Below are positions 1 through 64,000 of a stretch of 64,000 nt of DNA, in pieces. The first letter of the stretch is position 1. Each line of letters starts with the position of its first letter. The notes beneath the pieces are model-generated. The model worked only from the letters and a program-made list of their open reading frames with translations, made no database searches and was not told the origin of the DNA. Source of the stretch: Capsulimonadaceae bacterium (lineage in GTDB: Bacteria; Armatimonadota; Armatimonadia; Armatimonadales; Capsulimonadaceae); assembly GCA_031292625.1 (NCBI GenBank), contig JARLGU010000060.1, positions 1 to 64,000 on the forward strand, in the 5' to 3' direction. The position numbers and the translations under genes are program-made.

Positions 1-72
1 CTTGCCCGCCTCGATTTCACGGATGACTTGGAGCTTGAACTCCTTACTGAACCTGCGACGACTGAGTGACAT
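1..72 (-). CDS. IS3-family transposase OrfA, N-terminus only
   Basis: The minus strand from the ATG at 72-70 reads MSLSRRRFSKEFKLQVIRE and continues to the window edge. The RRRFSKEFKLQVI signature is the start of the helix-turn-helix domain (HTH_Tnp_1) of IS3/IS911 OrfA proteins, which bind the element's ends. A purine-rich AGAGAG lies about 10 nt upstream of the start. Only 24 residues are visible, so the state of the rest (OrfB/DDE domain, frameshift site) is unknown. Family assignment is by motif recognition. Confidence 0.75.
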   Translation of the reverse strand, partial: MSLSRRRFSKEFKLQVIREIEAGK

Positions 73-121
73 GATGGTGGTTTCTCTCTTTCTGAGGATA
101 CCACCTTAACCTGTTGTCTCA
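1..121 (-). mobile_element. End of an IS3-family-like insertion sequence
   Basis: The window opens inside an insertion sequence on the minus strand. It holds the first 24 codons of an IS3/IS911-type OrfA and its leader. Read on the minus strand, the outer end appears to start at TGAGACAACAGG (complement of 110-121), in keeping with the TG start of many IS3 ends. Immediately outside is the coding tail of an RHS tip, so the element probably inserted at the RHS core/tip boundary. The other inverted repeat is outside the window, so the exact end and any target duplication cannot be checked. Confidence 0.6.
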
Positions 122-132
122 CGCAGGGGTGC

Positions 133-318
133 GATCCAGTGTCCCTCGTGCGCATTCTAAATCGAGCGTTTAATCTTGGCCTTAGAAATAGAGTCGTAAA
201 GGGTATCGGTAAAGGGGGCCAAATTGCAATTGTGCTTACTGGCGCGTATGTCCTCGGATGGGAGATTAGGTGTGCGACTGATGTTATGGAAAGACTTGGC
301 GGCCCTGGAGATTGGTAG
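133..318 (+). pseudogene. RHS toxin-like C-terminal tail, cut off from its core by the IS
   Basis: An open frame runs from GAT at 133 (DPVSLVRILNR...) to TAG at 316-318, 61 codons with no start of its own. The GATCCAGTG opening resembles the DPSG motif that ends the RHS core and begins the variable tip. The tail is basic and has a hydrophobic stretch (GGQIAIVLTGAYVLGW). The IS end lies about 12 bp upstream, so the core has been disconnected. The next gene starts 7 bp after the stop, the usual position of an immunity gene. I do not recognise the toxin class. Confidence 0.5.
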
Positions 319-325
319 GCCCTAG

Positions 326-775
326 TTGAACTGGCGCACAAGCATAGCATTGTTTGGAATTGCGATAGCATCAGGCTTCGCAGCGTTCATATTTAGTTTA
401 CTAGCAGAGCGTGATGAACGCCGTCTGCGTCAAAAATTGATAGGGAGCAGAAAACTGCTCACTCTTGACGAGGCACTATTGACGTTTGGATTTGATGAAC
501 CAAGACGACCGGCCTTCGCTGAAGCATGGATCAAAATCGGACATGTTTTGCACGTTGACGCAGGATATCTGCGTCCAAACGACGCCCTTGGCAAGCTGCA
601 AACCCGCTCACCGCTTGGCGCTCTCGGAGAATCGGATCTAGACGATCTGTATTGGGAAATCATAGAGAATATTTCGCGACCCCAAAGCCTGAGTGGAGAA
701 AGTAAGCCTGTGAAAGTCGAAACGGTTGGCGAAGCGTTAAAATTACTTATGCTTGACGAGACCGATCGCGAGTAG
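326..775 (+). CDS. Small membrane-anchored protein, candidate immunity to the RHS tail
   Basis: A 149-aa protein starting with TTG at 326. The N-terminus has one likely transmembrane segment (about residues 6-26, SIALFGIAIASGFAAFIFSLL) followed by a charged, mostly helical soluble part. No family is recognised. It begins 7 bp after the stop of the RHS tail at 133-318, the layout of polymorphic-toxin tip/immunity pairs, so an immunity role is inferred from position only. Its base composition is less GC-rich than the chromosomal genes further right, which fits a mobile cassette. The TTG start is uncertain, as no strong ribosome binding site is visible. Confidence 0.45.
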   Translation: MNWRTSIALFGIAIASGFAAFIFSLLAERDERRLRQKLIGSRKLLTLDEALLTFGFDEPRRPAFAEAWIKIGHVLHVDAGYLRPNDALGKLQTRSPLGALGESDLDDLYWEIIENISRPQSLSGESKPVKVETVGEALKLLMLDETDRE

Positions 776-893
776 ATGCGACACGCGGAATTACCCTCAT
801 GGTCACGAGTACGACGGCGCTGCCGTGGACGACGCACTTTATGTGTGCCGGCCGTTGCAAGGGCCAGTAGAGCCGCCATGGCCAATAGGCTCG

Positions 894-1259
894 GACTCGA
901 CGACGTACCTGTTCGACATCGCGGGCAACACGCGGCAGCTCTGGAACGCTGGCCGCGAGTCGCCGGTCGCGGGTTACCTGACTGACGCGTTCGGCTTCGA
1001 GCTGCTCGTCGGCCCGACCGACCTCGCCGCCTCCTGTGCAGGCGATGGGCGGGGAGCCGCTGATGGGCACGGCGGGCCGCGTCGTGAACAACCTGCGCTT
1101 TGGCGGTCAGTACGGCTACTACCGCGACGGGGCGAACCGGCTGTACGTTCGCGCGCGGGTGTACCGCGCGGACTGGGGCCGGTGGCTGAGCGTGGACCCG
1201 CTGTGGGGCGCGGGAGGGGAGTGGAACGCGTACCGGTACGTGGGGAACAACCCGGTGGG
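894..1259 (+). repeat. RHS core-end direct repeat, copy 1
   Basis: This copy of about 366 bp begins GACTCGACGACGTACCTG and ends at AACAACCCGGTGGG. It matches 2849-3213 along its whole length with scattered substitutions and one extra base near 1027. Sequence on either side of the two copies is unrelated. It encodes the conserved end of the RHS core, the usual recombination target when variable tips are exchanged. Confidence 0.85.
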
Positions 1260-1574
1260 GGGATCGATCCGAGTGGGAAAATCACATTTTCTGCAAAGCT
1301 CAAAAAGTGCGCGGATCAGTGTGCTGATGAGGCTCTGAAGGGCATTTTGAAGTCGTTGCCATCCTGGAGTGGAATTGGTGTTGGATGGGTTACGGAACTC
1401 AAAAATGCAATCGAGGCTGGCGAACTCCTAAAGCTAGAAGGATTACTCAAGGGTGCGAAGGGATTCACTATCGGTACGGCAACAGGCGCGTTGGGAGACT
1501 TTTTCTGGTGCTACTTTGGAAAGTGCCAGTGGCAGGATACGGGCGTATGCGATACCAAACATCTTGGAGGTTGA
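894..1574 (+). pseudogene. Orphan RHS core end plus variable tail, frameshifted
   Basis: Two reading frames must be joined to read this RHS fragment. One gives DSTTYLFDIAGNTRQLW..., then an extra base near 1027 shifts to GGQYGYYRDGANRLYVRARVY, which carries the RHS-associated core signature (RARVYRADWGRWLSVDP, EWNAYRYVGNNPVG). A G run at 1256-1262 shifts back to GIDPSGKITF and a tail of about 100 residues ending at 1574. The tail has four cysteines in CADQCADEALK and CYFGKC contexts plus glycine-rich helical parts; its toxin class is unknown. No start codon or core N-terminus is present. This looks like a displaced tip of the kind left behind by RHS tip replacement. Confidence 0.65.
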
Positions 1575-1728
1575 TCCGGTCTAGCTGGCAGTGCTTTGGC
1601 AGCCAGTCTGCTGGATTAGGTCCTGCGGCGTGCGGATATGCAATCGTTGCGCATCCCCGTCGAGCTTGCTTTTGCCAGATTTGTTATTTTCTGGGCAGTA
1701 TCCTTTCCCGCCGGGAACTTAATCGACG

Positions 1729-2850
1729 ATGAAAAAAGTTTGCGATGCGCGCGGCATAGCTATTGGAGCGCTGATCCTAGTCTTTGCTGTCGTGTCTATC
1801 GGCGTAAACAGACAATCCATAGAAGCTAGCGCCATAGACCGTTACCTGGCTGTCAATCCTGGCGACCAGTTCGCCAGGCAGCAGGCGCTCCTATATTATT
1901 CCGGCTACTATGGCGATAAACGTTGTGACGTAAAATTGCGCTATAACACGATCAAAATGGTCGAGTACCATGCGAACAACGTCCACATAGTTTGGCAAAA
2001 CATGGCGCTTTTCTTGCAGGACCCCGCTTATCTCGCGCAGATAATAAGATTGCTGGAGCAACAGAAGAAGAAGTACATTTCCGACGAAGGCTATTACTAC
2101 GCACTTGCTGAATGTTATCATGTAGCATCGTGCCCACTCCTGGCAAGGTCTAGCTTGCTCCCGAATGCCCTCCTAGCAGAACTGAAATTGCCACGTGGCA
2201 CGCGACTACGGACTGACATTGATCCTCAGGGCGCTCAAAAATCCATTGATGCTTACACTACTGCGATAATATGTTCTAAACGTGACAACAATGCGCCATA
2301 CGCAGATCAATGCGAGGAAGCCCTTGGGGTTCTTCTGTACCGATTAGGGCGTGATAAAGACTGTTTACGGTTATTTCAGGCAGATTACCCATTCAACGAT
2401 AGCGACGACAAATCGATGATGCTCCTGTCGTACGGTTGCGCACTGTACAACCTTCATAGGGATCGCGATGCGCTCGTTGTCCTCAGGCAAGTTCGGTCGG
2501 CGGATACGAGTGGCATAAACGATGCGCCAGGTCGCTTTACAATGGTCGCTGATTCAACGATGGGCTTGATTGAGCTAGATCTCGGAAATTATGCCGAGGC
2601 GGAAATGTACCTATTGTCGGCAGGGCAGACAGCCGCCAGAGATGCGAACTGGGAAAGGCCAATTGAGCTTGCTGGAAGACTTCTGAAATTGAAAAGGTAC
2701 GATACTGTAATCCAGTTTTGCAGGTGCGCGACAACAGTGGCTTTCGCCAATCGGCCGGAAATTGAAGGGTTGCTCCACCGTGCATTGAGCGCTCGTGAGG
2801 CGACAATTTCGTGCGTTACAACGACTCGCCTGGCAATTGGGACGTATTGA
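1729..2850 (+). CDS. TPR-like protein with N-terminal membrane anchor, 3' end formed at a repeat junction
   Basis: A 373-aa protein. The N-terminus has one hydrophobic segment (IAIGALILVFAVVSIGV, about residues 10-26). The rest is helical and resembles tetratricopeptide repeats, for example the ALGVLLYRLGRDKDCLRLF and SYGCALYNLHRDRDALVVL stretches with their small-residue and aromatic spacing. No enzyme motif is visible. The TGA stop (2848-2850) overlaps the first bases of the second RHS core repeat (2849), so the last residues may be a fusion and the original C-terminus may be lost. It follows the second RHS tail and could be cassette cargo or an immunity factor, which is speculation. ATG start; no obvious Shine-Dalgarno. 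Confidence 0.5.
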   Translation: MKKVCDARGIAIGALILVFAVVSIGVNRQSIEASAIDRYLAVNPGDQFARQQALLYYSGYYGDKRCDVKLRYNTIKMVEYHANNVHIVWQNMALFLQDPAYLAQIIRLLEQQKKKYISDEGYYYALAECYHVASCPLLARSSLLPNALLAELKLPRGTRLRTDIDPQGAQKSIDAYTTAIICSKRDNNAPYADQCEEALGVLLYRLGRDKDCLRLFQADYPFNDSDDKSMMLLSYGCALYNLHRDRDALVVLRQVRSADTSGINDAPGRFTMVADSTMGLIELDLGNYAEAEMYLLSAGQTAARDANWERPIELAGRLLKLKRYDTVIQFCRCATTVAFANRPEIEGLLHRALSAREATISCVTTTRLAIGTY

Positions 2851-3213
2851 CTCGACGACGTACCTGTTCGACATCGCGGGCAACACGCGGCAGCTCTGGA
2901 ACGCTGGCCGCGAGACGCCGGTCGCGGGTTACCTGACTGACGCGTTCGGCTTCGAGCTGCTCGCCGGCCCGAACGGCATCGCGCCTCCTGTGCAGGCGAT
3001 GGGCGGGGAGCCGATGATGGGCACGGCGGGCCGCGTCGTGAACAACCTGCGCTTCGGCGGTCAGTACGGCTACTACCGCGACGGGGCGAACCGGCTGTAC
3101 GTTCGCGCGCGGGTGTACCGCGCGGACTGGGGCCGGTGGCTGAGCGTGGACCCAGCTTGGGGCGCGGGCGGGGAGTGGAACGCGTACCGGTACGCGGGGA
3201 ACAACCCGGTGGG
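2849..3213 (+). repeat. RHS core-end direct repeat, copy 2
   Basis: About 365 bp, collinear with 894-1259 and in the same orientation, 1,955 bp further on. It lacks the extra base found near 1027 in the first copy. Recombination between the copies would delete the intervening tail and TPR-like gene. Confidence 0.85.
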
Positions 3214-3390
3214 CCTCGTTTCCACCTCGCGGGTCCGGCGGACATCGCGCAGGATTTATGGCTTTGCGCAGACCATCAACACGAACACATCGAGGATCGG
3301 CGACTGCGTACAGGCTTTGAGGGCGAAGGCCGGCCTGCAACTGACCGGCTTTCGCATGCCGTCCGATCCGTATCTCACCGCGCCTCGTAG
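2849..3390 (+). pseudogene. Second orphan RHS core end with a degraded tail
   Basis: The frame reads STTYLFDIAGNTRQLWNAGRE through GNNPVG with the complete RHS-associated core signature and no internal frameshift, unlike the copy at 894. After GNNPVG (about 3213) the DPSG-like boundary is disturbed. One frame continues as a tail ending in TAPRSE, another as GPADIAQDLWLCADHQHEH, which looks more like a real tip. There is no start codon and the 3' end overlaps the convergent GH36 gene at 3375. A remnant, not an expressed toxin. Confidence 0.6.
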
Positions 3391-5291
3391 CGAATGAGGC
3401 GCGTCGATGCGCGCTCGGCCATCTCGAACGCGATGCCGCTTGCGAGCGCTTGCCCACTCTCATCCCATGTCTTTCCCGTGTCGCAATCGGTCAGCGCGTA
3501 TTGCGACGCCTTCGCGAGACCGTGCAGCTTGACGTCCGCGTTTGTGTACGGCGATTCGCCTCGGCGGAAAAGCATGACAAAGCCACCGCGCAGGTCGTCG
3601 CGATGGAACTGCCAGCCGCACCAGGCGGACGAGTCCAGGGTGATCGGGAGGAGCGGATAGTAATCGCCAAGGTAGTATGGGCGCAGCGCCTTTACCTCGG
3701 CCGTCGCTTTTCGGACGAGCGCGCTCAACTCATCGCTCTTTGCGATATCCGAGCTGAGGGCATATCCGCTGGTCGCGACACTGCGGACATTATATTTGTC
3801 GAGCCCCCATGCTCCGGCGGTATGCTGCGGGACATACAAGCTCAGCCCAGCGTTCTGCACCTGGTTTTGCACGGGCTCGTCGTGACCGCAGCATTGCGTA
3901 TCGCTTTGCCAGAGCGGGTAGCTGCGACTGATTGTCTCCAGGTCGATCCGCCGCCCCCCGCTTGCGCAGTTGTCGATTGTGAGCCCTGGCTTTCGCCTGC
4001 GCAATTCGTCCCACATCGCGTACAGGCCCTCGACGTAGCGGATCTCGGTGATGCCGGCACGATCGGGCGTATCGGTTGCCTGCCACCACGGCAGTGGGTC
4101 GATGTTGAAATCGTTGCGGAACACATCCACATCCCAGTCGATCAGGCACTTTGCTAGGTAGTCGGTGAGCCACTCGCGGGCGGCGGGGTTTCCGAGGTCG
4201 AAGAGGGCATCGACTTTTTCGTTAGCGCAGTGCAGCACCCATTCGGGATGATCGTGAGCGATTAGGCTTTGCGAGGTGACGCGCTCGGGCTCGAACCAGA
4301 GGACGAACTTCATGCCCTTCGCGTGGGCGTCGTCGGCCAACGGCCGTAAGCCCCTCGGAAACGCCTCTTTCTTCGGGACCCAGCTGCCAGCGCCTGAGGG
4401 CCATCCGCCCTCGAACCATCCTGCGTCCAGCCAGAAATACTCGATCCCCGATTTTGCGAAGTCCGCGATCGCGACCTTTTGATTTTCCTCGGTCACCTCG
4501 TTGCCCTGGTTGAACGTAAACCATGTATTTGCCGCAATGGGCGTCTGAACGATCTCGCCGTCGATGCGCGGGAGATAGTGCTCGATCAGCAGACGGCGCA
4601 AGGCATTGTGCCCGGCGTAACGGTCGCGGCCCGACCAGGGGACGAGCAGCATTCGAGGCGTCCGGATCTCCTCGCCCGGATGCAGTTTGAGCTGTACGGT
4701 TTGCTGCCCGGCGTTCAGCAAAATGCCGCTTTCGCCGTCCCGTTCAACGTGCAAACTCCATTGCCCCGACCAGCCGATCGCGCAGACCAGGCCGCCGCCC
4801 GCGTACTCCAGGTTGAAGAATGGCAGCGCGCCGTTGGACGATCGCCCGCCGTGCGGCGCAACGTCGATATGGCCGCCTGGGGACAGGCTGGTATCGATCG
4901 GCAGGAAATCGGTGGCTGTGCAGGTGCTTCCGTGTGCGTGGCGGAGCACGACGTTGCCCGTTGGAGCCTTGATGCCGAGGTCGAGCGGCCGGATCTTCTC
5001 GATGACCGGCGTATCCGATGCGCCGGTCATCGTGATCTTTAAAACCCATTCCACCGCCTGGCTGTCCGGAAACCGCGTCGTCTCCACGCGCACCGCAAGG
5101 CCTGTGGCGGGGTCGGTTAGGGTCGACGCCGTGCATTGACCGCGCGGCGTGAGGGGCACGGTTTCTGTGTGTTGCACCCAATCGGGCAGAAAATCAGCCG
5201 ATGCGCACCCGTCATACACGAATGAGAACGGGAATCGATCCGTCGCCTCGGCGGCTCCGGTGTGCGCAATGAGTTCGCTTAGAAAGGACAT
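3375..5291 (-). CDS. Alpha-galactosidase, GH36-type
   Basis: A 638-aa cytoplasmic glycoside hydrolase (no signal peptide) expected to release terminal alpha-galactose from oligosaccharides. An N-terminal beta-sandwich (about 1-250) precedes a TIM barrel with the clan-D motifs: WLDAGWF (about 288-294), WFEPERV, nucleophile Asp in FRNDFN (about D394), NCASGGRRID (441-450), and the acid/base Asp in WQSDTQ (about D464). The start is placed at the ATG at 5291 because GGAGGC lies 6 nt upstream; a longer frame to 5348 lacks that support. It is divergent from an AraC regulator at 5431, the probable controller. The 3' end overlaps RHS remnants. Substrate specificity within the clan (galactosidase or related) is inferred. 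Confidence 0.85.
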   Translation of the reverse strand: MSFLSELIAHTGAAEATDRFPFSFVYDGCASADFLPDWVQHTETVPLTPRGQCTASTLTDPATGLAVRVETTRFPDSQAVEWVLKITMTGASDTPVIEKIRPLDLGIKAPTGNVVLRHAHGSTCTATDFLPIDTSLSPGGHIDVAPHGGRSSNGALPFFNLEYAGGGLVCAIGWSGQWSLHVERDGESGILLNAGQQTVQLKLHPGEEIRTPRMLLVPWSGRDRYAGHNALRRLLIEHYLPRIDGEIVQTPIAANTWFTFNQGNEVTEENQKVAIADFAKSGIEYFWLDAGWFEGGWPSGAGSWVPKKEAFPRGLRPLADDAHAKGMKFVLWFEPERVTSQSLIAHDHPEWVLHCANEKVDALFDLGNPAAREWLTDYLAKCLIDWDVDVFRNDFNIDPLPWWQATDTPDRAGITEIRYVEGLYAMWDELRRRKPGLTIDNCASGGRRIDLETISRSYPLWQSDTQCCGHDEPVQNQVQNAGLSLYVPQHTAGAWGLDKYNVRSVATSGYALSSDIAKSDELSALVRKATAEVKALRPYYLGDYYPLLPITLDSSAWCGWQFHRDDLRGGFVMLFRRGESPYTNADVKLHGLAKASQYALTDCDTGKTWDESGQALASGIAFEMAERASTRLIRYEAR

Positions 5292-5417
5292 GGTAATGCC
5301 TCCGGTACGAAAAGACTGAACGGCACTTGCGCCAGATGTCAGCGTCAAGCGTCATCCTGCACGAATCATATCCGATTGAGGCTTCCATGCCCATAGTGAA
5401 ATCGACTTGGAATATGT

Positions 5418-5430
5418 GATAATCGACTGC
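5418..5430 (+). promoter_or_regulatory. Extended -10 promoter directly before the AraC gene
   Basis: TGTGATAAT (5415-5423) is an extended -10 element and ends 7 nt before the ATG at 5431. Transcription would begin at or next to the start codon, so the mRNA would be leaderless. No good -35 box is visible, as expected for extended -10 promoters and activator-dependent genes. Confidence 0.45.
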
Positions 5431-6285
5431 ATGGCCGAAAACGCGCGCAATCTGCCTAGCTTTATCGCGTCCCTCGAATCCTCGCTCGACTTCGTTTACT
5501 CCGATGGCGGCGTCACGCCAGTTGCAAGCGGCACGTCGACCGGCTGGCGAACGATGCCGTGGCTGCTGACGACCTATCTGGAGAACGGCGTTGCTCATGC
5601 GGAGACGGAGCACGGCGACGTGCTGGATTACGGCGACGGGTGCGTTTGTTGCGTTGCGCCGGGTGTTCGTCACCGAATTGATGCCGTGCAAGGCGGCGTA
5701 AGTTGGTGGTCGCACTATTCGTTCAGAGTTGCCGGCGGGCTGTCGCTGACGGATTTTATCGATATGCCGCTCATCCTCTCCGGACAAGAGGCCGCGCGGA
5801 TTAAGCTCATCAACGGCGAACTTGCTCAAGTCGGCAAACGCGGCGGGGATAGCGTCGCCTTGCTTTTGCGCGCAAAGGCTCTCGGCTTCGATCTGGCAAG
5901 CGTGCTGACATCATGCGCAAACCCGCGCGCGGATCGGATCGCTCTCATTGAGAGCGCATTCCGGCTGCAGCCCGTCTTGCGCCATATCGAAGGGCATATG
6001 GATGGCGACCTTAGCCGCGACACGCTCGCCCGCCTCGCGTCGCTATCGCCGTCGCGCTTCTATGTCGTGTTCCATGCCGCGCTTGGGACTGGACCGAACC
6101 AATACGTTCTGCGTCGTCGGATGGAACATGCGCAGCAGATCTTGATTACGACTGACCTCTCGGTGAGCGAAGTGGGGATGCGGTGCGGCTACGACGATCC
6201 GTTCCTATTTAGCCGCATGTTCAAGAGACTGCACGGCCTCAGTCCGTTGCAATACCGTGGGCAGGTCAAGGCGTCGTTTGGGTGA
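5431..6285 (+). CDS. AraC-family transcriptional regulator
   Basis: A 284-aa regulator. The N-terminal part (about 30-120) resembles a cupin sugar-sensing domain (DYGDGCVCCVAPGVRHRID). The C-terminal 100 residues hold the two AraC helix-turn-helix motifs: LARLASLSPSRFYVVFHAALG, then VSEVGMRCGYDDPFLFSRMFKRLHGLSPLQYR, the diagnostic second HTH with GY-DD-FSRMFK. It is transcribed away from the GH36 gene across about 140 bp, so it probably activates that gene in response to a galactoside. The ATG at 5431 is preferred over the in-frame TTG at 5407, which lies upstream of the promoter. Confidence 0.85.
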   Translation: MAENARNLPSFIASLESSLDFVYSDGGVTPVASGTSTGWRTMPWLLTTYLENGVAHAETEHGDVLDYGDGCVCCVAPGVRHRIDAVQGGVSWWSHYSFRVAGGLSLTDFIDMPLILSGQEAARIKLINGELAQVGKRGGDSVALLLRAKALGFDLASVLTSCANPRADRIALIESAFRLQPVLRHIEGHMDGDLSRDTLARLASLSPSRFYVVFHAALGTGPNQYVLRRRMEHAQQILITTDLSVSEVGMRCGYDDPFLFSRMFKRLHGLSPLQYRGQVKASFG

Positions 6286-6306
6286 GGACGGCGGAATTCG
6301 CGCATC

Positions 6307-8313
6307 CTATTCCTCCGTTGCGCCTGCCTCGACGACGGGCTGACCGATGGTCGCAAGAAAGCGGGCCGCGTCGTCGCGCTTAAATGTCCGGCGGGCGGGC
6401 GGGAGATGCTTGAGGAATTGGAAGCCGTAGTTCTTTGTCGCGAGCCGGCTGTCCAGGATGGCGACAACGCCTTTGTCCGTCGACGTGCGGATCAGGCGGC
6501 CGAAGCCTTGCTTGAGGCGCAGCTGAGCCTGCGGCAGGGAGAAGTCGCGGAACCAATCGCCGCCGGCCGTGGTCACTTCCTCGACGCGTGACTTGTTGAT
6601 GGGGCTGTCCGGCATCGCGAACGGCAGGCGATCGATGACCACCAGGCGGAGCGCGTCGCCGGGGACGTCTACGCCTTCCCAGAACGAGCTCGTCCCCATT
6701 AGCACGGCGTTCTCCTGCTGGCGAAATTCTTCGATCAAGCGTGATGTCGGCATTTCGCCCTGGCGAAGCAGCGGATAGCCGAGGTTCATCCGTTCCATCT
6801 CCGCATGCACCCGTCCGAGCATGCGGTGCGACGTGAACAGCAGAAATGCGCCGCCGCGCGATGCATTCGTCAGGAACGCCATTTCGTCGGCGATCAGCTT
6901 TGTGTAATCCGGCGTGTCCGACGGCGGCGGAAAGTGACGCGGGACATACAGCAGGCAGTTGTTCGCATAGTCGAACGGAGAGCCGGTGATAATCTGGGTG
7001 ACGTCGCCGTTTTCCGGGATGCCGAGGCGGGATGACAGATAATGGAAATCGCCGCCGGTGGACAACGTTGCCGAGATGAGCACCGCGCCCGAGTCGCGGA
7101 AGTCGGAGAATAGCTCTTGCGACAGGATCGGAGCAACGGAGACCGGCGTGTAGTTGAGCGCTGCGACCGCTGCACGGCCGTTCGACGATCCAACCGAGCC
7201 CCAATGGACATAGTTCGGATCGTCGCCGTGGAAGAGCAGGATCAGTTCCTCCCGGGCGCGCACGAGTTGGCGGGATAGGCCGTCCACGCGGTCCTGAAGC
7301 GTCGGATTGCCGCGAGTGTCCGCCTTCGCGAGGCTGTTGGCAATGCTGACGAGCATCGCGCCGACGAAGCCAGCCTTATCGCGGAGTTCCTCGAACCGGC
7401 TTCCAGCGCATTCTTGAAGGAAAAATTCAGGACGCGGGCTTGTCAAAAATGGCTCGAAGAGAATGCGGCATTCTCCGTCCACGGCGCGCAGTTTCTCCTC
7501 GTCAATCTCCACCTGACTCCCGAGCCGCTTCACTTTCGCCAGCAGCGACGGCAGGCGCGACGACGAAAGAGAGATGCCAAACGTGTTTGCGGCGGCATCT
7601 TCGAGGTGGTGCGCCTCGTCGAAGATCACGAACGAGTTGTCGGGCAGGATGCGCGCCTCCGGTTCCGTCCGCCTGACTGCGAGGTCGGAGAAATAGAGGG
7701 CGTGGTTGACCAGGATGATCGCCGCTTCCTCGGCCAGTTTCTTGGCTTTGTAATAGAAGCAGGCGTCGAAGTAGCGGCACTCCGCGCCCCGGCACGTGTC
7801 GGCATCGGCGCGGACATCGAACCAGTTTGGGTAGTTGAACGGCAACTCGGCAACATCGCCGGTCTCCGTGGTTCTCGACCAGTCGCGGATGTGCGCGAAT
7901 TGTGAATCGCCGGCCGTCCAGAGCTCGCTGGCCGCCGCTGCCGTGTCCTGCAGGCAAAGGTAGTTGCCTCGCCCCTTCAGCAGCGCGACGGATACGGGGT
8001 GGGGGGTGAGCGATGCGACAAGCGGAATGTCGCGTTCCCAGAGCTGCGCTTGCAAGGCGAGCGTGTGCGATGAGACAATTACCTTGCGATCCGGACGCGC
8101 ATAGAGAAAAGCGGGAAGCAGATATGCGAGCGTCTTGCCGACCCCGGTTCCCGCCTCAACCAGCGCGATCCCGGTCCGCTGACCGATCGCCCGCGTGATC
8201 GCGCGGACGGCTTGCCGCTGTTCCTGGCGGATGTGATAGCCCGGCAACGCTTTCGCAAGGACGCCATCCTCATCGAAATAGCTGGCAAGACTGGCTGGAA
8301 GAGGGTGCGTCAT
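6307..8313 (-). CDS. dinG: DinG/XPD-family ATP-dependent DNA helicase with Fe-S cluster
   Basis: A 668-aa superfamily 2 helicase that unwinds DNA 5' to 3', usually acting on R-loops or D-loops in repair. Walker A is EAGTGVGKT (about 53-61). Four cysteines typical of the 4Fe-4S domain occur at about 120 (NYLC), 174, 179 and 185 (TCRGAECRYFDAC). The DEAH box is FDEAHH (231-236). C-terminal motifs include LISATLS, GTSSFWEGVDVPG and QGFGRLIRT (motif VI). The start is set at ATG 8313 (MTHPLPASL); the frame extends upstream but the promoter TATAAT sits at 8329-8324, so the upstream codons are not transcribed. Convergent with the AraC gene. There is no exonuclease domain, as in Gram-negative DinG. 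Confidence 0.85.
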   Translation of the reverse strand: MTHPLPASLASYFDEDGVLAKALPGYHIRQEQRQAVRAITRAIGQRTGIALVEAGTGVGKTLAYLLPAFLYARPDRKVIVSSHTLALQAQLWERDIPLVASLTPHPVSVALLKGRGNYLCLQDTAAAASELWTAGDSQFAHIRDWSRTTETGDVAELPFNYPNWFDVRADADTCRGAECRYFDACFYYKAKKLAEEAAIILVNHALYFSDLAVRRTEPEARILPDNSFVIFDEAHHLEDAAANTFGISLSSSRLPSLLAKVKRLGSQVEIDEEKLRAVDGECRILFEPFLTSPRPEFFLQECAGSRFEELRDKAGFVGAMLVSIANSLAKADTRGNPTLQDRVDGLSRQLVRAREELILLFHGDDPNYVHWGSVGSSNGRAAVAALNYTPVSVAPILSQELFSDFRDSGAVLISATLSTGGDFHYLSSRLGIPENGDVTQIITGSPFDYANNCLLYVPRHFPPPSDTPDYTKLIADEMAFLTNASRGGAFLLFTSHRMLGRVHAEMERMNLGYPLLRQGEMPTSRLIEEFRQQENAVLMGTSSFWEGVDVPGDALRLVVIDRLPFAMPDSPINKSRVEEVTTAGGDWFRDFSLPQAQLRLKQGFGRLIRTSTDKGVVAILDSRLATKNYGFQFLKHLPPARRTFKRDDAARFLATIGQPVVEAGATEE

Positions 8314-8636
8314 GACTAGGAGGATTATACCTGTGGCGGACGCGGTGAGGGTAGGATCGGCGACGCTTAAAGGCCTACGCGCAGAAATGGCGCGAGTGGG
8401 CTTCGGCAACAACAGCCGCATCAATGTTGCCTTCTGTCCCGCGCCGTGCTGGCGGCGTCCGCTCATGGCGTCGCCAGCATCTTTTTGCTAAAGCCGGGCA
8501 GACGGCAGGTACGCAAAGCGCCTCGTAGTCTACGTCAACTTACTCGCGCATCGTTCAGGGCGGCAGTCGGCAAGGCCTCGTCGAAACGGATCCGGCAGCC
8601 GCGAAGCCGTCCTGCAAGGCATTGCGTTTTCACGCG
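8314..8636. other. Intergenic stretch, little recognisable
   Basis: Between the dinG-like start and the stop of the next minus-strand gene. Apart from the -10 box next to dinG I see no gene, repeat or convincing terminator here. Confidence 0.5.
8324..8329 (-). promoter_or_regulatory. Consensus -10 box 10 nt before the dinG-like start
   Basis: A perfect TATAAT on the minus strand ends 10 nt upstream of ATG 8313. The expected start site leaves a leader of about 3-4 nt. The adjoining CCTCCT is anti-Shine-Dalgarno-like rather than a ribosome binding site, so translation is probably leaderless. No clear -35 box. Confidence 0.5.
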
Positions 8637-10166
8637 TTAGCCATGCCCAATTTCAACTATGAGCAATTCGGCGGGAAGATTGAGAGTGATCGTGTTTGCT
8701 GTGGTGCGCACGGTGTAGGCCCTGGTCGGGCTGGGCTCCGGCGACTCGCTTGGCGCAAATACGCGGGTCTCGCATCGTTTGGCGAATTGAAGCGTGAGAG
8801 GAACCGCGGGCGGTTTTATGTCAGCGCCTTTCGTCGACGGACCGGCGTTCATGTAGACGCTTACATCGTTCCACAAGAGTAAGTAGTAAATGCCTCTTGA
8901 GCTCTGCAGAAGAAAATAATGCACGGTTTCCGGGACGGGGCTCATTGTCAAATCAAGGATGCCAGGTGCATAGACGGCGGCTGGGCTTGGATCCTTGAGG
9001 ATCGATATGAGGCTCTTTACCGCGAAATAGGCGGGCTTCTTCGATCCATCGTTTCTAAGGAATGCTCCGTAATGCCTCTCGTGATCCGCCATGTCCGGAT
9101 CAGGCTTGTCGTCGGCAAACTCGTAAACGTAGGTTCTGCTTCCCGTAGGCAACAGGCGGAATCCCTCGCAATACAGCAAAGGTACGTATATTCCGGCCGC
9201 CCTTTCGGAGACGCCCTGGTCGTCGTGGTACACATAATTCGTATCGTTGTGGTACCCGGTTTCGCCAACGTACACTGGCTTGTTCCCGGTGATCCACTCG
9301 GAGCCGGCGATAAAGCCGCCAGGAGACGCCCAAGTCAGCGCATGATTCCAGGAGTCGTCGTCGGCATGCGAGCCGCCGGGATAATAATGTCCGCCGCCGC
9401 AGTCGGCAATTCCCGCCGCATTCATGCTCGCGACGTCTGAGGCCGAATATCGCAGAAACGACGCTGGGTTCGCGAAAGGAACCGTGCAGACCTTGACGCC
9501 CTGTAGCGCGGGATCGCCTTTAACGATATGGTACAGATCCTCTGCCTCCTTTACTATCGCATGAGCGGGATCGGTAGTCGACTTTGGATCGAAGAACCCC
9601 CTATTCCAACCGTTTGTCGAGTCGTAGCTAGCGTCGAACTGCTGACCGCCAAGATTGTCATACTGGAAGTAGCGCTTGCTTCCGCCGCTGTCCTTCCACA
9701 TCAGGATATCGGGCTCGTTGACACACTCCACGGCGTCCACGCCCGGCACATAACGTTCAATGGCCGACTTTACGACGGGCGGGTACAGTGCGCCTGTGTG
9801 AATTTCGCCCATGCAGTCGACGCCAAGAAGTCCGGTGATCCCTAGCCGATCGTGCAACGTGTGGAAGTTGGCAATTTGTGTTGGGGACCACGATGAAACA
9901 CCATCCCGAATGTGCTTGATGCCAAGATCGGCAAGTGACGGATAAATGAGCGACGAAAATCCGGTTTGATAGATTGAGTTGGCCCAGTCGAGGTGAGTGT
10001 CCACTCCCATGCTGTCGACAAAAGATTGGGACTTGCGCGCCTGGAGCGGCGAAGCGTCCGCCGGGAACGCGCTTACTATTGCGATTGCGGTTACAGTGGC
10101 GACCGCGGACCTGATTAGCGCCCGCAATCCGTGTGAGCGCCCGTCAACGTTGTTGTTCAACTTCAT
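8637..10166 (-). CDS. Secreted glycosidase-like TIM-barrel protein (clan GH-A type)
   Basis: A 509-aa exported protein. A basic N-terminus precedes a hydrophobic segment (about 16-35) and an ASPLQ cleavage-like site. The barrel opens with MGVDTHLDW and has the clan-A pair: acid/base Glu in CVNEPD (about E151) and candidate nucleophile in VYVGETGYH (about E302). A C-terminal beta-rich region (about 390-509: YLLLWND, TLNLPAELLIVEIGHG) resembles the barrel-adjacent sandwich of GH39/GH30-like enzymes. The exact family is not certain. Start at ATG 10166 (GAGAGGC just upstream) rather than the longer frame. It follows the prepilin gene by 62 bp on the same strand, so the two are probably co-transcribed. 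Confidence 0.7.
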   Translation of the reverse strand: MKLNNNVDGRSHGLRALIRSAVATVTAIAIVSAFPADASPLQARKSQSFVDSMGVDTHLDWANSIYQTGFSSLIYPSLADLGIKHIRDGVSSWSPTQIANFHTLHDRLGITGLLGVDCMGEIHTGALYPPVVKSAIERYVPGVDAVECVNEPDILMWKDSGGSKRYFQYDNLGGQQFDASYDSTNGWNRGFFDPKSTTDPAHAIVKEAEDLYHIVKGDPALQGVKVCTVPFANPASFLRYSASDVASMNAAGIADCGGGHYYPGGSHADDDSWNHALTWASPGGFIAGSEWITGNKPVYVGETGYHNDTNYVYHDDQGVSERAAGIYVPLLYCEGFRLLPTGSRTYVYEFADDKPDPDMADHERHYGAFLRNDGSKKPAYFAVKSLISILKDPSPAAVYAPGILDLTMSPVPETVHYFLLQSSRGIYYLLLWNDVSVYMNAGPSTKGADIKPPAVPLTLQFAKRCETRVFAPSESPEPSPTRAYTVRTTANTITLNLPAELLIVEIGHG

Positions 10167-10228
10167 TGCCTCTCTTAATGCCGATTGCCCGCGATATGCG
10201 ACGCAAGTCTCCAACTCGGTGGTCGATT

Positions 10229-11071
10229 CTACTTGATGCTAAACGTCGCAGTCATCGCGAAACCGTCGATCTTGCCGCCTGTTCCAGCGGCCTTCCAACC
10301 GTCGGCCTGGCTATCCGAGACATTCGTCGCGTTTTGCCCCGGCGAGACAACATTGGGATTCAACCACTTGCAATGACAGTCCGCCATGATATAGTTTGCT
10401 CCGGTGTTGTGAACGGCCCCGTTCGTCGCGTAGAGATTTCCCGCCGCCGATGTCGCGCCGGGCAGCAGGCCGGTAGCGTACTGAAGGACGCCCGTGCCAG
10501 GCGTAGCCGAATACGTTCCGCCTTGCAGGGCGAGACCGTTGCCTGCCGGACTGCTGAGATAGTTGGTGGTCAATGTGTTGTTCCAACTGTCCTCATAGTA
10601 CTGAGTGATATCGACCGAGGTGCAACCCGTTACCTCAAACGCCAAGACCGTGGAAGAAGGCGCCGTGAACGACGATGCGGGATACGATACGTATGGCTGA
10701 ACATAGCTTGACGTGCCCCAGCCTGACTGATTGATGTTGAAGTTCAAGGCATAGGAAGCGCCCTTGCCCGTCGTCATATCGTCCGGACACCTGAACGTCT
10801 GAACGCTCTTGACGTACGGGTATATCTGGGCCGCCCAGCCGGCGACCGGGCTGTAGTAGTTGTTCCCTGGCGGGAATGTTTCATCGTAGTCCTGGAGATA
10901 TTGAGCCATTCCGAGGCCAATTTGCTTCTCATTGGCAAGGCAGGCCGTCTGCCGGGCTTTTTCTCGCGCCTTCGCGAACACTGGGAACAAAATAGCGGCT
11001 AATATAGCTATAATAGCGATAACTACTAGCAACTCAATAAGGGTAAATGCTGTTTGTCGAGTGTTCTTCAT
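10229..11071 (-). CDS. DUF1559 prepilin-type protein 1 (atypical)
   Basis: A 280-aa type IV pilin-like protein. The N-terminus is a class III signal (MKNTRQTA / FTLIELL) with Glu at +5 of the mature form and a long hydrophobic helix, then the AREKARQTACLANEKQIGLG segment typical of DUF1559 proteins. The usual Gly before the cleavage site is Ala here. The C-terminal motif is H-X9-DC (HNTGANYIMADC) where the family has H-X9-DG, and HCKW replaces HVKW, so two extra cysteines are present. It lies between a GntR/LacI-type regulator and a glycosidase on the same strand. AGGA lies about 8 nt before the ATG. The pilus or secretion role is inferred from the signal only. Confidence 0.85.
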   Translation of the reverse strand: MKNTRQTAFTLIELLVVIAIIAILAAILFPVFAKAREKARQTACLANEKQIGLGMAQYLQDYDETFPPGNNYYSPVAGWAAQIYPYVKSVQTFRCPDDMTTGKGASYALNFNINQSGWGTSSYVQPYVSYPASSFTAPSSTVLAFEVTGCTSVDITQYYEDSWNNTLTTNYLSSPAGNGLALQGGTYSATPGTGVLQYATGLLPGATSAAGNLYATNGAVHNTGANYIMADCHCKWLNPNVVSPGQNATNVSDSQADGWKAAGTGGKIDGFAMTATFSIK

Positions 11072-11253
11072 TTATCAATTCCTGCTCTCACAGGTTCCTC
11101 CGTTTGGGGTATTGCGTTCGTCCGCGAAAATGACAAAGTTAATTTTGAGATCTTTTCAGATCCGTTGATCGATGATCAGAAAATGCCTATCGTAACATTC
11201 GCCCGCACCGTCCGCAGCGTATTGCCATATACCAAGTAGGGTGCATGACGCCA

Positions 11254-12432
11254 TCAAATTGATGCGAAAGACATGGACCGCCCGCTCAGGGATCCTGATG
11301 CGCACGAGCCCGGCGCCGCCGTCGACGTTCTTACGACCAACTGGACCGGAATTGCCGTGGTTGCCGGACCGAAATCCGTGCCCTGCAGCAAGTTGACTGC
11401 TCTTTTTACCGCGACCGCGCCCATCTGCCGCATCGGTATCGCGACGGTCGTAAGTCCTAGTTGCTCTGCGACCTGAATACCGTCGAAGCCGGCTACGGAA
11501 CAATCGTCGGGGACCCTAACGCCGGCGTCGCGAAAGAGCGTTAGCAGGGAGGCTGCCAGGTAGTCGTTGGCGCAAAATACCGCCGTGGGCGAGAGCTGTT
11601 TGATCTGCTCCAGGAGCGCTTGCCCGCTGGCTCCGCGTATGCCGTCCCATTCAAGGAAAATAGGATGTTCGTCGCCGACTTCCATAACCGCGGCGCGCCA
11701 AGTATTGGCGCGCTCATTGATGGAGGTTGTGCTGACAGCCTGCGTTATGCTCAAAAAAGCAATCTTCCGGTGCCCAAGTGACAAGAGGTGTTGCATCATG
11801 TCGGCCGCGCCCTGGCTGTTGTCGCCCATGATTGACGGCAATTTCCGGCCGAAAACATCTAGCTCGTCATCGACGATTACGGTGCGATCCAAGTCGATGC
11901 CGGTCGCTCGAATGAATTTGCCGGGAGCCCTGACCAGCAGCAAACAAGACACTGGCTTGTACTCGGCGAGTAAACCCCGCGCCATCTCCAAACTGTGCGC
12001 ATCGCTGGCGGCGTGCCCGGAAATGACGTGGTAGCCCAAACGATGCGCCTCCTGAAGGACTCCCTGGTAGATTTCTCGGAAGAACTCGTCGTCATAAACG
12101 TAGTCCTCGCGAAAGATCGCAAGCAGGTTGCCTTGCGACTTGGGCGTGGACTGTTGCATCTGCCGGACGAACGTGCCCTTGCCGGGGATCCGATTGATGA
12201 CCCCCTCGTTTTCCAGATCCTTCAGCGCGCGCCGGATAGTGATACGGCTCACGCCGTACGTCTGGATCAGCTCGCGTTCGGAGCCGATGCTCTCGCCTGA
12301 GTCGAAAGACGCGGACGAGAGCCGATCGACAAGGTCCGCCTTGACCTTTTCGAAAAGCGCCATCTGCGGTTTTGTTTCAGAACCGTTCAACACCGTTCTC
12401 CCCGCCTCGCTTTTGCCTTCCGTGGTACGCAT
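11254..12432 (-). CDS. GntR/LacI hybrid sugar regulator (AraR-like)
   Basis: A 392-aa repressor-type protein. Residues about 24-92 form a GntR winged helix (GSERELIQTYGVSRITIRRAL, NEGVINRIPGKGTFVRQ). The rest is a LacI/periplasmic-binding-like effector domain (LGHRKIAFLSI, AVFCANDYLAASLLTLFRDAGVRVPDDCSVAGFDG, LTTVAIPMRQMGAVAVKRAVNLL). This arrangement is that of Bacillus AraR. It heads a minus-strand set with the prepilin (182 bp downstream) and the glycosidase, so a sugar derived from that enzyme's substrate is the likely effector. Transcription starts almost at the ATG. The promoter overlaps an imperfect palindrome, suggesting autoregulation. Confidence 0.85.
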   Translation of the reverse strand: MRTTEGKSEAGRTVLNGSETKPQMALFEKVKADLVDRLSSASFDSGESIGSERELIQTYGVSRITIRRALKDLENEGVINRIPGKGTFVRQMQQSTPKSQGNLLAIFREDYVYDDEFFREIYQGVLQEAHRLGYHVISGHAASDAHSLEMARGLLAEYKPVSCLLLVRAPGKFIRATGIDLDRTVIVDDELDVFGRKLPSIMGDNSQGAADMMQHLLSLGHRKIAFLSITQAVSTTSINERANTWRAAVMEVGDEHPIFLEWDGIRGASGQALLEQIKQLSPTAVFCANDYLAASLLTLFRDAGVRVPDDCSVAGFDGIQVAEQLGLTTVAIPMRQMGAVAVKRAVNLLQGTDFGPATTAIPVQLVVRTSTAAPGSCASGSLSGRSMSFASI

Positions 12433-12468
12433 GACTGGTATTATATCAGGTCAATTGCAGGATGTCAA
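12432..12468 (-). promoter_or_regulatory. Consensus sigma-70 promoter with overlapping palindrome for the GntR/LacI gene
   Basis: On the minus strand TTGACA (12468-12463), a 17-nt spacer and TATAAT (12445-12440) match the housekeeping consensus perfectly. Only 7 nt (ACCAGTC) separate the -10 box from ATG 12432, so the mRNA should be leaderless. The -10 box sits inside an imperfect inverted repeat, TGAC..G....C..GTCA (12432-12453), a plausible GntR-type operator for self-repression. Confidence 0.8.
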
Positions 12469-12729
12469 GTTTTCAAGCTTATATTGTTGGCGGCGTACGC
12501 CAGAGCGATCCTGCTTGCGTCGAAACTTGGCGTAATTACTGCTTTTGGACAATACCAGTTGCAGTACAGGTTCTGTCAAAACCGCACTCGCGGCGACGAG
12601 GGCGAAGGCGCATTCTCTTCAAACCACTTGTTCACTCTTGATATAGCCGGCAGAACGAAGATGGACGGCGCGGCAACTGACGGGGCCTTAAAGTGTGTGT
12701 AATAAACCGGCGTGTTGCAAAAAAGATTC

Positions 12730-13000
12730 AGGACGGCTCGTGCCGCCGGGGCAATTTTTTGCCCGCGCCTCGTTCACTGCGGTGATTTGCGTTGCCTCGT
12801 CAACACGCGTACGGCCTTTTGCCGCCATCGTCCGCCGGTCACGGACCGGTCTTGCCCGCGCCTCGTTCACTGCGGTAATTTACGTTGCCTCGTCAACACG
12901 CGTACGGCCATTTGCCGCCATCGTCAGATTCCAGCGCACATCGTGAAGCAGTGCACCGGCTGTGACGGCAAAACGGCCCCGGCGGCCGGGGAGCCGTCCT
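12730..13000. repeat. Dispersed hairpin-ended repeat element, copy 1
   Basis: A 271-bp intergenic element bounded by near-inverted ends: AGGACGGCTC..CCGCCGGGGC on the left and GGCCCCGGCGG..GAGCCGTCCT on the right. Each end can fold into a GC hairpin followed by T (or preceded by A) runs, like an intrinsic terminator. The interior has two 72-bp units 93 bp apart. A homologous element lies inverted at 37258-37534. No transposase is inside. It lies in the 655-bp gap between two minus-strand genes; nothing else is recognised in that gap apart from the promoter at 12432-12468. Confidence 0.75.
12761..12925. repeat. Tandem pair of 72-bp units inside the dispersed element
   Basis: Units 12761-12832 and 12854-12925 both begin GCCCGCGCCTCGTTCACTGC and end GCCGCCATCGTC, with only a few mismatches. 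They are separated by a 21-bp spacer that folds on itself (CCGGTCACGGACCGG). The same unit-spacer-unit order is found in reverse complement at 37339-37503. Confidence 0.85.
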
Positions 13001-13087
13001 ACAAGACCTTTCGATCTTTTACAGACGCTCTTAGGGCGACTTCGCGGCCGGCGCGTTGGAAGGCGACGAGGACGGTTCGTCACCCGC

Positions 13088-14779
13088 TTAATTGGCGCGA
13101 TACAGCAGAAGCCGGGCGGAGGGGGCGTCGGCGATCAGAAGCCATGGACCGCGCGCGGCGATTGCCGTTGCTTGGCCAACATCCGGGAATTTCGTGGGAA
13201 GCGGCCGGCCGGTAGTTGCGTCGAAGGACGTTACGACTCCGCCCTTGTCAAGCGCGAAGACGCGAGTTCGCGTCGCGGCCAGTGAGAGGCAGTCGCCTGA
13301 CGCGGGAACGGACCAGAGCGGCGTATAGACGCCCCGAGGCTCGCGGCGAAATGCCGCGACGGTGGTGGCGGAGGCCACGAAAAGCGCCGTTTCGTCGTCG
13401 CTAGCAGCTATCGCCTGGATCGCCGTTGGCGCTCCGCTAGGCAAGGGCGCAGGATGCAGCGCGACGGAATCGCCGGTTTCGGATTCGAGTATCGCGCCGT
13501 CATTCAGCGCCCAGAGGATAGTGTCGCCGCCCGCGATTGCGCTTAACGAGTGAAGAGGGGCCGCATTCTTATCCTCGATTTTGACCCATGGAGTTTGTCC
13601 CCACGAAGTCCGGTCGGGATAGAACCGGTAAAGCTGACTGCTTTTCTTCTCGGCGACGATAAAGCACTGCCCGTTCGACACAATCCCAGCGGGCGACGTG
13701 TCCCAGCGTTCGGCCGTGCGCCAGGCGTCGTCTCCGTTGCAGCGGAATGGCTCATCCGGAAGATCGTCCAGCATCAGGCGAACCATTCGGCCCGCGCCGC
13801 TAGCGGCAAGCACGGTTCCATCGGCCGCGATTGCCAGCAGGCTCACGTTGGGCAGACCGCCGATGCGTACAGGGCAGGGGCGGCCTGTGCGATCCGCCCG
13901 CATTAAGCCTTGCGATGTGGCGAGCCAGTAGCCGCCGTCACTAGCCGGGGCGATGGCGTTGTGTCTGTTCGACCACGGGACATTCAAGGTTGGCGCATTC
14001 GGGTCGAGCTCGCCGGGCGCGAGTGAAAATGCGACGTCGCCTGTTGCGGCCGCCCATGCAACGCCGCGTACCGACGCGATCCCCAAGGCGTTGCAATTTC
14101 GTGGCCAGTCGCCGGTCGTCACCTGAGTGCCGCTCGCGTTGAAGCGGTAGATGTGGAGATCGGCGTAGCCGCTGGCGGCAAGCAGGTCGCCGGATTCAGG
14201 TTCGATCCCGATGCACTGATACTGCCATCCGCTCCTTTCGGGCATTGGAAGCGTGATGAGCACCTGTCCGTCGCTCGCTCCGCCGCATGCGAGCACGGTA
14301 TTCCGGATCAGCGCGAAGACCGGCGCTTTTGCGGCAAAGCCTGTTGCGCCCGGCGGGGACGCCGTGATAAAGCGCGGCGTGCCGGTGAGTTGCGCAAACC
14401 TGACGGCGGTTGCCGCTGGATCGGTCATTGAGACGCGATAGATCCGCTTGTCGCCGCACGCCGCATAGATCGATTGGCCATCGGACGCAATTGGCGTGTA
14501 CGCAATTCCGGACGGGAGCGTCACCTCGCGCACGAGAGCCAAGCCGCCGCCGGGACGTTCGCGGTAGTGATGGAGCTTATTACCTGCGCCGGTCCAAACG
14601 TCGGCGCCGTATGCCACGACGCCTTCGGTTTCCTGATACGGCGCTGCCATTTCGGGAGCGGCCTGACTCTGCCCGAGGACGCCAACCAGCGCCGGCGGCT
14701 GCTGTGCGTGCGCGCAACAACCTACGGCAGCGGCAAGCGCGAGGAGCGTTTCTCGGAAGCGATGCGGCTTTGTTGTCAT
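13088..14779 (-). CDS. Secreted beta-propeller-like protein
   Basis: A 563-aa exported protein with an N-terminal signal peptide (ETLLALAAAVGCCAHAQ, cleavage near residue 24). The mature part is a run of about 40-50-residue beta-rich repeats with recurring glycine/aspartate and aromatic residues (DGGYWLATSQGLMRADRTG; GGDTILWALNDGAILESETG), as in WD40- or NHL-like propellers. No catalytic motif is recognised. Its ATG overlaps the stop of the upstream glycosidase (ATGA at 14779-14776), so the two are translationally coupled. A role in binding or processing the same polysaccharide is inferred from context. In-frame sequence upstream of 14779 is inside the neighbour and is not counted. Confidence 0.65.
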   Translation of the reverse strand: MTTKPHRFRETLLALAAAVGCCAHAQQPPALVGVLGQSQAAPEMAAPYQETEGVVAYGADVWTGAGNKLHHYRERPGGGLALVREVTLPSGIAYTPIASDGQSIYAACGDKRIYRVSMTDPAATAVRFAQLTGTPRFITASPPGATGFAAKAPVFALIRNTVLACGGASDGQVLITLPMPERSGWQYQCIGIEPESGDLLAASGYADLHIYRFNASGTQVTTGDWPRNCNALGIASVRGVAWAAATGDVAFSLAPGELDPNAPTLNVPWSNRHNAIAPASDGGYWLATSQGLMRADRTGRPCPVRIGGLPNVSLLAIAADGTVLAASGAGRMVRLMLDDLPDEPFRCNGDDAWRTAERWDTSPAGIVSNGQCFIVAEKKSSQLYRFYPDRTSWGQTPWVKIEDKNAAPLHSLSAIAGGDTILWALNDGAILESETGDSVALHPAPLPSGAPTAIQAIAASDDETALFVASATTVAAFRREPRGVYTPLWSVPASGDCLSLAATRTRVFALDKGGVVTSFDATTGRPLPTKFPDVGQATAIAARGPWLLIADAPSARLLLYRAN

Positions 14780-17718
14780 GGTTTGCCTGTCAGGACGATC
14801 TGTCCGAACGCCGCCGGATCGTGCGGCCAGTCGGCGCAGAAGAAACCGAGCGCCGCCGGATCGGGTTGCTTTTCGCGGTTCATGTCGTTGATTGTCGCGG
14901 CGACGCCAATTCGGTCTCCGGCCCTTGGGGCGGAAGGCGCGCCGAGAGTGCTCCATGGAATCGCCATCTCGTAGCGGAGGCCAGAGGCGCTTTTGACGAC
15001 CGCAAGCTGCAACTGCGATGGTGTGAGTTGGCCGGTGGGCAGCTTGCCGGGATCATAAGAAATGGCTCGATCGGCCTCGGGACCGTTCGGCGTGAGCGCT
15101 ACGTTAATTTGAGTGTACCGGCGGCTTTGCTGATCGGCGAAATCGTTGCCGCTCGATACGTCCGCCTTGTCGGGATCGAGGTTGAAGCCCAATTGCACAC
15201 AGTCGCCTTTCCACATATCCCCGCCAGTATAGGGCTGCATGAAGACCGGGTCGGTAACGTCGAACGCCGCGTAAAGTGCCTTGCTGTCCCAGGCGTACTT
15301 GACACTCGCGGCAAGGTGCCCGTTGTAGAATTGCGGGCTGCGCACGATTGCGCTTCGTCCTGAAACGCTCGTTCCTTGCACGCTGTCCCACTTGCCGAGG
15401 TTGCCATCGATTACTGGCGGCGACGAGAACTGAGGCGCGGCAAGGAAATTGAACGACACAACCTTCTCGGATCGCGAGCCGCCGGGAATAGAAACGCTCG
15501 CTTCGACATTGTATTTGCGCGCCTGGATAACGTCGACGCCTGGCAGCGCCGCGATCACAACGGATGTCGCCGCCGCGGCTATGGGGACCGTGAGCGTCTT
15601 CCTGCTTCCGGGGACGCCGGTAACGCGGACGTTGAGCGTACCGGTGAGCGTCGCTCGGGTTGCGTTTGAGATTGCGACGCGCAATGCCGGTTCGCCGTGC
15701 TCGAATGCCGGACCGACGGAATCGATCGAGAGCGGCGCTTGAAGGACAAGCTGGGTTCCGGCTGCGCCGATGGACGATCCCCCGGCGCTCAGGGTGAGCT
15801 TAAGCGGGTATGTCCCTGCGACGCAGTCGCGCGGCGTCTTGAGCGCAAACTGAACCGTCTGCTTCGATGCGTCTAGCGCAACCTGCTTTTCGATTGGCGT
15901 GACGTTCAGCCGCGGATCGGCAACGAGACGAACCGTTCCCGTCGTCCGCAGCTTGCTCGCGGAAGTCACCGACGCCTTTACGGAGACGATTTCGCCAGGA
16001 AACGCGGTGAGCCGATCGGCTTGCGCGGCAATTGGGTGCGCCGCGGTTCGTCCCCAGAGCGCGGGTGATACGCCTTTTATGTAGATCGGTTCCTGTGACA
16101 GCGTCACCTCCACATTGCCGTCCGGCGAATTCGCGGTCGAAGGGTTGCCCATCCAATCGTAGAGCGCGACCTGCTTGACGCCTACGGGGAGCGACAGCTT
16201 GCGCGGCTTATCGCCTGCGTCCCACAGCACAAGGATTACGTCATCGCCGCGCTGGAAGACGTAGCCTGTCGTGTCGCCGCCAAGCCATTCGATCGCGCCC
16301 GCCGTCGGGTGCCCGTCGATCAGGTACGTCATCGCGGAGTAGGCTGGAACGACGGGGCGCGGGGCGAGCTTATCCGAGCCACACCGGATCCTGGGATTGC
16401 AGCCGTAGTAATAGTCGTAGCCTGCGCCCGCGACGTAGAACGCGAAGTTGAATCCGAAACCTTCGCCCGCGGTGATCAGGCTGTCCCGGATGTCGTAGCG
16501 CGCCTGGGATAACTCGATCTCGCTTCCTGACTGGTCGCGTAACGCAAATCCCTGCTCCGTTCCGTAAAGCGGCAGATCCTTGCCCGCGTATTGACGGATG
16601 ACGTCCTTGAGTGCCCGGTAGTACTGGACTAGCCCCGTCTTTTCCGGCGGGTTCTGGCAGTAGGGATGGATGGTGACGCCGTCAACGTATTTGGCAAGCC
16701 CGGCCTTAAAGATGTCCTCGTTCCACCTCACGGCATCGCGGCTAATGCCGTCGCCGGTCGGACCGAGAACGAACGCCTTCGGGTCCGCAGCGTGGAGTGC
16801 TGGATAAGCAATTCGATAGATCTCCACGAGCTGATCGTTTGTGCCCTTAAAGCCCCACGGTGCGCAAGGCTCCCAGGTGATCTGGTAATAGTGCTTCTGG
16901 CGTTTCGGGAAATTCTGTGAGAATGCCTTGCCGATTTCCGTGCAATAATCTCGCCATGCGGTCTTGCCGGCTTCGCTAAGCGCTCCCTGATCCGTCCCGA
17001 TCGTTCCCGGGATGGCTGCCCACGTAGGCGTCCCATTCAGACACGGCAGGTCGTAGGTTTGCCACGGCTTGCCGTTGTACCGGACCTCGTCCACTTCTGG
17101 GGACAGCGGCGGATAGATTTTCCCCTGCAACCCGGCTTTTGCCCGGTCTTCCGCAAATTGTCCGGCATGGTCCTTTTCGTTTCGCCCCCATTCGTATCCG
17201 GCCAGCACCCAACGGACGCCAAGATACGGGATCACCGGAGCCTTGCTGCTGAACCCGCCTTGCATGCCAAACATGGAAGCGTTTTCGCCGTAATCGTTCC
17301 GCTTCGCAGGATCGGGGACGATTGCGTAGGTGAGGCATCCTGCGGGACGGTTGCCAAGCGCCGGGAGCGTCGCGCCGTCAGCCAACGCCGCGCAGACACG
17401 ATAGAAGCCCAGCCGGTTGGGCGTCGCAGAGTATTCGCCGCTCCAATTACCGGACGCGTCCGCGTGAACGGCCAGGACCGTCTGGCTGCGGATGGCTTCG
17501 TACTCATCCTTGACGGCGATGCGCAGGGTTGTGTCCGATGCAGGCGGAAGACCTGTTGCGTTGAAGACGATTTTGACCGTTTCGCCAAGAGCATAGGTGC
17601 TGTGCTCGGGCCGCGATGTGTCGGCGGACAGAGTAGAAGCGTAGACGACCGGCAAAATGCCGAGCAGCAAGGCGGCCGCGCACGCCGATTTCAATGTCAG
17701 GGAATTCGTTTGTATCAT
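14776..17718 (-). CDS. Large secreted clan GH-A glycosidase with C-terminal CBM9 domain
   Basis: A 980-aa exported enzyme. Signal peptide at about 1-27 (LLLGILPVVYA). An Ig-like N-terminal domain (30-135) precedes a TIM barrel (about 140-480) with acid/base Glu in YQITWEPC (about E283) and candidate nucleophile in LYGTEQGF (about E388), resembling GH39 or GH5-like enzymes. Two beta-sandwich or NEW3-like domains follow (500-780). The last about 200 residues (PPVIDGNLGKWDS ... ALYAAFDVTDP ... YEMAIPWSTLG) are a CBM9-type carbohydrate-binding module. It starts 10 bp after the prepilin stop and overlaps the propeller gene, within the LacI operon. Substrate unknown; a plant-type glycan is likely. 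Confidence 0.75.
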   Translation of the reverse strand: MIQTNSLTLKSACAAALLLGILPVVYASTLSADTSRPEHSTYALGETVKIVFNATGLPPASDTTLRIAVKDEYEAIRSQTVLAVHADASGNWSGEYSATPNRLGFYRVCAALADGATLPALGNRPAGCLTYAIVPDPAKRNDYGENASMFGMQGGFSSKAPVIPYLGVRWVLAGYEWGRNEKDHAGQFAEDRAKAGLQGKIYPPLSPEVDEVRYNGKPWQTYDLPCLNGTPTWAAIPGTIGTDQGALSEAGKTAWRDYCTEIGKAFSQNFPKRQKHYYQITWEPCAPWGFKGTNDQLVEIYRIAYPALHAADPKAFVLGPTGDGISRDAVRWNEDIFKAGLAKYVDGVTIHPYCQNPPEKTGLVQYYRALKDVIRQYAGKDLPLYGTEQGFALRDQSGSEIELSQARYDIRDSLITAGEGFGFNFAFYVAGAGYDYYYGCNPRIRCGSDKLAPRPVVPAYSAMTYLIDGHPTAGAIEWLGGDTTGYVFQRGDDVILVLWDAGDKPRKLSLPVGVKQVALYDWMGNPSTANSPDGNVEVTLSQEPIYIKGVSPALWGRTAAHPIAAQADRLTAFPGEIVSVKASVTSASKLRTTGTVRLVADPRLNVTPIEKQVALDASKQTVQFALKTPRDCVAGTYPLKLTLSAGGSSIGAAGTQLVLQAPLSIDSVGPAFEHGEPALRVAISNATRATLTGTLNVRVTGVPGSRKTLTVPIAAAATSVVIAALPGVDVIQARKYNVEASVSIPGGSRSEKVVSFNFLAAPQFSSPPVIDGNLGKWDSVQGTSVSGRSAIVRSPQFYNGHLAASVKYAWDSKALYAAFDVTDPVFMQPYTGGDMWKGDCVQLGFNLDPDKADVSSGNDFADQQSRRYTQINVALTPNGPEADRAISYDPGKLPTGQLTPSQLQLAVVKSASGLRYEMAIPWSTLGAPSAPRAGDRIGVAATINDMNREKQPDPAALGFFCADWPHDPAAFGQIVLTGKP

Positions 17719-17728
17719 ATGTTTGCGT

Positions 17729-18484
17729 CTAGTTGCCGTTGTTATAGTGGACGCGCGAGAAGTACCACAAGATCGGCGTGCCGTTGTGACTGGCGTTTGG
17801 TACGCTTCGCGTCAGAGTCTGTATTTGCATCCATTTGACGTGGCCGTCCATGAACACGAAATTGGCTCCGCTGGAGTGCCGGAAGGAGTACTGCCCTTGT
17901 GCGTTGCTGCCGCCGGTTACGCCTCCAAGAGTTGGCGGGGTGCTGGTTGTGTTGAATATCTGGCTAATGACCTGATCCGAGTTGGAGCCATTCTGCTGAG
18001 CATCGCCGGTGAAAATGGTGTCTGCCGGCATGTCGAACTGAGCGAGCGTGGCCGGAGGCGCCCAGGCATAGTAGAGGGCGTAGTTGGCATCCGCCCAGTA
18101 GATCGCGTTGTAGGCGTATGTCATCGGCAGGGAGTTTGTGCAAGGCGGGGTCGTCTGGTCGTTTTGCGAGCAGAACACTTGGCCGTCCGTGGCGCTCGGA
18201 CAGAGCCAAATCCCCGACGACTTGTCTTGCGCATTGCTGATATACGGCATGAGAAACGTGCCCCAGGTCGTATTGTTTGCGCCGCCCGTAATAAGGACGG
18301 TGCCGTCGTAGTCCTCGAAATATTCGTGCAACGCCAGTCCGATCTGCTTCTCGTTGCTGGCGCACGCCGACTGGCGCGCCTTTTCGCGTGCCGTAGCGAA
18401 GACTGGAAACAGTATAGCTGCTAAAATAGCAATAATAGCTATTACAACGAGTAGTTCGATTAATGTGAAACCATTCTTCTTCAT
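17729..18484 (-). CDS. DUF1559 prepilin-type protein 2
   Basis: A 251-aa pilin-like protein with a canonical class III leader (MKKNG / FTLIELL), a long hydrophobic helix and the [23 protein letters not shown] stretch. The C-terminal third contains a perfect H-X9-DG motif ([12 protein letters not shown]) followed by HVKW. The start has AAGGAGA 6 nt upstream. It begins 14 bp after the LacI stop and ends 10 bp before the glycosidase, so it lies in the middle of one transcription unit. Known family: DUF1559 proteins are abundant in Planctomycetes and Armatimonadetes; their function is not established. Confidence 0.9.
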
Positions 18485-18498
18485 CGCTGTTCTCCTTC

Positions 18499-19587
18499 TT
18501 AATTCGTTGCCGGTTCGCGCTGAGTTTCACGCGGCGGAGTCGTCGAGCCTCTCACTATGAGGCTCGTTTGCACTTCGATGCGCTCAACCGGCAAGGCCGG
18601 GTCGACCAGTCTGGCGAGGAGCCTGCTTGCGGCTGCTACGCCGATTTCCGATGGGTTTTGCGAAACGGACGTCAAGTTGGCCCAGCGTGCGAAATCGCTG
18701 TCGCAGTAGCCGACGAGGGAGACATCGCGCGGGATGTTCGGTCGTGACTCGGTTCCCAGCGCAAGGAAGTCCTGGAAGACAAAGTCGTTGAAGCCGATAA
18801 AGGCCGTCGGCGGCGTATCGGATTTCAGCACGCGCATCATTTCATGTCGTTGCCATCCTCCGCGCGGGGTCGAAGCGTATGTTGGATAGACAATAAGCTG
18901 GTCAGATGCGAGGCCTAATTCCGCGCAACGCTCGAAGAACGCCCGTGAGCGGAGCGGCAGGTATTCGGCTGGCGAATCGTCCATGATGTAGCAGATCGCG
19001 CGGTGTCCGAGCGCGTAGAGGTGATCGACGGCGCTGCGCATGCCGGAGATGTCGTCACTGACGACGGTGTCCACTTTATCCGAATAGAACGGGCAATCGA
19101 CGACCACGGCGGGCACTTCCGCTCGCCAGAGGGAGTCGAGCCAGTCGGGCGCGATATTGCGCGTGACTGCGTTAACAAAACAGATGACTGCGTCGACCCT
19201 TTGCTGCAATAGGAACTCGACGGCTGTCGCCTCAGCGTCCGACCCCGGTTCCGCGTTCATGAAGAGCAGCTGGTATCCGTGCTGCGAGAGCGTATCTCGT
19301 ATGCCATAGACGATCTTTGCATGATATTCCGAACCCAGATACGGCAGCACAAGGCCGACTGTTTGTGTGCGGCCGTGCACCAGGCTGCGCGCGAGGATAT
19401 TCGGGCGATAGCCAAGCTCTTCGATAGCATCGAGGACCTTTTGCGCGGTTGCATCCGCGACTTTGGCGCGCGTCTTGGGGTTCAGCACGAACGAGACGGT
19501 CGTCTGCGAAACGCCCGCCTTGCGGGCGACATCCACGGTGCTCGGCAATCGTCTGACGGGCGGCTTTGCTGCGTTTGAAATCGCCAT
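18499..19587 (-). CDS. LacI-family transcriptional regulator 1
   Basis: A 362-aa regulator. The HTH and hinge ([21 protein letters not shown] ... [19 protein letters not shown]) are classical LacI. The effector domain follows ([61 protein letters not shown]). It is the first gene of a four-gene minus-strand operon (regulator, prepilin, glycosidase, propeller) with gaps of 14, 10 and -4 bp. Two perfect palindromes flank its promoter, so it is almost certainly autoregulated and controls the whole operon. The effector sugar is not known. Confidence 0.9.
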
Positions 19588-19647
19588 ATCAATACCTATT
19601 GATATGCATCATAACACACGTGGCCGCGCATGTCAATACCTATTGAC
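19586..19647 (-). promoter_or_regulatory. Promoter with two LacI-type operators
   Basis: Operator O1 (19586-19605) is ATATCAATA-CC-TATTGATAT with perfect 9-bp arms and overlaps the start codon. O2 (19632-19647) is GTCAATA-CC-TATTGAC with perfect 7-bp arms and overlaps the -35 box. On the minus strand TTGACA (19636-19631), 17 nt and TATGAT (19613-19608) form the promoter. Operator centres are 44 bp apart. The shared core TCAATACCTATTGA was not noticed elsewhere in the window. Confidence 0.85.
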
Positions 19648-19685
19648 GACGCATTTGGGTCGATATTGCTTGTTCGTGCCGGGAG

Positions 19686-20657
19686 TTACGGAGCGCCAAG
19701 CTCGAACCAGTTCTCGACACGGCCCGAGAGCTCGCTTTCCGCCTTCGCAGTTGCCGGCGTGTCGAAATGGCCCGTTGGCAGGACAAAGAGGCGTTTGTTG
19801 GCGCCCAGGGCGTTGTAGACAGAGAATTGGCCGGGGGGCGGGACCGCCGGATCGAATAAAGCGCAAGCGCAGAAGACTGGTTGAGCTACGTGAGCGGCAA
19901 TCGTAGCGGCGTCATAGTATCGAAGGACGTCTAAAACGGCTGGATGATCCGCTGCATACTGTCGCACGGCTTCTCCGCTGCCGGTGCACGGCAAAGCGAC
20001 GCGCACCGGATGGTTTCCAAATGTCGGCACGCTTAGGAACCCGCGCGAAAATCGCTTGTCCCACGCGAGCGCCATCGCGCCCAAACCGCCTCCGAAGCTG
20101 CCGCCGGCATAATCGAGCTTTCTCGACGCATTGGGCACGAGTTCAATAAGTGCGGAGGCGGCTCGCCAGATGTCGACGACGCAACCTCGAAGAACGTAGC
20201 CTTCGACGGAGGCGATGCCGTGAAGAACATGCTCGCTCGATATCTCTGGGATTAGCGAGTGAACCGAGCGGCCTTGTCCCCGCATGCAGGGATAGATTGC
20301 GGCTGCGCAAAGACTGTGCGAACCGTAGTCCGGCCCGCTTCGACCGCCATACCCGTGACCGGCAACGATGCCGCGCGCGACATCGACGCCTCGCGGAACC
20401 GTCAGCCATCCGCCGATTCGCACGCCTTCCCACGAGTCGTATTCGATCTCGAAGACGTCGACGTTTGGCGGAGCATCGATGTCGGCTTTTCGTCGAGCTA
20501 GATGCAAAGGGAGCTCCAGGGCGGCGCGATAGGTCTCCTGCCAAAACGGGACGAGATCCGCTGGAGCGGACGGAGCTTTGATCGCGAGAAGGGTATCGAG
20601 ATCGAAACCATAGGTTGGGTCGAAGGGAAAGGGGTGTTCGAGTTGGGTAGTCAGCAC
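19686..20657 (-). CDS. Acetylxylan esterase / cephalosporin-C deacetylase family (CE7)
   Basis: A 323-aa alpha/beta hydrolase of the AXE1 family, whose usual length is about 320. It would remove acetyl groups from xylo-oligosaccharides in the cytoplasm, as there is no signal peptide. Visible motifs: RGQG (about 131-134), nucleophile elbow GGSFGGG (GxSxG), the acid Asp in ALFDPAVPPP, and His in PTGHFDTP. The N-terminal PFDPTYGFDLDTLL is also typical. GTG start with a weak purine tract (GAGAGA). It lies just upstream of the LacI operon on the same strand and probably serves hemicellulose breakdown, but has its own transcription signal or an upstream one that I cannot identify. Confidence 0.85.
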   Translation of the reverse strand: MLTTQLEHPFPFDPTYGFDLDTLLAIKAPSAPADLVPFWQETYRAALELPLHLARRKADIDAPPNVDVFEIEYDSWEGVRIGGWLTVPRGVDVARGIVAGHGYGGRSGPDYGSHSLCAAAIYPCMRGQGRSVHSLIPEISSEHVLHGIASVEGYVLRGCVVDIWRAASALIELVPNASRKLDYAGGSFGGGLGAMALAWDKRFSRGFLSVPTFGNHPVRVALPCTGSGEAVRQYAADHPAVLDVLRYYDAATIAAHVAQPVFCACALFDPAVPPPGQFSVYNALGANKRLFVLPTGHFDTPATAKAESELSGRVENWFELGAP

Positions 20658-20775
20658 GGGAATCTCTCAGTCGTACAATGAAATTGATGCACCGTACTTG
20701 TTTCCTTCTGAAATGAAGGATTCCTTGTCGTTCACCTCTGAATATTTGCTAATCTGTTCTCCTGGAGACCAACCC

Positions 20776-22884
20776 ATGAAACTCGTTTTTGCGGCACTTC
20801 TTCTCGTTTTGTCGAGTTCGATCACGCTCTGCGCGCAGGATTCGCCTGCTGCGGTCATGCCGCTCACGCGCGTCACGCTTTACACGAGCGGCGTCGGCTA
20901 CTTCGAGCGCGCGGGCATCGTGGACGGCGATGCGGCGTTGACGCTGGGCTTTCCCGTGGACCAGGTGAACGACGTCCTCAAGTCGCTGATCCTGCTGGAT
21001 CGCGACGGCGGGACGATCCGCCCGGTGACATACGCGGCGATCGATCCGGTGGCGAAGCAACTCAAGGCGTTCAGCATCGATGTGAGCGATAATCCGGACC
21101 GTGCGGAACTGCTCAACCGGATTCGCGGGACGCATGCGACGGTGACCGCGCATGGACCTCAGGGCGCGCCCGATGCCGTCGTTAGCGGCGTGGTCATCGG
21201 CGTCGAGAGCCGCGACGTTGTGCTGCCCGGTCCGCAAGGCGGGAAAACGCGAGCTTCGTTGCTGAACATGCTCGCCGATGACGGCATCCGTACGATCGCG
21301 CTCGACGATATCGTCAGCGTGCGGATCGACGACGCGAAGCTCGATCGCGAACTCCGCGAGGCGCTGACGATCGTCAGTCAGGGCCGCGACGACAGCCGCC
21401 GTTCTTTGACGCTCAACTTCGAGGGCAAGGGGCGCCGGCATGTGCTGGTCGGCTATGTGGCCGCGACGCCCGTTTGGCAGACCAGCTATCGACTTCTGCT
21501 CGGCAAGAAGCCCCTTTTGCAGGGGTGGGGCATCGTGCAAAATACCACTCAGGAGGACTGGGATAACGTTTCGCTAACCCTCGTGAGCGGCCAGCCGGTT
21601 TCGTTCATCGAGGATCTCTATACGCCGCTCTACCTGAATCGCCCAATCGTCCGCTCGCAGATCGCCGAAGCCCTCGCCCCCGTGGCGCACGAGGCGGATG
21701 AATTGGAGCGCAGCGTTTCCGTGACGGGTGAAATGTTTGGCGGCGGGGGTGGGAATGGCATTGGCGTAAATCGCAAGGCCGCCGCCGCAATGCCTACCGG
21801 AGCGATGGCGAGGTTCGCGGCCCCGTCCGCGCCGATTTCAGCCGACAGGGATGCCGCATCGCTTCTCAACCAATCCACCGTCGCGCGCGGGGCCCGGCTC
21901 GGGGAAGCGCTGTTTTCGTACGGCATTCCCGTTGGCGTGACGGTGCCTCGCCAGCAGTCGGCGATGATCCCTTTTCTCGCCAGTTCGGTCGAGGTGCAGA
22001 AGGTGGGCATCTACAATCAATCGGTCAACGCTCTTCATCCGATGAGCGGCGCCCGGTTCAAGAATACGACGGGAATGCATCTGCTCGGCGGCCCGATCAC
22101 CGTGTTCGAGGAGGGAAGCGGAGCGAGTTATGCGGGAGACGCGATTATCGATGACACGCAACCCGGGCAGTCGCGGCTGATCTCTTACGCGCTGGACGTT
22201 CCCGTTTCCGTGACCGTAAGCGAGGGGAATGGAAACGGCCGGTATCTGGGTTTCCGGATCGTGAAGGGAACGCTCGAAACCATGTCGCGGACGGACCAGT
22301 CGACGCTTTACAAGATTAAAAACAACGGCGAACTCGAGCAAACGATTGTCGTCGAGCAGCCCAAGCTGGACGATGGTTGGAAGCTTGTTGAGCCCGCCAA
22401 GCCGTCCGAGGAGACGTCGGCGCTCTACCGCTTCGATATCGCGGCGCCATCCGGGAAGGCCACGGAACTGACGGTGCGCCAATCGCGCGTCAATTGGCAG
22501 TCGATCGCGATTGCGTCCACGGATCTGGACACCCTGCTGGTCTACGCACACGACGGCGCGATCAGCGACGACGTCAAGGGCGCGTTGCAGGAGACGGTGA
22601 CTCGGCGGAAAGCGGTGGCCGATGCCGATGCGAAACTGTCGGCAATTACCGCGCAGATCGATCAGATTGGCACTGGCCAGGCGCGTATCCGCGACAACAT
22701 GCGCGTGCTCAGCCAATCGTCGACTCTCTACAAGCGCTACGCGGACGAGTTGGATCAGCAAGAGAGCAAACTCGCGGACCTGGGAACCAAGCGTGATGCT
22801 CAGCAAGCCGAGCGAGATCGTCTGCAGGCCGCGCTCGACGCCTACTTGAGCAACCTGACGGTCGGCGTTCTGCCAGCCGGTTAG
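20776..22884 (+). CDS. Secreted DUF4139-domain protein
   Basis: A 702-aa exported protein with signal peptide MKLVFAALLLVLSSSITLC. It opens with VTLYTSGVGYFERAG, the typical beginning of DUF4139-containing proteins in environmental bacteria. A beta-rich DUF4139 core follows (VWQTSYRLLLGKKPLLQGWGIV, SLTLVSGQP, Y-N-x-xYRxDI-like YRFDIAAPSG). About residues 605-690 form a coiled coil (AVADADAKLSAITAQIDQI, ELDQQESKLADLGTKRDAQQ). Function is not established for the family. Start at ATG 20776, preceded by GGAGA at 20764-20768; upstream in-frame codons are not needed. Apparently monocistronic. Confidence 0.7.
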   Translation: MKLVFAALLLVLSSSITLCAQDSPAAVMPLTRVTLYTSGVGYFERAGIVDGDAALTLGFPVDQVNDVLKSLILLDRDGGTIRPVTYAAIDPVAKQLKAFSIDVSDNPDRAELLNRIRGTHATVTAHGPQGAPDAVVSGVVIGVESRDVVLPGPQGGKTRASLLNMLADDGIRTIALDDIVSVRIDDAKLDRELREALTIVSQGRDDSRRSLTLNFEGKGRRHVLVGYVAATPVWQTSYRLLLGKKPLLQGWGIVQNTTQEDWDNVSLTLVSGQPVSFIEDLYTPLYLNRPIVRSQIAEALAPVAHEADELERSVSVTGEMFGGGGGNGIGVNRKAAAAMPTGAMARFAAPSAPISADRDAASLLNQSTVARGARLGEALFSYGIPVGVTVPRQQSAMIPFLASSVEVQKVGIYNQSVNALHPMSGARFKNTTGMHLLGGPITVFEEGSGASYAGDAIIDDTQPGQSRLISYALDVPVSVTVSEGNGNGRYLGFRIVKGTLETMSRTDQSTLYKIKNNGELEQTIVVEQPKLDDGWKLVEPAKPSEETSALYRFDIAAPSGKATELTVRQSRVNWQSIAIASTDLDTLLVYAHDGAISDDVKGALQETVTRRKAVADADAKLSAITAQIDQIGTGQARIRDNMRVLSQSSTLYKRYADELDQQESKLADLGTKRDAQQAERDRLQAALDAYLSNLTVGVLPAG

Positions 22885-23149
22885 CCGCAAAGGGGGCATG
22901 CTGTCTGCCGCGCCGCCGCTGTCCAATCGGGCGAAATGGCGCACATTCTGGCTTGAGGCGTCAACAATGTCGATTATGGCGAGCCGCGCGGCTTATGGCC
23001 AGGCCGCAACTCCTTCGTTAAATAGTTGCGAATAGCAAAAAACGGTGCTCTGCGGGCTTTACGAAGAGATTCATGTTGTGTTACAATAATGAATCCGGGT
23101 AGTTATTCCGGCGTCCCTCGTTGGCTTCCGAGCCTTCAGGAGATCCCTC

Positions 23150-25039
23150 ATGACGATAGTATCAAGTTTTACGCCTATCGCTGGGACGCGATTCCGCACT
23201 CTGATCCACGCGCTTGTTCTCGCCTTCTGCGGTGCGTGCCTCGCCTCCGGAGCAGCGTTCGCATCGCCGCGAGTCGCCCACCTTATTGTTGGGGGCCATG
23301 AAGCGCTTTTCATGGTCAACCCGTATGTGGATGACGACGATGTCGTCTACGGCCCGTCGGATTGGGTCCATTTGCTTGGCGCTGAATTTAAGCAAATGGA
23401 CGATCGCCATCTTGCGATTACCTCGGCTGAGGGGCGCGTCACGACAATCCCGTTCGTTTATGTGAGCGATCGTTTGATGATCCCCGTGCAGCGCGTCGCC
23501 GAACAACTTGGGGCCGACGTCTCCTGGAACCGGCGATCGCGTACGATGACGTTGCGCGCAAAGATCCTCGTTGTACGCGTTGAGTCAGGACGCCTGACCG
23601 TCGCGACCAGTTATCCCGTGGACAGCCAGACCGGGACGTTGTCGAATCCAAGCCGGATGTACATCGACCTGGCAGGCGCGATGCTGCCATCCGGCGCGTC
23701 CAATTTGCCGGTTCGCAGCGAGCAGGTTACACGGGTTCGCAGTAAGCAAATCGAGTTCAATACGGCGCGAATCGCGCTGGACTTGAACGGGGCATCCAAA
23801 ATCCCGGCGCGTCGCGGAACAAGCGAGAGCTTGATCCAGATCTCGCTGGGCTCTGGCGGCTCGCCGGCGCTTGTTGCGTCCGAACCGGTCTCCGCCCCAG
23901 CGCCTCTCGTTATCCCGGTGGCTCCGAACGGCCGCCAAGCTGACCCGGCGGTTACATCGGTTGCGTCGCCGGATGCGAACGGTCAGGATGTGCGCATCGT
24001 GGGAGTTGAGTTTCAAGCGCCCACCGACAGCCGGCCGACCGTGGTGATTACGACCACCGGCAGGGCAGGCGGCGAACCGCGCGTCACGAAGCTGGACGAC
24101 CCTGCGCGATTTGCCGTCGATCTGCCGGGAGCGACGCTTGCGATCAATGGCCAGGATGCTGCTTCGTCGATTTCCGTGACAAACCCGATCGTGAAGATGG
24201 TTCGCTGGGGAACGCTGCGAGCCAAAAACGGCTCGGCCGCGCGGGTCGTTCTCGATCTGGCGAAATCCGCGGATTTTAGGGTCAGTGCGGTTCCAGCGAG
24301 CGACGGCTCGGGAACGCGCTACGTCATAGCACTCCCGGACAGCGCGGCGCCTTTATCGCCTGCCCCGCCGGTCGCGGACAATAATACGCCAACCGCGCCG
24401 AACACCGCGCCATCTCCTCCCGTGGCCCCGACGAACACGCCGAGACCGGCGGCCATTGATGCGCTGACGATCGTTATCGACCCAGGACACGGCGGTCACG
24501 ACGGCGGCGCGCCCGGCGGCGGATCGCTGTGGGAGAAGAACCTGACGCTGCAAATTGCCCGGCGTGTCCGTACGCTTTTCGAGCACGCTGGCGCGAAGGT
24601 AATCATGACGCGAAACGACGATACGTTCATTCCGCTCCCCGATCGTTCGCAGATGGGAATCGACGGACACGCGGATCTTTTCGTCAGCATCCACTGCGAT
24701 TCGGGAAATGCGCGTAACGCGAACACGGGATCCACGGTCTACTACCACGCCAATAACGCGGTATGCAAGGAACTCGCGGCGGATATCGCGGGGCGGCTCA
24801 AGGAAGCCAACTGCGGGATCGTCAGCAACGGAATCCGGACCGACTATGTCCGCTTCCCCGGCATCGGATTTTCGGTGCTGCGGCGGAGCCCGGAGCCGGC
24901 TGTACTCGTTGAGTGCGGGTATATTAATAGTGATACGGACGCTTCGGCGCTGCAGCAGGAGCAGACCCAAGACCTCATCGCCCAGAGCATTTTGGCCGGT
25001 GTTAAAGATTATGTCGCAAATCGAGTTGCAACCAACTGA
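23150..25039 (+). CDS. N-acetylmuramoyl-L-alanine amidase with AMIN domains
   Basis: A 629-aa exported peptidoglycan hydrolase that cleaves the amide bond between MurNAc and the stem peptide. A signal peptide (about 15-40) is followed by a copper-amine-oxidase N-like stalk domain (GGHEALFMVNPYV ... RLMIPVQRVAEQLGADVSWN) and two AMIN-like domains (MYIDLAGAML; FAVDLPGATL). A Pro/Ala/Thr linker (about 400-438) leads to the Amidase_3 catalytic domain. Zinc ligands are His447 (DPGHGG), Glu462 (LWEKN) and His515 (SIHCDS); catalytic Glu588 is in LVECGYI. A TACAAT -10-like box lies at about 23079. The next gene overlaps its 3' end by 29 bp, so the three cell-wall genes look like one operon. Confidence 0.9.
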   Translation: MTIVSSFTPIAGTRFRTLIHALVLAFCGACLASGAAFASPRVAHLIVGGHEALFMVNPYVDDDDVVYGPSDWVHLLGAEFKQMDDRHLAITSAEGRVTTIPFVYVSDRLMIPVQRVAEQLGADVSWNRRSRTMTLRAKILVVRVESGRLTVATSYPVDSQTGTLSNPSRMYIDLAGAMLPSGASNLPVRSEQVTRVRSKQIEFNTARIALDLNGASKIPARRGTSESLIQISLGSGGSPALVASEPVSAPAPLVIPVAPNGRQADPAVTSVASPDANGQDVRIVGVEFQAPTDSRPTVVITTTGRAGGEPRVTKLDDPARFAVDLPGATLAINGQDAASSISVTNPIVKMVRWGTLRAKNGSAARVVLDLAKSADFRVSAVPASDGSGTRYVIALPDSAAPLSPAPPVADNNTPTAPNTAPSPPVAPTNTPRPAAIDALTIVIDPGHGGHDGGAPGGGSLWEKNLTLQIARRVRTLFEHAGAKVIMTRNDDTFIPLPDRSQMGIDGHADLFVSIHCDSGNARNANTGSTVYYHANNAVCKELAADIAGRLKEANCGIVSNGIRTDYVRFPGIGFSVLRRSPEPAVLVECGYINSDTDASALQQEQTQDLIAQSILAGVKDYVANRVATN

Positions 25040-25673
25040 CTTTCGTTCGAGCCGCCATCGACGGCGGCTTTCTCTTTTCAGTCTCGCAATGGCCTCCTTC
25101 GCAGTTCTTGTTGCGGTGGGATGCCATCATGACGAAAAACGGCCGGAACCCGCTCCAAATCAACCGGTTACGATTATTCCCCCGGATGAAGTGGGACCGA
25201 CGACCCACAAGAGTACTGGGACGGTGACTGTTTACCGATTGGCTCGCACGGCTGAGGAGCGCAAGGCCGCGGACGAGAATGGCCTGGTTCCGGTCACGAT
25301 GCGAATCCCCATCGACTCGAAGGCGCCGGCGCGCGATGCAATTGCGCATCTGATCGATGCGGACGGCAGCCCAATTCCGGATGGAACCGAGCTCACCAAG
25401 ATCAAAATCGATGACGATACAGGCTTGGCGACGCTTGATTTTTCGAGTCAGTTTGTGAGCAACTTCAAGGGCGGCGATAAAGTTGAGGCGCAGATTATAA
25501 ACAGCATCCGGGCCACCCTGGGGCAATTTTCAAATGTGCGCGATGTGCGAATCCTGGTTGCCGGCAAGAAGATTTCTCAACTTGGCGGCACAATCGATCT
25601 TTCGGATCCGTTGCCGGTAATACGGACTACGGGATCGGCGCCGGCGCCGGAGAAGGGAGCGGGACCAGTTTGA
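25011..25673 (+). CDS. GerMN-domain lipoprotein
   Basis: A 220-aa protein. The N-terminus carries a lipoprotein signal (AMASFAVLVAVGC, Cys at about residue 38). The C-terminal half is a GerMN domain (LVPVTMRIPIDSKAPARDAI ... GTELTKIKIDDDTGLATLDFS ... INSIRATLGQFSNVRDVRILV). GerM-type proteins act at the envelope with peptidoglycan enzymes. In Firmicutes gerM lies close to the glutamate racemase gene racE, as here. The start at ATG 25011 is inside the amidase gene, giving a 29-bp overlap; the 3' end overlaps murI by 4 bp (TTGA). Both overlaps suggest translational coupling. Confidence 0.8.
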   Translation: MSQIELQPTDFRSSRHRRRLSLFSLAMASFAVLVAVGCHHDEKRPEPAPNQPVTIIPPDEVGPTTHKSTGTVTVYRLARTAEERKAADENGLVPVTMRIPIDSKAPARDAIAHLIDADGSPIPDGTELTKIKIDDDTGLATLDFSSQFVSNFKGGDKVEAQIINSIRATLGQFSNVRDVRILVAGKKISQLGGTIDLSDPLPVIRTTGSAPAPEKGAGPV

Positions 25674-26506
25674 GCAGCAAGTCGCCAATTGGCGTATTCG
25701 ATTCGGGGGTGGGGGGATTGAGCGTGGCGCGCCAATTCATGCGCCTTTTGCCTTCCGAGAGCCTTCTGTACTTTGCGGACACCGCGCATGTTCCCTATGG
25801 GGGGCGGCCGCTTGACGAGGTTCGCGGGTTTGCACTGAGCATCACCGACTACCTGATTCGTTCCGGAGCGAAGATGGTTGTCATGGCGTGCAACATATCA
25901 TCAGCCGTCGCGCTTGACGAGGCGCGCAAGCTTTATCCGAAGACGCCGATCCTTGGCGTGATCGTTCCCGGAGTCCAAGCCGCGGTCAAGCAGGGCGGTC
26001 GACGGCTTGGCGTTTTGGCGACTCAAGGAACGGTGTCGAGCGGCGCGTATACGCGTGCGGCCGCGAACTTGGCGCCGAATGCCGTAGTGACCGAAGTGCC
26101 GTGCCCCCGGTTTGTCCCGTTGATCGAGGCTGGCAAGACCGAGACTGTCGAGGCTCTGAACGCAGCGCGGGCCTATCTGGAGCCGCTTTCGCGGGCATCG
26201 TGCGACACGATCATTCTAGGCTGCACGCATTATCCGTTTCTGATCAATGCGCTTTCCCACGAGGCGCGAGATCTGTTCAGCGCCGATTGTCTTCCTCGCT
26301 TTGTCGATCCCGCTCAAGAGACCGTTCGCGAGGCGGCCGCCGTTCTTGCCGATCGCTCCGCGGTTGCGCCCGCAGGGGAACTCGCTTGCCACCGCTACTT
26401 CACGAGCGCCGATCCGGACGCTGTCGGCGACCAGATTGAAGCGTTCCTTGGCAGTCGCATCGACGGATGCAACCACGTCAGCCTTGATCCCGCCCGCCTC
26501 AGTTAA
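25670..26506 (+). CDS. murI: Glutamate racemase
   Basis: A 278-aa enzyme converting L- to D-glutamate for peptidoglycan stem peptides. Motifs: GVFDSGVGGLS at the N-terminus with the catalytic Asp-Ser, first catalytic Cys in MACNISS, and second catalytic Cys with His in GCTHYP. The length is typical. The start is TTG at 25670, overlapping the lipoprotein stop; AAGGGAG lies 6-12 nt upstream and supports it. In the first Cys motif the usual ACNT(A/S) is ACNISS, so the residue after Asn is Ile. Activity is still probable because both Cys and the flanking motifs are intact. It ends the amidase-GerMN-murI cluster. Confidence 0.9.
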   Translation: MSSKSPIGVFDSGVGGLSVARQFMRLLPSESLLYFADTAHVPYGGRPLDEVRGFALSITDYLIRSGAKMVVMACNISSAVALDEARKLYPKTPILGVIVPGVQAAVKQGGRRLGVLATQGTVSSGAYTRAAANLAPNAVVTEVPCPRFVPLIEAGKTETVEALNAARAYLEPLSRASCDTIILGCTHYPFLINALSHEARDLFSADCLPRFVDPAQETVREAAAVLADRSAVAPAGELACHRYFTSADPDAVGDQIEAFLGSRIDGCNHVSLDPARLS

Positions 26507-26767
26507 CCGCTCAACCTGCCCTCCAACCGGTGTGTACTCTTCGTGATTCTTTTTCTAGCAATGCGCCGCAAAACAGCCAATAATGGAAATACATTGCTTG
26601 TTTGCTACAGTGGGCCGTTTTGAGACCGGTCCCATCGTTTGGCGAACAGCAGGTATCTTCCGTAAGTTACTAAACGTCAACGATGACGTCTGCTCGCTTA
26701 TAAGCTTCCCCCCGATGACTCCGATGGCGGATCCGGCGATCTTATAGCCCAGACGCAAGGCAGGCAG

Positions 26768-29700
26768 ATGAACGAAGAGCAAGGATCGCTCGATTACGTT
26801 GATGCCACTGGAGAAAATGCGTTGGCCGAAGCCGAGGCAAGGTACGCTCGCCTAGAGGCCGAATACCAGGGCGTTGTTAAAGAACTCGAAGAAGCGCGCA
26901 GATCGATCGAAACGGTGCAAAGCGACTGGACCTGGGCGGCCGATTTGGCTGAGATCCCGATTTGCTTAATCGACCGGGATTTTCGCGTTCTTCGTTGCAA
27001 CCAGGCTTATCGAAACTCTGCCGGCGCGACCAATGAGCAGATTATCGATCGGCCGTATTTCGACGTCTTTCCGATCGCGCATGGACCGTCGCGCATTTGT
27101 TTGAGGGCGATGGAAACCGGCCTGCCGGGAGATGAAGAGGTCCGAATCGGCAACCTGGTCTATCGATCTCGCGTATTTACCGTTAAGGACACGGACGGCG
27201 CTTTCCGGTTTGCCGTTCACTTTTTCGTCGACATTACGTCGGATAAGCGGGCGCAAGATATGCTCGTCGAATCCCGCGAACTCCTCCAAATCATCGTTGA
27301 AAATACCCCCATCCGCATGTTCTGGAAGGATGCGAACTCCCGCTTTATGGGCTGCAATGCCTTGTTTGCCAAAGACGCCGGCTGCTCCGTGCCGGTCGAA
27401 TTGATTGGTCTGACTGATGCCGACATGCCATGGAAAGAGCAGGCCGGAGCATTTCGCGCCGACGATAAGCTGGTGATGGATTCAGGCATACCGAAGCTCG
27501 CTTACGAAGAACAACAAGTGATCGGGGATGGCAGATCCCTCTGGTGTCGTGTCTCAAAAGTGCCTCTTCGCGATCAAGAAGAGAACGTGATCGGGGTCCT
27601 TGGGATCTACGAGGATATTACGCAGCAGAAGGTGATGGAGGCCGCGCTCAAAGAGAGCGAGGATATGCTGCGGAAGGCGCAGAACATCGCCCACTTCGGA
27701 AGTTGGAAACTTAACCTCTTGACGAGCGAACTCACGCTTTCCGAGGAAACATGCAGGATTTACGAGCTCGAGCCGCAGAGCACTGGGTACACCTTGTACG
27801 ACGTATTAGGCAAGATCCATCCGGACGATTGCGAGAAAGCGGTGAATGCGCATGAAGAATCGAAGGCGCATCTGGATACGTTTTGCAGCGAACATCGCCT
27901 CGTGATGTGCGATGGGCGAGTAAAGTACGTCTGCATGCAATACAAGACGACATTCGATCATAAAGGAGAGCCGCTCTATTCCTACGGAACGGTGCACGAC
28001 GTAACGGAGAGCAAGCTGGCGGAAGTCGAGCTCAGGCGGAGCGAGGAGAAGTATCGCGTCCTCTACGAAGAGTCGATGGACGGTCTCTTTATCACAACGC
28101 CGGACGGGCGAATTGCCGACATGAACAAAATGGGCGTTCAAATGTTCGGCTACCCATCGAAGGAGAGTATGTTCTCGCTCGATCTGGCGACCGATATTTG
28201 GGACGATGCCTCCAGCAGGCAGCGCGTTCTTGAAACGATCAATGAGCGGGGCTTTGCCGAATTCGAAGCCACCGTGAAGAAACGTAACGGCGATCGCATG
28301 ATCGTACACGCCGCAATGACAGCTGTCCGGGGAGACGATGGGGTTGTGGCGTCGTGCCGCGGAATTATGCGGGACATCACGGAACAGAAGCAGGCGGAAC
28401 AGGCTTTACAGGAAAGCGAGGAGAAGTTCCGCTCAATTAGTTTGTCGGCGCAGGATGCCATCATCATGATGGATAGCGACGGTTGTATCTCGTTCTGGAA
28501 TCCTGCCGCCGAAAAGATCCTCGGGTATAGCGCTCAAGAGGTCTTGGGACTGGAACTACACAGCGTTATCGTCTCAAACCGCTTCCATGACGCGTATCGG
28601 CGCGGCTCCGTGGCGTTCAAGATCACGGGCGAAGGGCCCGCAATTGGAAAGACCCTGGAACTCACCGCCATTGCGAAGGGCGGCCGGGAGTTTCCGGTTG
28701 AGATTTCGCTCTCCGCCGTGAGGCGTGGAAATCAATGGCACGCGATTGGGATCCTTCGCGACATCTCGCAGCGCAAGGAACACGAGACGAAGATCAAGGA
28801 GCTCAATACGCTTTTGCTCGCCGTCAGGCGAATCAATGAGCATGTTCTCATCGCGGAAAGCGAAGAGGATCTCTATCAATTCATCTGCAAGACGCTTTCA
28901 AACATGGATCCGGTTCGCGCGGTTTGGATCTGCCGCAAGATGCCCGATTACACGCTTCTGCCCGTCGCTTGGGCTGGAGTCGACGAAGATGACCTGCTCC
29001 GCACCTCGGCGAGATGGGATGAGTCGGCGCTTGGCCGCGGATTGCTCGGAACAGCGACGCGCGAGAATCGAGCGGTTGTTATCCACGACGCGCGGTCGGA
29101 TGCTGCTCTTGCCCCATGGAGGGACCTGGTCTACAAATTGGATGCCAGGTGCGGTGTTGGAATTCCGCTCGTCGTCGATGGCGATGTCATTGGCGGGCTG
29201 GTGATCTACTCAAACCAAGAATCCTATTTTGACGACGAAATCGTGCGGTTCCTGACCGAGGTCGCGGGGGATGCCACGATCGGCGTAAAAACGATGCGGC
29301 TCGATCAGAAACTGCTCTCGACGCTCGACAGCATGCAAAAGTCGCTGCATGGCACGGTTGAGACGATCGCGAGCATGGTCGAATACCGCGATCCCTACAC
29401 CGCGGGCCACGAGAGGCGCGTCGCCCAATTGGCGTGCGCGATCGGCAGGGAGTTGGGACTGCCCGAATACCAAATCGAGGGGCTTCGTGTCGCCAGCTAT
29501 ATTCACGACCTTGGCAAAATCTCCATTCCCGCGGAGATTCTGAGCAAGCCCAGCGCCCTGACTCACATCGAACGGCAATTGGTGATGCAACATGCGCAGG
29601 CGGGATACGATATTCTGAAGAAGATGGAGTTTCCATGGCCGGTTCCAAGAACCGTCCTTCAGCACCACGAGCGTCTCGATGGATCGGGCTATCCGCAAGG

Positions 29701-29914
29701 TCTCAAGGGGGACGATATCATCATGGAAGCCCGCATTGTGGCGGTTGCCGACGTTGTCGAGGCGATGTCGTCGCACCGGCCTTACCGGCCGAGCCTGGGC
29801 GTCCCCGCAGCGCTTTCGGAGATATGCCGCAAGCGGGATACGGCCTTCGACGGGCGGGTCGTCGATGCGTGTTTGGCACTCTTCAATGAGCGCAAATTTC
29901 GATTCGAGGAATGA
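26768..29914 (+). CDS. Multi-PAS, GAF and HD-GYP signalling protein
   Basis: A 1048-aa soluble sensor-effector with no membrane segment. A short coiled coil (about 18-52) is followed by about five PAS/PAC domains, each ending in a D-IT/V-(E/S/Q)-K/R motif (FFVDITSDKRA, IYEDITQQKVM, TVHDVTESKLA, IMRDITEQKQA, ILRDISQRKEH). A GAF domain follows (about 700-850) and then HD-GYP (about 865-1040) with VEYRDPYTAGHERRV, SYIHDLGKI and HHERLDGSGYP. The catalytic signature is complete, so it should hydrolyse cyclic di-GMP. It would couple several small-molecule or redox cues to c-di-GMP removal, which often controls pili and exopolysaccharide. The 261 bp upstream hold no gene. Confidence 0.9.
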   Translation: MNEEQGSLDYVDATGENALAEAEARYARLEAEYQGVVKELEEARRSIETVQSDWTWAADLAEIPICLIDRDFRVLRCNQAYRNSAGATNEQIIDRPYFDVFPIAHGPSRICLRAMETGLPGDEEVRIGNLVYRSRVFTVKDTDGAFRFAVHFFVDITSDKRAQDMLVESRELLQIIVENTPIRMFWKDANSRFMGCNALFAKDAGCSVPVELIGLTDADMPWKEQAGAFRADDKLVMDSGIPKLAYEEQQVIGDGRSLWCRVSKVPLRDQEENVIGVLGIYEDITQQKVMEAALKESEDMLRKAQNIAHFGSWKLNLLTSELTLSEETCRIYELEPQSTGYTLYDVLGKIHPDDCEKAVNAHEESKAHLDTFCSEHRLVMCDGRVKYVCMQYKTTFDHKGEPLYSYGTVHDVTESKLAEVELRRSEEKYRVLYEESMDGLFITTPDGRIADMNKMGVQMFGYPSKESMFSLDLATDIWDDASSRQRVLETINERGFAEFEATVKKRNGDRMIVHAAMTAVRGDDGVVASCRGIMRDITEQKQAEQALQESEEKFRSISLSAQDAIIMMDSDGCISFWNPAAEKILGYSAQEVLGLELHSVIVSNRFHDAYRRGSVAFKITGEGPAIGKTLELTAIAKGGREFPVEISLSAVRRGNQWHAIGILRDISQRKEHETKIKELNTLLLAVRRINEHVLIAESEEDLYQFICKTLSNMDPVRAVWICRKMPDYTLLPVAWAGVDEDDLLRTSARWDESALGRGLLGTATRENRAVVIHDARSDAALAPWRDLVYKLDARCGVGIPLVVDGDVIGGLVIYSNQESYFDDEIVRFLTEVAGDATIGVKTMRLDQKLLSTLDSMQKSLHGTVETIASMVEYRDPYTAGHERRVAQLACAIGRELGLPEYQIEGLRVASYIHDLGKISIPAEILSKPSALTHIERQLVMQHAQAGYDILKKMEFPWPVPRTVLQHHERLDGSGYPQGLKGDDIIMEARIVAVADVVEAMSSHRPYRPSLGVPAALSEICRKRDTAFDGRVVDACLALFNERKFRFEE

Positions 29915-29920
29915 GCGGAC

Positions 29921-29955
29921 GGGAAGAGAGGGAGCGCCGGCAAACCTCTCTTCCC
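29921..29955. terminator. Hairpin between convergent genes
   Basis: GGGAAGAGAGG (29921-29931) pairs perfectly with CCTCTCTTCCC (29945-29955) across a 13-nt loop. It lies 6 bp after the HD-GYP stop and before the convergent URO-D-like gene. There is no T run, so its efficiency as an intrinsic terminator is uncertain. Confidence 0.6.
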
Positions 29956-29993
29956 GCTAGACGAATAAGGCGTTGTCTCCTCCGCGATCTCGC

Positions 29994-31013
29994 CTATTTG
30001 CCCGTGAACTCCTCCCACGCCTCGAACACGGCGTGACCCTGTGCAATATTTGTCATCATCTCAAACTGCGCGATGACGCCGCCCGCCGGGCTGTACAGGT
30101 TGTCAACGACGCGGCGAACCGCGGCGCGAGCGTCTTCCGGGTTGTCGCTCGCGAGGACGTGCTGGCGATCGATTTCCCCCCAGAACGTGATCTTCCCGGC
30201 GTGCTTCTTGCCGATCTCCTCGATATTCATGCAAAAGAGCTGGCTGTTGACGGCATCGACTCCGATCTCGATGAGATCGTCGTAGATGCTTTCGATATGT
30301 CCGTCGGAGTGCATGAAAATCTTTTTGCCGTGAGCCCGCGCGATCTGCGCATATTGGGCGTAAAGCGGCTTGAACAACCGTCGCCACTGCGCCGGCGAGA
30401 TGAGCAGGGAGCGTTGCGATCCCCAGTCGTCCATAAAGCTCAGCGCGTCGACATCGGTGCGCGCCCACGCTTCCATTTCGGTCACGTAAAAGCCGTGGAC
30501 GATCTCGATCAGGCGCTTGAGCTCATCGGATTCTTCGGCAATGTCCATGTAGAGGTTTTCTGTTCCGCGCAGGAACTGCATGCGCTCGAACGGCCTTGCG
30601 CATGCGCCCATCATCACGAATTGGCCGGACGCCCTACAGAACGCATTGACCGCGTCGCGGTCGAATTCGAGCGCCTCGACCGGCGGGCGAACACTCTCCA
30701 GACGATTCCAGTCGGAGATGAACGGCTGCTTGACCTCGCCTATCCGGCCGGGACTGACGCTGACGAACTCGCATCCCCATTCATCGCGATACTTTCCAAC
30801 CTTGTACGCGTCCCCCGAACAGAGCGCCGCGAGAGCCGGGTTGTTGACTGGCGGGCCCGTGATGTCCGCCGGCCATCGATCGAGAAACGCCTTGATGATC
30901 GCCTCGTCGTTTTCGAGCCAGACCGCCGGAAGAAGCCAAACTTGTCGCGGGACTCGGTCCGGGTGATTGAATTCGAGTGTGCGCATTACGCGCTCTCGGG
31001 AAGTCATTGACAT
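29994..31013 (-). CDS. Uroporphyrinogen decarboxylase-like protein (corrinoid methyltransferase type)
   Basis: A 339-aa TIM-barrel protein of the URO-D superfamily. The opening MTSRERVMRTLEFNHPDRVPR is typical of the URO-D-like group found next to catabolic genes, distinct from HemE. Other features: DALSFMDDWGSQRSLLISP, KKIFMHSDGHIESIYDDLIEIGVDAVN and ITFWGEIDRQHVL. Members act as corrinoid-dependent methyltransferases or on unknown substrates; the reaction here is not known. The PhyH gene ends 34 bp upstream on the same strand, and the pair is divergent from an AraC regulator. The start could be Met1 or Met3; neither has a strong ribosome binding site. Confidence 0.8.
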   Translation of the reverse strand: MSMTSRERVMRTLEFNHPDRVPRQVWLLPAVWLENDEAIIKAFLDRWPADITGPPVNNPALAALCSGDAYKVGKYRDEWGCEFVSVSPGRIGEVKQPFISDWNRLESVRPPVEALEFDRDAVNAFCRASGQFVMMGACARPFERMQFLRGTENLYMDIAEESDELKRLIEIVHGFYVTEMEAWARTDVDALSFMDDWGSQRSLLISPAQWRRLFKPLYAQYAQIARAHGKKIFMHSDGHIESIYDDLIEIGVDAVNSQLFCMNIEEIGKKHAGKITFWGEIDRQHVLASDNPEDARAAVRRVVDNLYSPAGGVIAQFEMMTNIAQGHAVFEAWEEFTGK

Positions 31014-31046
31014 CGTGTAATCCTACTTTGCGTTGTGATGAATATG

Positions 31047-31847
31047 TTACAACCGGCCGTGTATGACCGGGCAGATATCAAGGTCGGCGATATGCTTCGT
31101 GAGTCCGTCGCGCAGGTGGTCCGCCGGTTTCGATCGCTCGGTTCGCATATGGATGGCCAGACTGCGGCGCGGATGTCCGGATCGGTTAGGCCCCGATCCG
31201 TGCAGCGTCAGGTCGTCGTGGAAGCTGACGCCGCCTGACGGAAGAATCGCGAGCCGCTCCCGCCACTCTTTGCCCTCGGGAGCCGCGAAGCCTTGCCTTT
31301 GCGAGTCGAGATCCTGTGCGAAGAAATCGCCGCCGGAGACGTTCGGCCATTCGTGCGATCCGGGGACGAACCGCATGGGACCGCTCGCCTCATCGACGTC
31401 GGAAAGCGCGAGCCAAGCGGTAAACAGATCGCTGCCCTGTTCCCAGGCCCCCCAGTATGTCCGGTCACGGTGCCAGCCCACGGATGTCGCTGCTGTCAGT
31501 GATGCCGTCGTCGATGGCTTGTAGAGAAGTTGCACCCACCAAACCTGAACCATCGATGCGCCTGTGACATGCGCGGCAAGCTCGCCGAGGCGCGTATCGC
31601 TGACGAGAGCGCGGATCGCACTGTCCGCCATTTGCGGCATTTCGATTTTGCACAGCTTATCGGGATCATCGCCCGGGTTCCATGGCGACGCCTCTGGCGG
31701 CGTCCCTGTGTCGTACTCGCCGCGCCTGATTGCGTCCATGCCCCGAACGCCGCGTTCGATCTGCTCCGCCGTGAAGATTGGGACGGAATGTACGTAGAAT
31801 CCGTCTCCTGCATATTGCAGCGCTTTGTCCTTGATTGTCGTATCCAT
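31047..31847 (-). CDS. Phytanoyl-CoA dioxygenase (PhyH) family protein
   Basis: A 266-aa non-haem Fe(II)/2-oxoglutarate dioxygenase. The facial triad is visible as GWHRDRTYW (HxD) and the distal His in DDLTLHGSGPNRS, whose Arg would hold 2-oxoglutarate. GPMRFVPGSHEWP is also typical of the fold. The substrate is unknown. Two ATGs lie close together (31853 and 31847); AAGGAG is 8 nt before the second and only 2 nt before the first, so 31847 is chosen. It is the first gene of the pair with the URO-D-like protein, and the AraC regulator at 31999 starts about 150 bp away in the other direction. Confidence 0.8.
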   Translation of the reverse strand: MDTTIKDKALQYAGDGFYVHSVPIFTAEQIERGVRGMDAIRRGEYDTGTPPEASPWNPGDDPDKLCKIEMPQMADSAIRALVSDTRLGELAAHVTGASMVQVWWVQLLYKPSTTASLTAATSVGWHRDRTYWGAWEQGSDLFTAWLALSDVDEASGPMRFVPGSHEWPNVSGGDFFAQDLDSQRQGFAAPEGKEWRERLAILPSGGVSFHDDLTLHGSGPNRSGHPRRSLAIHMRTERSKPADHLRDGLTKHIADLDICPVIHGRL

Positions 31848-31984
31848 GGTCATCGCTCCTTTTTCTTCGATTGGCCTGGTCGATAGCAGACTGATTTGAT
31901 GCTCCAATCCTACCAGAGAGCCCGATGCGCGGCGTCAACGATGTGCGTGCTTATGTTCATAATATGATGAGCGACGATCATGTT

Positions 31985-31998
31985 TGGTACAATACGTT
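31985..31998 (+). promoter_or_regulatory. Extended -10 promoter adjoining the AraC start
   Basis: TGGTACAAT (31985-31993) is an extended -10 element, and just 5 nt separate it from ATG 31999. The transcript would begin at the start codon. No clear -35 box. Confidence 0.4.
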
Positions 31999-32874
31999 AT
32001 GCAGTTGATGCATCTACCGAGCTTACTGGCAGGTTTCCATGGCGAAGCGCCTGATCCAGCCGTTCCCGAGTTGCACCGGGCTGGAGAGGAGTGGCTGCCG
32101 GGCAATCAAGGGATTTCAGCGCATTCGCACGACGACTGGGAGCTGTACTTGCAGGTCGATGGCGTATCCCACTGGGAGGGTGACGACAGGCGGATCGTTT
32201 TGTCGCCGGGGGCCTTGTTTCTGCCGCAGCCCGGCGCGACACACGTTTTGATTGGAGACCGGCGCGAACGGCATCACTTCATTTTCGCCGGGATCGATAT
32301 TGACACGGTGCTCGCGCGGATGCCTGAGCTTGCGCCGGCCTGGCGTCAGAACGCGATTGTGGTGCAGGAGAATGCGGGCAGTTTGCTTGCTCCATTCCGC
32401 CTCCTGGTGCGCGAGGTCGCCCTCAAGCAGCCGTTCCGCTCGGCCGGTCTGCGCGCCGCTCTCGACGCCGTGGTCATCGAAGCGTCGCGGCTGATCGCTC
32501 CCCGGGAGAATCCGACACTCTTCATGCCGTCCCATCAGGCGGTGGCGCGGGCGAAGACGCTGATCGAAACGCAGCCGCACCTCGCTTGGAAACTCAGCGA
32601 TCTCGCGCAGGCATCCGGCATTTCGCCCAGCCGCCTGATGCAGCTCTTTACGCAGGAAGTCGGCATTCCGCCGCGCCAACTCCTGCTGCAGGTGCGAATC
32701 GCCCGCGCAACCGAGATGCTGCAGACCACCGATACGCCGATTACGGGCATCGCGATGGATCTAGGTTTCGCGTCCAGCCAGCATTTCGCCGTCGTCTTCC
32801 GCCGTCACGCCGGAGAAACCGCGACTGCGTTTCGGGCGCGGACGAGGCGTGCGCGGGAGGGCAGGGGACCATGA
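31999..32874 (+). CDS. AraC-family transcriptional regulator
   Basis: A 291-aa regulator with an N-terminal cupin-like sensing domain (ISAHSHDDWELYLQVDGVS ... LSPGALFLPQPGATHVL, with His residues of a metal or ligand pocket). The C-terminal AraC DNA-binding domain comprises WKLSDLAQASGISPSRLMQLF and ITGIAMDLGFASSQHFAVVFRRHAGETATAFR. It is divergent from the PhyH/URO-D-like pair and probably activates it. The ATG at 31999 is used; the in-frame upstream start at 31984 would lie inside the promoter. Confidence 0.85.
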   Translation: MQLMHLPSLLAGFHGEAPDPAVPELHRAGEEWLPGNQGISAHSHDDWELYLQVDGVSHWEGDDRRIVLSPGALFLPQPGATHVLIGDRRERHHFIFAGIDIDTVLARMPELAPAWRQNAIVVQENAGSLLAPFRLLVREVALKQPFRSAGLRAALDAVVIEASRLIAPRENPTLFMPSHQAVARAKTLIETQPHLAWKLSDLAQASGISPSRLMQLFTQEVGIPPRQLLLQVRIARATEMLQTTDTPITGIAMDLGFASSQHFAVVFRRHAGETATAFRARTRRAREGRGP

Positions 32875-32943
32875 AGGCAGATGGTTCGGCTTTGGCGCGC
32901 GCTGCCCTTGGCGTTTAGCGTCCTTGTCCGCAAAGTTTCCAAA

Positions 32944-33534
32944 CTACCCGGCCGCTAATGCCGCGTCGATCAACTGCTCGACTGCGCTTCTCGCGGCCGC
33001 AACCGCCGCGCAAGCCGAGCCCATCTGGGCGTGAGCCGATGCTCCGTCGAGCAAGAGGCAGATCTGCTCGGTCAGCAGATCCGTGTGCGCGACACCGAGC
33101 TTGGCGATCGCGCCAGCGATTTCGCTGCGCACCAATGACTTGCAGCTGAGAGCAACCGCCAGATTCCTCGAATCCTGGTCCGGGTTCTCGACAACCGCAT
33201 TGAAGAACGGGCATCCTCGATATCCGTCGCCCTGAATAATCCTTGCCTGCCAGTCCATGATCGCAAGCACCCGGTCGCGCGGTGAAGATGTTTCGTCGCC
33301 GAGCACGGCCGAAAGAGAAGCCGTCACGCGTTCAGCCCAATCCTGTAAAACCGCATCCACCAGCGCTTCCTTGCTTGGGAAGTGGTTGTACAGTGTCATT
33401 CGTGCGACATCCGCTGCTTCGATTACGGCGTCAATCCCCGTCGCTCGAATGCCGTTCCGATAGAACAGATCCGATGCAGCCGCAACGATCCTGTTTTTCG
33501 CGGTCAATTTAACTGGTGAAGTCTCGGATTTCAT
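32944..33534 (-). CDS. TetR-family transcriptional regulator
   Basis: A 196-aa repressor. The N-terminal HTH is canonical: RIVAAASDLFYRNGIRATGIDAVIEAADVARMTLYNHFPSKEALV. The C-terminal ligand domain includes DGYRGCPFFNAVVENPD, a pattern seen in the AcuR/YcdC-like group of TetR proteins. It is divergent from an SDR gene, whose leader contains a perfect 20-bp palindrome. GAGG lies just upstream of the ATG. The expected role is to repress the SDR gene until a reactive small molecule binds; the ligand is unknown. Confidence 0.9.
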   Translation of the reverse strand: MKSETSPVKLTAKNRIVAAASDLFYRNGIRATGIDAVIEAADVARMTLYNHFPSKEALVDAVLQDWAERVTASLSAVLGDETSSPRDRVLAIMDWQARIIQGDGYRGCPFFNAVVENPDQDSRNLAVALSCKSLVRSEIAGAIAKLGVAHTDLLTEQICLLLDGASAHAQMGSACAAVAAARSAVEQLIDAALAAG

Positions 33535-33620
33535 GCCTCGTTACTTTCGTCATGGCAATGATACCAAAAATACGACTATTGTTAGAGGAACAAAGTTCAA
33601 CACGTCTCTGTTCCGGAAAG

Positions 33621-33640
33621 TAGATAGGTCGTTCTATCTA
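33621..33640. promoter_or_regulatory. TetR-type operator
   Basis: TAGATAG (33621-33627) and CTATCTA (33634-33640) form a perfect inverted repeat with a 6-bp centre, typical in size for TetR-family operators. It lies between the TetR gene (start 33534) and the SDR start (33659), close enough to the latter to block its transcription. Confidence 0.75.
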
Positions 33641-33658
33641 AATTCAGGAAGGATGGAT

Positions 33659-34411
33659 ATGATGTCAACTCAGTTCGAAGGCAAAACAGTTATTGTAACC
33701 GGCGGCAACTCCGGTATCGGGCAGGCTACAGCCGTGGCGTTTGCCTCGGCAGGCGCAAAGGTCATTGTTACGGGGCGCCGGCAGGCGGCGGTGGACGAGA
33801 CCGCGCGACTGCATCCCGGCATTGTCGGGCTTGTCGCCGACGTCACTTTGCCAAGCGATGCAAAGCGGGTTGCCGCTACGGCGATCGAGGTCGGCGGTGG
33901 TGTGGACGTTCTCGTCAACAACGCCGGTATTGCACAGTTTGAACCGCTGGCGGATTTGAGTATTGAAAACTCGCGGAGCCAGTTTGAAACAAACGTGATT
34001 GGACTAATCGCAGTATCTCAAGCCGCTCTCGGCTCACTTTTGGAGCGCAAAGGCTCGATTGTCAATATCAGCAGCGTTGTTGGCAACGACCCGCTGGAGG
34101 GGGCATCGGTTTATTCCGCGACGAAGGCCGCCGTGAACGCCCTGACAAAGGCTTGGGCAAAGGAGCTGGCCGGCTCTGGAGTTCGCGTGAATGCAATAGC
34201 GCCGGGACCGATCGACACGCCGATCTTCGGTAAGAGCGGTCTACCCGAAGAACAAATCGAGGCGTTCAAGACCGATATTTCCGGGAGAGTTCCGCTCGGG
34301 CGGATCGGACGCGCATCGGAGGTTGCGGAGTGGGTACTGCACCTTGCTTCGCCGTCCGCGACATGGATTACCGGGCAGATCTTTGGCGTAGATGGGGGCC
34401 TCGGCGCGTGA
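33659..34411 (+). CDS. Short-chain dehydrogenase/reductase
   Basis: A 250-aa classical SDR using NAD(P)H. Cofactor motif TGGNSGIG (TGxxxGIG), structural NNAG, catalytic Ser in IVNISSVVG, and YSATK (YxxxK). The C-terminus VDGGLGA is typical. Several ATGs occur at 33653-33662; AGGAAGG at 33645-33651 best fits 33659 or 33662. It is controlled in all likelihood by the divergent TetR protein. The acidic or basic residue that would decide NAD versus NADP is in VTGRRQAAVDE; the Arg-Arg pair suggests NADP(H). Substrate unknown. Confidence 0.88.
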   Translation: MMSTQFEGKTVIVTGGNSGIGQATAVAFASAGAKVIVTGRRQAAVDETARLHPGIVGLVADVTLPSDAKRVAATAIEVGGGVDVLVNNAGIAQFEPLADLSIENSRSQFETNVIGLIAVSQAALGSLLERKGSIVNISSVVGNDPLEGASVYSATKAAVNALTKAWAKELAGSGVRVNAIAPGPIDTPIFGKSGLPEEQIEAFKTDISGRVPLGRIGRASEVAEWVLHLASPSATWITGQIFGVDGGLGA

Positions 34412-34464
34412 TGTCTCGACACGCGCCCACAGGCTGATTCCGCGGGAGCGCCTATAAGTGCGCC

Positions 34465-34503
34465 GCCCCCTCATCGCCCAGCAATGCGGATGGATGAGGG
34501 GGC
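34465..34503. terminator. Hairpin between convergent SDR and ilvD genes
   Basis: GCCCCCTCATC (34465-34475) pairs perfectly with GATGAGGGGGC (34493-34503) across a 17-nt loop. It lies midway between two convergent stops and may serve both. No long T run follows. Confidence 0.6.
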
Positions 34504-34518
34504 ACACTAGGTTTGCGC

Positions 34519-36222
34519 CTACCCTTTCAGCACCGCGCCCTGGCTGCCGGAGGTGACGATCTTCTGGTAGCGTCCCAGCCAGCCGTAGTTGAGACGCGGG
34601 GCGGGAGGCGTCCAGGACTTACGGCGCTCAGCGAATTCGGCGTCGGTGAGCTTGACGTCTATGCGCCGCTTCGGGATGTCGATCACGATGCGGTCGCCGT
34701 CTTTGACGAGGCCGATCGGGCCGCCGACCGCGGCTTCGGGGCTTACGTGGCCGATCGATCCGCCGCGGGTGGCTCCGCTAAAGCGGCCGTCGGTGATCAG
34801 TGCGACCTTCTCGCCCAGTCCGCGTCCGGCGATTCGGCTGGTCGGACCGAGCATTTCCTGCATGCCGGGACCGCCCTTAGGACCCTCGTAGCGAATGACG
34901 ACGACGTGACCCGCCTTAACCTTGCCGCCATCGATGGCCGTGACAGCCTCCTCCTGGCTGTCAAAGCAGATCGCCTCGCCCTGGAAGGTCAGCATCGACG
35001 GCGCGACTCCCGCGGCCTTGATCACCGCGCCTTCGGGAGCGAGGTTGCCGAAGAGGATCGCGAGACCGCCGGTTTTCGAGTAGGCGTTCTCGACTGAGTG
35101 AATGACCTTGTCATCGAGGATCTTTGCGTCCGCGACGTTTTCGCCGAGCGTCTTGCCCGTCACGGTTGGGCGATTGACGTTGAGCAGTCCCGGGATGCGC
35201 GAGATCTCCTTCAGGATTGCGCTGATACCGCCGGCATGCGCAATATCCTCCATGTGGTATTGCAGACCGGTCGCCGGGTCCGCTTTGCTTGGCGCGACCT
35301 TGCAGATGTTTGGCACGCGGTCCGAAAGGCTGTTGATGCGGGCGAGGTCGTAATCGACCCCTGCTTCATATGCAACCGCCAGCGTGTGCAGGACGGTATT
35401 TGTCGAGCCGCCCATCGCCATATCGAGGATGAGCGCATTATCGAGGCTTTCCTGCGTGACGATATCGCGAGGCTTGAGGTCCAGGCGGATCAGCTCTAGG
35501 ATCTGCGCTCCTGCGCGGCGGTAGAGGGCGACGCGCTCCGGGTTGAACTTATCGCGCGTTCCAGCGAGGATCGATCCGTTGCCGGGCAAAGCGAGACCGA
35601 TGGCTTCGTTGAGGCAGTTCATGCTGTTGGCGGTGAACATGCCGGAACAGGAGCCGCAGGTTGGGCAGGCGAGACGCTCGAGCTTCTCAAGCTGTTCGCC
35701 GGTCATCTTGTCCGCCATGTATGCGCCGACGCCCTCGAATACAGTGGTTAGGTCTAGCGATGAGCCATCGTCGCCTTTGCCAGCCGCCATTGGCCCGCCG
35801 GAGACGAAGATCGTCGGAATGTTGACCCGGAGCGCTCCCATCATCATGCCGGGAACGATCTTGTCGCAGTTGGGGATGCACACGAGGCCGTCGAAGCAGT
35901 GTGCTCGCACCATCGTCTCGACGCTGTCGGCGATCAATTCGCGCGACGGCAAGCTGTACTTCATGCCGTCGTGTCCCATGGCGATCCCGTCGTCGACGCC
36001 GATTGTGTTGAACTCGAACGGAACGCCGCCCGCCTCTCGAATGGCGTCCTTGACGATCTCGCCGACCTTGTTAAGATGGACGTGCCCTGGGATAATCTCA
36101 ATGAACGAATTGCAGACGCCGATGAATGGCTTGTGCATATCGGCATCGGAGACGCCCGCCGCGCGCAGCAGCGAGCGATGCGGGGCTCGGTCGTAACCGG
36201 CTTTGATTGTGTCTGATCGCAT
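34519..36222 (-). CDS. ilvD: Dihydroxy-acid dehydratase
   Basis: A 567-aa Fe-S enzyme of branched-chain amino acid synthesis that converts 2,3-dihydroxy-isovalerate and -methylvalerate to 2-oxo acids. Characteristic segments: [37 protein letters not shown], cluster Cys in [11 protein letters not shown] and [19 protein letters not shown], and the C-terminal [22 protein letters not shown]. Length and residues fit the bacterial 2Fe-2S or 4Fe-4S type. It stands alone here without other ilv or leu genes. The leader (about 70 nt from a TAGAAT-like -10) shows no recognised attenuator. Convergent with the SDR gene. Confidence 0.95.
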
Positions 36223-36488
36223 GGTCTAATTCTTTCATGCGCGCGGCTCACGGTGACGAGGACGTGCGCAGCTAGGGTTTACGTGACGCTTTATTCTACC
36301 CCAGCACGCCGGGATGGGGCTTGGCTGCTTGCGGACCGGCGAACCTGCAAGACTACTCATGGCGCAAACGAAGGGATGCTGCCGCTCCCATCCGGTCGAT
36401 AAATTCTATTTCTTCGCAATTTTGAAAAGGAGATCAGTGCGTACGGCGACAGCGTTCTCGTCCGTGGCATAATCTTAGGAGATCCGCT

Positions 36489-36692
36489 TTGCTAGAGAAG
36501 ATGAAGATTAAGATGCCCTCTTTGGCCGGGCTGGCCGATTTCCTTACGCTTCGCGGTTCGTTTTCCGCCAAGCTGAGCGTAAGGCGGTCTAACGAAAAAT
36601 GGCCTCGCGGAAAGAGGGCGGTCCTAATACCTTACGTGCTCAAGCCATTAGCACGCTTAGCGGGCAGCAAGCGAAAGTCCCAAATCTCTTAA
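36489..36692 (+). CDS. Small basic ORF, possible gene
   Basis: A 67-codon frame starting at TTG 36489 with AGGAG at 36477-36481 and a CATAAT -10-like box about 15 nt further upstream. The product is very basic (many Lys and Arg) and has no recognised domain. The signals are suggestive, but the length and composition could be chance. It would precede the 139-aa hypothetical gene at 36723 by 30 bp. Confidence 0.3.
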   Translation: MLEKMKIKMPSLAGLADFLTLRGSFSAKLSVRRSNEKWPRGKRAVLIPYVLKPLARLAGSKRKSQIS

Positions 36693-36722
36693 TCGTTGCC
36701 AGTCGAAAGGACGGATAAAAGA

Positions 36723-37142
36723 ATGTTTGACGAAGAGCCATTCTATTGTGAGCAAACGGGGCTTTACTGCCAGAATGCCGCTCCAATAGATCATTGGGAT
36801 GGTTGGTTGCCGGCATTGGAGTTCCTTGGAAATCTGGTGAGCTTAAAGATTGCCGGTCAGCCGCATATCGATATCCACGAATTCCTCACGCGGATACTGG
36901 CGAGCGCTTACACGGTCGCGAAATCGGAGCAGGAGTGGGAGGGAGATGTCCGTTTCGCCGGGGAACCAGGCGAGAACTTTTACGTCGCCTATATTGGCCG
37001 CGAACTGCCAGAGATAATTGATGAGGTTTACCTCGCCTGGAAGCAAGACAATAACGGACTCACCTACTTCGTTGGTCCGAAGAAAATCCGTGGGCTTCGG
37101 CATGCCGAAGGCACTGGCGAAGCGCCGCTCATACCGGGTTAA
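36723..37142 (+). CDS. Hypothetical protein
   Basis: A 139-aa acidic protein starting at ATG 36723, with AAAGGACGG about 10 nt upstream. It starts MFDEEPFYCEQTGLYCQ and has a mixed alpha/beta look (PHIDIHEFLTRILASAYTVA; GENFYVAYIGRELPEIIDE). There is no signal peptide, membrane segment or known motif. It lies at the edge of the accessory region, next to the dispersed repeat element at 37258. Function unknown. Confidence 0.55.
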   Translation: MFDEEPFYCEQTGLYCQNAAPIDHWDGWLPALEFLGNLVSLKIAGQPHIDIHEFLTRILASAYTVAKSEQEWEGDVRFAGEPGENFYVAYIGRELPEIIDEVYLAWKQDNNGLTYFVGPKKIRGLRHAEGTGEAPLIPG

Positions 37143-37257
37143 CGAGCATTGCAGGCGTGTCGCGTTAACGGATACGACGGCCGATTGCCGCACGTTAGCC
37201 GTGCGGCAAAATCGCTTCCACCTTTTAGGAGCGTGCGTAATATTCGAGAGGATTTTT

Positions 37258-37534
37258 AAGACGGCTCCCCGGCCGCCGTGGCCGTTTTTGGAAAAGGGCC
37301 GTCACCGCGCTTCACCGCTTCACGATGTGCTCCGGGATCGAACGCTGGCTAAAAGGCCGTATGCGTGTTGACGAGGCAACGTAAATCACCGCCGTGAACG
37401 AGGCGCGGGCAAGACCGGTCCGTGACCGGCGGCCGATGGCGGCAAAAGGCCGTACGCGTGTTGACGAAGCATTGTCAATCACCGCCGTGAACGAGGCGCG
37501 AGCGAAAAAAGGCCCCGGCGGCCGGAGCCGTCCT
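37258..37534. repeat. Dispersed hairpin-ended repeat element, copy 2 (inverted)
   Basis: Homologous to the reverse complement of 12730-13000 over its whole length: GACGGCTCCCCGGCCGCC..GGCCGTTTTT at one end, GGCCCCGGCGGCCGG-AGCCGTCCT at the other. Between them lie two degenerate 72-bp units (about 37339-37410 and 37434-37503) around the self-complementary CCGGTCCGTGACCGG spacer. The outer hairpins resemble intrinsic terminators. The 428-bp gap 37143-37570 holds nothing else recognisable. Confidence 0.75.
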
Positions 37535-37570
37535 GAATTTTGTCCGCGTAACGCCGATTAATTACCCACT

Positions 37571-38221
37571 CTACGGCGTTTCGTTGCTTCCGTGATCCGG
37601 CCACTCTTGCCGTCTCCATGGCCCCCTGAGCACGGCGGGAAGGCGCAGGTTAAGGGCAATAGCGGCGACGCGGAGGGCGAACATGAAGGCGACGGCAATG
37701 GGACTGGCGAGGTCGGTTGGCACGTGCGTCGCGCGCAGGGCGAGGAACAGGATGGCGCCTACGAGGCAGACCGTGGCGTAAATGTCTTCGCACAGCACGA
37801 GGGGCACCTCGTTGCACAGGACATCGCGCCCGATGCCGCCGACGACTCCCGTAACGACGCCCATGAGCAGGGCGATGACCGGCGATACGCTGGCTGCCAG
37901 GGCCTTTTGGACTCCGATCGTCGTGGCGACCGCGAGCCCTCCGGCGTCGGCGATCAGCAGGATGCGGCGGGGCACGGTGTGGCGTTGCGCGGTAAGAAAA
38001 GTCGCGACGGATGCCAGTGTGACGAGTACGATATAGGTTGAATCGCGCACCCAGAAGACGGGGCCGTGCTGCAGGACCATATCCCGCAGCGTCCCGCCGC
38101 CGAGCGCGGTGACGAATCCGATCGCGCAAGCGCCGAACACGTCCATGCCTCGCTCGCGCGCCTCAAGCGCGCCGCTGACAGCGAAAACGATGACTCCAAG
38201 CAAGTCGAGGTAATGGAACAT
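37571..38221 (-). CDS. TRIC-type (UPF0126) cation channel membrane protein
   Basis: A 216-aa integral membrane protein with seven predicted hydrophobic segments and the duplicated glycine-rich motif of the family: FAVSGALEARERGMDVFGACAIGFVTALGGGTLRD in the first half and GVVGGIGRDVL in the second. Bacterial TRIC homologues form trimeric K+-permeable channels. Start at ATG 38221, which begins MFHYLDLLGVIVFAVSGAL; the longer frame adds a hydrophilic extension with no support. Its 5' half and upstream region (37926-38371) are duplicated at 39958-40403. Confidence 0.88.
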   Translation of the reverse strand: MFHYLDLLGVIVFAVSGALEARERGMDVFGACAIGFVTALGGGTLRDMVLQHGPVFWVRDSTYIVLVTLASVATFLTAQRHTVPRRILLIADAGGLAVATTIGVQKALAASVSPVIALLMGVVTGVVGGIGRDVLCNEVPLVLCEDIYATVCLVGAILFLALRATHVPTDLASPIAVAFMFALRVAAIALNLRLPAVLRGPWRRQEWPDHGSNETP

Positions 38222-38371
38222 AGGCGAGTCTTTACAAGCGTGTGGCGGCGCGCGATCTTGGACCGAGCGCCAATTGCCAGTCACTCAGTATTCGCGTCTC
38301 GTAGGCCGTCCTCCTGCCTGCCCCGCCGCACGCAAGGCCCAGGGATCCGTCCATATGTTGGGCTAAGCGCC
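37926..38371. repeat. 446-bp duplication, copy A
   Basis: Covers about 150 bp upstream of the TRIC gene and its first about 98 codons. It matches 39958-40403 with no length difference and roughly 15 substitutions. The copies are in the same orientation, 2,032 bp apart. Confidence 0.9.
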
Positions 38372-38480
38372 TGTCATAACATGTTCGGAACCCATCCTCC
38401 AGGACCGGAAAGAGGGTTTGGCGGCTTGGCCACCGACAGATCGCGTCGATCAAGCGGTACGTCGAACTCTCTGTCGAGAC

Positions 38481-38506
38481 GGCAGGCTCGGAGTTACGAG
38501 CCTGCC
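38481..38506. terminator. Perfect GC hairpin upstream of the TRIC gene
   Basis: GGCAGGCTCG (38481-38490) pairs perfectly with CGAGCCTGCC (38497-38506) across a 6-nt loop. No T run on either strand. It lies in the otherwise gene-free 38372-38790 stretch between the duplication and the methyltransferase. It could end transcription from the methyltransferase side. Confidence 0.45.
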
Positions 38507-38790
38507 GACGAAGGAAGAAGGACTGAGAACGTTCCTTACAGTACGCCTGCGAGTATATGTAGGAAGAGAGGGCGTTGGGACTCTTGAACAGGGAGGGTTA
38601 GAGTAGAAGGCGGATCAGTCGCGCTGTCTGGGTTCCCTTAACAATAGACAGCCGTCCTTTACTCGTCTGGCGATGGCTTTTTGCGCCGCTGTTCGTATTT
38701 TAATCCTTGCGTCGCGATCATTTCCACGTTCTCAAACGCAATCCAAGAACACTCATACGCCCCAATCCGATGGGGACAAAGCCGTGATCA

Positions 38791-39423
38791 TTAGTTGTCT
38801 ACTTCGCCTTTTTTACATTTTATCAGAAAGAATGGGTAATTCTCAGTAATATCTACGATTTCAAACAATCCAGCCTTGTCAAACTCAGCGTGAATTGATT
38901 CTTTATCATAAAAGAACATCTTGACTCCCTTAAATATTTCGTAGCGATCCTTGCTGATAAATTGGCCTGTGCCGTAAGTCTGGGCTTCTTTCGAAATAGC
39001 TGTAAAAAACATATAACCGTCGTCTGACAGTTGGTTGTAGCAGTCACTGATTAGCTTTTGTCGTTCGCTACTGTCCAGTAAATGAATTAAGGCATAGCAA
39101 AATATTCCATCGTAACGGCAATTGTCGAACGGCATATCAGCAACAGAACCGTGATAGATAGTCATATCTGCGCCGTAATGTTTTCTGGCTAGTTCAATAG
39201 CAGTCTTAGATATTTCAATTCCGGTTACAGTTATTCCATTGTCCCTGAAAACTTGAGCATTTCGTCCGTAACCGATACCAGGAATTAGAATATTCTTGAT
39301 TGACATTTTTATAAAAAAGTTCTTTGTCAATGCAGCAGAATTGGATGGCTCAAATCCCCACATTTCCTGTTTTTCGATAAAGCTGGATTCCCAAAACTCA
39401 GGTTTTTCGATTTTATCTATCAT
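38791..39423 (-). CDS. Class I SAM-dependent methyltransferase, probably acquired
   Basis: A 210-aa Rossmann-fold methyltransferase. The SAM-binding glycine motif is ILIPGIGYGRNAQVF (E/D-x-G-x-G-like), the acidic end of beta-2 is GIEIS, and motif IV is YDGIFCYALIHLL. The family resembles thiopurine/tellurite-resistance-type small-molecule methyltransferases; substrate unknown. The gene is visibly AT-rich with AAA, TTT and ATA codons, unlike its GC-rich neighbours, and lies between the two copies of a 446-bp duplication. Together these suggest horizontal transfer. No clear ribosome binding site before ATG 39423 on inspection. Confidence 0.85.
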   Translation of the reverse strand: MIDKIEKPEFWESSFIEKQEMWGFEPSNSAALTKNFFIKMSIKNILIPGIGYGRNAQVFRDNGITVTGIEISKTAIELARKHYGADMTIYHGSVADMPFDNCRYDGIFCYALIHLLDSSERQKLISDCYNQLSDDGYMFFTAISKEAQTYGTGQFISKDRYEIFKGVKMFFYDKESIHAEFDKAGLFEIVDITENYPFFLIKCKKGEVDN

Positions 39424-39957
39424 AACGTTTTTTTAATATATCTGATTAAGTGCGTGCTGAGTAAATAAGCACACTGTCACCAACACGCGTGAAGTTGTAA
39501 TTCGTAGAATATTGGCTGGTGGACTGCTCCCCGAAAATGACGCAAACAGTTTAGGTGAGCCCACATACTGTTTGCGCTCGCCTGTTCGAACTCGCCAGGA
39601 GCCGAATATCCGAAAGCCGGCTGCATCCGCTTCGTCCAAGGAGAGCGCTGCTTCCCAGCAGCGGAAAACCGCAGGATCAGTAGATTTTGCCGCTCGTGAT
39701 CGTCGATGAACACAAAAATTACGCCGTCATCTCGATGTAGTTGCGTGGTTATTTCGACGCATGAATGTTAATATCCTCCGTTTTCGACGCAATCAACTGC
39801 CTAATTGTGTAAATGCTCCGAAATGCCGGATCGTAATCGCGAGATCCTGCGCACTTCGCCTTAGTCGATGCCCAGTCAAGGAATGGTGCGCGATGGGGGC
39901 AGACTATTCGTTGTAGGTGCAACGACAAACGAAGGTAGAGCGAGCGGAATTGCACCC
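39424..39957. other. Gene-free flank of the methyltransferase island
   Basis: Base composition is intermediate. Several short frames exist on both strands, none with recognisable protein character. Possibly eroded cargo of the acquired segment. Confidence 0.4.
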
Positions 39958-40253
39958 GCGACCGCGAGCCCTCCGGCGTCGGCGATCAGCAGGATGCGGC
40001 GGGGCACGGCGTGGCGTTGCGCGGTAAGAAAAGTCGCGACAGATGCCAGTGTGACGAGTACGATATAGGTTGAATCGCGCACCCAGAAGACGGGGCCGTG
40101 CTGCAGGACCATATCCTGCAGCGTCCCGCCGCCGAGCGCGGTGACGAATCCGATCGCGCAAGCGCCGAACACGTCCATGCCTCGCTTGCGCGCCTCAAGC
40201 GCGCCGCTAACCGCGAAAACGATAACTCCGAGCAGGTCGAGGTAATGGAACAT
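39876..40253 (-). pseudogene. Truncated TRIC channel gene copy
   Basis: Starting at ATG 40253 the frame repeats the first about 98 residues of the intact TRIC protein (MFHYLDLLGVIVFAVSGALE ... LLIADAGGLAVA) with few changes. At the repeat edge (39958) it switches to about 27 unrelated residues ending PPSRTIP. Roughly half of the channel, including the second glycine motif, is missing, so it cannot form a normal channel. It keeps the upstream region and may still be transcribed. Confidence 0.85.
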
Positions 40254-40403
40254 AGGCGAGTCTTTACAAGCGTGTGGCGGCGTGCGATCCTGGACCGAGC
40301 GCTGATTGCCAGTCACTCAGTATTCGCGTCTCGTAGGTCGTCCTCCTGCCTGCCCCGCCGCACGCAAGGCCCAGGAATCCGTCCATATGTTGGGCTAAGC
40401 GCC
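39958..40403. repeat. 446-bp duplication, copy B
   Basis: Direct repeat of 37926-38371. The shared edges are GCGACCGCGAGCC on the left and GGGCTAAGCGCC on the right; flanking sequence is unrelated. It carries the truncated TRIC copy. Confidence 0.9.
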
Positions 40404-40690
40404 CAGAATCATCACATGGGGGCTCAATGGGGCAATGACTGCGTAGCGGCGCGTGGCCAACGCTTGTCGTCTACCTCGGTTCCGCATTGAGCTCGCCGGC
40501 TGATTTTGAAAACCTGCGCGAGGCGAGGCCAGCCGAGAAACTCGGGAACAGGACAGCGCCCTTCGACTCCGGGAAGTTCCCCAATATCACCTGCGGTTCT
40601 CGAAGGCGCAGGATCTCACAAGCGGGACGAGAGGTCTTCCGCACTGCATATTATTCCAAGTGCGTCCCCCAGAAAAATATCACAGATCTC

Positions 40691-40720
40691 TTGACACAAC
40701 GTGGGCAATTGGGATACACT
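40691..40720 (+). promoter_or_regulatory. Sigma-70-like promoter of a stand-alone transcript
   Basis: TTGACA (40691-40696), an 18-nt spacer and TACACT (40715-40720). This is the same -35/spacing/-10 combination as at tyrS (59073-59102). Transcription should start near 40727. No convincing gene follows before the terminator at 40929-40970. Confidence 0.7.
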
Positions 40721-40726
40721 GTTGTT

Positions 40727-40970
40727 GATATACCTTAATGCATACCTGGATAGTGCAGATTAGCTGTAAGGTTTGGCGTTGTCGTTACTCGGAGCGACGG
40801 CGGCAAACTGCGGTGATGACAATGGGGTCTCGTCGCAGGCTTTTGACAAATTGCACAGATGTGCGGCGCTGAATGTACGCGGGGAATGACGGGCCCTTCG
40901 GATGTTCTTATTGGCGCTTGCACGACGACCGCCGGTGAACTCGAGAGGGTGGTTTCACCGGCGGTTTTTT
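40727..40970 (+). ncRNA. Candidate structured small RNA, about 245 nt
   Basis: The interval is bounded by a good promoter and a strong intrinsic terminator. Inside, 40770-40809 folds into a hairpin of 16 Watson-Crick or G-T pairs with one internal G-G mismatch and the 6-nt loop ACTCGG. A second hairpin pairs 40810-40816 (GCGGTGA) with 40830-40836 (TCGTCGC). A short third stem lies at 40853-40864. I do not recognise 6S, SRP, tmRNA or RNase P motifs. Alternative: a 44-codon basic frame runs from ATG 40738 to 40872. No gene follows on this strand, so it is not an obvious riboswitch leader. Confidence 0.5.
40929..40970 (+). terminator. Intrinsic terminator
   Basis: CCGCCGGTGAA (40929-40939) pairs perfectly with TTCACCGGCGG (40954-40964) across a 14-nt loop and is followed by TTTTTT (40965-40970). 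Oriented for plus-strand transcription. The opposite strand lacks a T run, so it does not serve the convergent gene at 41001 as well. Confidence 0.85.
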
Positions 40971-41000
40971 GCGTCGGCCTGACGCTGGCCGAGCGTCTCT

Positions 41001-41825
41001 TTACTTGGCTTGGGGAGTTGTCGTTTCCAGCCTGAGGAATCCCATGCCTTGCGGCGAAAGATCCTCCGCTCCAGCTGGAACGGGCGCCCAGTCGAGCGCA
41101 ACACGCATGAGGCCCTGTGCGGTGGGAGAGTAGTCGTATCGCAGGAAGTTGGCTCGCACGGATGTGGACGGTGTAAACTGGGTCATTTCCAGCGTCCCCA
41201 GGATTGTGGTCGCCGGGATCGCCATATCGAGCCGCCATCCCGTTGGCGTAGCGACCGCCAGGCTTCTTAGGCCGTCGACGTTCCATCCAGGTTCGCGTTT
41301 GAGCTGGTGGGCGATCACGCCGTCGACGAGGCGGAATACGTCGTCGGATTGGGCAGTCCCGGTGACCCAGAACGCCTCGTCTCGAATATCGTTGCTCGGC
41401 GTCGCGAGGATTTCCAGCCAATGTGCGCCGACTCCGCGCGGATCGATGAGTATTCCCACGCAATCTTCCGAGGCGAGATCGGCATCGTGTCCGTGGATGT
41501 TGCCGTAGGGAAGAAGCTTACCGCCGACCTCAAACCGCACGTAAAGGTAATCGGCGTCCCAGAGCAGCTTGACGTTCGTCGGCAGCGCGACTTCGGGGGC
41601 GGGAGAATCCAGTGCGAGGCCTAACGAATCGACCACGGCTGCGGACGCCCATGCGGGATCGTCCGCCGACGCATCGACACGCGGCGTCAACGTGGTGTTG
41701 GGCACTTCCAGAACCGGCCGGATTGCCGGTATGTGCACAGGAAGCGTTACGTCCGCGAACGCCGTTTGGTGCATTCCGGCGATCACAAGTGCGACGATTA
41801 GAAATAGGGGCGATGTCCGCAACAT
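41001..41825 (-). CDS. Secreted CBM9-type carbohydrate-binding protein
   Basis: A 274-aa exported protein with signal peptide MLRTSPLFLIVALVIAGMHQTAFA. The mature part is a single CBM9-like sandwich: RVDASADDPAWASAAVV at the start, LLWDADYLYVRFEVGGKLL in the middle and GWRLDMAIPATTI near the end, the order seen in CBM9 modules of xylanases. There is no catalytic domain, so it may be a stand-alone glycan-binding protein. It lies 64 bp after the GH13 gene on the same strand and is probably co-transcribed with it. Confidence 0.75.
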   Translation of the reverse strand: MLRTSPLFLIVALVIAGMHQTAFADVTLPVHIPAIRPVLEVPNTTLTPRVDASADDPAWASAAVVDSLGLALDSPAPEVALPTNVKLLWDADYLYVRFEVGGKLLPYGNIHGHDADLASEDCVGILIDPRGVGAHWLEILATPSNDIRDEAFWVTGTAQSDDVFRLVDGVIAHQLKREPGWNVDGLRSLAVATPTGWRLDMAIPATTILGTLEMTQFTPSTSVRANFLRYDYSPTAQGLMRVALDWAPVPAGAEDLSPQGMGFLRLETTTPQAK

Positions 41826-41889
41826 AATCTCCTCGGCTATAGCTTAGAGTTTACCGCCCCATTTCCCTTCAATTGGCGCATTCGCAATA

Positions 41890-43698
41890 TTAGTTTCGGT
41901 TAGAGATTATCTGGATCTCGCCCGGCCGAAGCGTGATCGGAATGTATCGGGACTTACCGTCGGGGTACGTCTCGGCGTGAACGGTCGATGCCGCGCCGGG
42001 CTTGTTGCTCAGCAGCACGTCGAACGCTTCGTTGTGGGCGTTCAGAATGATGTCGACGATGACGTAGCCCGTCCATTGGTAGTGCAGGTTGGGATTCGCC
42101 ACCACGAGAACCTCCTGCTCCGCGAGGACGCGCGAGAATGCGATCGGATCGCCCGGGGTCGTCGGAACGTAGAAGCTCTCCGTGTCGATGGAAACCGGCC
42201 GGAAGTACTGTCTGCCGTACCGCAGGGGCGGTTGCTCGGCGCGGACCGCGGCCACTCGCTTGAGAAACTGATAGAAGCGATGGTTTTGATCGAAGCCGCC
42301 GCCTGGCTTGCCCCACAGAGCTTCGCGCACGGCCTCCTCGTCGTTCCCCCAGCCGTGCAATCCCTGCTCCGTGCCATAGTAGACGCAGGGAATGCCCTGC
42401 AAGCCGAATAGGCAGCCGATCGCGATTTCAAGCTGGTCGTCGTAGGCGTTCGGATTGTCCGCGGGGCTGTAGTAGACGCGGTGATGCGAGTCATGGTTGT
42501 CGAGGAAGGTGACGAAGAACTTGCTTGCCTCGCCGTGCGTGCTCAGTATGTGGCGCTCAAGCTCCCGGCGGTGATCGTACATGGCGGCAAGATTCGACGG
42601 GGGATGTATGCCCTTGGCGATATCCGGCAGGACGAACATGAGCGGGAAGTCCAGCGCGGCATCCGCTGCCTTGAGCTCATCGTTGTCCGTGACCGTGTTA
42701 CGGCCAATATACTGAGCGATCATGTCCTCGCTATCGAACACTTCGCAGAAAATGAAGAAGTTTCTCTTACCGATCGTCTCGGCGAATTCGCGCATGGACG
42801 TGCAAAATGTGCGGCCGAACGTTCGGTCAATATGCTTGAACGCATCGACCCTCAGGCCGTCGACGTCGAACTTGCCGACAATATATTCGTAGGCGCGGAT
42901 CAGCGTCTCACGCGTGTCCGTGCTGCCGTCGGTGACCAGCGCCTTCAGGCTCATGAAGTCGGTCTCGATTTCGAAGCCTTCGCCGCGACGGTAGAACTGA
43001 TGGTTCGAGCGAAGCTCAACGGGCCAAACGCCGGCATCGTCGTCGCCGTACGGGATATCGGATGCATCTTGCCAATCCGGATTGGGTTGCCCGTTCGAAT
43101 CGCGCCAGACGACTGGCGCGGCATCGTGCTGAAACGGGATCTTATTGGTGGTCGTGCCGTCGGGGCGAGGATAGGCAAATACGTCTCCGGTATGGTGGAG
43201 CACGATGTCGAACACGACATACATTCCGCGTGCATGCGCCTCGTCGATGAGCAAGTGCAGCTCGTTCTCGACGATCGATGGATCCTTGCGCGCGGCCTCG
43301 GGATCGGAGCTCAGACGCGGATCGATCGCCAGGAAGTTCTGCACGGCGTACCCGTGATACGTCGGCCGGTAGAGGCAGTTCTTCTGCACCGGCGACAGCC
43401 AGATCGCGCGTACGCCCAGCTCTTGCAGATACGGCAAGCGTTTGCGAACGCCTTCCAGGGTGCCGCCCTGAAACAGGTAGCGATTGCGGCCGTCCCACTG
43501 AGCGCGCGGCTCGGCGGCCGGATTGTCAAAGCGGTCAATGACAAGCTGGTACATCCACACATCGCGCCAGTCCGCGGGAGAGGGAAACGGGGTCTGTATC
43601 GTGACCGAAGAGCCGTTGAGCTTGACGGTTTTGGACGATGGGGTTCGCAGCGACTTAAAGAGCTTCGAAATGGACGGGTCGTGTATGGATTTGATCAT
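41890..43698 (-). CDS. GH13 alpha-amylase-family enzyme
   Basis: A 602-aa alpha-glucan-active enzyme without a signal peptide, so probably cytoplasmic. The four conserved regions are: DIVLHHT (region I), GLRVDAFKH with nucleophile Asp at about 285, IFCEVFDSE with acid/base Glu at about 319, and FLDNHD with the stabilising Asp at about 403. The N-terminus has WMYQLVIDRFDNP, typical of family entry. A C-terminal beta domain follows (ILNAHNEAFDVLLSNK). Exact action (hydrolase or transferase, maltogenic or other) is not decided. ATG 43698 is close to a TATATT/TATTAT stretch, so the leader may be very short. Confidence 0.88.
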   Translation of the reverse strand: MIKSIHDPSISKLFKSLRTPSSKTVKLNGSSVTIQTPFPSPADWRDVWMYQLVIDRFDNPAAEPRAQWDGRNRYLFQGGTLEGVRKRLPYLQELGVRAIWLSPVQKNCLYRPTYHGYAVQNFLAIDPRLSSDPEAARKDPSIVENELHLLIDEAHARGMYVVFDIVLHHTGDVFAYPRPDGTTTNKIPFQHDAAPVVWRDSNGQPNPDWQDASDIPYGDDDAGVWPVELRSNHQFYRRGEGFEIETDFMSLKALVTDGSTDTRETLIRAYEYIVGKFDVDGLRVDAFKHIDRTFGRTFCTSMREFAETIGKRNFFIFCEVFDSEDMIAQYIGRNTVTDNDELKAADAALDFPLMFVLPDIAKGIHPPSNLAAMYDHRRELERHILSTHGEASKFFVTFLDNHDSHHRVYYSPADNPNAYDDQLEIAIGCLFGLQGIPCVYYGTEQGLHGWGNDEEAVREALWGKPGGGFDQNHRFYQFLKRVAAVRAEQPPLRYGRQYFRPVSIDTESFYVPTTPGDPIAFSRVLAEQEVLVVANPNLHYQWTGYVIVDIILNAHNEAFDVLLSNKPGAASTVHAETYPDGKSRYIPITLRPGEIQIISNRN

Positions 43699-43881
43699 GG
43701 CTTATAATATACGGCGAAATGACGTTATTACAGCTATCGGACAGGCCAACGTGAAGTTGGAGCTGTTTTTTTCGGCCGTAGGGAGGAGGAGTGAAGCGGT
43801 TTGATAGCGGCGCCAGCGCGTGCAGGTACGAAATGCAGCGTGGGTTCATGTCACATGGGAGTGTGGGAGCGCAAGACTAAC

Positions 43882-43908
43882 GCCACCGGCCGCGACGTCC
43901 CCGGTGGC
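43882..43908. terminator. Hairpin in the GH13-LacI divergent gap
   Basis: GCCACCGG (43882-43889) pairs with CCGGTGGC (43901-43908) across an 11-nt loop; flanking TAA/TTA can extend it. No T run. The 480-bp gap between divergent GH13 and LacI genes otherwise holds only the LacI promoter region (44122-44169). Confidence 0.4.
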
Positions 43909-44121
43909 ATTAGGACGGACTTGCTGTGGCTACGGCCGCAATTATTTCGCAGGCGGCGTAACGTCGGTTAAAGAGGCGTCATCGATCAACAGACTCGACC
44001 CCGCCGGAGGATAGAGAATGAAGAAGCCGTCCGAGGTCGCCTTCGCGGTCGCTTGAACCGGGCACCAGCATAACGCCCAAACGTTGCAAAGCTATTTAGA
44101 CGTAAAATCTGTGAATATTGC

Positions 44122-44169
44122 TTGACACACAGGTGTGTGCGTGCTAATATATCTTTACACACAGGTGTG
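44122..44169 (+). promoter_or_regulatory. Promoter with two LacI-type operators
   Basis: TTGACA (44122-44127), a 17-nt spacer and TAATAT (44145-44150). Operator 1 (44125-44138) is ACACAC-AG-GTGTGT with perfect 6-bp arms, overlapping the -35 box. Operator 2 (44158-44169) is CACAC-AG-GTGTG, just downstream of the expected start site. The centres are about 32 bp apart. GGTGAG precedes ATG 44179. Confidence 0.85.
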
Positions 44170-44178
44170 GGGTGAGAG

Positions 44179-45195
44179 ATGAGCGTAAGTATTACAGAAA
44201 TTGCAAAGCGGCTGAATGTCTCCCATTCCACGGTTTCGCGGGTCTTAAACGGTCGCGGTAAACAGTATGCCTCCGAGCAAACGGCGCGGCAGATCCGCGA
44301 CCTGGCGGTTGAGCTGAACTATCGGCCAAACCGGCTTGCGAGCGGTCTCTTGCGCGGCAAGACAAATCTGATCGGCGTCGCAATGGGCCGCTGCAACAGT
44401 TCGTACGCTGGGGGGATCCTCGAAGGCGTACGCGCTGCATGCGAGGACATCGGCTATCAGGTTCTCCTTGGACGCGCCAAGAACGACGAACTAAGCGAGA
44501 GCAAGCAAGTTCGGTTGTTGCTTGACTACAAGGTAGACGGATTAATCTGCGTCGCGGATGGCTGGGGACACGAGCGGATTCTTCACTGGCTTGACGAAGT
44601 CGTGATGCGGGACCTTCCTTGCGCCGTGATCGACTCGCGCGCCTATGCCGATAGAGTCGATTGCGTGGTGACCGACGATGTCGCGGGAGCCGCAATGGCG
44701 ACCCGGCATCTGATCGAACTGGGGCATCGGAGAATAGCCCATGTCGGAGGCGGCGATATTCGCACGACGTCCACGGACCGCCGCAACGGTTACCTGCGCG
44801 CTCTGGCCGATGCGGGCATCGCAAGCGACCCTGCGCTAATACAGGGCTGCGCGTACTCAAAGGAGTCCGCAACCGCGGCGATTCAAACCATTCTTGAGGT
44901 TCGCCCGCTTCCCACCGCTGTATTTGTCGCGAGCGACGGCGATGCGTATTGGGTCTGGCAAACGCTGAATGATCGCGGAATACGGGTACCCGACGATATC
45001 GCGCTCGTGGGATACGGAAATCTCGACGTAGGCCTTGGCCTCGGCCTGACGACGGTCGATCAAGCGCCTCAGACGCTCGGGGCGATGGCCGTGAAGAGGG
45101 TTCTCAATCGGATTGACCGGCCTGGCGCGCCTCACGAGGTTGTGGAGTTGAACACGCAATTGATTGTACGGCGAAGTTCAGCCGCGCGTGCGTAG
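44179..45195 (+). CDS. LacI-family transcriptional regulator 2
   Basis: A 338-aa repressor. The N-terminal HTH and hinge (VSITEIAKRLNVSHSTVSRVLNG ... LAVELNYRPNRLASGLLRGKT) are canonical, followed by the sugar-binding domain (NLIGVAMGRCNSSYAGGILEG, VVTDDVAGAAMATRHLIELGHRRIAHVGG, VPDDIALVGYGNLDVG). First gene of a four-gene plus-strand operon with gaps of 18, 11 and 17 bp to the prepilin, BNR and GH95 genes. Two copies of its probable operator flank its own promoter. The effector sugar is probably a product of GH95 action. Confidence 0.92.
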   Translation: MSVSITEIAKRLNVSHSTVSRVLNGRGKQYASEQTARQIRDLAVELNYRPNRLASGLLRGKTNLIGVAMGRCNSSYAGGILEGVRAACEDIGYQVLLGRAKNDELSESKQVRLLLDYKVDGLICVADGWGHERILHWLDEVVMRDLPCAVIDSRAYADRVDCVVTDDVAGAAMATRHLIELGHRRIAHVGGGDIRTTSTDRRNGYLRALADAGIASDPALIQGCAYSKESATAAIQTILEVRPLPTAVFVASDGDAYWVWQTLNDRGIRVPDDIALVGYGNLDVGLGLGLTTVDQAPQTLGAMAVKRVLNRIDRPGAPHEVVELNTQLIVRRSSAARA

Positions 45196-45213
45196 GCAAA
45201 GGAGAATGTCAGC

Positions 45214-46089
45214 ATGAAGCGCATTGGGTTTACATTGATAGAATTATTAATTGTAATTGCTATTATTGCAATAATAGCGGCGATATTATTTCCCGTGTTC
45301 GCCACCGCTCGCGAGAAGGCTCGACAATCGTCTTGTGCGAGCAACGAAAAGCAAATGGGAATCGCGTTCGCCCAGTACACTCAGGACTACGACGAAGTCT
45401 ATCCGTTCGCGTGTGGAGACAATACGGCAGACCGTGCGTGGGATATGGAGCTCCAACCTTACTTCAATCTGAAGGTCAATTCCACCAATGTAGCCATATC
45501 GATCGAGGCTTGTCCGGACGATCAGATTGCCCGAGGCTTTAGCGGCACGTCGCCCTTGAGTACGCGCAGTTATGCGATGGCTGGCGGGGGGCAGGCTGGT
45601 TACGGATGCTCGACCGGTGCGTGCTGCGCCGGCATGGACATCGCATCGTCGTTTACGAACGATCCAGACGGCATCGGGAAGTACGATTATTCCGCAGGGC
45701 GTCTCGTTTCGCAGGTTCCCGAGCCTGGCGGCACCATCCTCGTCGCGGAATGGCCGTCGCTGGGCAATCACATTAGCGGACCGGGATCGAGCGCGACGAC
45801 TGATCGCCCGGTCACCGGCGCAAATTCGGATACGAACGGAGACAATGCTCAATACGGCCAAGATTGCGCGGTGATTGTCTCCGACCTCTGCTCGATCATC
45901 CAGCAGCCTGTTCACAACGGCGGATGGAATTATCTATTTGCCGATGGCCACGTGAGATGGCTCAAGCCTGAACAGACCATCGGTATGGGATTGAATGGCT
46001 CGGGTACGAGCCTTAGATCCAATGGTCAGTCCTACACGTGCTCAATGAGCAGCCCGTGCGGGATGTGGACGATCACGGCTGGAGACTAG
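45214..46089 (+). CDS. DUF1559 prepilin-type protein 3
   Basis: A 291-aa pilin-like protein with leader MKRIG / FTLIELL, hydrophobic helix [18 protein letters not shown] and the [23 protein letters not shown] segment. The C-terminal part has a perfect H-X9-DG motif ([12 protein letters not shown]) followed by HVRW. It also has several extra cysteines in the middle (CSTGACCAG) and near the end. AAAGGAGA lies 8 nt before the ATG. It lies between LacI 2 and the BNR protein, mirroring the position of prepilin 2 in its operon. Confidence 0.9.
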
Positions 46090-46100
46090 AAGACAACTAA

Positions 46101-48398
46101 ATGGCATGGACTATGTTCGTAAGAGCGCTGCTCATCCTCCTTGCGCTGGTTCTCCTCCCGTGCTCTTGTTGCATGGCCGGATCCGCGCTTCCGACCGCCT
46201 CCGCGACGATTGGATTTGAAACGCCGGGTCAATGGCATTCCGTTCCCCAGGATGTGATCGCGGTAAATGCAATACATCCTCAATATCTCTGGTGCCAGCA
46301 TGTGCACAAAATGCCTCTCGCGCTACTGGATACAGGGCTAACGCCTTCCACGGATCATGTCAAAGAGGGGCGCTATTCCGGGCTCTGGAAGGATCATGAG
46401 AAATATCCGACGATCGCCTGTTGGGACATTCCGCACGACTGGAGCGCTTACAACTCATTTGAGATTTCGATCTACTCTGAGCGCGCGACTGGCGAGACGG
46501 TGACGCTGGGCGCGCTTTCCGACAGCGCGGCAACGCCCTGGAAGGATTACTATCTGCATGATTTCGTCGTCGATTGGCGCGGCTGGAAGACGTTGACGTT
46601 TCCGTTCAGCTCGTTTCAGTCCTTTGAAAAGCCGGCGGGCTGGAATAAGATCGACGGCCTCTTTTTCTTTACAAAGATCTTTCGTCATCAACCCAACCCC
46701 TATACCGAACTTTCACTGGACACGATCCATTTGCGGACGGGTCAGGTGTCGGCGCAAGCGGCTCAACCCAATCCTACCAATGGTTTCACTTACCTGAGTA
46801 GATATGAGGATCAACAACAGCCTCTCAACCTGCCGTATCCCGAGACCGACCACGAAGGCGCGTTTACGAGCCCGATCAACCAGCTCTGCTACTTTCAAGC
46901 TGAGCGAGAGCAGTTCAAGTACTTCCCGCATTTCAACGCAGGGTACGTGAGCTTTGATCCTAGCGGCAAGGCGTATATCAACGCGGGAGAGACCATCGAG
47001 TGGTTGGATGCGAGCGGCAAGTGGACGGCGTCCGATATCAAGTCCGTGCTCGTCGATTGGGCCCGGAAGCAGGGCTGGAAGGGGTTGGCGAATGGATGGG
47101 GGCCTCAGGGCGCAGAGCCCATGATACGCTTCGATCGCGATGGGGACGCCTACGCGCTCGAAGTGGTCGAGCCGTTGAACGCTCAAGGACAGCGTTTCGA
47201 CTGGAAAACGCGGGCGACTCTTCTGCTGCATTCGCACGACCGCATGAAGACGTGGCAGGCGTACAAGCTGCCTGATCGTGTCGCATCGTTCGAGAAGCTC
47301 GACGGACATAATCAGGAATGCCTTAATCGTCCTCCCGTGATCCTGCTCGGAGACTACAAATACTTTGGCGACGCCGATCAGGCGGGATATATCCTGATTC
47401 CCGAGAAGCAAGCCGATGGTTCTCTCACTCTTCCCAAACCTGTCGCTTATGCAGCACACTGCATGGATGTAAACTATCATTCCGGCGACGCCAATGTCGC
47501 GATAACCCATCATGGGAAAGTGACGATCGTCTTCGGTTGGTGCCCGCAATCGGCCGCTCAGACCGGCGACTGGCGATCGACGATGCCGTCGATTCCGGAC
47601 GGCCATCCGGGCTTGACGGCATCGTTTCCCATGATCGCAAAGGGCGCGACGACTCTTCATTACGGCAAGGACGGCGTTCCAACCTATGTCGTCGATTACG
47701 ACATCGCATCGCGCACTGTTAGCAAGCCCATCTATGTCGGCTCCGGCGGCGTGGGGCTGGACGCGCATAACTGGCCCGCCCTTACCATCGACAGCCGGGG
47801 CATATTGTACGTGATCATGAACGGGCACCATGCCCCGGTGAATTACACGCATACGCTCAGACCCGACGACATCTCAGAGTGGAGCACGCCGCAATATCTG
47901 CTTGTGAATACACAATCTCCAAACCTATCCTACGCGACGCTCACGTGCGGCTCCGACGACACCCTGTATACCGTTCATCGAAGCACGAAAGACGCCTATG
48001 ATAACCACCTGGGCTTATATCGTAAACGTGCTGGACAAGAATGGGAAGAGGAACGAAAACTGGTCGTGCCGTTCAAGGACATGTACAAGGTATGGTATCA
48101 GCGGATGACGTACGACACAAAGCGCAATCGCCTTTTTCTCACGTATTTCGCCAATGGAGGGCAGGAATGGTATACGTGGGATATGTTCGATTTCTACACG
48201 TTCATCTGGCCGGATCGCGAGAGATTAATGGACGTGAATATCGGCAAAGCAGGGGTTAACGATGCTGGTCCGGCTGTTCCCGGCGGATTTTCCGGCGGCT
48301 TCTACGATCCGGGCGCAACGGAAATTACGATGCTTGTTTCCGACGATGAAGCGCAAAGCTGGCGCTTGGCGACGACCGCGGATTTTGCGCGTAAATAG
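46101..48398 (+). CDS. Secreted BNR-repeat propeller protein with N-terminal glycan-binding-like domain
   Basis: A 765-aa exported protein with signal peptide (LLILLALVLLPCSCCMAG). Residues about 30-235 form a beta-sandwich resembling galactose-binding or CBM11-like domains (NSFEISIYSERATGETVTLGA; WRGWKTLTFPFSSFQ). The rest resembles a BNR_4-type propeller (EPMIRFDRDGDAYALEV, NRPPVILLGDYKYFG, GLDAHNWPALTIDSRGILYVIMNGHH). Proteins of this type include polysaccharide lyases such as those acting on ulvan, so lyase activity is possible but not shown by a motif here. It lies 11 bp after the prepilin stop and 17 bp before the GH95 gene. Confidence 0.7.
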   Translation: MAWTMFVRALLILLALVLLPCSCCMAGSALPTASATIGFETPGQWHSVPQDVIAVNAIHPQYLWCQHVHKMPLALLDTGLTPSTDHVKEGRYSGLWKDHEKYPTIACWDIPHDWSAYNSFEISIYSERATGETVTLGALSDSAATPWKDYYLHDFVVDWRGWKTLTFPFSSFQSFEKPAGWNKIDGLFFFTKIFRHQPNPYTELSLDTIHLRTGQVSAQAAQPNPTNGFTYLSRYEDQQQPLNLPYPETDHEGAFTSPINQLCYFQAEREQFKYFPHFNAGYVSFDPSGKAYINAGETIEWLDASGKWTASDIKSVLVDWARKQGWKGLANGWGPQGAEPMIRFDRDGDAYALEVVEPLNAQGQRFDWKTRATLLLHSHDRMKTWQAYKLPDRVASFEKLDGHNQECLNRPPVILLGDYKYFGDADQAGYILIPEKQADGSLTLPKPVAYAAHCMDVNYHSGDANVAITHHGKVTIVFGWCPQSAAQTGDWRSTMPSIPDGHPGLTASFPMIAKGATTLHYGKDGVPTYVVDYDIASRTVSKPIYVGSGGVGLDAHNWPALTIDSRGILYVIMNGHHAPVNYTHTLRPDDISEWSTPQYLLVNTQSPNLSYATLTCGSDDTLYTVHRSTKDAYDNHLGLYRKRAGQEWEEERKLVVPFKDMYKVWYQRMTYDTKRNRLFLTYFANGGQEWYTWDMFDFYTFIWPDRERLMDVNIGKAGVNDAGPAVPGGFSGGFYDPGATEITMLVSDDEAQSWRLATTADFARK

Positions 48399-48415
48399 CG
48401 CGGAAGGAGTTTCGT

Positions 48416-50707
48416 TTGCGACGACGTGATTTTCTGGTTCAAGGCGCCGCGGCGGCGGCTTGTCTGACGCTGTTAGGTCAGGATGGGGCGCGCATGGATG
48501 CGTACGCGGCGGTTTTGGAGAATTCCGCCGGCGATGGACCGGATTGGCAGCGCTTCTTGGCTCGTCAGGACCCGATTTGGGAGCGGCTTCCCCGTAATTG
48601 GTGGGAAGCGCCTTTTCTCGGCAATGGCATGCTGGGAACGACGATCAGGCAGGACGGCGCAAAGTCGATGCGGTGGGACATCGATCGGTGTGACGTCCAG
48701 GAACATCGCCCGGTCTCCGACGGAGGCGCGCTCTGGGCCAGGACGAGACTCCCGATCGGATACTTTTCGCTCGTTACCGTTGGGACGATTGTAAGCGGAA
48801 CGATGCGTTTGGATCTTTGGAACGCGGAGGCAACCGGGGAAATCGTCACCGATCGCGGTTCCATCAAGTTTCGCAGTTTCGTGCACTCCGGCGACATGGT
48901 CATTCTTACCGCGGTCTCGCGTTCTGGAGGCGAGGGAGAAGCGTGTTTCGAGTGGCATGCGCTGGAAGCAATCTGCCCGCGCGTTCAGTTTCATCCGCTC
49001 CCCGCCGGTTACCAGGCTAACCCTCCATTTACCCTCGCTCACTCGGGCGAGGTGCAGACCTGTCATCAGAGCCTCGTGCACGGCGGCGAGACGACGGTTG
49101 CCTGGAACGAGGCCAGCAGCGGTGCGAGTACGACCCTCTTTGTGAGCGTCGCGCATACATACCCAAGCGCCGGATCGGACGCGATCGCAATCGACGCCGT
49201 GAATCAGGCGCGCAAGCAGGATCTTGACGCCTTCGCTGCATCGCACCGCGCCTGGTGGCATCAGTTTTATCCAGCGAGCTTTCTGTCAATTCCCGACCCC
49301 TATTGGGAAAGCTTCTACTGGATCCAGATGTACAAAATGGCCTCCGCAACCCGGGAGGACCGTGCGTTGATCGACAACCAGGGACCGTGGCTGCAACCGA
49401 CTCCATGGCCCGGAGCCTGGTGGAACTTAAATGTCCAGCTTACGTATTGGCCGATGGGACCGGCGAACCATCCTGAGTTGAGCGAATCCCTGACACGGCA
49501 TCTCGAAGACAACGTGACGAATCTGATCGCCAATGTTCCGCAGCCTTACGCAAGCGACTCGGCCGCCATTAGCACGGCATCCGGCCAAGACCTGCGTTCC
49601 GTCGCAGGGCTTCCAGGCACGGGGGGCGAGGTCGCCAATCTGACGTGGGCGCTTCAGAATGCCTGGGAGCATTACAGGCTAACACTCGACGACAAGCGCT
49701 TACGATCCTTTCTTTATCCCTTGCTGCAGCGATCGGTCAACTACAGCCTTCACTTTCTGCAGCCGGACGAACAAGGCGTGCTCCATATGCCGAACACGTA
49801 CTCGCCCGAGTACGGCGCCGGTCCGGACTGTACGTATACTCTAGCGCTGCTCCGATGGGGGCTGCACACGCTCATCAAGTGTTCCGTGCGATTGGGAGTC
49901 GACGAGACGCTTCGGCAATCATGGAGGGTAACGCTCGCCAATCTTGCTCCGTATCCGACAGACGATACTGGATACTTAATCGCGCGAGGCGTGCCCCTGG
50001 CGCATGGACACCGGCACTTTTCGCACCTGCTGCAAGTTTTTCCACTGCATATCGTACACGCGGGGCAAGTAGGCGCCGCGGAGTTGGTTGAAAAGACTGT
50101 CGATCACTGGCAGAGTATGGGCGAGAGGCTCGGGTACTCGTTCACCGGCGCGTCGCTGATGTCGTCCGCGTTCGGTCGCGGCAACTCATCGCTCGATTAT
50201 CTGAACGGGCTGAAGCACTTCCTCCAGGCGAACACTCTCTACAAGGAGGCGGGACCGGTGATCGAAACGCCACTGTCAGCGGCTCGGGCGATCCAGGAAA
50301 TGCTCATCCAAAGCTGGGCTAGCGGCGAGGAAATGGATGGGCTGATACGGATCTTCCCGGCGGTTCCCGATTCCTGGGCCGACGCGGCATTTAGCGATAT
50401 GCGGGCGGAGGGCGCGTTTCTCATAAGCGCCGTACGCAAAAACGGAGTAACCGAGTTCGTTCGCGTTAAGAGCCTCGAGGGCGCGCCGTGCCGCATCTGT
50501 CCAGCGCTGCAAGCGCCGGTATCCGCAAGCGGGGCGTTAAACGGGATACTGACCGAGGCGAGCGACGGAGTATTTTCCTTGCCGCTCAAAAAAGGCGAGG
50601 AGGTTGTACTGTATACCAGAGGCAATAGGCCGTCGACCTCGCGCCCGCCGGTCTGCTCAAACGGAGGCGGCGCCAACATTTGGGGGCTCAAAGCCACGGC
50701 CAATTGA
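48416..50707 (+). CDS. GH95-type alpha-L-fucosidase/galactosidase, Tat-exported
   Basis: A 763-aa enzyme. The N-terminus MRRRDFLVQGAAAAACL has the twin-arginine pattern, so export is probably by Tat. The N-terminal sandwich starts WWEAPFLGNGMLGTTI, as in GH95. The alpha/alpha barrel includes GPWLQPTPWPGAWWNLNVQLTYWP, NTYSPEYGAGPDCTYT, HGHRHFSHLLQVFPLH and a C-terminal EMLIQSWASGEEMDGLIRIFPAVPD. Specificity among fucosidase and galactosidase members cannot be decided. The start is TTG at 48416 with GAAGGAG 6 nt upstream. Last gene of the LacI 2 operon; its TGA lies in the loop of a terminator hairpin. Confidence 0.85.
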   Translation: MRRRDFLVQGAAAAACLTLLGQDGARMDAYAAVLENSAGDGPDWQRFLARQDPIWERLPRNWWEAPFLGNGMLGTTIRQDGAKSMRWDIDRCDVQEHRPVSDGGALWARTRLPIGYFSLVTVGTIVSGTMRLDLWNAEATGEIVTDRGSIKFRSFVHSGDMVILTAVSRSGGEGEACFEWHALEAICPRVQFHPLPAGYQANPPFTLAHSGEVQTCHQSLVHGGETTVAWNEASSGASTTLFVSVAHTYPSAGSDAIAIDAVNQARKQDLDAFAASHRAWWHQFYPASFLSIPDPYWESFYWIQMYKMASATREDRALIDNQGPWLQPTPWPGAWWNLNVQLTYWPMGPANHPELSESLTRHLEDNVTNLIANVPQPYASDSAAISTASGQDLRSVAGLPGTGGEVANLTWALQNAWEHYRLTLDDKRLRSFLYPLLQRSVNYSLHFLQPDEQGVLHMPNTYSPEYGAGPDCTYTLALLRWGLHTLIKCSVRLGVDETLRQSWRVTLANLAPYPTDDTGYLIARGVPLAHGHRHFSHLLQVFPLHIVHAGQVGAAELVEKTVDHWQSMGERLGYSFTGASLMSSAFGRGNSSLDYLNGLKHFLQANTLYKEAGPVIETPLSAARAIQEMLIQSWASGEEMDGLIRIFPAVPDSWADAAFSDMRAEGAFLISAVRKNGVTEFVRVKSLEGAPCRICPALQAPVSASGALNGILTEASDGVFSLPLKKGEEVVLYTRGNRPSTSRPPVCSNGGGANIWGLKATAN

Positions 50708-50717
50708 CCGTGGCTTT
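50690..50717. terminator. Bidirectional terminator containing the GH95 stop
   Basis: AAAGCCACGG (50690-50699) pairs perfectly with CCGTGGCTTT (50708-50717); the 8-nt loop holds the GH95 TGA (50705-50707). A/T tracts flank both arms, so it can act on both strands. It separates the operon from the convergent FAD oxidoreductase gene. Confidence 0.75.
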
Positions 50718-50747
50718 ACTATCGACAAGTTGTCGCTGACACCGCGT

Positions 50748-52664
50748 TTACGCCCCGCGCGAAGTCTTCTTAGCTCCGGGTTCGAGGCCGTTGTCCGGCA
50801 ACGCCAGGTCGGCGGGGGCGATGCCGGCGCGAGCGGCGGCAAAGCGGTCGCCCTGCTTGACGTACGGAATCTTTGGCTCGAAGACCTCAAGCGGGTCGAT
50901 CGAGTAGATGCGGACTTCCTTGTCGCCCCAGGTTTCCTCGGGGATGATTCGCAGGGCCGATGCCTCGAGGCTCAGAGCCGGCGTCACGAGACGCTGGTAG
51001 TTGTTGTCCTCGCGGAAAACCGTGTTCCACAGTCCGCCTTCATTGCGGGCTTCGATGCGGAACTTGCGCACGAGGCTGGCGGGTACCCGGCTGTGCGATC
51101 CATGCTGCGGGTAGCTTTGCGGCATACGCTTGTCGTTGAGCAAATTGCTGTCGAAAACGATCCGCAGGCCGGCAATCGGGACGGTTTTACCCCAGTCGAA
51201 TTCGATTGCGGTTCCGATCGGTCCGCTCCACGCATGCGACTCGTTCTCGCGGTCGCGCTCGATACCATCGAATAGCTTCTCCACGCCGCCGCCGCCGCTG
51301 ACTTTAGCCGATCGCGCGAGCTGGCTTGCGTCGCGGGTCAGCCCGGGCAACCACGCATCGTCATCCATGAGCGTGTTCTGTAGTTCCTTGAGCTCGGGAC
51401 CCGAACTCAGCGAGCGCGGCGATGTGTTGTGCCGGATGCAGAGCGCGGCGGCTGTTCCGGCGGCCTGTCCGAGAGTCGAGCATGTCGCCATGACGCGGGT
51501 GCTTGAGAGCGCCGCGTGGGTAACCGAGATATTGCGGCCCGCGAACAGCAGGTTGGGGACGTTCCGCGAATAAAGACAGCGGTACGGTATGCCGTACGGG
51601 GACGGAGCGCCGTGGAATATCGTCGGGTGCCCAGGATAGTAGATGCCAGCGGGGTGGTGGTCATCCATCGGCCAACCGCCATAGGCGACGATATCCTCGA
51701 AGTTGCCGCCGTCGCGAACTTCGTTTTGCGACAGCGTGTGGTCGCCGACGTAGCGCCGGTTTTCCCGCTTGCCGGGAAGTGCGCCGATCCATTCAACGGT
51801 CCAGTTCCTTGCCGCTTCTTTTTCAGGGCCATAATTCTTGATATAGTCGACCACGCCATAGACGATCTTGAGGAGCTCATCGCGGTCTCGATCGGCATCG
51901 GCGATGGTGTCGCCAAGTCCGCCGACTTCAATCCACCAGAAATTATCGCCTGCAAACCGGCCCATCCGGTTGGGCAAATCTTCCGGCTTGGTGATCTGGT
52001 AGGCCCACGCGGGTGGTATGAACAACTGTGGCTCATCGGTGCGGCGAAGCTGGATGAGCAGCGAGTTGCCCATCGTTTTTTCGTCCGCGACGACCGGCTC
52101 GATATCTTCATCGAACTCCGCGCGCGCCTCGCGTCCTGCGCGGAACTCAGCGGGCGTCAGGCTGGCAAGGATGCTGTCGCCGGAACAATCGATAAACATT
52201 TTGGCGGTTATCGTATGGCGAGTTTGCGTGTTCAGCTGCCAACAGTCTATGGATGCAATCCGGTCGCCGTCCATGGCGGCGCCAAGGCACGTGGTGTTAA
52301 GAAAGGCCGTTAAGCCCGGCTGGAAATGCACTTTGCTGTAAAGGACGCTGTCCCAGATGGAGTAGTTGAGGGCCGGATTGCGATAGGCATTTTCGAGCTT
52401 GATCTCTTCGAGCAGGCCCGCCTCTTTATCGTACTTTCCTTGCGCGCCGCAGATCCACATGCGCACTTCGGACGATGCATTTCCGCCGAATACGGGGCGG
52501 TCATGCACGATTGCCGTCTTTGCGCCGTTGCGCGCCGAGGCGATTGCGGCGAGCATGCCGGCCATACCGCCGCCAATGACGCAGACATCGACTTGATGCT
52601 CCTCGCGGCGAATACCCTTTTGAAGGCGGTTCGACGCTTGGACCTTGTTGTTGGAACTGTTCAT
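50748..52664 (-). CDS. FAD-dependent oxidoreductase
   Basis: A 638-aa protein of the FAD_oxidored type. The dinucleotide-binding motif is VDVCVIGGGMAGMLAAIASAR with the acidic end of beta-2 in TAIVHD. Further FAD contacts are PVFGGNASSEV, FIDCSGDSILA and NLLFAGRNISVTHAAL. The C-terminal about 190 residues form a galactose-binding-like sandwich (KLFDGIERDRENESHAWSG ... FRIEARNEGGLWNTV), common in sugar-related oxidoreductases of Armatimonadetes and Planctomycetes. No signal peptide. Convergent with the GH95 operon; it could oxidise a sugar or cyclitol from it, which is inference. Confidence 0.8.
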   Translation of the reverse strand: MNSSNNKVQASNRLQKGIRREEHQVDVCVIGGGMAGMLAAIASARNGAKTAIVHDRPVFGGNASSEVRMWICGAQGKYDKEAGLLEEIKLENAYRNPALNYSIWDSVLYSKVHFQPGLTAFLNTTCLGAAMDGDRIASIDCWQLNTQTRHTITAKMFIDCSGDSILASLTPAEFRAGREARAEFDEDIEPVVADEKTMGNSLLIQLRRTDEPQLFIPPAWAYQITKPEDLPNRMGRFAGDNFWWIEVGGLGDTIADADRDRDELLKIVYGVVDYIKNYGPEKEAARNWTVEWIGALPGKRENRRYVGDHTLSQNEVRDGGNFEDIVAYGGWPMDDHHPAGIYYPGHPTIFHGAPSPYGIPYRCLYSRNVPNLLFAGRNISVTHAALSSTRVMATCSTLGQAAGTAAALCIRHNTSPRSLSSGPELKELQNTLMDDDAWLPGLTRDASQLARSAKVSGGGGVEKLFDGIERDRENESHAWSGPIGTAIEFDWGKTVPIAGLRIVFDSNLLNDKRMPQSYPQHGSHSRVPASLVRKFRIEARNEGGLWNTVFREDNNYQRLVTPALSLEASALRIIPEETWGDKEVRIYSIDPLEVFEPKIPYVKQGDRFAAARAGIAPADLALPDNGLEPGAKKTSRGA

Positions 52665-53041
52665 GCGGTTGCACCTCTACGTACCGCCCGAAGGCAGCGT
52701 TCGATTAAAACACGATTGAACGGCTGAAACTACCTTACTGTGCAAAGTGACAATACGTACCGTCAATCTATGTCTTGTTATACCACGCCTCGGACAGTCC
52801 GGCCATCGCATAACGAAAAAATACGCGGCGGCGGCGCATTTTTCTTTACGAGCGGCCTTTCGACGATAACGGAGCGCTTGTTCTGGCGTAAGGCCACCGT
52901 GCGTTCTGTGCCTTCGCGGCGGCGGGACGCGCTTGTTAACTCCCTCGCCACTCAGGGCTTGCGTCGCGTGCTTATCCAAGCGCTCGCTGAGATCAACGTT
53001 TCTCAGTCCGTTCGCGCACGCTTGGGGCAGCGTGTTAGGCG
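52665..53041. other. Intergenic region, nothing convincing
   Basis: Frames on both strands have arginine-rich, low-information translations and no ribosome binding sites. I see no repeat, hairpin or RNA gene. Confidence 0.4.
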
Positions 53042-53668
53042 TCACGCAGTCTTGTACCAAGCTCTAAAGCGCTCCGCCATCAATCTGATGGTAGAATAGG
53101 GCGCTTCCGCGCACCTTTCGCCGCGAAACACGAAGGTGGGAACATGCGTAATGTCGCGCGCGTAGGCATCGTCGTCAAAGCCAATAATCCGGCTTGAGTA
53201 TCGCTTCTCTTCGATCTCGGCGCGCAGCCTTGCGCCATCGAGCCCGGCGCCGCTCGCGATATGTTCGAGTACATCGCGATCGGAGATGTCTTCGGATCGC
53301 TCCCAAAACGCGCGGTAGACGGCTTCGTTGAAGGCGTCAAACAAATCGGGGGCGCGCTCCTTAACAAACTCCGCGCTCTGCAGGGCGTCGTGTGTTCGCA
53401 CGACTCCGATCGTCCGGTTCGAGGGTATCGGGATGCCGTCGAGTTCCGCCAGAAGCTGCAATCGCGATGGCGGTTTGTTCGGATCGTGCGGCTTGGGCTT
53501 ATATTCGGGCAGTGGCCCGAGCGCCTCCGGCAGCAATTCGTAGCCGCGCCAGTCTTGCTTGATTTCGGGGAACTCTTCCTTAAGCCGCTTGGCCTGAAAG
53601 AGACCAATCCAGCACCAGGGACAGAGGTAGTCGTGCGCAATAATCACGGTATCGTTGGAGTTGTTCAT
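53042..53668 (-). CDS. DsbA-family (FrnE-like) thiol oxidoreductase
   Basis: A 208-aa cytoplasmic thioredoxin-fold protein. The active site CPWC is near the N-terminus (HDYLCPWCWIG, about residues 12-22), an all-helical insertion follows, and the cis-Pro loop is HVPTFVF. FrnE-like proteins contain this arrangement, usually with the motif IGFDDDAYARDITHVPTFVF-like end. Partners may be small-molecule thiols or oxidative-stress targets. Start at ATG 53668 (MNNSNDTV); the frame extends upstream without support. Divergent from the ABC ATPase gene. Confidence 0.85.
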   Translation of the reverse strand: MNNSNDTVIIAHDYLCPWCWIGLFQAKRLKEEFPEIKQDWRGYELLPEALGPLPEYKPKPHDPNKPPSRLQLLAELDGIPIPSNRTIGVVRTHDALQSAEFVKERAPDLFDAFNEAVYRAFWERSEDISDRDVLEHIASGAGLDGARLRAEIEEKRYSSRIIGFDDDAYARDITHVPTFVFRGERCAEAPYSTIRLMAERFRAWYKTA

Positions 53669-53898
53669 AAGTGAAATATACCTTCGTGAAATATGCGATC
53701 CAACAAGCGGGCAGGTGAAATTCTTGGAACGCGTTGAGCAGGAGCACGCTGAGGGGATGCCGGACACGGGCAGGAATATCGACGGCAAAGCCGCCAATGG
53801 GGCAGCATCGCGCTAGCGAGTCTCGCACCGCGATCGCTCTTTCTTCTCTTCGCGCTCCCGTCTAGGCAATGTTGCGCATCGAGGTATCCTCTACAGAC

Positions 53899-54897
53899 AT
53901 GAGCTCGATCAATCGTCCAGCGCTTCTGAGCGTGGAAAACTTGCACGTGTCGTTCGTTCCTCCCGGAAGGAGCGCGACTTTGGCGGTGCGCGGGGTGTCG
54001 TTTACGCTCGATCGCCGGGAGACGCTGGGGATCGTCGGCGAGTCGGGATGCGGGAAAAGCGTGACCGCTCTCTCGTTGTTGCGCCTGATCGATCCGCCCG
54101 GCCGCATCGATAGCGGACGGGTTGAGTTGGACGGCGTGGATCTACTCGGTATTTCCGAATCACGCATGCGCGAAGTTCGCGGGGCGAGGATCGGATGGGC
54201 GCCTCAGGACCCGCTGACATCGCTGAACCCGGTTTTGACGATTGGCGCACAGCTTGTGGAGACGGTGCGCGCGCACAGAAAGCTGTCCCGCTCGGAGGCG
54301 ACACATGAGGCGCTCGCGTGGCTCGAACGGGTTCGTATTCCGGGAGGCCTTCAGCGGATGCGGCAGTACCCTTACGAGATGTCTGGCGGGATGCGCCAGA
54401 GGGTTATGCTCGCTATGGCGTTTGCTCCGCAGCCGGAGATCGTGATAGCCGACGAGCCGACGACGGCGCTCGACGTAACCGTGCAGGCGCAAATCCTGGA
54501 TCTGATGGACGAGCTCAAAGCTGACCTTGGAACGGCCGTCTTGCTGATTACGCACGACTTGGGAATTGTGGCGCAGCGCGCCGATCGGGTTGCCGTAATG
54601 TACGCGGGGCAGATCGTCGAGACATCGTCCGTGCGAGATCTCTTCGCGGGGGCGCGTCATCCGTACACGCAGGCGCTGCTTGCGGCGGCTGCAGATGCGA
54701 GCAGCGCCGCAAACGGCGAACCGCTGCCGTTTCTGGACGGCCAACCGCCGCGGATTACGAGCATCACGCCGCCGTCGTGCGCGTTTGCCGCGCGATGCCC
54801 ACGGCGGTTCGATAGATGCAACGAAATTTCTCCGGATCTCGTGTCCGGCGGGGAGCCGAATCGACCCGTCCGGTGTTTGCTTTATGGCGGCGTCTGA
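53899..54897 (+). CDS. Oligopeptide/dipeptide-type ABC transporter ATPase (OppD/DppD-like)
   Basis: A 332-aa ATP-binding subunit. Walker A GESGCGKS, Q-loop APQDPLTSLNP (typical of Opp/Dpp), signature MSGGMRQRV, Walker B IVIADEPTTALDV, H-loop ITHDLGIV. The C-terminal extension with CAFAARCPRRFDRC is the oligo_HPY domain with its cysteine motif. The start is set at ATG 53899 (MSSINRP). The usual neighbours (OppB, OppC, OppA, OppF) are absent; it stands alone between a DsbA-like gene and a YHS protein, so it must work with components encoded elsewhere. Confidence 0.9.
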   Translation: MSSINRPALLSVENLHVSFVPPGRSATLAVRGVSFTLDRRETLGIVGESGCGKSVTALSLLRLIDPPGRIDSGRVELDGVDLLGISESRMREVRGARIGWAPQDPLTSLNPVLTIGAQLVETVRAHRKLSRSEATHEALAWLERVRIPGGLQRMRQYPYEMSGGMRQRVMLAMAFAPQPEIVIADEPTTALDVTVQAQILDLMDELKADLGTAVLLITHDLGIVAQRADRVAVMYAGQIVETSSVRDLFAGARHPYTQALLAAAADASSAANGEPLPFLDGQPPRITSITPPSCAFAARCPRRFDRCNEISPDLVSGGEPNRPVRCLLYGGV

Positions 54898-54973
54898 CTA
54901 CGGCATGCTAACCGGCAGCGCCGCCTTCATTCAGGTTGAAGGCAACGAGCCAGGACAGCTCTAAGGAAGGAAG

Positions 54974-55198
54974 ATGCCAATGATTCAGCCGCTGGGAGAG
55001 GTCGACGTCGAGAAACCGGGCGAAGATCCGGTTTGCCATTCGGCGGTGGACGAGAAGAGCAGGCATTCGAGTTTGTACCGCGGGGTCGTGGTGCGGTTTT
55101 GCTCCCGGCAATGCAAGCAGGAGTTTGATGCGAACCCGCAACTGTGGCTGTCCGTTTCGCACGCAGTGATGGTTTCGTCTAATCACGGCGTCCTGTAG
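54974..55198 (+). CDS. YHS-domain protein
   Basis: A 74-aa protein with the YHS signature: DPVCHSAVD, then Y-x-G-VVVRFCSRQCKQEFDANP. The three cysteines could bind a metal; small YHS proteins are often tied to copper or other heavy-metal handling. AAGGAAG directly precedes the ATG. It starts 76 bp after the ABC ATPase and may share its transcript. A hairpin follows at 55235-55262. Confidence 0.8.
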   Translation: MPMIQPLGEVDVEKPGEDPVCHSAVDEKSRHSSLYRGVVVRFCSRQCKQEFDANPQLWLSVSHAVMVSSNHGVL

Positions 55199-55234
55199 CG
55201 GATGCGCGCCGCGCTGCCGGCTCCGATAAACTTG

Positions 55235-55262
55235 CCGCCCCATTCAGTAGCGAATGGGGCGG
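55235..55262. terminator. Hairpin between convergent genes
   Basis: CCGCCCCATTC (55235-55245) pairs perfectly with GAATGGGGCGG (55252-55262) across a 6-nt loop, between the YHS gene and the convergent HNH-repeat gene. No T run. Confidence 0.6.
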
Positions 55263-55283
55263 ATGAATTTCGCGGCAAGGCTC

Positions 55284-55916
55284 CTAAGAGACCTTTGCTT
55301 TTTTACGAGCGGCTGCTCGGCCTTGGCCCCGCTTGAAGGGCGCTCGCCTGACGATCTGGCGGTAGTCGAGACCGGCTGCAATCAGGGCCTCGTGCCAGGA
55401 GTCGAATCGGCGGCGCGCCGCGGTGATGAGCGTGATATCTTCCTGCTCAACGTTCTTGGCGTTAAGCGGCTTGCCGGCCTTTGCGTAATCGCGAACCATA
55501 TCGAGAATGCGCTCGTCGTCCCATTCACGGTATCGTCGAATGCTGTCGTAATCGAGGCCAGCTTCCTCTAGCGCCTCGCGCCAGGATCCGAAGTGGCTCT
55601 TCTTCGTGGCCGCGGCGGCAAGCTGCGGATCGATGTTCAAACAAACATTTCGCCAGGAAAGGTCGGCTCCTTGTGTGTGAAGCTCACGAATGCGGTCGAT
55701 GATCCGGTCGCGTGTCCAGGACTTGTAGCGGCGGATTTCATCGTAGTTCAGGCCGGCAAAATTGACGGCTGCTTCCCAGGTACCAAAATAGCGAGTGGCG
55801 GCGCGCAAGAGGGCGAGATTGGTGGATGCCACACTAGAGTAATTGAGGTTCTCACCCGATTCGTACATACTGAGGATTTCAAGCGCAATAGATTCTTTGC
55901 TCCACTTACGCTGCAT
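55284..55916 (-). CDS. Protein made of three homing-endonuclease-associated (HNH_repeat) units
   Basis: A 210-aa protein built from three repeats of about 60 residues. Each begins with a Trp and a basic patch (WSKESIALEIL, WTRDRIIDRIR, WDDERILDMVR), passes through an A-A-x-R/K-x-F-x-S/T-W motif (FGTWEAAVNFAGL, FGSWREALEEAGL, FDSWHEALIAAGL) and ends with YD-x-IRRY-like. This is the DNA-binding repeat found with HNH homing endonucleases, but no nuclease domain is present. A basic tail follows (KRGQGRAAARKKAK). Start at ATG 55916, with AAAGGAGA about 7 nt upstream. Function unknown; a DNA-binding regulator is one possibility. Confidence 0.8.
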   Translation of the reverse strand: MQRKWSKESIALEILSMYESGENLNYSSVASTNLALLRAATRYFGTWEAAVNFAGLNYDEIRRYKSWTRDRIIDRIRELHTQGADLSWRNVCLNIDPQLAAAATKKSHFGSWREALEEAGLDYDSIRRYREWDDERILDMVRDYAKAGKPLNAKNVEQEDITLITAARRRFDSWHEALIAAGLDYRQIVRRAPFKRGQGRAAARKKAKVS

Positions 55917-56246
55917 GGACCAGTTCTCCTTTACCAATACCAATGGATCATATTTAGACAGTCAACGCTGGACGCCAGTTCGTTCCCATTAACATTATTG
56001 TAAGCTAATCGTCTGTGTTGTACCACAACTGAGTCATTAATGTCAAATTAGAAGAAATGCGTCACAATAGGTCAATGATTGATCTGCTGTCCGCCACTCC
56101 TGCAGGATACGAGCTATCCTTTATATCACACTAAGCCTATGGACTATATATGATATACTTGGATTATACCAGGTTCTGGCCGTGAAAACTGGTTCTATTA
56201 TTTAGCCTCGCTATTAACGTTCTATTAAGCAAAGGATAAATCCTTC
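55917..56246. other. AT-rich divergent intergenic region
   Basis: Between divergent genes. The sequence 56110-56170 is strongly AT-rich (ACTATATATGATATACTTGG) and probably holds the promoters for both sides, but no single -35/-10 pair stands out. No gene or repeat recognised. Confidence 0.45.
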
Positions 56247-57206
56247 TTGTTTCGATCTCACATGCTACGCAAGCTTCAGAGCACGGCTCCCTGGATTACG
56301 GGGCCAGCTCTCATCGGCGTGCTCATCGGTCACGGTCCAGGATTGGTTGCCGGACTCGTCGTTGGGGGGCTCTACGTAGTCATTGCCGCGTTCGGCGGCG
56401 ACAAAGTGCCCAGCGACGTATTCGGCGCCCGTCTAATGGACACCGCTGAGGCGCTAAATGTTCCCGAACTCGTCGACAAATATGCGGAACGCGCCGGAAT
56501 CACTGCGCCGTCCCTGTATGTTATCGCGATCGATGAGCCGAATGTTCTCGTATGGGCGTCCAGCGCCGGACGAGGCAGCTACACGCGCATTGGGGTGCCG
56601 CCGGGTCTCGAAGATGCCCTCGCGCCCGGGGAGGTCGAGGCGCTGATGGCGCTTGCCGTGGCACGCGTCGCGAGCGGAGAGGCGGCGGTTCTAACGTTTG
56701 GCGCGTCGCTAGCCGGTCTTGCGCTGCAGCCATTTCTCTCCCGCGCCGTCAACGCGACGCTGGGCGTGCTCCGCAGGGATCCCGACACGAGGCTAACCCC
56801 GGTGGGAGGCGCGATGGTGACGCTCCTAGCTCCGGCGTCGCGTCTTAGCCTCCGCGGCGTCATGCCGGAGGGGACGCTTGAATGGTCCGATGCGTATGCC
56901 GCGAGGATGCTTGGCGATTCCGTTCTCCTTGCGTCCGCTCTCGGTAAGCTCGCGTCCGCCGGTCCCGCCACGGACACGGGGAAGATTCGCGCCTACAACC
57001 CTGGCCTTGTGCCGATGTTCCTGGTCTCGCCGTACGAAAAGCTCAACGCAGTCGCGGATGCCGTTCGATGGCCTGCCAGCGTCGTTTCATGGATTGCGCA
57101 AGCGGCGCCCACCGTAGTGGGGCGGACGCAGAAGTTGATGGACATGGCCGGCAACGGTCCGGGCTCAGGGGATGCCGGAAACCCAGCGCCTTCGGACGTC
57201 CGTTAG
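56247..57206 (+). CDS. M48/HtpX-like protein without the HExxH zinc site
   Basis: A 319-aa membrane protein. Two hydrophobic segments are near the N-terminus (about 16-50). Then comes an HtpX-like path: ALNVPELVDKYAERAGITAPSLYVIAIDEPNVLVWA, matching the VPELYRIVEELAERAG ... P-N-A pattern of HtpX. The next segment, where HtpX has the HELGH zinc motif, reads GEVEALMALAVARVASGEA (about 128-146): no His or Glu pair. Further on WSDAYAARMLGDSVLLASALGKL matches the EADR-A region. It therefore looks like an inactive M48 paralogue. TTG 56247 or ATG 56262 are possible starts; AAAGGA favours the former. Its 3' end overlaps the convergent GH26 gene by 4 bp. Confidence 0.6.
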   Translation: MFRSHMLRKLQSTAPWITGPALIGVLIGHGPGLVAGLVVGGLYVVIAAFGGDKVPSDVFGARLMDTAEALNVPELVDKYAERAGITAPSLYVIAIDEPNVLVWASSAGRGSYTRIGVPPGLEDALAPGEVEALMALAVARVASGEAAVLTFGASLAGLALQPFLSRAVNATLGVLRRDPDTRLTPVGGAMVTLLAPASRLSLRGVMPEGTLEWSDAYAARMLGDSVLLASALGKLASAGPATDTGKIRAYNPGLVPMFLVSPYEKLNAVADAVRWPASVVSWIAQAAPTVVGRTQKLMDMAGNGPGSGDAGNPAPSDVR

Positions 57207-58777
57207 GGCGATGCCGAAGCGATGCTTGTCCCGGACGCCGAAAGAACGAACGGGGTCGACTTGCTGCCCGCCAGGCGGTTGCGATCGTCGTACACGCGCA
57301 CTTCAAGCGTGTGATGCCCCGCGCTGACGCTGCCGGGGAGCAATTCAACCAGATGCGGACCGGCATCGGCGATGCGTCCCACTTCGACGCCGTCGACCAG
57401 CGTTACGACGACTGGGAAGTGCGAATACGACTGAACGCACGAACTGATGCGCAAGGGCGTGCAGAGGACCGCATCCGGAGAGACCGCTCTGACAACCGTC
57501 GCCGGCATGGAACCAGGCGACTTGTTAATATGCGAAAGAAAATAGCTGGGCGCGACCGCGCGGTTGACGGCGTTGAGAACGACCGGATTGTCCGTTATGC
57601 TGTAATTATTAAGCTGGCGTCCCTCGGGGACGTATTGAGCGGTCAGATTGTCACAATTGAAGAAGCCGACCATCTTGACTCGCGGAAACAGTCTGGGAAG
57701 CGCAGCCAGCAGGCTGTGGATCTTTTCGGCGGCGATCGGCGAATAGTCGATCTCGCGGTCTAGAGCCTCCTGATGCGATGAGCCGAACTCGCAGATCGCA
57801 ATTGGCTTGCGTGTCGCGTATTTCTCGTAAACCTTGCGTAACTGGGCCGTAGGATGCTCTTCCGTTGCGGAGCGGCTGGGATCGTTATCATGGTGGATCA
57901 CGGAGTAGATGTTTACGCCGACCCAGTCGACGGAGTCGTCGCCCGGATAATAGGCATCGTAGTTCGTATCGGGAATTGCATTGACGCACCAGATCATCGC
58001 GGCATTCGGGGCAATGCGGGCGAAGACATCGTGAACGAGGCGAAATTTCTCGCGATAAAGCGCGGGATTGTCGTGGTAGGTGGTCCAATTGCCGTTCATT
58101 TCGCTGGCAAAGCGGATGAAGACAGGCGCTCGCACATCGGCGACGCCATGGGCGAACTCTTCAAGGTACTCATCGTCGACGACGGATGCCAGCGAGTCCG
58201 GCTCCAAGGCCACCTGTGGCGCGACGCCGGCTTTGGCCAGGCCGATTGCCCACGCCGCGGGAAATTCTTGCCCCCAACGGCAGTAGTTCCAGGAGGAGGC
58301 GAGCGGCTTTCCGAGGAGGCGTCCGAGCGCGCCGGCACGGTCAATGAGACGGCTGGCTTCTGTCGTCCAAATATCGACGTTCGCGTCCAGCTTCGCATCG
58401 GATGAGACATAGGCGCTCAGATAGCATCCGTAGAGCGGTTCGTATTTGGCGTTGGTGAAGGACCCGAGCAACTCGTCGCGGTTAGGAGACGCATCGGCAA
58501 AGACCTGGATGCGCGTTTCCCATCGATCTGCCTTTTGCCGTTCGACCGACGCGGCATTTTTGTCGCCAATCCTCTCGTAGATCGCTGCTTCCGCCCGGTA
58601 TAGGGCTGCGCCGTCGGCGTACCTTCCGGCCGCAATCGCCTGCTCCGCCTGATGCCTGCAGTCGGCGGCGGTCTGCTCGCCGGCGCGCGCGGCGGCCGGC
58701 AGCGCCAGCCAAACAGTCATTGCGGCGACGATAAGAACGGCGCGAGAAGCGCATGGCGATTTCACAACAGGCGACAT
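57203..58777 (-). CDS. Secreted GH26-like beta-mannanase
   Basis: A 524-aa exported enzyme. Signal peptide about 1-32 (AVLIVAAMTVWLALPAAARA). A short TPR-like helical region follows (about 35-90). The TIM barrel carries the GH26 acid/base Glu in FIRFASEMNGNW (about E226) and nucleophile Glu in IAICEFGSS (about E330), plus WCVNAIPDTNYDAYYPGDDSVDWVGVNIYS, typical of the family. A C-terminal Ig-like domain (about 420-510) follows. The start at ATG 58777 is supported by GGTGGAAAG; the frame extends 7 codons further. It would act on mannan or related hemicellulose outside the cell. Confidence 0.85.
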   Translation of the reverse strand: MSPVVKSPCASRAVLIVAAMTVWLALPAAARAGEQTAADCRHQAEQAIAAGRYADGAALYRAEAAIYERIGDKNAASVERQKADRWETRIQVFADASPNRDELLGSFTNAKYEPLYGCYLSAYVSSDAKLDANVDIWTTEASRLIDRAGALGRLLGKPLASSWNYCRWGQEFPAAWAIGLAKAGVAPQVALEPDSLASVVDDEYLEEFAHGVADVRAPVFIRFASEMNGNWTTYHDNPALYREKFRLVHDVFARIAPNAAMIWCVNAIPDTNYDAYYPGDDSVDWVGVNIYSVIHHDNDPSRSATEEHPTAQLRKVYEKYATRKPIAICEFGSSHQEALDREIDYSPIAAEKIHSLLAALPRLFPRVKMVGFFNCDNLTAQYVPEGRQLNNYSITDNPVVLNAVNRAVAPSYFLSHINKSPGSMPATVVRAVSPDAVLCTPLRISSCVQSYSHFPVVVTLVDGVEVGRIADAGPHLVELLPGSVSAGHHTLEVRVYDDRNRLAGSKSTPFVLSASGTSIASASP

Positions 58778-59072
58778 CTTTCCACCCACCCAATCCATTA
58801 CGACGATCCGGCAGCGAGTACTGCTTACCGAGAATGCGAGTTGTTATAATTGTTGGATTCCGGGGCTCAAAGGATTAGGGCGGCGATTGAGAGAGATATG
58901 TGAAAAATTGGCGTCCGGAAGCCGCTTGAAGCGGGCACGTTATCAGGAACGACGTAGCGCCTCGTCGACGCCCTTGGCCTCCTTGCCCCGTCCGCCGGGG
59001 TTTGAATGCGATGATCCAGCCAAACACGCTTGAAGATGCAATCGTGTGACATTTCTGGCGCGATGCCTTCGA

Positions 59073-59102
59073 TTGACATTCAAACGACGCCTGTGCTACA
59101 CT
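59073..59102 (+). promoter_or_regulatory. tyrS promoter, leaderless
   Basis: TTGACA (59073-59078), 18-nt spacer, TACACT (59097-59102), then 8 nt to ATG 59111. The transcript would begin at or within 1-2 nt of the start codon, so there is no room for a T-box or other attenuator. The remaining part of the 333-bp gap 58778-59110 holds nothing recognisable. Confidence 0.75.
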
Positions 59103-59110
59103 GACGCGAG

Positions 59111-60325
59111 ATGAATATTGAGGAGCAATTTGAGGCCCTGGCGCGCGGCGCCGTCGAGATCGTGCCTCGCGAATCCCTGCTCGAAAAACTCAGGCAGTCA
59201 CAGGCTAGTGGTCGTCCTCTTCAAATTAAGCTTGGGCTTGACCCAACCGCCCCGGACATCCACCTCGGCAACGCCGTCGTTTTGCGTAAATTGCGGCAGT
59301 TTCAAGACGCAGGGCATGAAGTAACCGTTATCATCGGCGACTTCACGGCGATGATTGGCGACCCGACCGGGCGCTCGGAAGCGCGAAAGCAGCTGAGCCC
59401 GGAGCAAGTGAGCGCCAACGCAAAGACCTATGCGGATCAGTACCACAAGATCCTCGATCCCGCGAAGACGAAAGTCGTATTCAACAGCGACTGGCTTGGC
59501 AAACTCAACCTTTACGATATCGTAAAGTTGATGGCGAAAACCACCGTTGCGCGGATCCTCGAACGCGACGATTTTACGAATCGCTTCAATAACGGACTGC
59601 CGATCCACGCCCACGAGCTTCTCTATCCTTTATGCCAGGGCTATGATTCCGTCGTGCTGAAGTCCGACGTCGAAATCGGCGGGACCGAGCAGAAGTTTAA
59701 CATCTTGATGGGCCGTGACCTGCAGCGCGAGGACGGCGTTGCCGTGCCTCAGGTCGGACTGTTCATGCCGTTGCTGGTTGGCCTCGACGGCATCGACAAG
59801 ATGTCGAAAAGCAAAGGCAACGCCGTCGGCATCGACGAGCCGCCGTTGACGATGTTCGAGAAGCTGATGTCGATTTCCGACACCATGATGACGCAGTATT
59901 ACGAGCTGTGCACGGATGTTCCCCTCGCGGATGTTGCGCTTCTTTGCGATGCGGGCAAGACGCATCCGAAGCTGGCCAAGAAGCGGCTTGCGCGGGAGAT
60001 CGTGAGCATCTACCACGGAGCGGATGCCGCCCAGGCCGCGGACGCGGAGTGGGAGCACATTCACGCCGAGCGCGAACTGCCGGACGATATTCCGGAGTTT
60101 GTCGTTCCCGCGGAACTGCTGGCTAGCGGACCGGTGCGCATTGTCCAGATCGCTATAGCGGCCGGACTGGCCGCGACCGGCGGCGAGGCCAAGCGGTTGG
60201 TTCAGCAGGGCGGAATAAGTTTTAACGGTGAAAAGGTGAAGGATACGGCCGCGACGATTGAAATCACGAACGGCGATATCTTGAGCAGCGGACGGCGAAG
60301 GTTCGTCAAACTGGTACGCAAATAA
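59111..60325 (+). CDS. tyrS: Tyrosyl-tRNA synthetase
   Basis: A 404-aa class I synthetase that charges tRNA-Tyr. The Rossmann domain has KLGLDPTAPDIHLGN (HIGH-like HLGN) and KMSKS at residues 230-234 (DKMSKSKGNAVGI). The C-terminal about 65 residues are an S4 RNA-binding domain (AKRLVQQGGISFNGEKVKD). The form with an IGGTEQKFNILMGRDLQRE segment and this length is of the TyrZ-like type. Transcription starts at the ATG. An ECF sigma gene follows after 5 bp, so the two are co-transcribed. Confidence 0.96.
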   Translation: MNIEEQFEALARGAVEIVPRESLLEKLRQSQASGRPLQIKLGLDPTAPDIHLGNAVVLRKLRQFQDAGHEVTVIIGDFTAMIGDPTGRSEARKQLSPEQVSANAKTYADQYHKILDPAKTKVVFNSDWLGKLNLYDIVKLMAKTTVARILERDDFTNRFNNGLPIHAHELLYPLCQGYDSVVLKSDVEIGGTEQKFNILMGRDLQREDGVAVPQVGLFMPLLVGLDGIDKMSKSKGNAVGIDEPPLTMFEKLMSISDTMMTQYYELCTDVPLADVALLCDAGKTHPKLAKKRLAREIVSIYHGADAAQAADAEWEHIHAERELPDDIPEFVVPAELLASGPVRIVQIAIAAGLAATGGEAKRLVQQGGISFNGEKVKDTAATIEITNGDILSSGRRRFVKLVRK

Positions 60326-60330
60326 CTGTC

Positions 60331-61032
60331 ATGATCGACGAAAGCAACGAAATCGAGCCTCTGGGCTCCGGTAACCCACCGGAGGACGCGGACCGGATAC
60401 CAACGGAGCTTGCTTCATCCGAAGACGAGGCGCCGGCGAAGCCCGCGGACCCGGCTGTCTTTGAAGCCGAGATGAATCCGCACCTCGATTCGCTTTATCG
60501 CAACGCCATGCGCCTGACGGGAAACTCCAATGATGCCGAAGATTTGGTCCAAGACACATATCTTCGTGCATACAGGTTTTTTCACCAGTATCAGCCGGGA
60601 ACGAATGCGAAAGCGTGGCTGTTTCGGATAATGAACACGGTATTTCTTAACGATTACCGGAAAAAATCGAGGCAAGGCGACCAGCTTTCATACGATGAGC
60701 TCGAGGATTTTTATCTGTACAACAAGCTGAGCGAAGAAGCGCTCAGCAAGGAACAATCGTACAACATGGCGAATCCGGAAGACGTCATCGTCGAGCGCCT
60801 CGGTATCGAGGAGATCGAAGACGCAATCCGGAAGCTGCCAGGGGAGTTCCGCGAAACTGTCGCATTGGCGACGATGGAAGATCTGTCGTACCAGGAAATC
60901 AGCGATGTGCTGCATATTCCGATAGGCACGGTGAGATCGAGGCTCTCGCGGGGGCGCAAGCTTCTGCAACGGGCACTTTGGCAGGTACTCGGAAAGACGG
61001 ATCCGGACGCATTGGGCAATGGCGATGACTGA
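60331..61032 (+). CDS. ECF RNA polymerase sigma factor (SigR/RpoE-like)
   Basis: A 233-aa sigma-70 factor with regions 2 and 4 only. Region 2: LYRNAMRLTGNSNDAEDLVQDTYLRAYRFF (-10 recognition), AWLFRIMNTVFLNDYRKKSR. Region 4: AIRKLPGEFRETVALATMED and LSYQEISDVLHIPIGTVRSRLSRGRKLLQ. An acidic N-terminal extension of about 45 residues is unusual. The following gene encodes a zinc anti-sigma factor and overlaps by 14 bp. The likely role is a redox or envelope stress response, by analogy with SigR/RsrA. Confidence 0.93.
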   Translation: MIDESNEIEPLGSGNPPEDADRIPTELASSEDEAPAKPADPAVFEAEMNPHLDSLYRNAMRLTGNSNDAEDLVQDTYLRAYRFFHQYQPGTNAKAWLFRIMNTVFLNDYRKKSRQGDQLSYDELEDFYLYNKLSEEALSKEQSYNMANPEDVIVERLGIEEIEDAIRKLPGEFRETVALATMEDLSYQEISDVLHIPIGTVRSRLSRGRKLLQRALWQVLGKTDPDALGNGDD

Positions 61033-61375
61033 GTTCGCAATCCAAACGCGGCCGGTCACAGTTCTAAATTTCGATACTTCTATGGCAAACGACAAAGACA
61101 ACGAAGCAATTTCGAGCCATCTGTACGAGGAAGCCGAGACATTCGACTATTATTCATGCGAAGAAGCAGTCAAGCGGTTGAACGACTACCTCGATCATGA
61201 ACTAAACGCCGACGAACGCGCGGATGTCGTGAAGCACCTTAAGATATGCAAGCCCTGCCTGGAACGATTCAACTTCGAGCAGAGTCTTGTAATCACGATC
61301 AAGACCAAGGTCAAGAACCTTTGCGCCCCTCCTGAGTTGAAGAGCCGACTGAGCTCGCTGCTTCATCGGCCCTAA
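61019..61375 (+). CDS. Zinc-binding (ZAS) anti-sigma factor
   Basis: A 118-aa soluble protein. The core has YYSCEEAVKRLNDYLDHEL and the ZAS motif HLKICKPC (H-x3-C-x2-C), with an N-terminal Cys as possible further ligand. This matches RsrA-like anti-sigma factors, which release their sigma when the cysteines are oxidised. The start could be ATG 61019 (overlapping the sigma gene by 14 bp, translationally coupled) or ATG 61082, which would give a 97-residue form closer to the usual size. No strong Shine-Dalgarno decides. Confidence 0.88.
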   Translation: MAMTEFAIQTRPVTVLNFDTSMANDKDNEAISSHLYEEAETFDYYSCEEAVKRLNDYLDHELNADERADVVKHLKICKPCLERFNFEQSLVITIKTKVKNLCAPPELKSRLSSLLHRP

Positions 61376-61391
61376 GCGCGACGGCTTTCTG

Positions 61392-63431
61392 CTATCGCTC
61401 GACCGGGCTTCCAGGCGTCCAATCGTCCGGGCTCATCCACCGATCGAAGCGAATCGTCCGTTTCCGCTGGGGCGACAGCATCACGAACTCGCCGATTTTG
61501 CGAATGACCGGTTCGCGTGATACTCCCTCGATTCCCTTTGCCATCTCGATCGCTCGATCAATATCGATGGCGGACATCGCTAGCGACGGCCCCAGCATTC
61601 GCGAATCGTCGTCGGTTGCACGCAACGTGAGCAGCGCCGACGCGTACTCCTTTTCGATCGTTAGCCTCGCCTGTCCCGGATCCACCTGAGCGTAGAAGTA
61701 CATAAAGGCCGATTGGCCGCCCGGCAGAGCAACTTGCTGCGCCAGAGAGCGCCATCCCATTGCAAACAGCATTTCGCCGAGGGCATGATCTCGCTGGAAC
61801 GCCATGGAACAAACCCAGCCGGCAAGCGCCGAGCGGTTGCGGCAGGTTAGCGCCGCAGTCAATGCGTCCCGCCATACGGGCGTCGCCTGATCGCCAGCTA
61901 ATCCGTTTGCCGCCAGCGCCAACGCAATTGGCTTGTGTTCCTGGTCGATGACGGTCTTAGCCAGCGCGAGCGCCGCCGCTGGATCGGTTCCCGCGAGCTG
62001 TTCGATAACTGCGACCGCGGCCTGCCCGTAGATGGGCATGCCAGTGGTGACGCCTGCGCTTAGCGAGCGGTTTAGGAGCTGGGCGGCTTCGCGCGCATCG
62101 TACGGCGCCATTGCGGCGATGGCGCGGCAGAGCGGCATGATTCGCGGAAGCGAGTGTGCGGACGACGGGTCCGCGCTTGGCAAGTGATTGATTACGCGGT
62201 CCACGTAGGCAATGCCTGCCGGCGCAACGAGCTCCGCGTAAACGCCAAGGAACTGCTCGATAACGTCGTTGGCTCCCGCCGTATTGCCTTTGTTCGCATT
62301 GTGCGCGCCGTCAATCATCGCTTTGATCGTATCGTCGACCATTCGTCCGGCATCCCGGTCGTTGAGTCGCGCGGCAAGCGACGCGACGGCAATCCGCTCT
62401 CCGCCGCCGTAGCGGTCGATTGGACTTTGCCGCGCCCACTGTTTGGCCTTATCAAGAAGAGGAGAGGCAAGTGGCGAGCGGCTGCGCGTTAGGGCGAGGC
62501 CGAAGACCGACGCGGCGAGGGCCTTCTGTCCCGGATCGACGATTTTGTCCAGCAGGCCTGTTACGATGGGGGCTGCTTTTTCCGGATCGCCGAACGTTGC
62601 ATTCGTAATGATCCCCAAAAGCACGGCATCCGCCGGAGGAGTTCCCTGGGATGCAAGAGCGACCGCCGAGTCGATATCGTAGGGGGCTAGTTCGAACGGG
62701 ATCGAATCGTGATCCTTATAGCTTCCGCCCGCCGTCGTTTTCGAGAGGTCGGTCAATAACGCGGTTCCACGCGCCACGTCGGCCGCATCGGGCAGCGTCA
62801 CCGGAGACAGCTTGATATCGACTTCGCCGGATCCTGTCGGCGCATTGAGGCGTCCGTACTGAGTCTTCGTGACCGCGAAGAGATCCGTTGCGCCGGACGG
62901 CAGACCTTCGAGCACGAAATGGCCCGTTGGATCCGTAATGGCCTGCAGTTCGACGTTGGCGATCGGAGCGATCACCGTCGCCGCGGGCACTGGAGCGCCT
63001 GACGAATCGACGACCTTGCCGCCGATCATGGCGACCGGCGGCGCGACCACCAGATCGTCCGCCTTGTACCCGTCGAATGCGCTGCTCACCGTACCGCCTG
63101 AGATGTAGCGATAGCCGGGCTTGTTGACCAGAATGGAAACCGTGTCGCCTGGGCGCACTCCTTGCGCCGTGTAGACGCCATGGTCGTCTGTAATGACGGT
63201 TTGTCCGTTTGATTGGATCGTCGATGCCGGAATGTGATTGATCGTATCGCTGATCGTTACGGCGCTTTTTGTCATCACGTAAACAGGCACGTGCGGCAAC
63301 GGTTGGCCAGTCGGGCTCACGACGCGCCCGGTCAGCGGGAGACCGGGAATCATGGACGCGATGTCTGCGCGCGCTGGAGAAACGAGGGCAATAAGAGCGA
63401 TGCAGAGGACGGAAGCAAAGAGATGCCGCAT
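61392..63431 (-). CDS. Secreted protein with two carboxypeptidase-regulatory-like domains
   Basis: A 679-aa exported protein with signal peptide (LFASVLCIALIALVSPARA). Residues about 30-110 (TGRVVSPTGQPLPHVPVYVM ... VTILVNKPGY-like) and about 115-195 (GGKVVDSSGAPVPAATVIAP ... DPTGHFVLEGLP) are CarboxypepD_reg-type beta-sandwiches. The rest is alanine-rich and helical, resembling HEAT or TPR arrays (AKTVIDQEHKPIALALAANGLAGD). No enzyme motif. Start at ATG 63431 or TTG 63443; the TTG has AGG 5 nt upstream, the ATG no clear site. Convergent with the anti-sigma gene; no link implied. Confidence 0.6.
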   Translation of the reverse strand: MRHLFASVLCIALIALVSPARADIASMIPGLPLTGRVVSPTGQPLPHVPVYVMTKSAVTISDTINHIPASTIQSNGQTVITDDHGVYTAQGVRPGDTVSILVNKPGYRYISGGTVSSAFDGYKADDLVVAPPVAMIGGKVVDSSGAPVPAATVIAPIANVELQAITDPTGHFVLEGLPSGATDLFAVTKTQYGRLNAPTGSGEVDIKLSPVTLPDAADVARGTALLTDLSKTTAGGSYKDHDSIPFELAPYDIDSAVALASQGTPPADAVLLGIITNATFGDPEKAAPIVTGLLDKIVDPGQKALAASVFGLALTRSRSPLASPLLDKAKQWARQSPIDRYGGGERIAVASLAARLNDRDAGRMVDDTIKAMIDGAHNANKGNTAGANDVIEQFLGVYAELVAPAGIAYVDRVINHLPSADPSSAHSLPRIMPLCRAIAAMAPYDAREAAQLLNRSLSAGVTTGMPIYGQAAVAVIEQLAGTDPAAALALAKTVIDQEHKPIALALAANGLAGDQATPVWRDALTAALTCRNRSALAGWVCSMAFQRDHALGEMLFAMGWRSLAQQVALPGGQSAFMYFYAQVDPGQARLTIEKEYASALLTLRATDDDSRMLGPSLAMSAIDIDRAIEMAKGIEGVSREPVIRKIGEFVMLSPQRKRTIRFDRWMSPDDWTPGSPVER

Positions 63432-63557
63432 GATACGAATCAAAAGAACCTGCCTTCTAGGAGAGCCTTCTAGCCAGTGCGTGGGCTCCCTTGCTCCCGG
63501 AAACGGGAGGAGATTATGCGAAGCGCAGAGATCAAATGCGCCAGCATGAACCGACGT

Positions 63558-64000
63558 TTATCCGATAATGGCCAAGCCGCCGTCGGGGGCGATTACCGCG
63601 CCCGTGATAAATCCGGCAAGGTCCGATGCGTAGAAGACGACCACGCGCGCAACATCGTCCGGCTCGGCGAGTCTGCCGAGCGGTGTTCGTCCGGCAACCT
63701 CCGCCCGCGCGACTTCGGGGAGGCCCTGCGAATAATCGGTCAGCGTCATTCCGGGCGACACGGCGTTTACTGTGATATGATGCGAACCCAGTTCGCGCGC
63801 GAGCGTCCGCGTGATCGCAAGCACGGCCGCTTTTGCCGCCGTATGCGCGCCATAGCCGGCGGCGGGCCTGTGAACGAGCGTTGCGACGAAGTTAACGATC
63901 CGGCCGCCTCCCTGGGCCTTCATATGAGGGATGACCGATTGGGTCGTATGGAACATCGTGCCGACGACTCCGTTGAACTCATCGACATAAGCCTCCCATT
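63558..64000 (-). CDS. Short-chain dehydrogenase/reductase, C-terminal part
   Basis: The open frame continues past the window edge upstream (WEAYVDEFNGVVGTMFHTT at the visible start), so only the last about 147 residues are seen. Present are the catalytic YGAHTAAK (YxxxK), the Ser region IVNFVATLV where the usual Ser is not obvious, VNAVSPGMTLTDY, and the C-terminal ITGAVIAPDGGLAI. It is an NAD(P)-dependent oxidoreductase of the classical SDR family. The Rossmann TGxxxGIG motif would lie outside the window. Substrate unknown. Confidence 0.8.
   Translation of the reverse strand, partial: WEAYVDEFNGVVGTMFHTTQSVIPHMKAQGGGRIVNFVATLVHRPAAGYGAHTAAKAAVLAITRTLARELGSHHITVNAVSPGMTLTDYSQGLPEVARAEVAGRTPLGRLAEPDDVARVVVFYASDLAGFITGAVIAPDGGLAIIG

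Follow-up and report, generated by a model that had tools for sequence, protein, structure and literature searches.

Throughout the 5.77-Mb genome of this Capsulimonadaceae bacterium, genes for LacI-type regulators tend to be followed on the same strand by a gene for a DUF1559 prepilin, and 89 distinct regulator-prepilin pairs have been seen directly in genome lists and fetched stretches. The recurring plan that an earlier note had described for three cassettes of the window (the whole stretch of 64,000 nucleotides analyzed here) is thus real and far larger than noted. We consider it about an even chance (roughly 0.5) that these cassettes are sugar-induced operons making cassette-specific pilins for glycan capture.

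Regulator-prepilin pairs in the genome

At least 150 LacI-type regulators and at least 150 DUF1559 prepilins pass the family cut-offs, counts that come from the best 150 of 217 LacI-type and the best 150 of 410 DUF1559 candidates. Given up to about 400 DUF1559 genes in the genome (410 candidates), three of them per 64 kb are an ordinary number. Of the 150 listed regulators, 61 have a listed DUF1559 match on their own strand no more than 400 nt downstream (about 0.8 expected), and none has one that close upstream or antisense. The figure of 61 is an undercount, since scoring covered the best 150 of the 410 DUF1559 candidates and left the prepilins of cassettes (b) and (c) off the list. Of 20 regulators drawn from the 89 without a listed partner, 7 do have a prepilin next.

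Twenty random stretches contain 16 regulators, 10 of which are followed by a same-strand prepilin (mean 0.97 and maximum 5 in 2000 permutations). When the next genes behind 10 regulators scored as having no prepilin were scanned, two proved to be DUF1559 by Pfam; the prepilin pattern misses some DUF1559 genes, and the pair counts are therefore low. The excess of DUF1559 genes beside LacI genes, on which the earlier note had staked its reading, is present in this genome. Chance clustering of regulators and prepilins was rejected on the positional excess in both the genome lists and the random stretches.

Cassettes in the window

Pfam places the three regulators and the three prepilins of the window in the types claimed for them, and likewise the BNR propeller and the GH95 enzyme of cassette (c) (Table 1). 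The "clan-A glycosidase" of cassette (a) and the "propeller" of cassette (b) found no Pfam match; of the "GH-A/CBM9 enzyme" in (b), CBM9 is the only domain that Pfam confirms. The tight spacing described for (b) and (c) is borne out by the coordinates (gaps of 10 to 18 nt and one overlap): successive genes are separated by 14 and 10 nt and then overlap by 4 nt in (b), and are separated by 18, 11, and 17 nt in (c). In cassette (a), 182 nt lie between regulator and prepilin and 62 nt between prepilin and next gene.

Table 1. Genes, promoters, and candidate operators of the three cassettes
Cassette	Feature	Position	Strand	Basis or detail
(a)	GntR-HTH/Peripla_BP_3 hybrid regulator	11254..12432	-	Pfam PF00392, PF13377
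(a)	DUF1559 prepilin, class III signal	10229..11071	-	Pfam PF07596 + PF07963 (N_methyl)
(a)	509-aa protein	8637..10166	-	glycosidase only by inspection; Pfam gave no match
(a)	sigma-70 promoter	12440..12468	-	TTGACA-17-TATAAT, 12 of 12, extended TG
(b)	LacI-family regulator	18499..19587	-	Pfam PF00356, PF13377 (Peripla_BP_3)
(b)	DUF1559 prepilin with H-X9-DG	17729..18484	-	PF07596 + PF07963; TIGR04294 29.9 bits, cut-off 19
(b)	980-aa protein, CBM9 domain C-terminal	14776..17718	-	Pfam PF06452
(b)	563-aa protein	13088..14779	-	propeller only by inspection; Pfam gave no match
(b)	sigma-70 promoter	19608..19636	-	TTGACA-17-TATGAT, 11 of 12, extended TG
(b)	perfect palindrome, candidate private operator	19585..19606	-	10-nt arms, 2-nt centre
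(c)	LacI-family regulator	44179..45195	+	Pfam LacI + Peripla_BP_3
(c)	DUF1559 prepilin with H-X9-DG	45214..46089	+	PF07596 + PF07963; TIGR04294 26.1 bits
(c)	BNR_4 protein	46101..48398	+	Pfam PF15892
(c)	GH95 enzyme	48416..50707	+	PF22124, PF21307
(c)	sigma-70 promoter	44122..44150	+	TTGACA-17-TAATAT, 10 of 12, extended TG
(c)	dyad CACACAGGTGTG, candidate operator	44126..44137	+	within spacer of promoter; copy 1 of an identical pair
(c)	second copy of 12-nt dyad CACACAGGTGTG, candidate operator	44158..44169	+	32 nt on, directly after -10

Promoters and candidate operators

Near-consensus sigma-70 promoters, called by consensus match only, precede 57 of the 65 regulators of pairs, compared with 2 of 66 prepilins and none of 47 third genes; in controls, they were found for 25 of 488 other genes and in none of 65 shuffles. 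A palindrome with a score of at least 7 follows the -10 element in 13 of 57 cassettes, compared with about 0% of shuffles, and the other 44 score below 7. The best palindromes after -10 are distinct between cassettes in 56 of 57 cases. With a promoter ahead of the regulator and not of the prepilin or the third gene, in some cases with palindromes beside -10, the trio looks like one autoregulated operon.

In cassette (b), the palindrome stands directly after -10 and ends in the annotated ATG. Palindrome scoring found none after the -10 of cassette (a). The promoter of (a) is only 7 nt ahead of the annotated regulator start, and the true start may therefore be an internal ATG.

Prepilin family and structure

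All three window prepilins match the class III signal peptide model TIGR02532 (28.0, 35.9, and 26.7 bits; cut-off 16.3). The H-X9-DG motif (TIGR04294) is matched in (b) and (c) and not in (a), where D-C replaces D-G, and a wider H-X9-DG pattern fits 95 of 106 prepilins of the genome. The invariance of the signal across 93 aligned prepilins is partly by choice, as these sequences were picked by a pattern. A structure model of the (a) prepilin built from the alignment of 93 sequences (pLDDT 88.2, pTM 0.85) replaced an earlier one (37 sequences, pLDDT 66.2). All 11 rows listed in the fold comparison of this model are pilins, the best match being a weak one to T. thermophilus PilA4 (Z 4.9, rmsd 3.6, 122 aligned), and Foldseek gave four matches with E up to 10, none below 0.001. 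Lectin or carbohydrate-binding folds are absent from the fold-search rows for this model, which shows nothing either way. The weak pilin match itself indicates no carbohydrate site, an observation that weighs on the glycan-capture reading.

Third genes and sugar uptake

The regulator and prepilin are usually followed by a third gene, and 14 of 69 units have no co-directional one within 300 nt. A Sec-type signal was detected by a heuristic in 42 of 48 third genes and in 18 of 48 controls. Domains among the 48 third genes include CBM_4_9 (6), GH5 (5), CBM9 (5), GH42 (5), and GH10 (3), besides others; control genes have, among the matches listed, one GH127 and one fucosidase. A few third genes in this genome are clearly unrelated to glycans, for example a pyrophosphatase. 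The globular domains of prepilins beside homologous third genes are slightly more alike than those overall (identity 0.332 vs 0.295; 78 of 5000 permutations as high), and beside the most similar third genes (1546 bits) the prepilins are no more alike than usual (0.32). The earlier note had tied each prepilin to one glycan system. The slight likeness of globular parts fits such a tie. The reading of the note is partly supported, by the export signals and glycan domains of the third genes and by the position of the prepilin as the fixed second gene in the apparent operon of a sugar-type regulator, genome-wide and in other genomes of the phylum.

For its at least 150 LacI-type regulators, the genome has 12 ABC permease, 3 TonB receptor, and 34 MFS matches, and none of the 12 or the 3 falls within the window. 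A Pfam scan of the cassette proteins found no ABC permease, TonB-dependent receptor, or SusD-family protein in the three window cassettes. No other binding protein occurs in these cassettes or among the third-gene matches listed, a point in favor of taking the prepilin for an unpolymerised, membrane-anchored periplasmic solute-binding or scaffold protein, in line with the Pfam name SBP_bac_10; PF07596 is also termed a solute-binding protein family in PMC2754498. However, there are only 12 ABC permease matches for such a protein to serve, the class III prepilin signal is present in all three window prepilins, and the (a) prepilin is modeled as type IV pilin-like, and we regard this explanation as very unlikely.

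Conservation in other genomes

Each of the 81 genomes sampled from Armatimonadota contains DUF1559. Downstream of the best regulator of each of 29 other genomes of the phylum, a prepilin was found in 19 (10 families), by a looser pattern that admits non-DUF1559-type prepilins (two among these 19, and all five in one genome). Conversely, a LacI-type gene lies directly upstream of the best DUF1559 locus in only 2 of 29 other genomes, 8 of which the pattern could not place. Coupling was also found in two of three Lentisphaerae genomes, and for none of 16 regulators in three Planctomycetes genomes. Coupling in all DUF1559-bearing phyla was rejected, with 0 of 28 evaluable Verrucomicrobia loci and 0 of 18 evaluable Planctomycetes loci among the best 80 of the scan.

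Among 19 pairs fetched from other genomes of the phylum, a third ORF, chosen crudely as the longest same-strand ORF beginning within 500 nt, is present in 16 and absent in 3. By Pfam, 8 of the 16 have no match, 3 are TPR proteins, and one each is BNR-type, beta-helix, DUF6785, halogenase-like, and a second DUF1559. The lack of a Pfam match does not exclude an enzyme, the third gene of cassette (a) being without a match too. A CAZyme as constant third partner across the phylum was rejected, since the third ORFs are mostly no recognisable CAZyme; the conserved core is therefore promoter, regulator, and prepilin.

The earlier note had also allowed the prepilin an exporting role. A strict form of this, a dedicated exporter of the adjoining enzyme, has against it the units without a third gene and the 16 third ORFs elsewhere, with one BNR-type match and no glycoside hydrolase by Pfam. 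The prepilin could instead belong to a type II secretion-like machine as a pseudopilin particular to its cassette, capping or tuning the pseudopilus so as to push the co-encoded enzyme across the outer membrane. The co-encoded exported proteins fit this idea, as do the weak link between prepilin and third-gene similarity and the filament machinery of the genome (five strong PilB/GspE-type ATPases and three secretins; on contig C20 an ATPase match lies about 0.8 kb from a secretin match). We nevertheless find it improbable: 14 of 69 units have no third gene within 300 nt, third ORFs in other genomes are often TPR, beta-helix, DUF6785, or nothing recognisable, and the window prepilins score 27.3, 33.2, and 29.1 bits against the GspG model (TIGR01710), below its equivalog cut-off of 88.85. 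Moreover, in known type II secretion systems one pseudopilin set serves many substrates.

A proposed role in glycan capture and related systems

According to the glycan-capture reading, each cassette would be an autoregulated, sugar-responsive operon with a near-consensus sigma-70 promoter and, in many cases, its own operator beside -10, encoding a repressor of the LacI or GntR/LacI type together with at least one DUF1559 prepilin and usually (in this species) an exported glycan-handling protein. A sugar freed from a given glycan would enter the cell and cause the repressor to release, so that the matching prepilin and enzyme would be co-transcribed and made together. The prepilin would be processed and then assembled by one of a few common type IV filament machines, and its variable globular domain would enable a filament at the surface or in the periplasm to bind glycan. 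The cell would thereby hold or pull in the polymer cut by the co-expressed enzyme, and the bacterium may choose its surface fibres to match the surrounding sugars. If this is true, type IV filaments would serve to capture nutrients, with a repertoire that can be switched, in a genome poor in ABC permeases and TonB receptors. The reading draws on the coupling and promoters in this and other genomes, the palindromes after -10, the exported third genes with glycan domains, the slight likeness of prepilins beside homologous third genes, the few permeases and receptors, the pilin-like model, and the Planctomycetes findings described below. Weighing against it, besides the weak fold match, are the third genes elsewhere that are mostly no CAZyme by Pfam, the missing palindrome in (a) and the low scores in 44 cassettes, the ordinary likeness of prepilins beside the most similar third genes, the few LacI-type genes upstream of the best DUF1559 loci, and the third genes unrelated to glycans. 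More tentatively, pilins might replace SusD and ABC binding proteins, each glycan having its own switched promoter, repressor, glycan-binding pilin, and enzyme, with the common type IV machine loaded accordingly; the large DUF1559 family would then gain a function. The link of DUF1559 to sugar-type operons offers a direct handle, in that it predicts inducers as well as ligands (the substrate of the adjoining enzyme).

In LacI-controlled sugar operons with ABC importers, an autoregulated LacI-type repressor heads the sugar-use operon. The cassettes described here share a LacI- or GntR/LacI-type regulator in front that is predicted from sequence to be autoregulatory, but the window cassettes have no ABC importer and the constant second gene is a prepilin. 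SusC/SusD PULs of Bacteroidetes combine, at many loci per genome, one regulator with a glycan-handling envelope protein and exported enzymes. The cassettes follow a similar plan, with the prepilin as candidate for the envelope protein, whereas the window cassettes have no TonB receptor (3 in the genome) and the regulator is of another class.

In the portions available of the papers cited, Planctomycetales have at least 41 genes per genome with the prepilin motif, which in most of these genes is accompanied by SBP_bac_10 (PMC8567305), and 68-91 DUF1559/SBP_bac_10 paralogues are described for Planctomycetes genomes (PMC8567305, PMC2754498, PMC10632474, PMC4807772). DUF1559 ranks with the largest paralogue families in Planctomycetes, and no function is given for it in those portions. 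These families have the same Pfam domain as the prepilins here, and in PMC8567305 the N_methyl pairing too; they differ in that the portions of the four papers mention no operonic sugar regulator and in that coupling is absent from the 18 evaluable and 16 regulator loci above. In the literature search, which covered open-licence papers, in part as excerpts, no report of regulator-DUF1559 coupling was found. Gold-labelled dextran has been located on pili-like fibres in two Planctomycetes, Planctopirus and Gemmata (PMC5394234). As described in the available part of that paper, these fibres resemble the proposed filaments in being pilus-like and polysaccharide-binding, with polymer in the periplasm, but they come from another phylum and their protein is not identified there. 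Dextran-binding fibres are known from Planctomycetes only, where none of the 16 regulators is coupled, an observation weighing against the capture reading.

Duplication history of the units

Regulator and prepilin do not diverge together (Mantel r 0.006 across 60 pairs; for the globular part, -0.008), and their nearest neighbours agree in 2 of 60. The absence of co-divergence is in keeping with a further alternative, that the prepilins are adhesins or filament variants for attachment or biofilm that track the sugar environment but do not bind their own cassette's glycan, and so is the core kept in other genomes, which does not include the enzyme. On the other hand, third genes in this genome are strongly biased to exported glycan-domain proteins, and prepilins resemble each other somewhat more than average when the third genes beside them are homologous; we therefore think this alternative unlikely, too.

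Recent duplication of whole units as the main cause was rejected by the Mantel r near zero, a test whose power is limited by a median regulator identity of 20%. It is hardly credible, in our view, that the pattern arose merely through copying of a single ancestral regulator-prepilin unit, without selection for linkage. Both families are hugely expanded in the genome, and the saturated divergence could mask old joint duplications; yet adjacency persists although the closest regulators (61, 59, and 54% identical) precede prepilins of ordinary similarity, and 10 further families of Armatimonadota retain both the gene order and the promoter.

Prepilin genes beside sugar-type regulators

Pfam matches place the three cassettes, each a LacI- or GntR-type regulator followed by a DUF1559 (PF07596) prepilin, where the earlier note had read them in the window. 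Pfam also matches both partners named for cassette (c), as BNR_4 and GH95. In cassette (b) only a CBM9 domain was found and the second protein, called a propeller, has no Pfam match; the large protein of cassette (a), labelled a "glycosidase", has no Pfam match. These two labels are by-eye readings because both proteins lack a match.

Features of the three cassettes in the window
Feature	Position	Strand	Basis
Cassette (a) regulator, GntR/Peripla_BP_3 hybrid	11254-12432	-	Pfam
Cassette (b) regulator, LacI/Peripla_BP_3	18499-19587	-	Pfam
Cassette (c) regulator, LacI/Peripla_BP_3	44179-45195	+	Pfam
Cassette (a) prepilin, DUF1559 and pilin methylation motif	10229-11071	-	Pfam
Cassette (b) prepilin, DUF1559 and pilin methylation motif	17729-18484	-	Pfam
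Cassette (c) prepilin, DUF1559 and pilin methylation motif	45214-46089	+	Pfam
Cassette (a) promoter, 12 of 12	12468-12440	-	Consensus match
Cassette (b) promoter, 11 of 12	19636-19608	-	Consensus match
Cassette (c) promoter, 10 of 12	44122-44150	+	Consensus match
Cassette (b) perfect palindrome, ending in the annotated start codon	19606-19585	-	

In the host genome (5.77 Mb, 65 contigs), DUF1559 was scored for the best 150 of 410 candidates and Peripla_BP_3 for the best 150 of 217. On the same strand and within 400 nt, 61 of the 150 listed regulators are followed by a DUF1559 match (about 0.8 expected), and none of the best 150 DUF1559 matches lies within 400 nt upstream or antisense of them. 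The value of 61 is an undercount, because the prepilins of cassettes (b) and (c) are not among the listed matches. A sample of 20 of the 89 unpaired regulators includes 7 with a prepilin next, and among 20 sampled left-over DUF1559 genes, seven have a regulator upstream on the same strand and three in antisense. By extrapolation, pairs would take in about 61% of both the scored regulators and the scored prepilins; 89 distinct pairs were seen directly.

We fetched 100 stretches, comprising 40 of the 61 pairs, 20 of the 89 unpaired regulators, 20 of the 89 unpaired DUF1559 genes, and 20 random 15-kb stretches drawn from contigs already containing a match. Script gene calls gave 827 genes, including 115 prepilins and 101 regulators. 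In the random stretches, a same-strand prepilin follows 10 of 16 regulators (two of the 16 at an edge), against an average of 0.97 and at most 5 in 2000 label permutations; another of the 16 (locus L159) has by Pfam a DUF1559 gene next, which the prepilin pattern missed. Across the whole, pair-enriched sample the prepilin follows 69 of 101 regulators (five at an edge), with gaps of -29 to 79 nt in 65 of the 69, taking the prepilin start as about 12 residues ahead of the signal motif. The position of the prepilin beside the regulator, which the earlier note had called constant, is in excess in both counts. The association is real and strong, is organised like autoregulated operons, and is spread across the phylum.

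At one locus (L100:1750-3822(+), contig C44), regulator and prepilin lie in one uninterrupted frame of 680 codons, within which an AGAGGAG and a GTG precede the prepilin signal; it is the only single-frame case among the loci fetched. In place of a LacI-type neighbour, two DUF1559 prepilins (L135:2861-3742(-) and L136:2688-3581(-)) have a divergent AraC regulator.

Distribution in other genomes

DUF1559 is found in all 81 genomes of the phylum including the host, which is the richest by candidates, and Peripla_BP_3 regulators in 72 of the 81, with the highest number again in the host. Taking the best-scoring regulator in each of 29 other genomes (three loci not evaluable), we found a prepilin directly downstream in 19, 17 of them DUF1559-type. 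These 19 pairs cover 10 families, with six from one genus; 16 of them have a promoter score of at least 10, and their third ORFs are mostly not CAZymes. The reverse test is weak: a regulator is directly upstream in 2 of 29 best DUF1559 loci, with 8 of the 29 not placed by the pattern. In three same-family genomes, 3, 5 and 2 of 10 regulators have a prepilin; five pairs of one such genome, G040, fit only a looser prepilin pattern.

Among the best 80 matches listed, relatives of the host prepilins occur in Capsulimonas, Chthonomonas, Abditibacterium and Fimbriimonadales records. In this set, the prepilin has a LacI-type gene directly upstream in 2 of 4 Lentisphaerae, 1 of 2 Abditibacterium-type and 1 of 3 Chthonomonas-type loci, and in 1 of 2 loci of one further bacterial genome. 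None is directly upstream in the evaluable loci of the other Armatimonadota-type records (Capsulimonas 2, Armatimonadetes 4, Fimbriimonadales 1, Zipacnadia 2, WS1 1), of Planctomycetes (18) or of Verrucomicrobia (28). Regulators with a prepilin number 2 of 6 in each of two Lentisphaerae genomes, 0 of 2 in a third, and 0 of 16 in three Planctomycetes genomes. The genome of an uncultured Victivallis (G081, which holds locus L305) has 110 Peripla_BP_3 matches in 3.6 Mb, a second, distant LacI-type expansion in which prepilins adjoin some regulators.

Promoters and putative operators

A strong sigma-70-type promoter, with a 17-nt spacer and the extended -10 TG, directly precedes each of the three window regulators. 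In cassette (a), 7 nt separate the end of the promoter from the annotated start of the regulator (window 12432-12440); translation therefore probably begins at an internal ATG, or from a leaderless message. In the fetched sample, a promoter (at least 10 of 12 matches to TTGACA/TATAAT within 220 nt) is present before 57 of 65 regulators of pairs, compared with 2 of 66 of their prepilins and 0 of 47 third genes; the background is 25 of 488 other genes and 0 of 65 shuffles. Since 14 of 27 regulators without a prepilin and 15 of 42 prepilins without a regulator also carry it, this promoter class is found in both gene sets, paired or not.

The best palindrome just after the -10 element scores at least 7 in 13 of 57 cassettes, compared with about 0% of shuffles, 4% of 25 other promoter-bearing genes and 0 of 14 regulators without a prepilin. 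The best palindromes are distinct in 56 of the 57. Cassette (c) carries two copies of the dyad CACACAGGTGTG, one inside the spacer and the other 32 nt further on, after the -10, and cassette (a) has no palindrome after the -10. We read the unit as a predicted autoregulated operon, with a putative operator of its own in at least some cassettes.

Third genes and co-variation of cassette parts

Pfam scanning of 48 distinct first third-genes (25 of 34 families listed) gave CBM_4_9 (6), GH5 (5), CBM9 (5), GH42 (5), GH10 (3), heparinase II/III (2), Laminin_G_3 (2) and GH2 (2), with single matches including GH71, GH16, an agarase CBM and BNR_4. Misfit singles are a pyrophosphatase, an AraC regulator, a phage-type ART-PolyVal/PBECR1 protein and a CT398-like coiled coil, and one third gene is a DUF1559 missed by the prepilin pattern. 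The 48 random control genes, about half as long, gave one GH127 and one fucosidase among the 25 of 96 families listed. A signal-peptide heuristic is positive in 42 of 48 third genes versus 18 of 48 controls. The third genes form 30 clusters, so they are mostly unrelated, largely as had been proposed for the enzymes of the window cassettes; 14 of 69 units lack a third gene within 300 nt.

Across 60 pairs, how similar two regulators are does not correlate with how similar their prepilins are (r = 0.006; globular part, -0.008). Prepilin globular identity is 0.332 in the 34 cassette pairs with homologous third genes versus 0.295 in all 1275 (51 cassettes with a third gene; as high in 78 of 5000 permutations), so prepilin and third gene vary together weakly; this is one modest test, and the prepilins next to the most similar third genes show only average similarity. 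The corresponding regulator identities are 0.221 and 0.213 (872 of 5000 permutations as high). The control head thus seems, from these sequence comparisons, to be swapped freely among cassettes.

Prepilin structure and possible function

The model of the cassette (a) prepilin, built with 93 sequences (pLDDT 88.2, pTM 0.85), combines one long N-terminal helix with a small, mixed globular domain. The helix hardly varies, in part because the sequences were pattern-chosen, and the globular part is largely highly variable. All 11 structural matches listed are type IV pilins, and the best, Thermus PilA4 (Z 4.9, rmsd 3.6 over 122 residues), is below a safe level for a fold claim. An ATFSxx-type C-terminal motif occurs in 42 of 106 own-genome prepilins by pattern (e.g., window 10229-11071) and may be a final strand or a sorting signal.

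Of the 10 T2SSE matches in the genome, five are strong PilB/GspE-type ATPases, and there are three secretins; on contig C20, one T2SSE match and one secretin match are about 0.8 kb apart. For at least 150 LacI-type regulators there are 12 ABC permease matches and 3 TonB receptors, too few for either an ABC-sugar-operon plan or a SusCD plan to explain most cassettes. MFS matches number 34, some being pieces of one gene.

In four papers on Planctomycetes, DUF1559/SBP_bac_10 is a large family of paralogues with a role unknown or guessed (PMC8567305, PMC2754498, PMC10632474, PMC4807772), and another reports dextran-gold bound to pili-like fibres of two Planctomycetes (PMC5394234). No report of coupling between DUF1559 and sugar regulators was found in the accessible portions of the open-licence literature searched. 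Glycan capture by the pilin is the best single reading of its putative function, with a probability of about one half.

Other features of the window

Two direct repeats (894-1259 and 2849-3213), 96-97% identical and 1.95 kb apart, are Rhs-like by eye only, and Pfam matches neither of the two proteins scanned there. A glycine-transporter-family gene (PF03458) is present in two copies, one truncated, at 37571-40316, with a 300-nt repeat (97% identical, 2032 nt apart). Between the copies lies a methyltransferase gene (38791-39423) of low GC3 (0.38), which looks as if it were a foreign gene brought in with the duplication. A protein with HNH_repeat domains, which are homing-endonuclease-associated, is encoded at 55284-55943(-).

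Follow-up and report, generated by a model that had tools for sequence, protein, structure and literature searches.

Does an interval that carries a strong promoter and an intrinsic terminator, with no gene following on the same strand, encode an RNA that acts on its own? The question is raised by positions 40691 to 40970 of the 64-kb window (the whole stretch of DNA that was analysed), an interval that a preliminary description had put forward as a candidate novel small RNA. We favor the possibility, at a probability of roughly 0.55, that it is a lineage-restricted, free-standing small RNA (sRNA) gene whose product is probably a base-pairing regulator, with predicted transcription and putative pairing, Hfq dependence and targets.

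Table 1. Features of the candidate locus and the other strong promoter matches of the window
Feature	Position	Strand	Details
Sigma-70-type promoter, TTGACA-N18-TACACT	40691-40720	+	10/12 consensus matches
-35 hexamer TTGACA	40691-40696	+	18-nt spacer to -10 hexamer
-10 hexamer TACACT	40715-40720	+	
Predicted transcript	40727-40970	+	about 242-244 nt; start inferred from -10 position
5' arm, weakly structured	40727-40769	+	~43 nt; fold z = +0.2
Hairpin A	40770-40809	+	16 pairs, one G-G mismatch; -22.0 kcal/mol; z = -4.5
Hairpin B	40808-40838	+	12 pairs, one bulged T; -14.5 kcal/mol; z = -3.2
Linker	40839-40860	+	between hairpins B and C
Hairpin C, long imperfect stem	40861-40923	+	-25.1 kcal/mol; z = -2.0
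Intrinsic terminator	40927-40970	+	12-bp stem, then six T; z = -5.1
Strong promoter match	44122		upstream of LacI-type regulator gene (44179)
Strong promoter match	59073-59102		5' of tyrS (59111); both hexamers identical to those at 40691
Strong promoter match	19636	-	ahead of LacI-type regulator gene
Strong promoter match	12468	-	ahead of GntR-type regulator gene
Strong promoter match	10413	-	within a gene

A promoter paired with a terminator

When both strands of the window were scanned, six promoter matches of at least 10/12 were found, that at 40691 included. Four of the other five stand immediately or closely 5' of genes, which makes the motif a meaningful one here, and from these positions the organism appears to use promoters of this type. 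The LacI-type regulator at 44179 was named by Pfam; the second LacI-type gene, the GntR-type gene and tyrS are what we take them to be from reading their sequences. Among the strong matches of the window, that at 40691 stands alone in having no gene of its own. At tyrS (59073-59111) and at the GntR-type regulator (12468-12432, minus strand), the start codon follows the -10 box after only 7-9 nt, and these spacings suggest that the organism makes leaderless or nearly leaderless mRNAs.

The terminator was missed by a standard scan (loop limit 8) and came to light in a wider one. Its stem (40927-40938/40955-40966) consists of 12 contiguous pairs, one of them G-T, rather than the 11 bp first described; the six T that had been reported are present (40965-40970), four of them outside the stem. 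It is the stronger of two terminators of such strength in the window, its hairpin has no T-run on the minus-strand side, and there is no upstream plus-strand gene for it to serve. The originally proposed arrangement of a promoter followed after some 245 nt by a terminator is thus upheld, and a housekeeping-type promoter in this position would start an RNA of ~242 nt ending at the terminator. Transcription of the unit is likely.

The pairing of promoter with terminator is the strongest evidence that the locus is more than chance. With the unit defined as a promoter of at least 10/12 plus, within 350 nt, a stem of 9 bp or more that runs into five or more T, exactly one was found on both strands of the window and none in 200 Markov-simulated windows, a figure that is somewhat flattering as the thresholds were chosen after the feature had been seen. 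This joint occurrence argues against the very unlikely reading that the promoter- and terminator-like sequences yield no transcript at all, or that the terminator is a mere barrier between convergent units, even though a match to the promoter consensus is no proof of function and one match in six (that at 10413) lies inside a gene.

Coding potential and fold of the predicted transcript

The transcript could instead be a short mRNA, read from a 44-codon frame (40738-40872) or a 21-codon frame (40873-40938) and perhaps wholly or nearly leaderless. We consider this improbable. Near-leaderless starts do seem usual in the window (tyrS and the GntR-type regulator), the ATG of the 44-codon frame lies ~11 nt from the inferred transcript start, and the third positions of the 21-codon frame are G+C-rich. 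When scored against codon usage taken from ten of the window's genes, however, the 44-codon frame gave -0.51 bits per codon, below anything seen in real-gene pieces of the same length (mean +0.28, sd 0.15, minimum -0.27), while the 21-codon frame (-0.12) came near the genes' 5% limit and fell within the random range. Furthermore, neither frame had a Pfam match over the cut-off or a clear Shine-Dalgarno sequence, and no convincing homologue of the 44- or the 21-aa peptide was found in relatives. Codon log-odds were also negative for the minus-strand frames tested. The transcript region looks non-coding by these statistics, although the score of the 21-codon frame fits either reading, and the 44-codon frame, which the preliminary description had singled out as the protein that could overturn an RNA reading, scores as non-coding DNA does.

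The predicted RNA would consist of a free 5' arm, three hairpins, the terminator hairpin and a short U tail. Taken as a whole (40726-40975), it folds with z = -3.2 against dinucleotide shuffles, with one of 200 shuffles folding as well, and after correction for G+C content only 4 of the 3188 240-nt windows taken from both strands of the 64 kb had a lower energy. Most of this excess is carried by hairpin A and the terminator; hairpin A alone is less rare, since 128 of 63960 overlapping 40-nt windows are equally stable. It had been described correctly, down to its several G-T pairs; the mismatch is G40776/G40803, the apical loop has six bases and the pair probabilities of the core exceed 0.98. 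A second stem had also been seen, but its length of 7 bp was an understatement of hairpin B, the first bases of which are common to the outermost pairs of hairpin A. Hairpin C had been overlooked.

Relatives, known families and the neighbourhood

No Rfam family matched anywhere in the window at the gathering threshold, and none matched over 421 nt at the locus even at E <= 10, whether 6S, SRP, RNase P, tmRNA or a riboswitch or leader; this agrees with the initial description, in which no known RNA class had been recognised. 6S RNA was considered and rejected: RF00013 gave no match at E <= 10, the fold is different and the genome's own 6S RNA is elsewhere (C38:75744-75929, 56.9 bits). The small bacterial SRP RNA was rejected too, with no RF00169 match here and the genome's gene located elsewhere (C34:246181-246280, 64.2 bits). 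As a side observation, 6S RNA, such as that on C38, passed the cut-off in some genomes of the set but not in others, and one relative (G019, C383) has a second, weaker 6S-like match.

The search of related genomes called for in the preliminary description found no homologue. BLASTN matched only the locus itself in its own genome and no homologue in 60 relatives; the best other match had E 0.014 over 27 nt. A covariance model, built from a single sequence and so of limited reach, was run against the order and against 291 genomes of the phylum and found no homologue; its matches (E 0.003 to 3), where inspected, lay in or overlapped long open frames, lacked a conserved hairpin C and are put down to chance. 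Exact patterns were found neither in GTDB contigs (30-mer) nor in viral contigs (26-mer and 21-mer), the phages and plasmids searched held no relative, and the amylase gene used as bait in GTDB contigs led to none. In the absence of a homologue there is no covariation to count. Since the family was represented by six other genomes, none from the same genus, we take the RNA to be not conserved at the family level in any form visible to these searches, a result compatible with conservation within the genus. What was first proposed thus survives in part: the stand-alone, structured, noncoding unit is borne out by the promoter-terminator pair, the fold, the codon statistics and the Rfam searches, but a novel class with conserved stems is not, as no homologue was found. 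That the locus encodes a structured RNA of an undescribed, genus-confined class, with three hairpins under selection for a specific function, is improbable.

As first described, the locus lies at the edge of an accessory region, where, from the gene content on either side, a rearranged stretch meets a group of sugar-metabolism genes. Upstream, positions 39958-40403 are a 446-bp direct duplication of 37926-38371 (96.6% identical). The duplicated piece carries the 5' part of a Gly_transporter gene (PF03458, TRIC-type), and in the second copy (39876-40316, minus strand) the frame is truncated and ends in an unrelated C-terminus. Between the copies is a low-G+C methyltransferase gene (38791-39423), and the DNA of 40404-40690 is found nowhere else in the genome. 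Farther upstream, two 60-nt repeat copies (37351-37503; 93-nt spacing, 90% identical) are flanked by terminator-like stems at 37270-37284 (plus strand) and 37529-37511 (minus strand), which probably terminate genes 36696-37142 and 37571-38284, a converging pair.

Such a setting could have left a relic: a promoter or leader that the nearby rearrangement deprived of its gene, by loss or displacement, and that now gives a terminated, functionless transcript. The duplication immediately upstream, with the methyltransferase gene between its copies, and the lack of conservation in relatives are in line with this idea. We nevertheless hold it to be unlikely: decay should have blurred the promoter, the terminator and the stems, all of which are still intact and strong, and no riboswitch or leader family was matched.

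Downstream, the absence of a following plus-strand gene was confirmed. The next gene (41001-41825, minus strand), which is CBM9-like, is convergent, and it and an alpha-amylase gene converge on the RNA locus. The RNA could act in cis as an antisense RNA on the 3' end of the CBM9 mRNA, which would run into the region because it is without a U-tailed terminator of its own; the window showed no minus-strand terminator (stem of at least 9 with a T-run), and 31 nt separate the RNA end from the CBM9 stop codon. This, too, is very improbable, as the two RNAs would overlap in an untranslated tail, both transcripts could stop at the shared hairpin, and CBM9 homologues in three family members (35-41% identity) are followed by other sequence.

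A putative base-pairing regulator and its known counterparts

Returning to the sRNA gene that we favor, its most likely mode of action would be in trans, with the 5' arm, as a possible seed region, or the linker pairing with mRNAs, and the Hfq of the genome perhaps acting as a partner. Hfq is encoded (PF17209, 89.1 bits, C46:386212-386406), and its presence, together with a free 5' arm as a natural seed, makes a base-pairing regulator the default hypothesis. Typical Hfq-bound tails have more free T than the four counted here. In a duplex scan confined to the 42 gene starts of the window, none scored better than shuffled controls.

There is precedent for predictions of this kind being confirmed. 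In Sinorhizobium meliloti, transcripts were detected for 14 of 18 intergenic regions that had been chosen chiefly on promoter, terminator and conservation, and most of those predictions were also conserved (PMC2573895). The candidate described here has no homologue in its family, order or phylum and thus no conservation backing a function, so a lower rate of confirmation is to be expected. As an sRNA candidate it is credible but unremarkable, and nothing beyond the usual small-RNA regulation is suggested. Should it be transcribed, its bacterial group, for which a literature search turned up no sRNA study, would gain a defined sRNA gene that could serve as a test case for lineage-specific sRNAs; otherwise little would change, as most bacteria have many such genes.

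With regard to known systems, a weak likeness to the Burkholderia sRNA Bp1_684 (RF02421) lies on the opposite (minus) strand and, at 20.7 bits against a gathering score of 44, is attributed to chance. 6S RNA (RF00013) is likewise a stand-alone noncoding RNA of ~200 nt, but it forms one long stem with a central bubble whereas the candidate would form a row of hairpins. The closest counterparts are intergenic trans-acting sRNAs, which are often Hfq-associated. The candidate differs from these in lacking conservation, in being longer and more structured than many, and in being a prediction from sequence; it resembles them in its sigma-70-type promoter, its intergenic position, its noncoding character, its intrinsic terminator and its size (50-300 nt), and its genome encodes Hfq.
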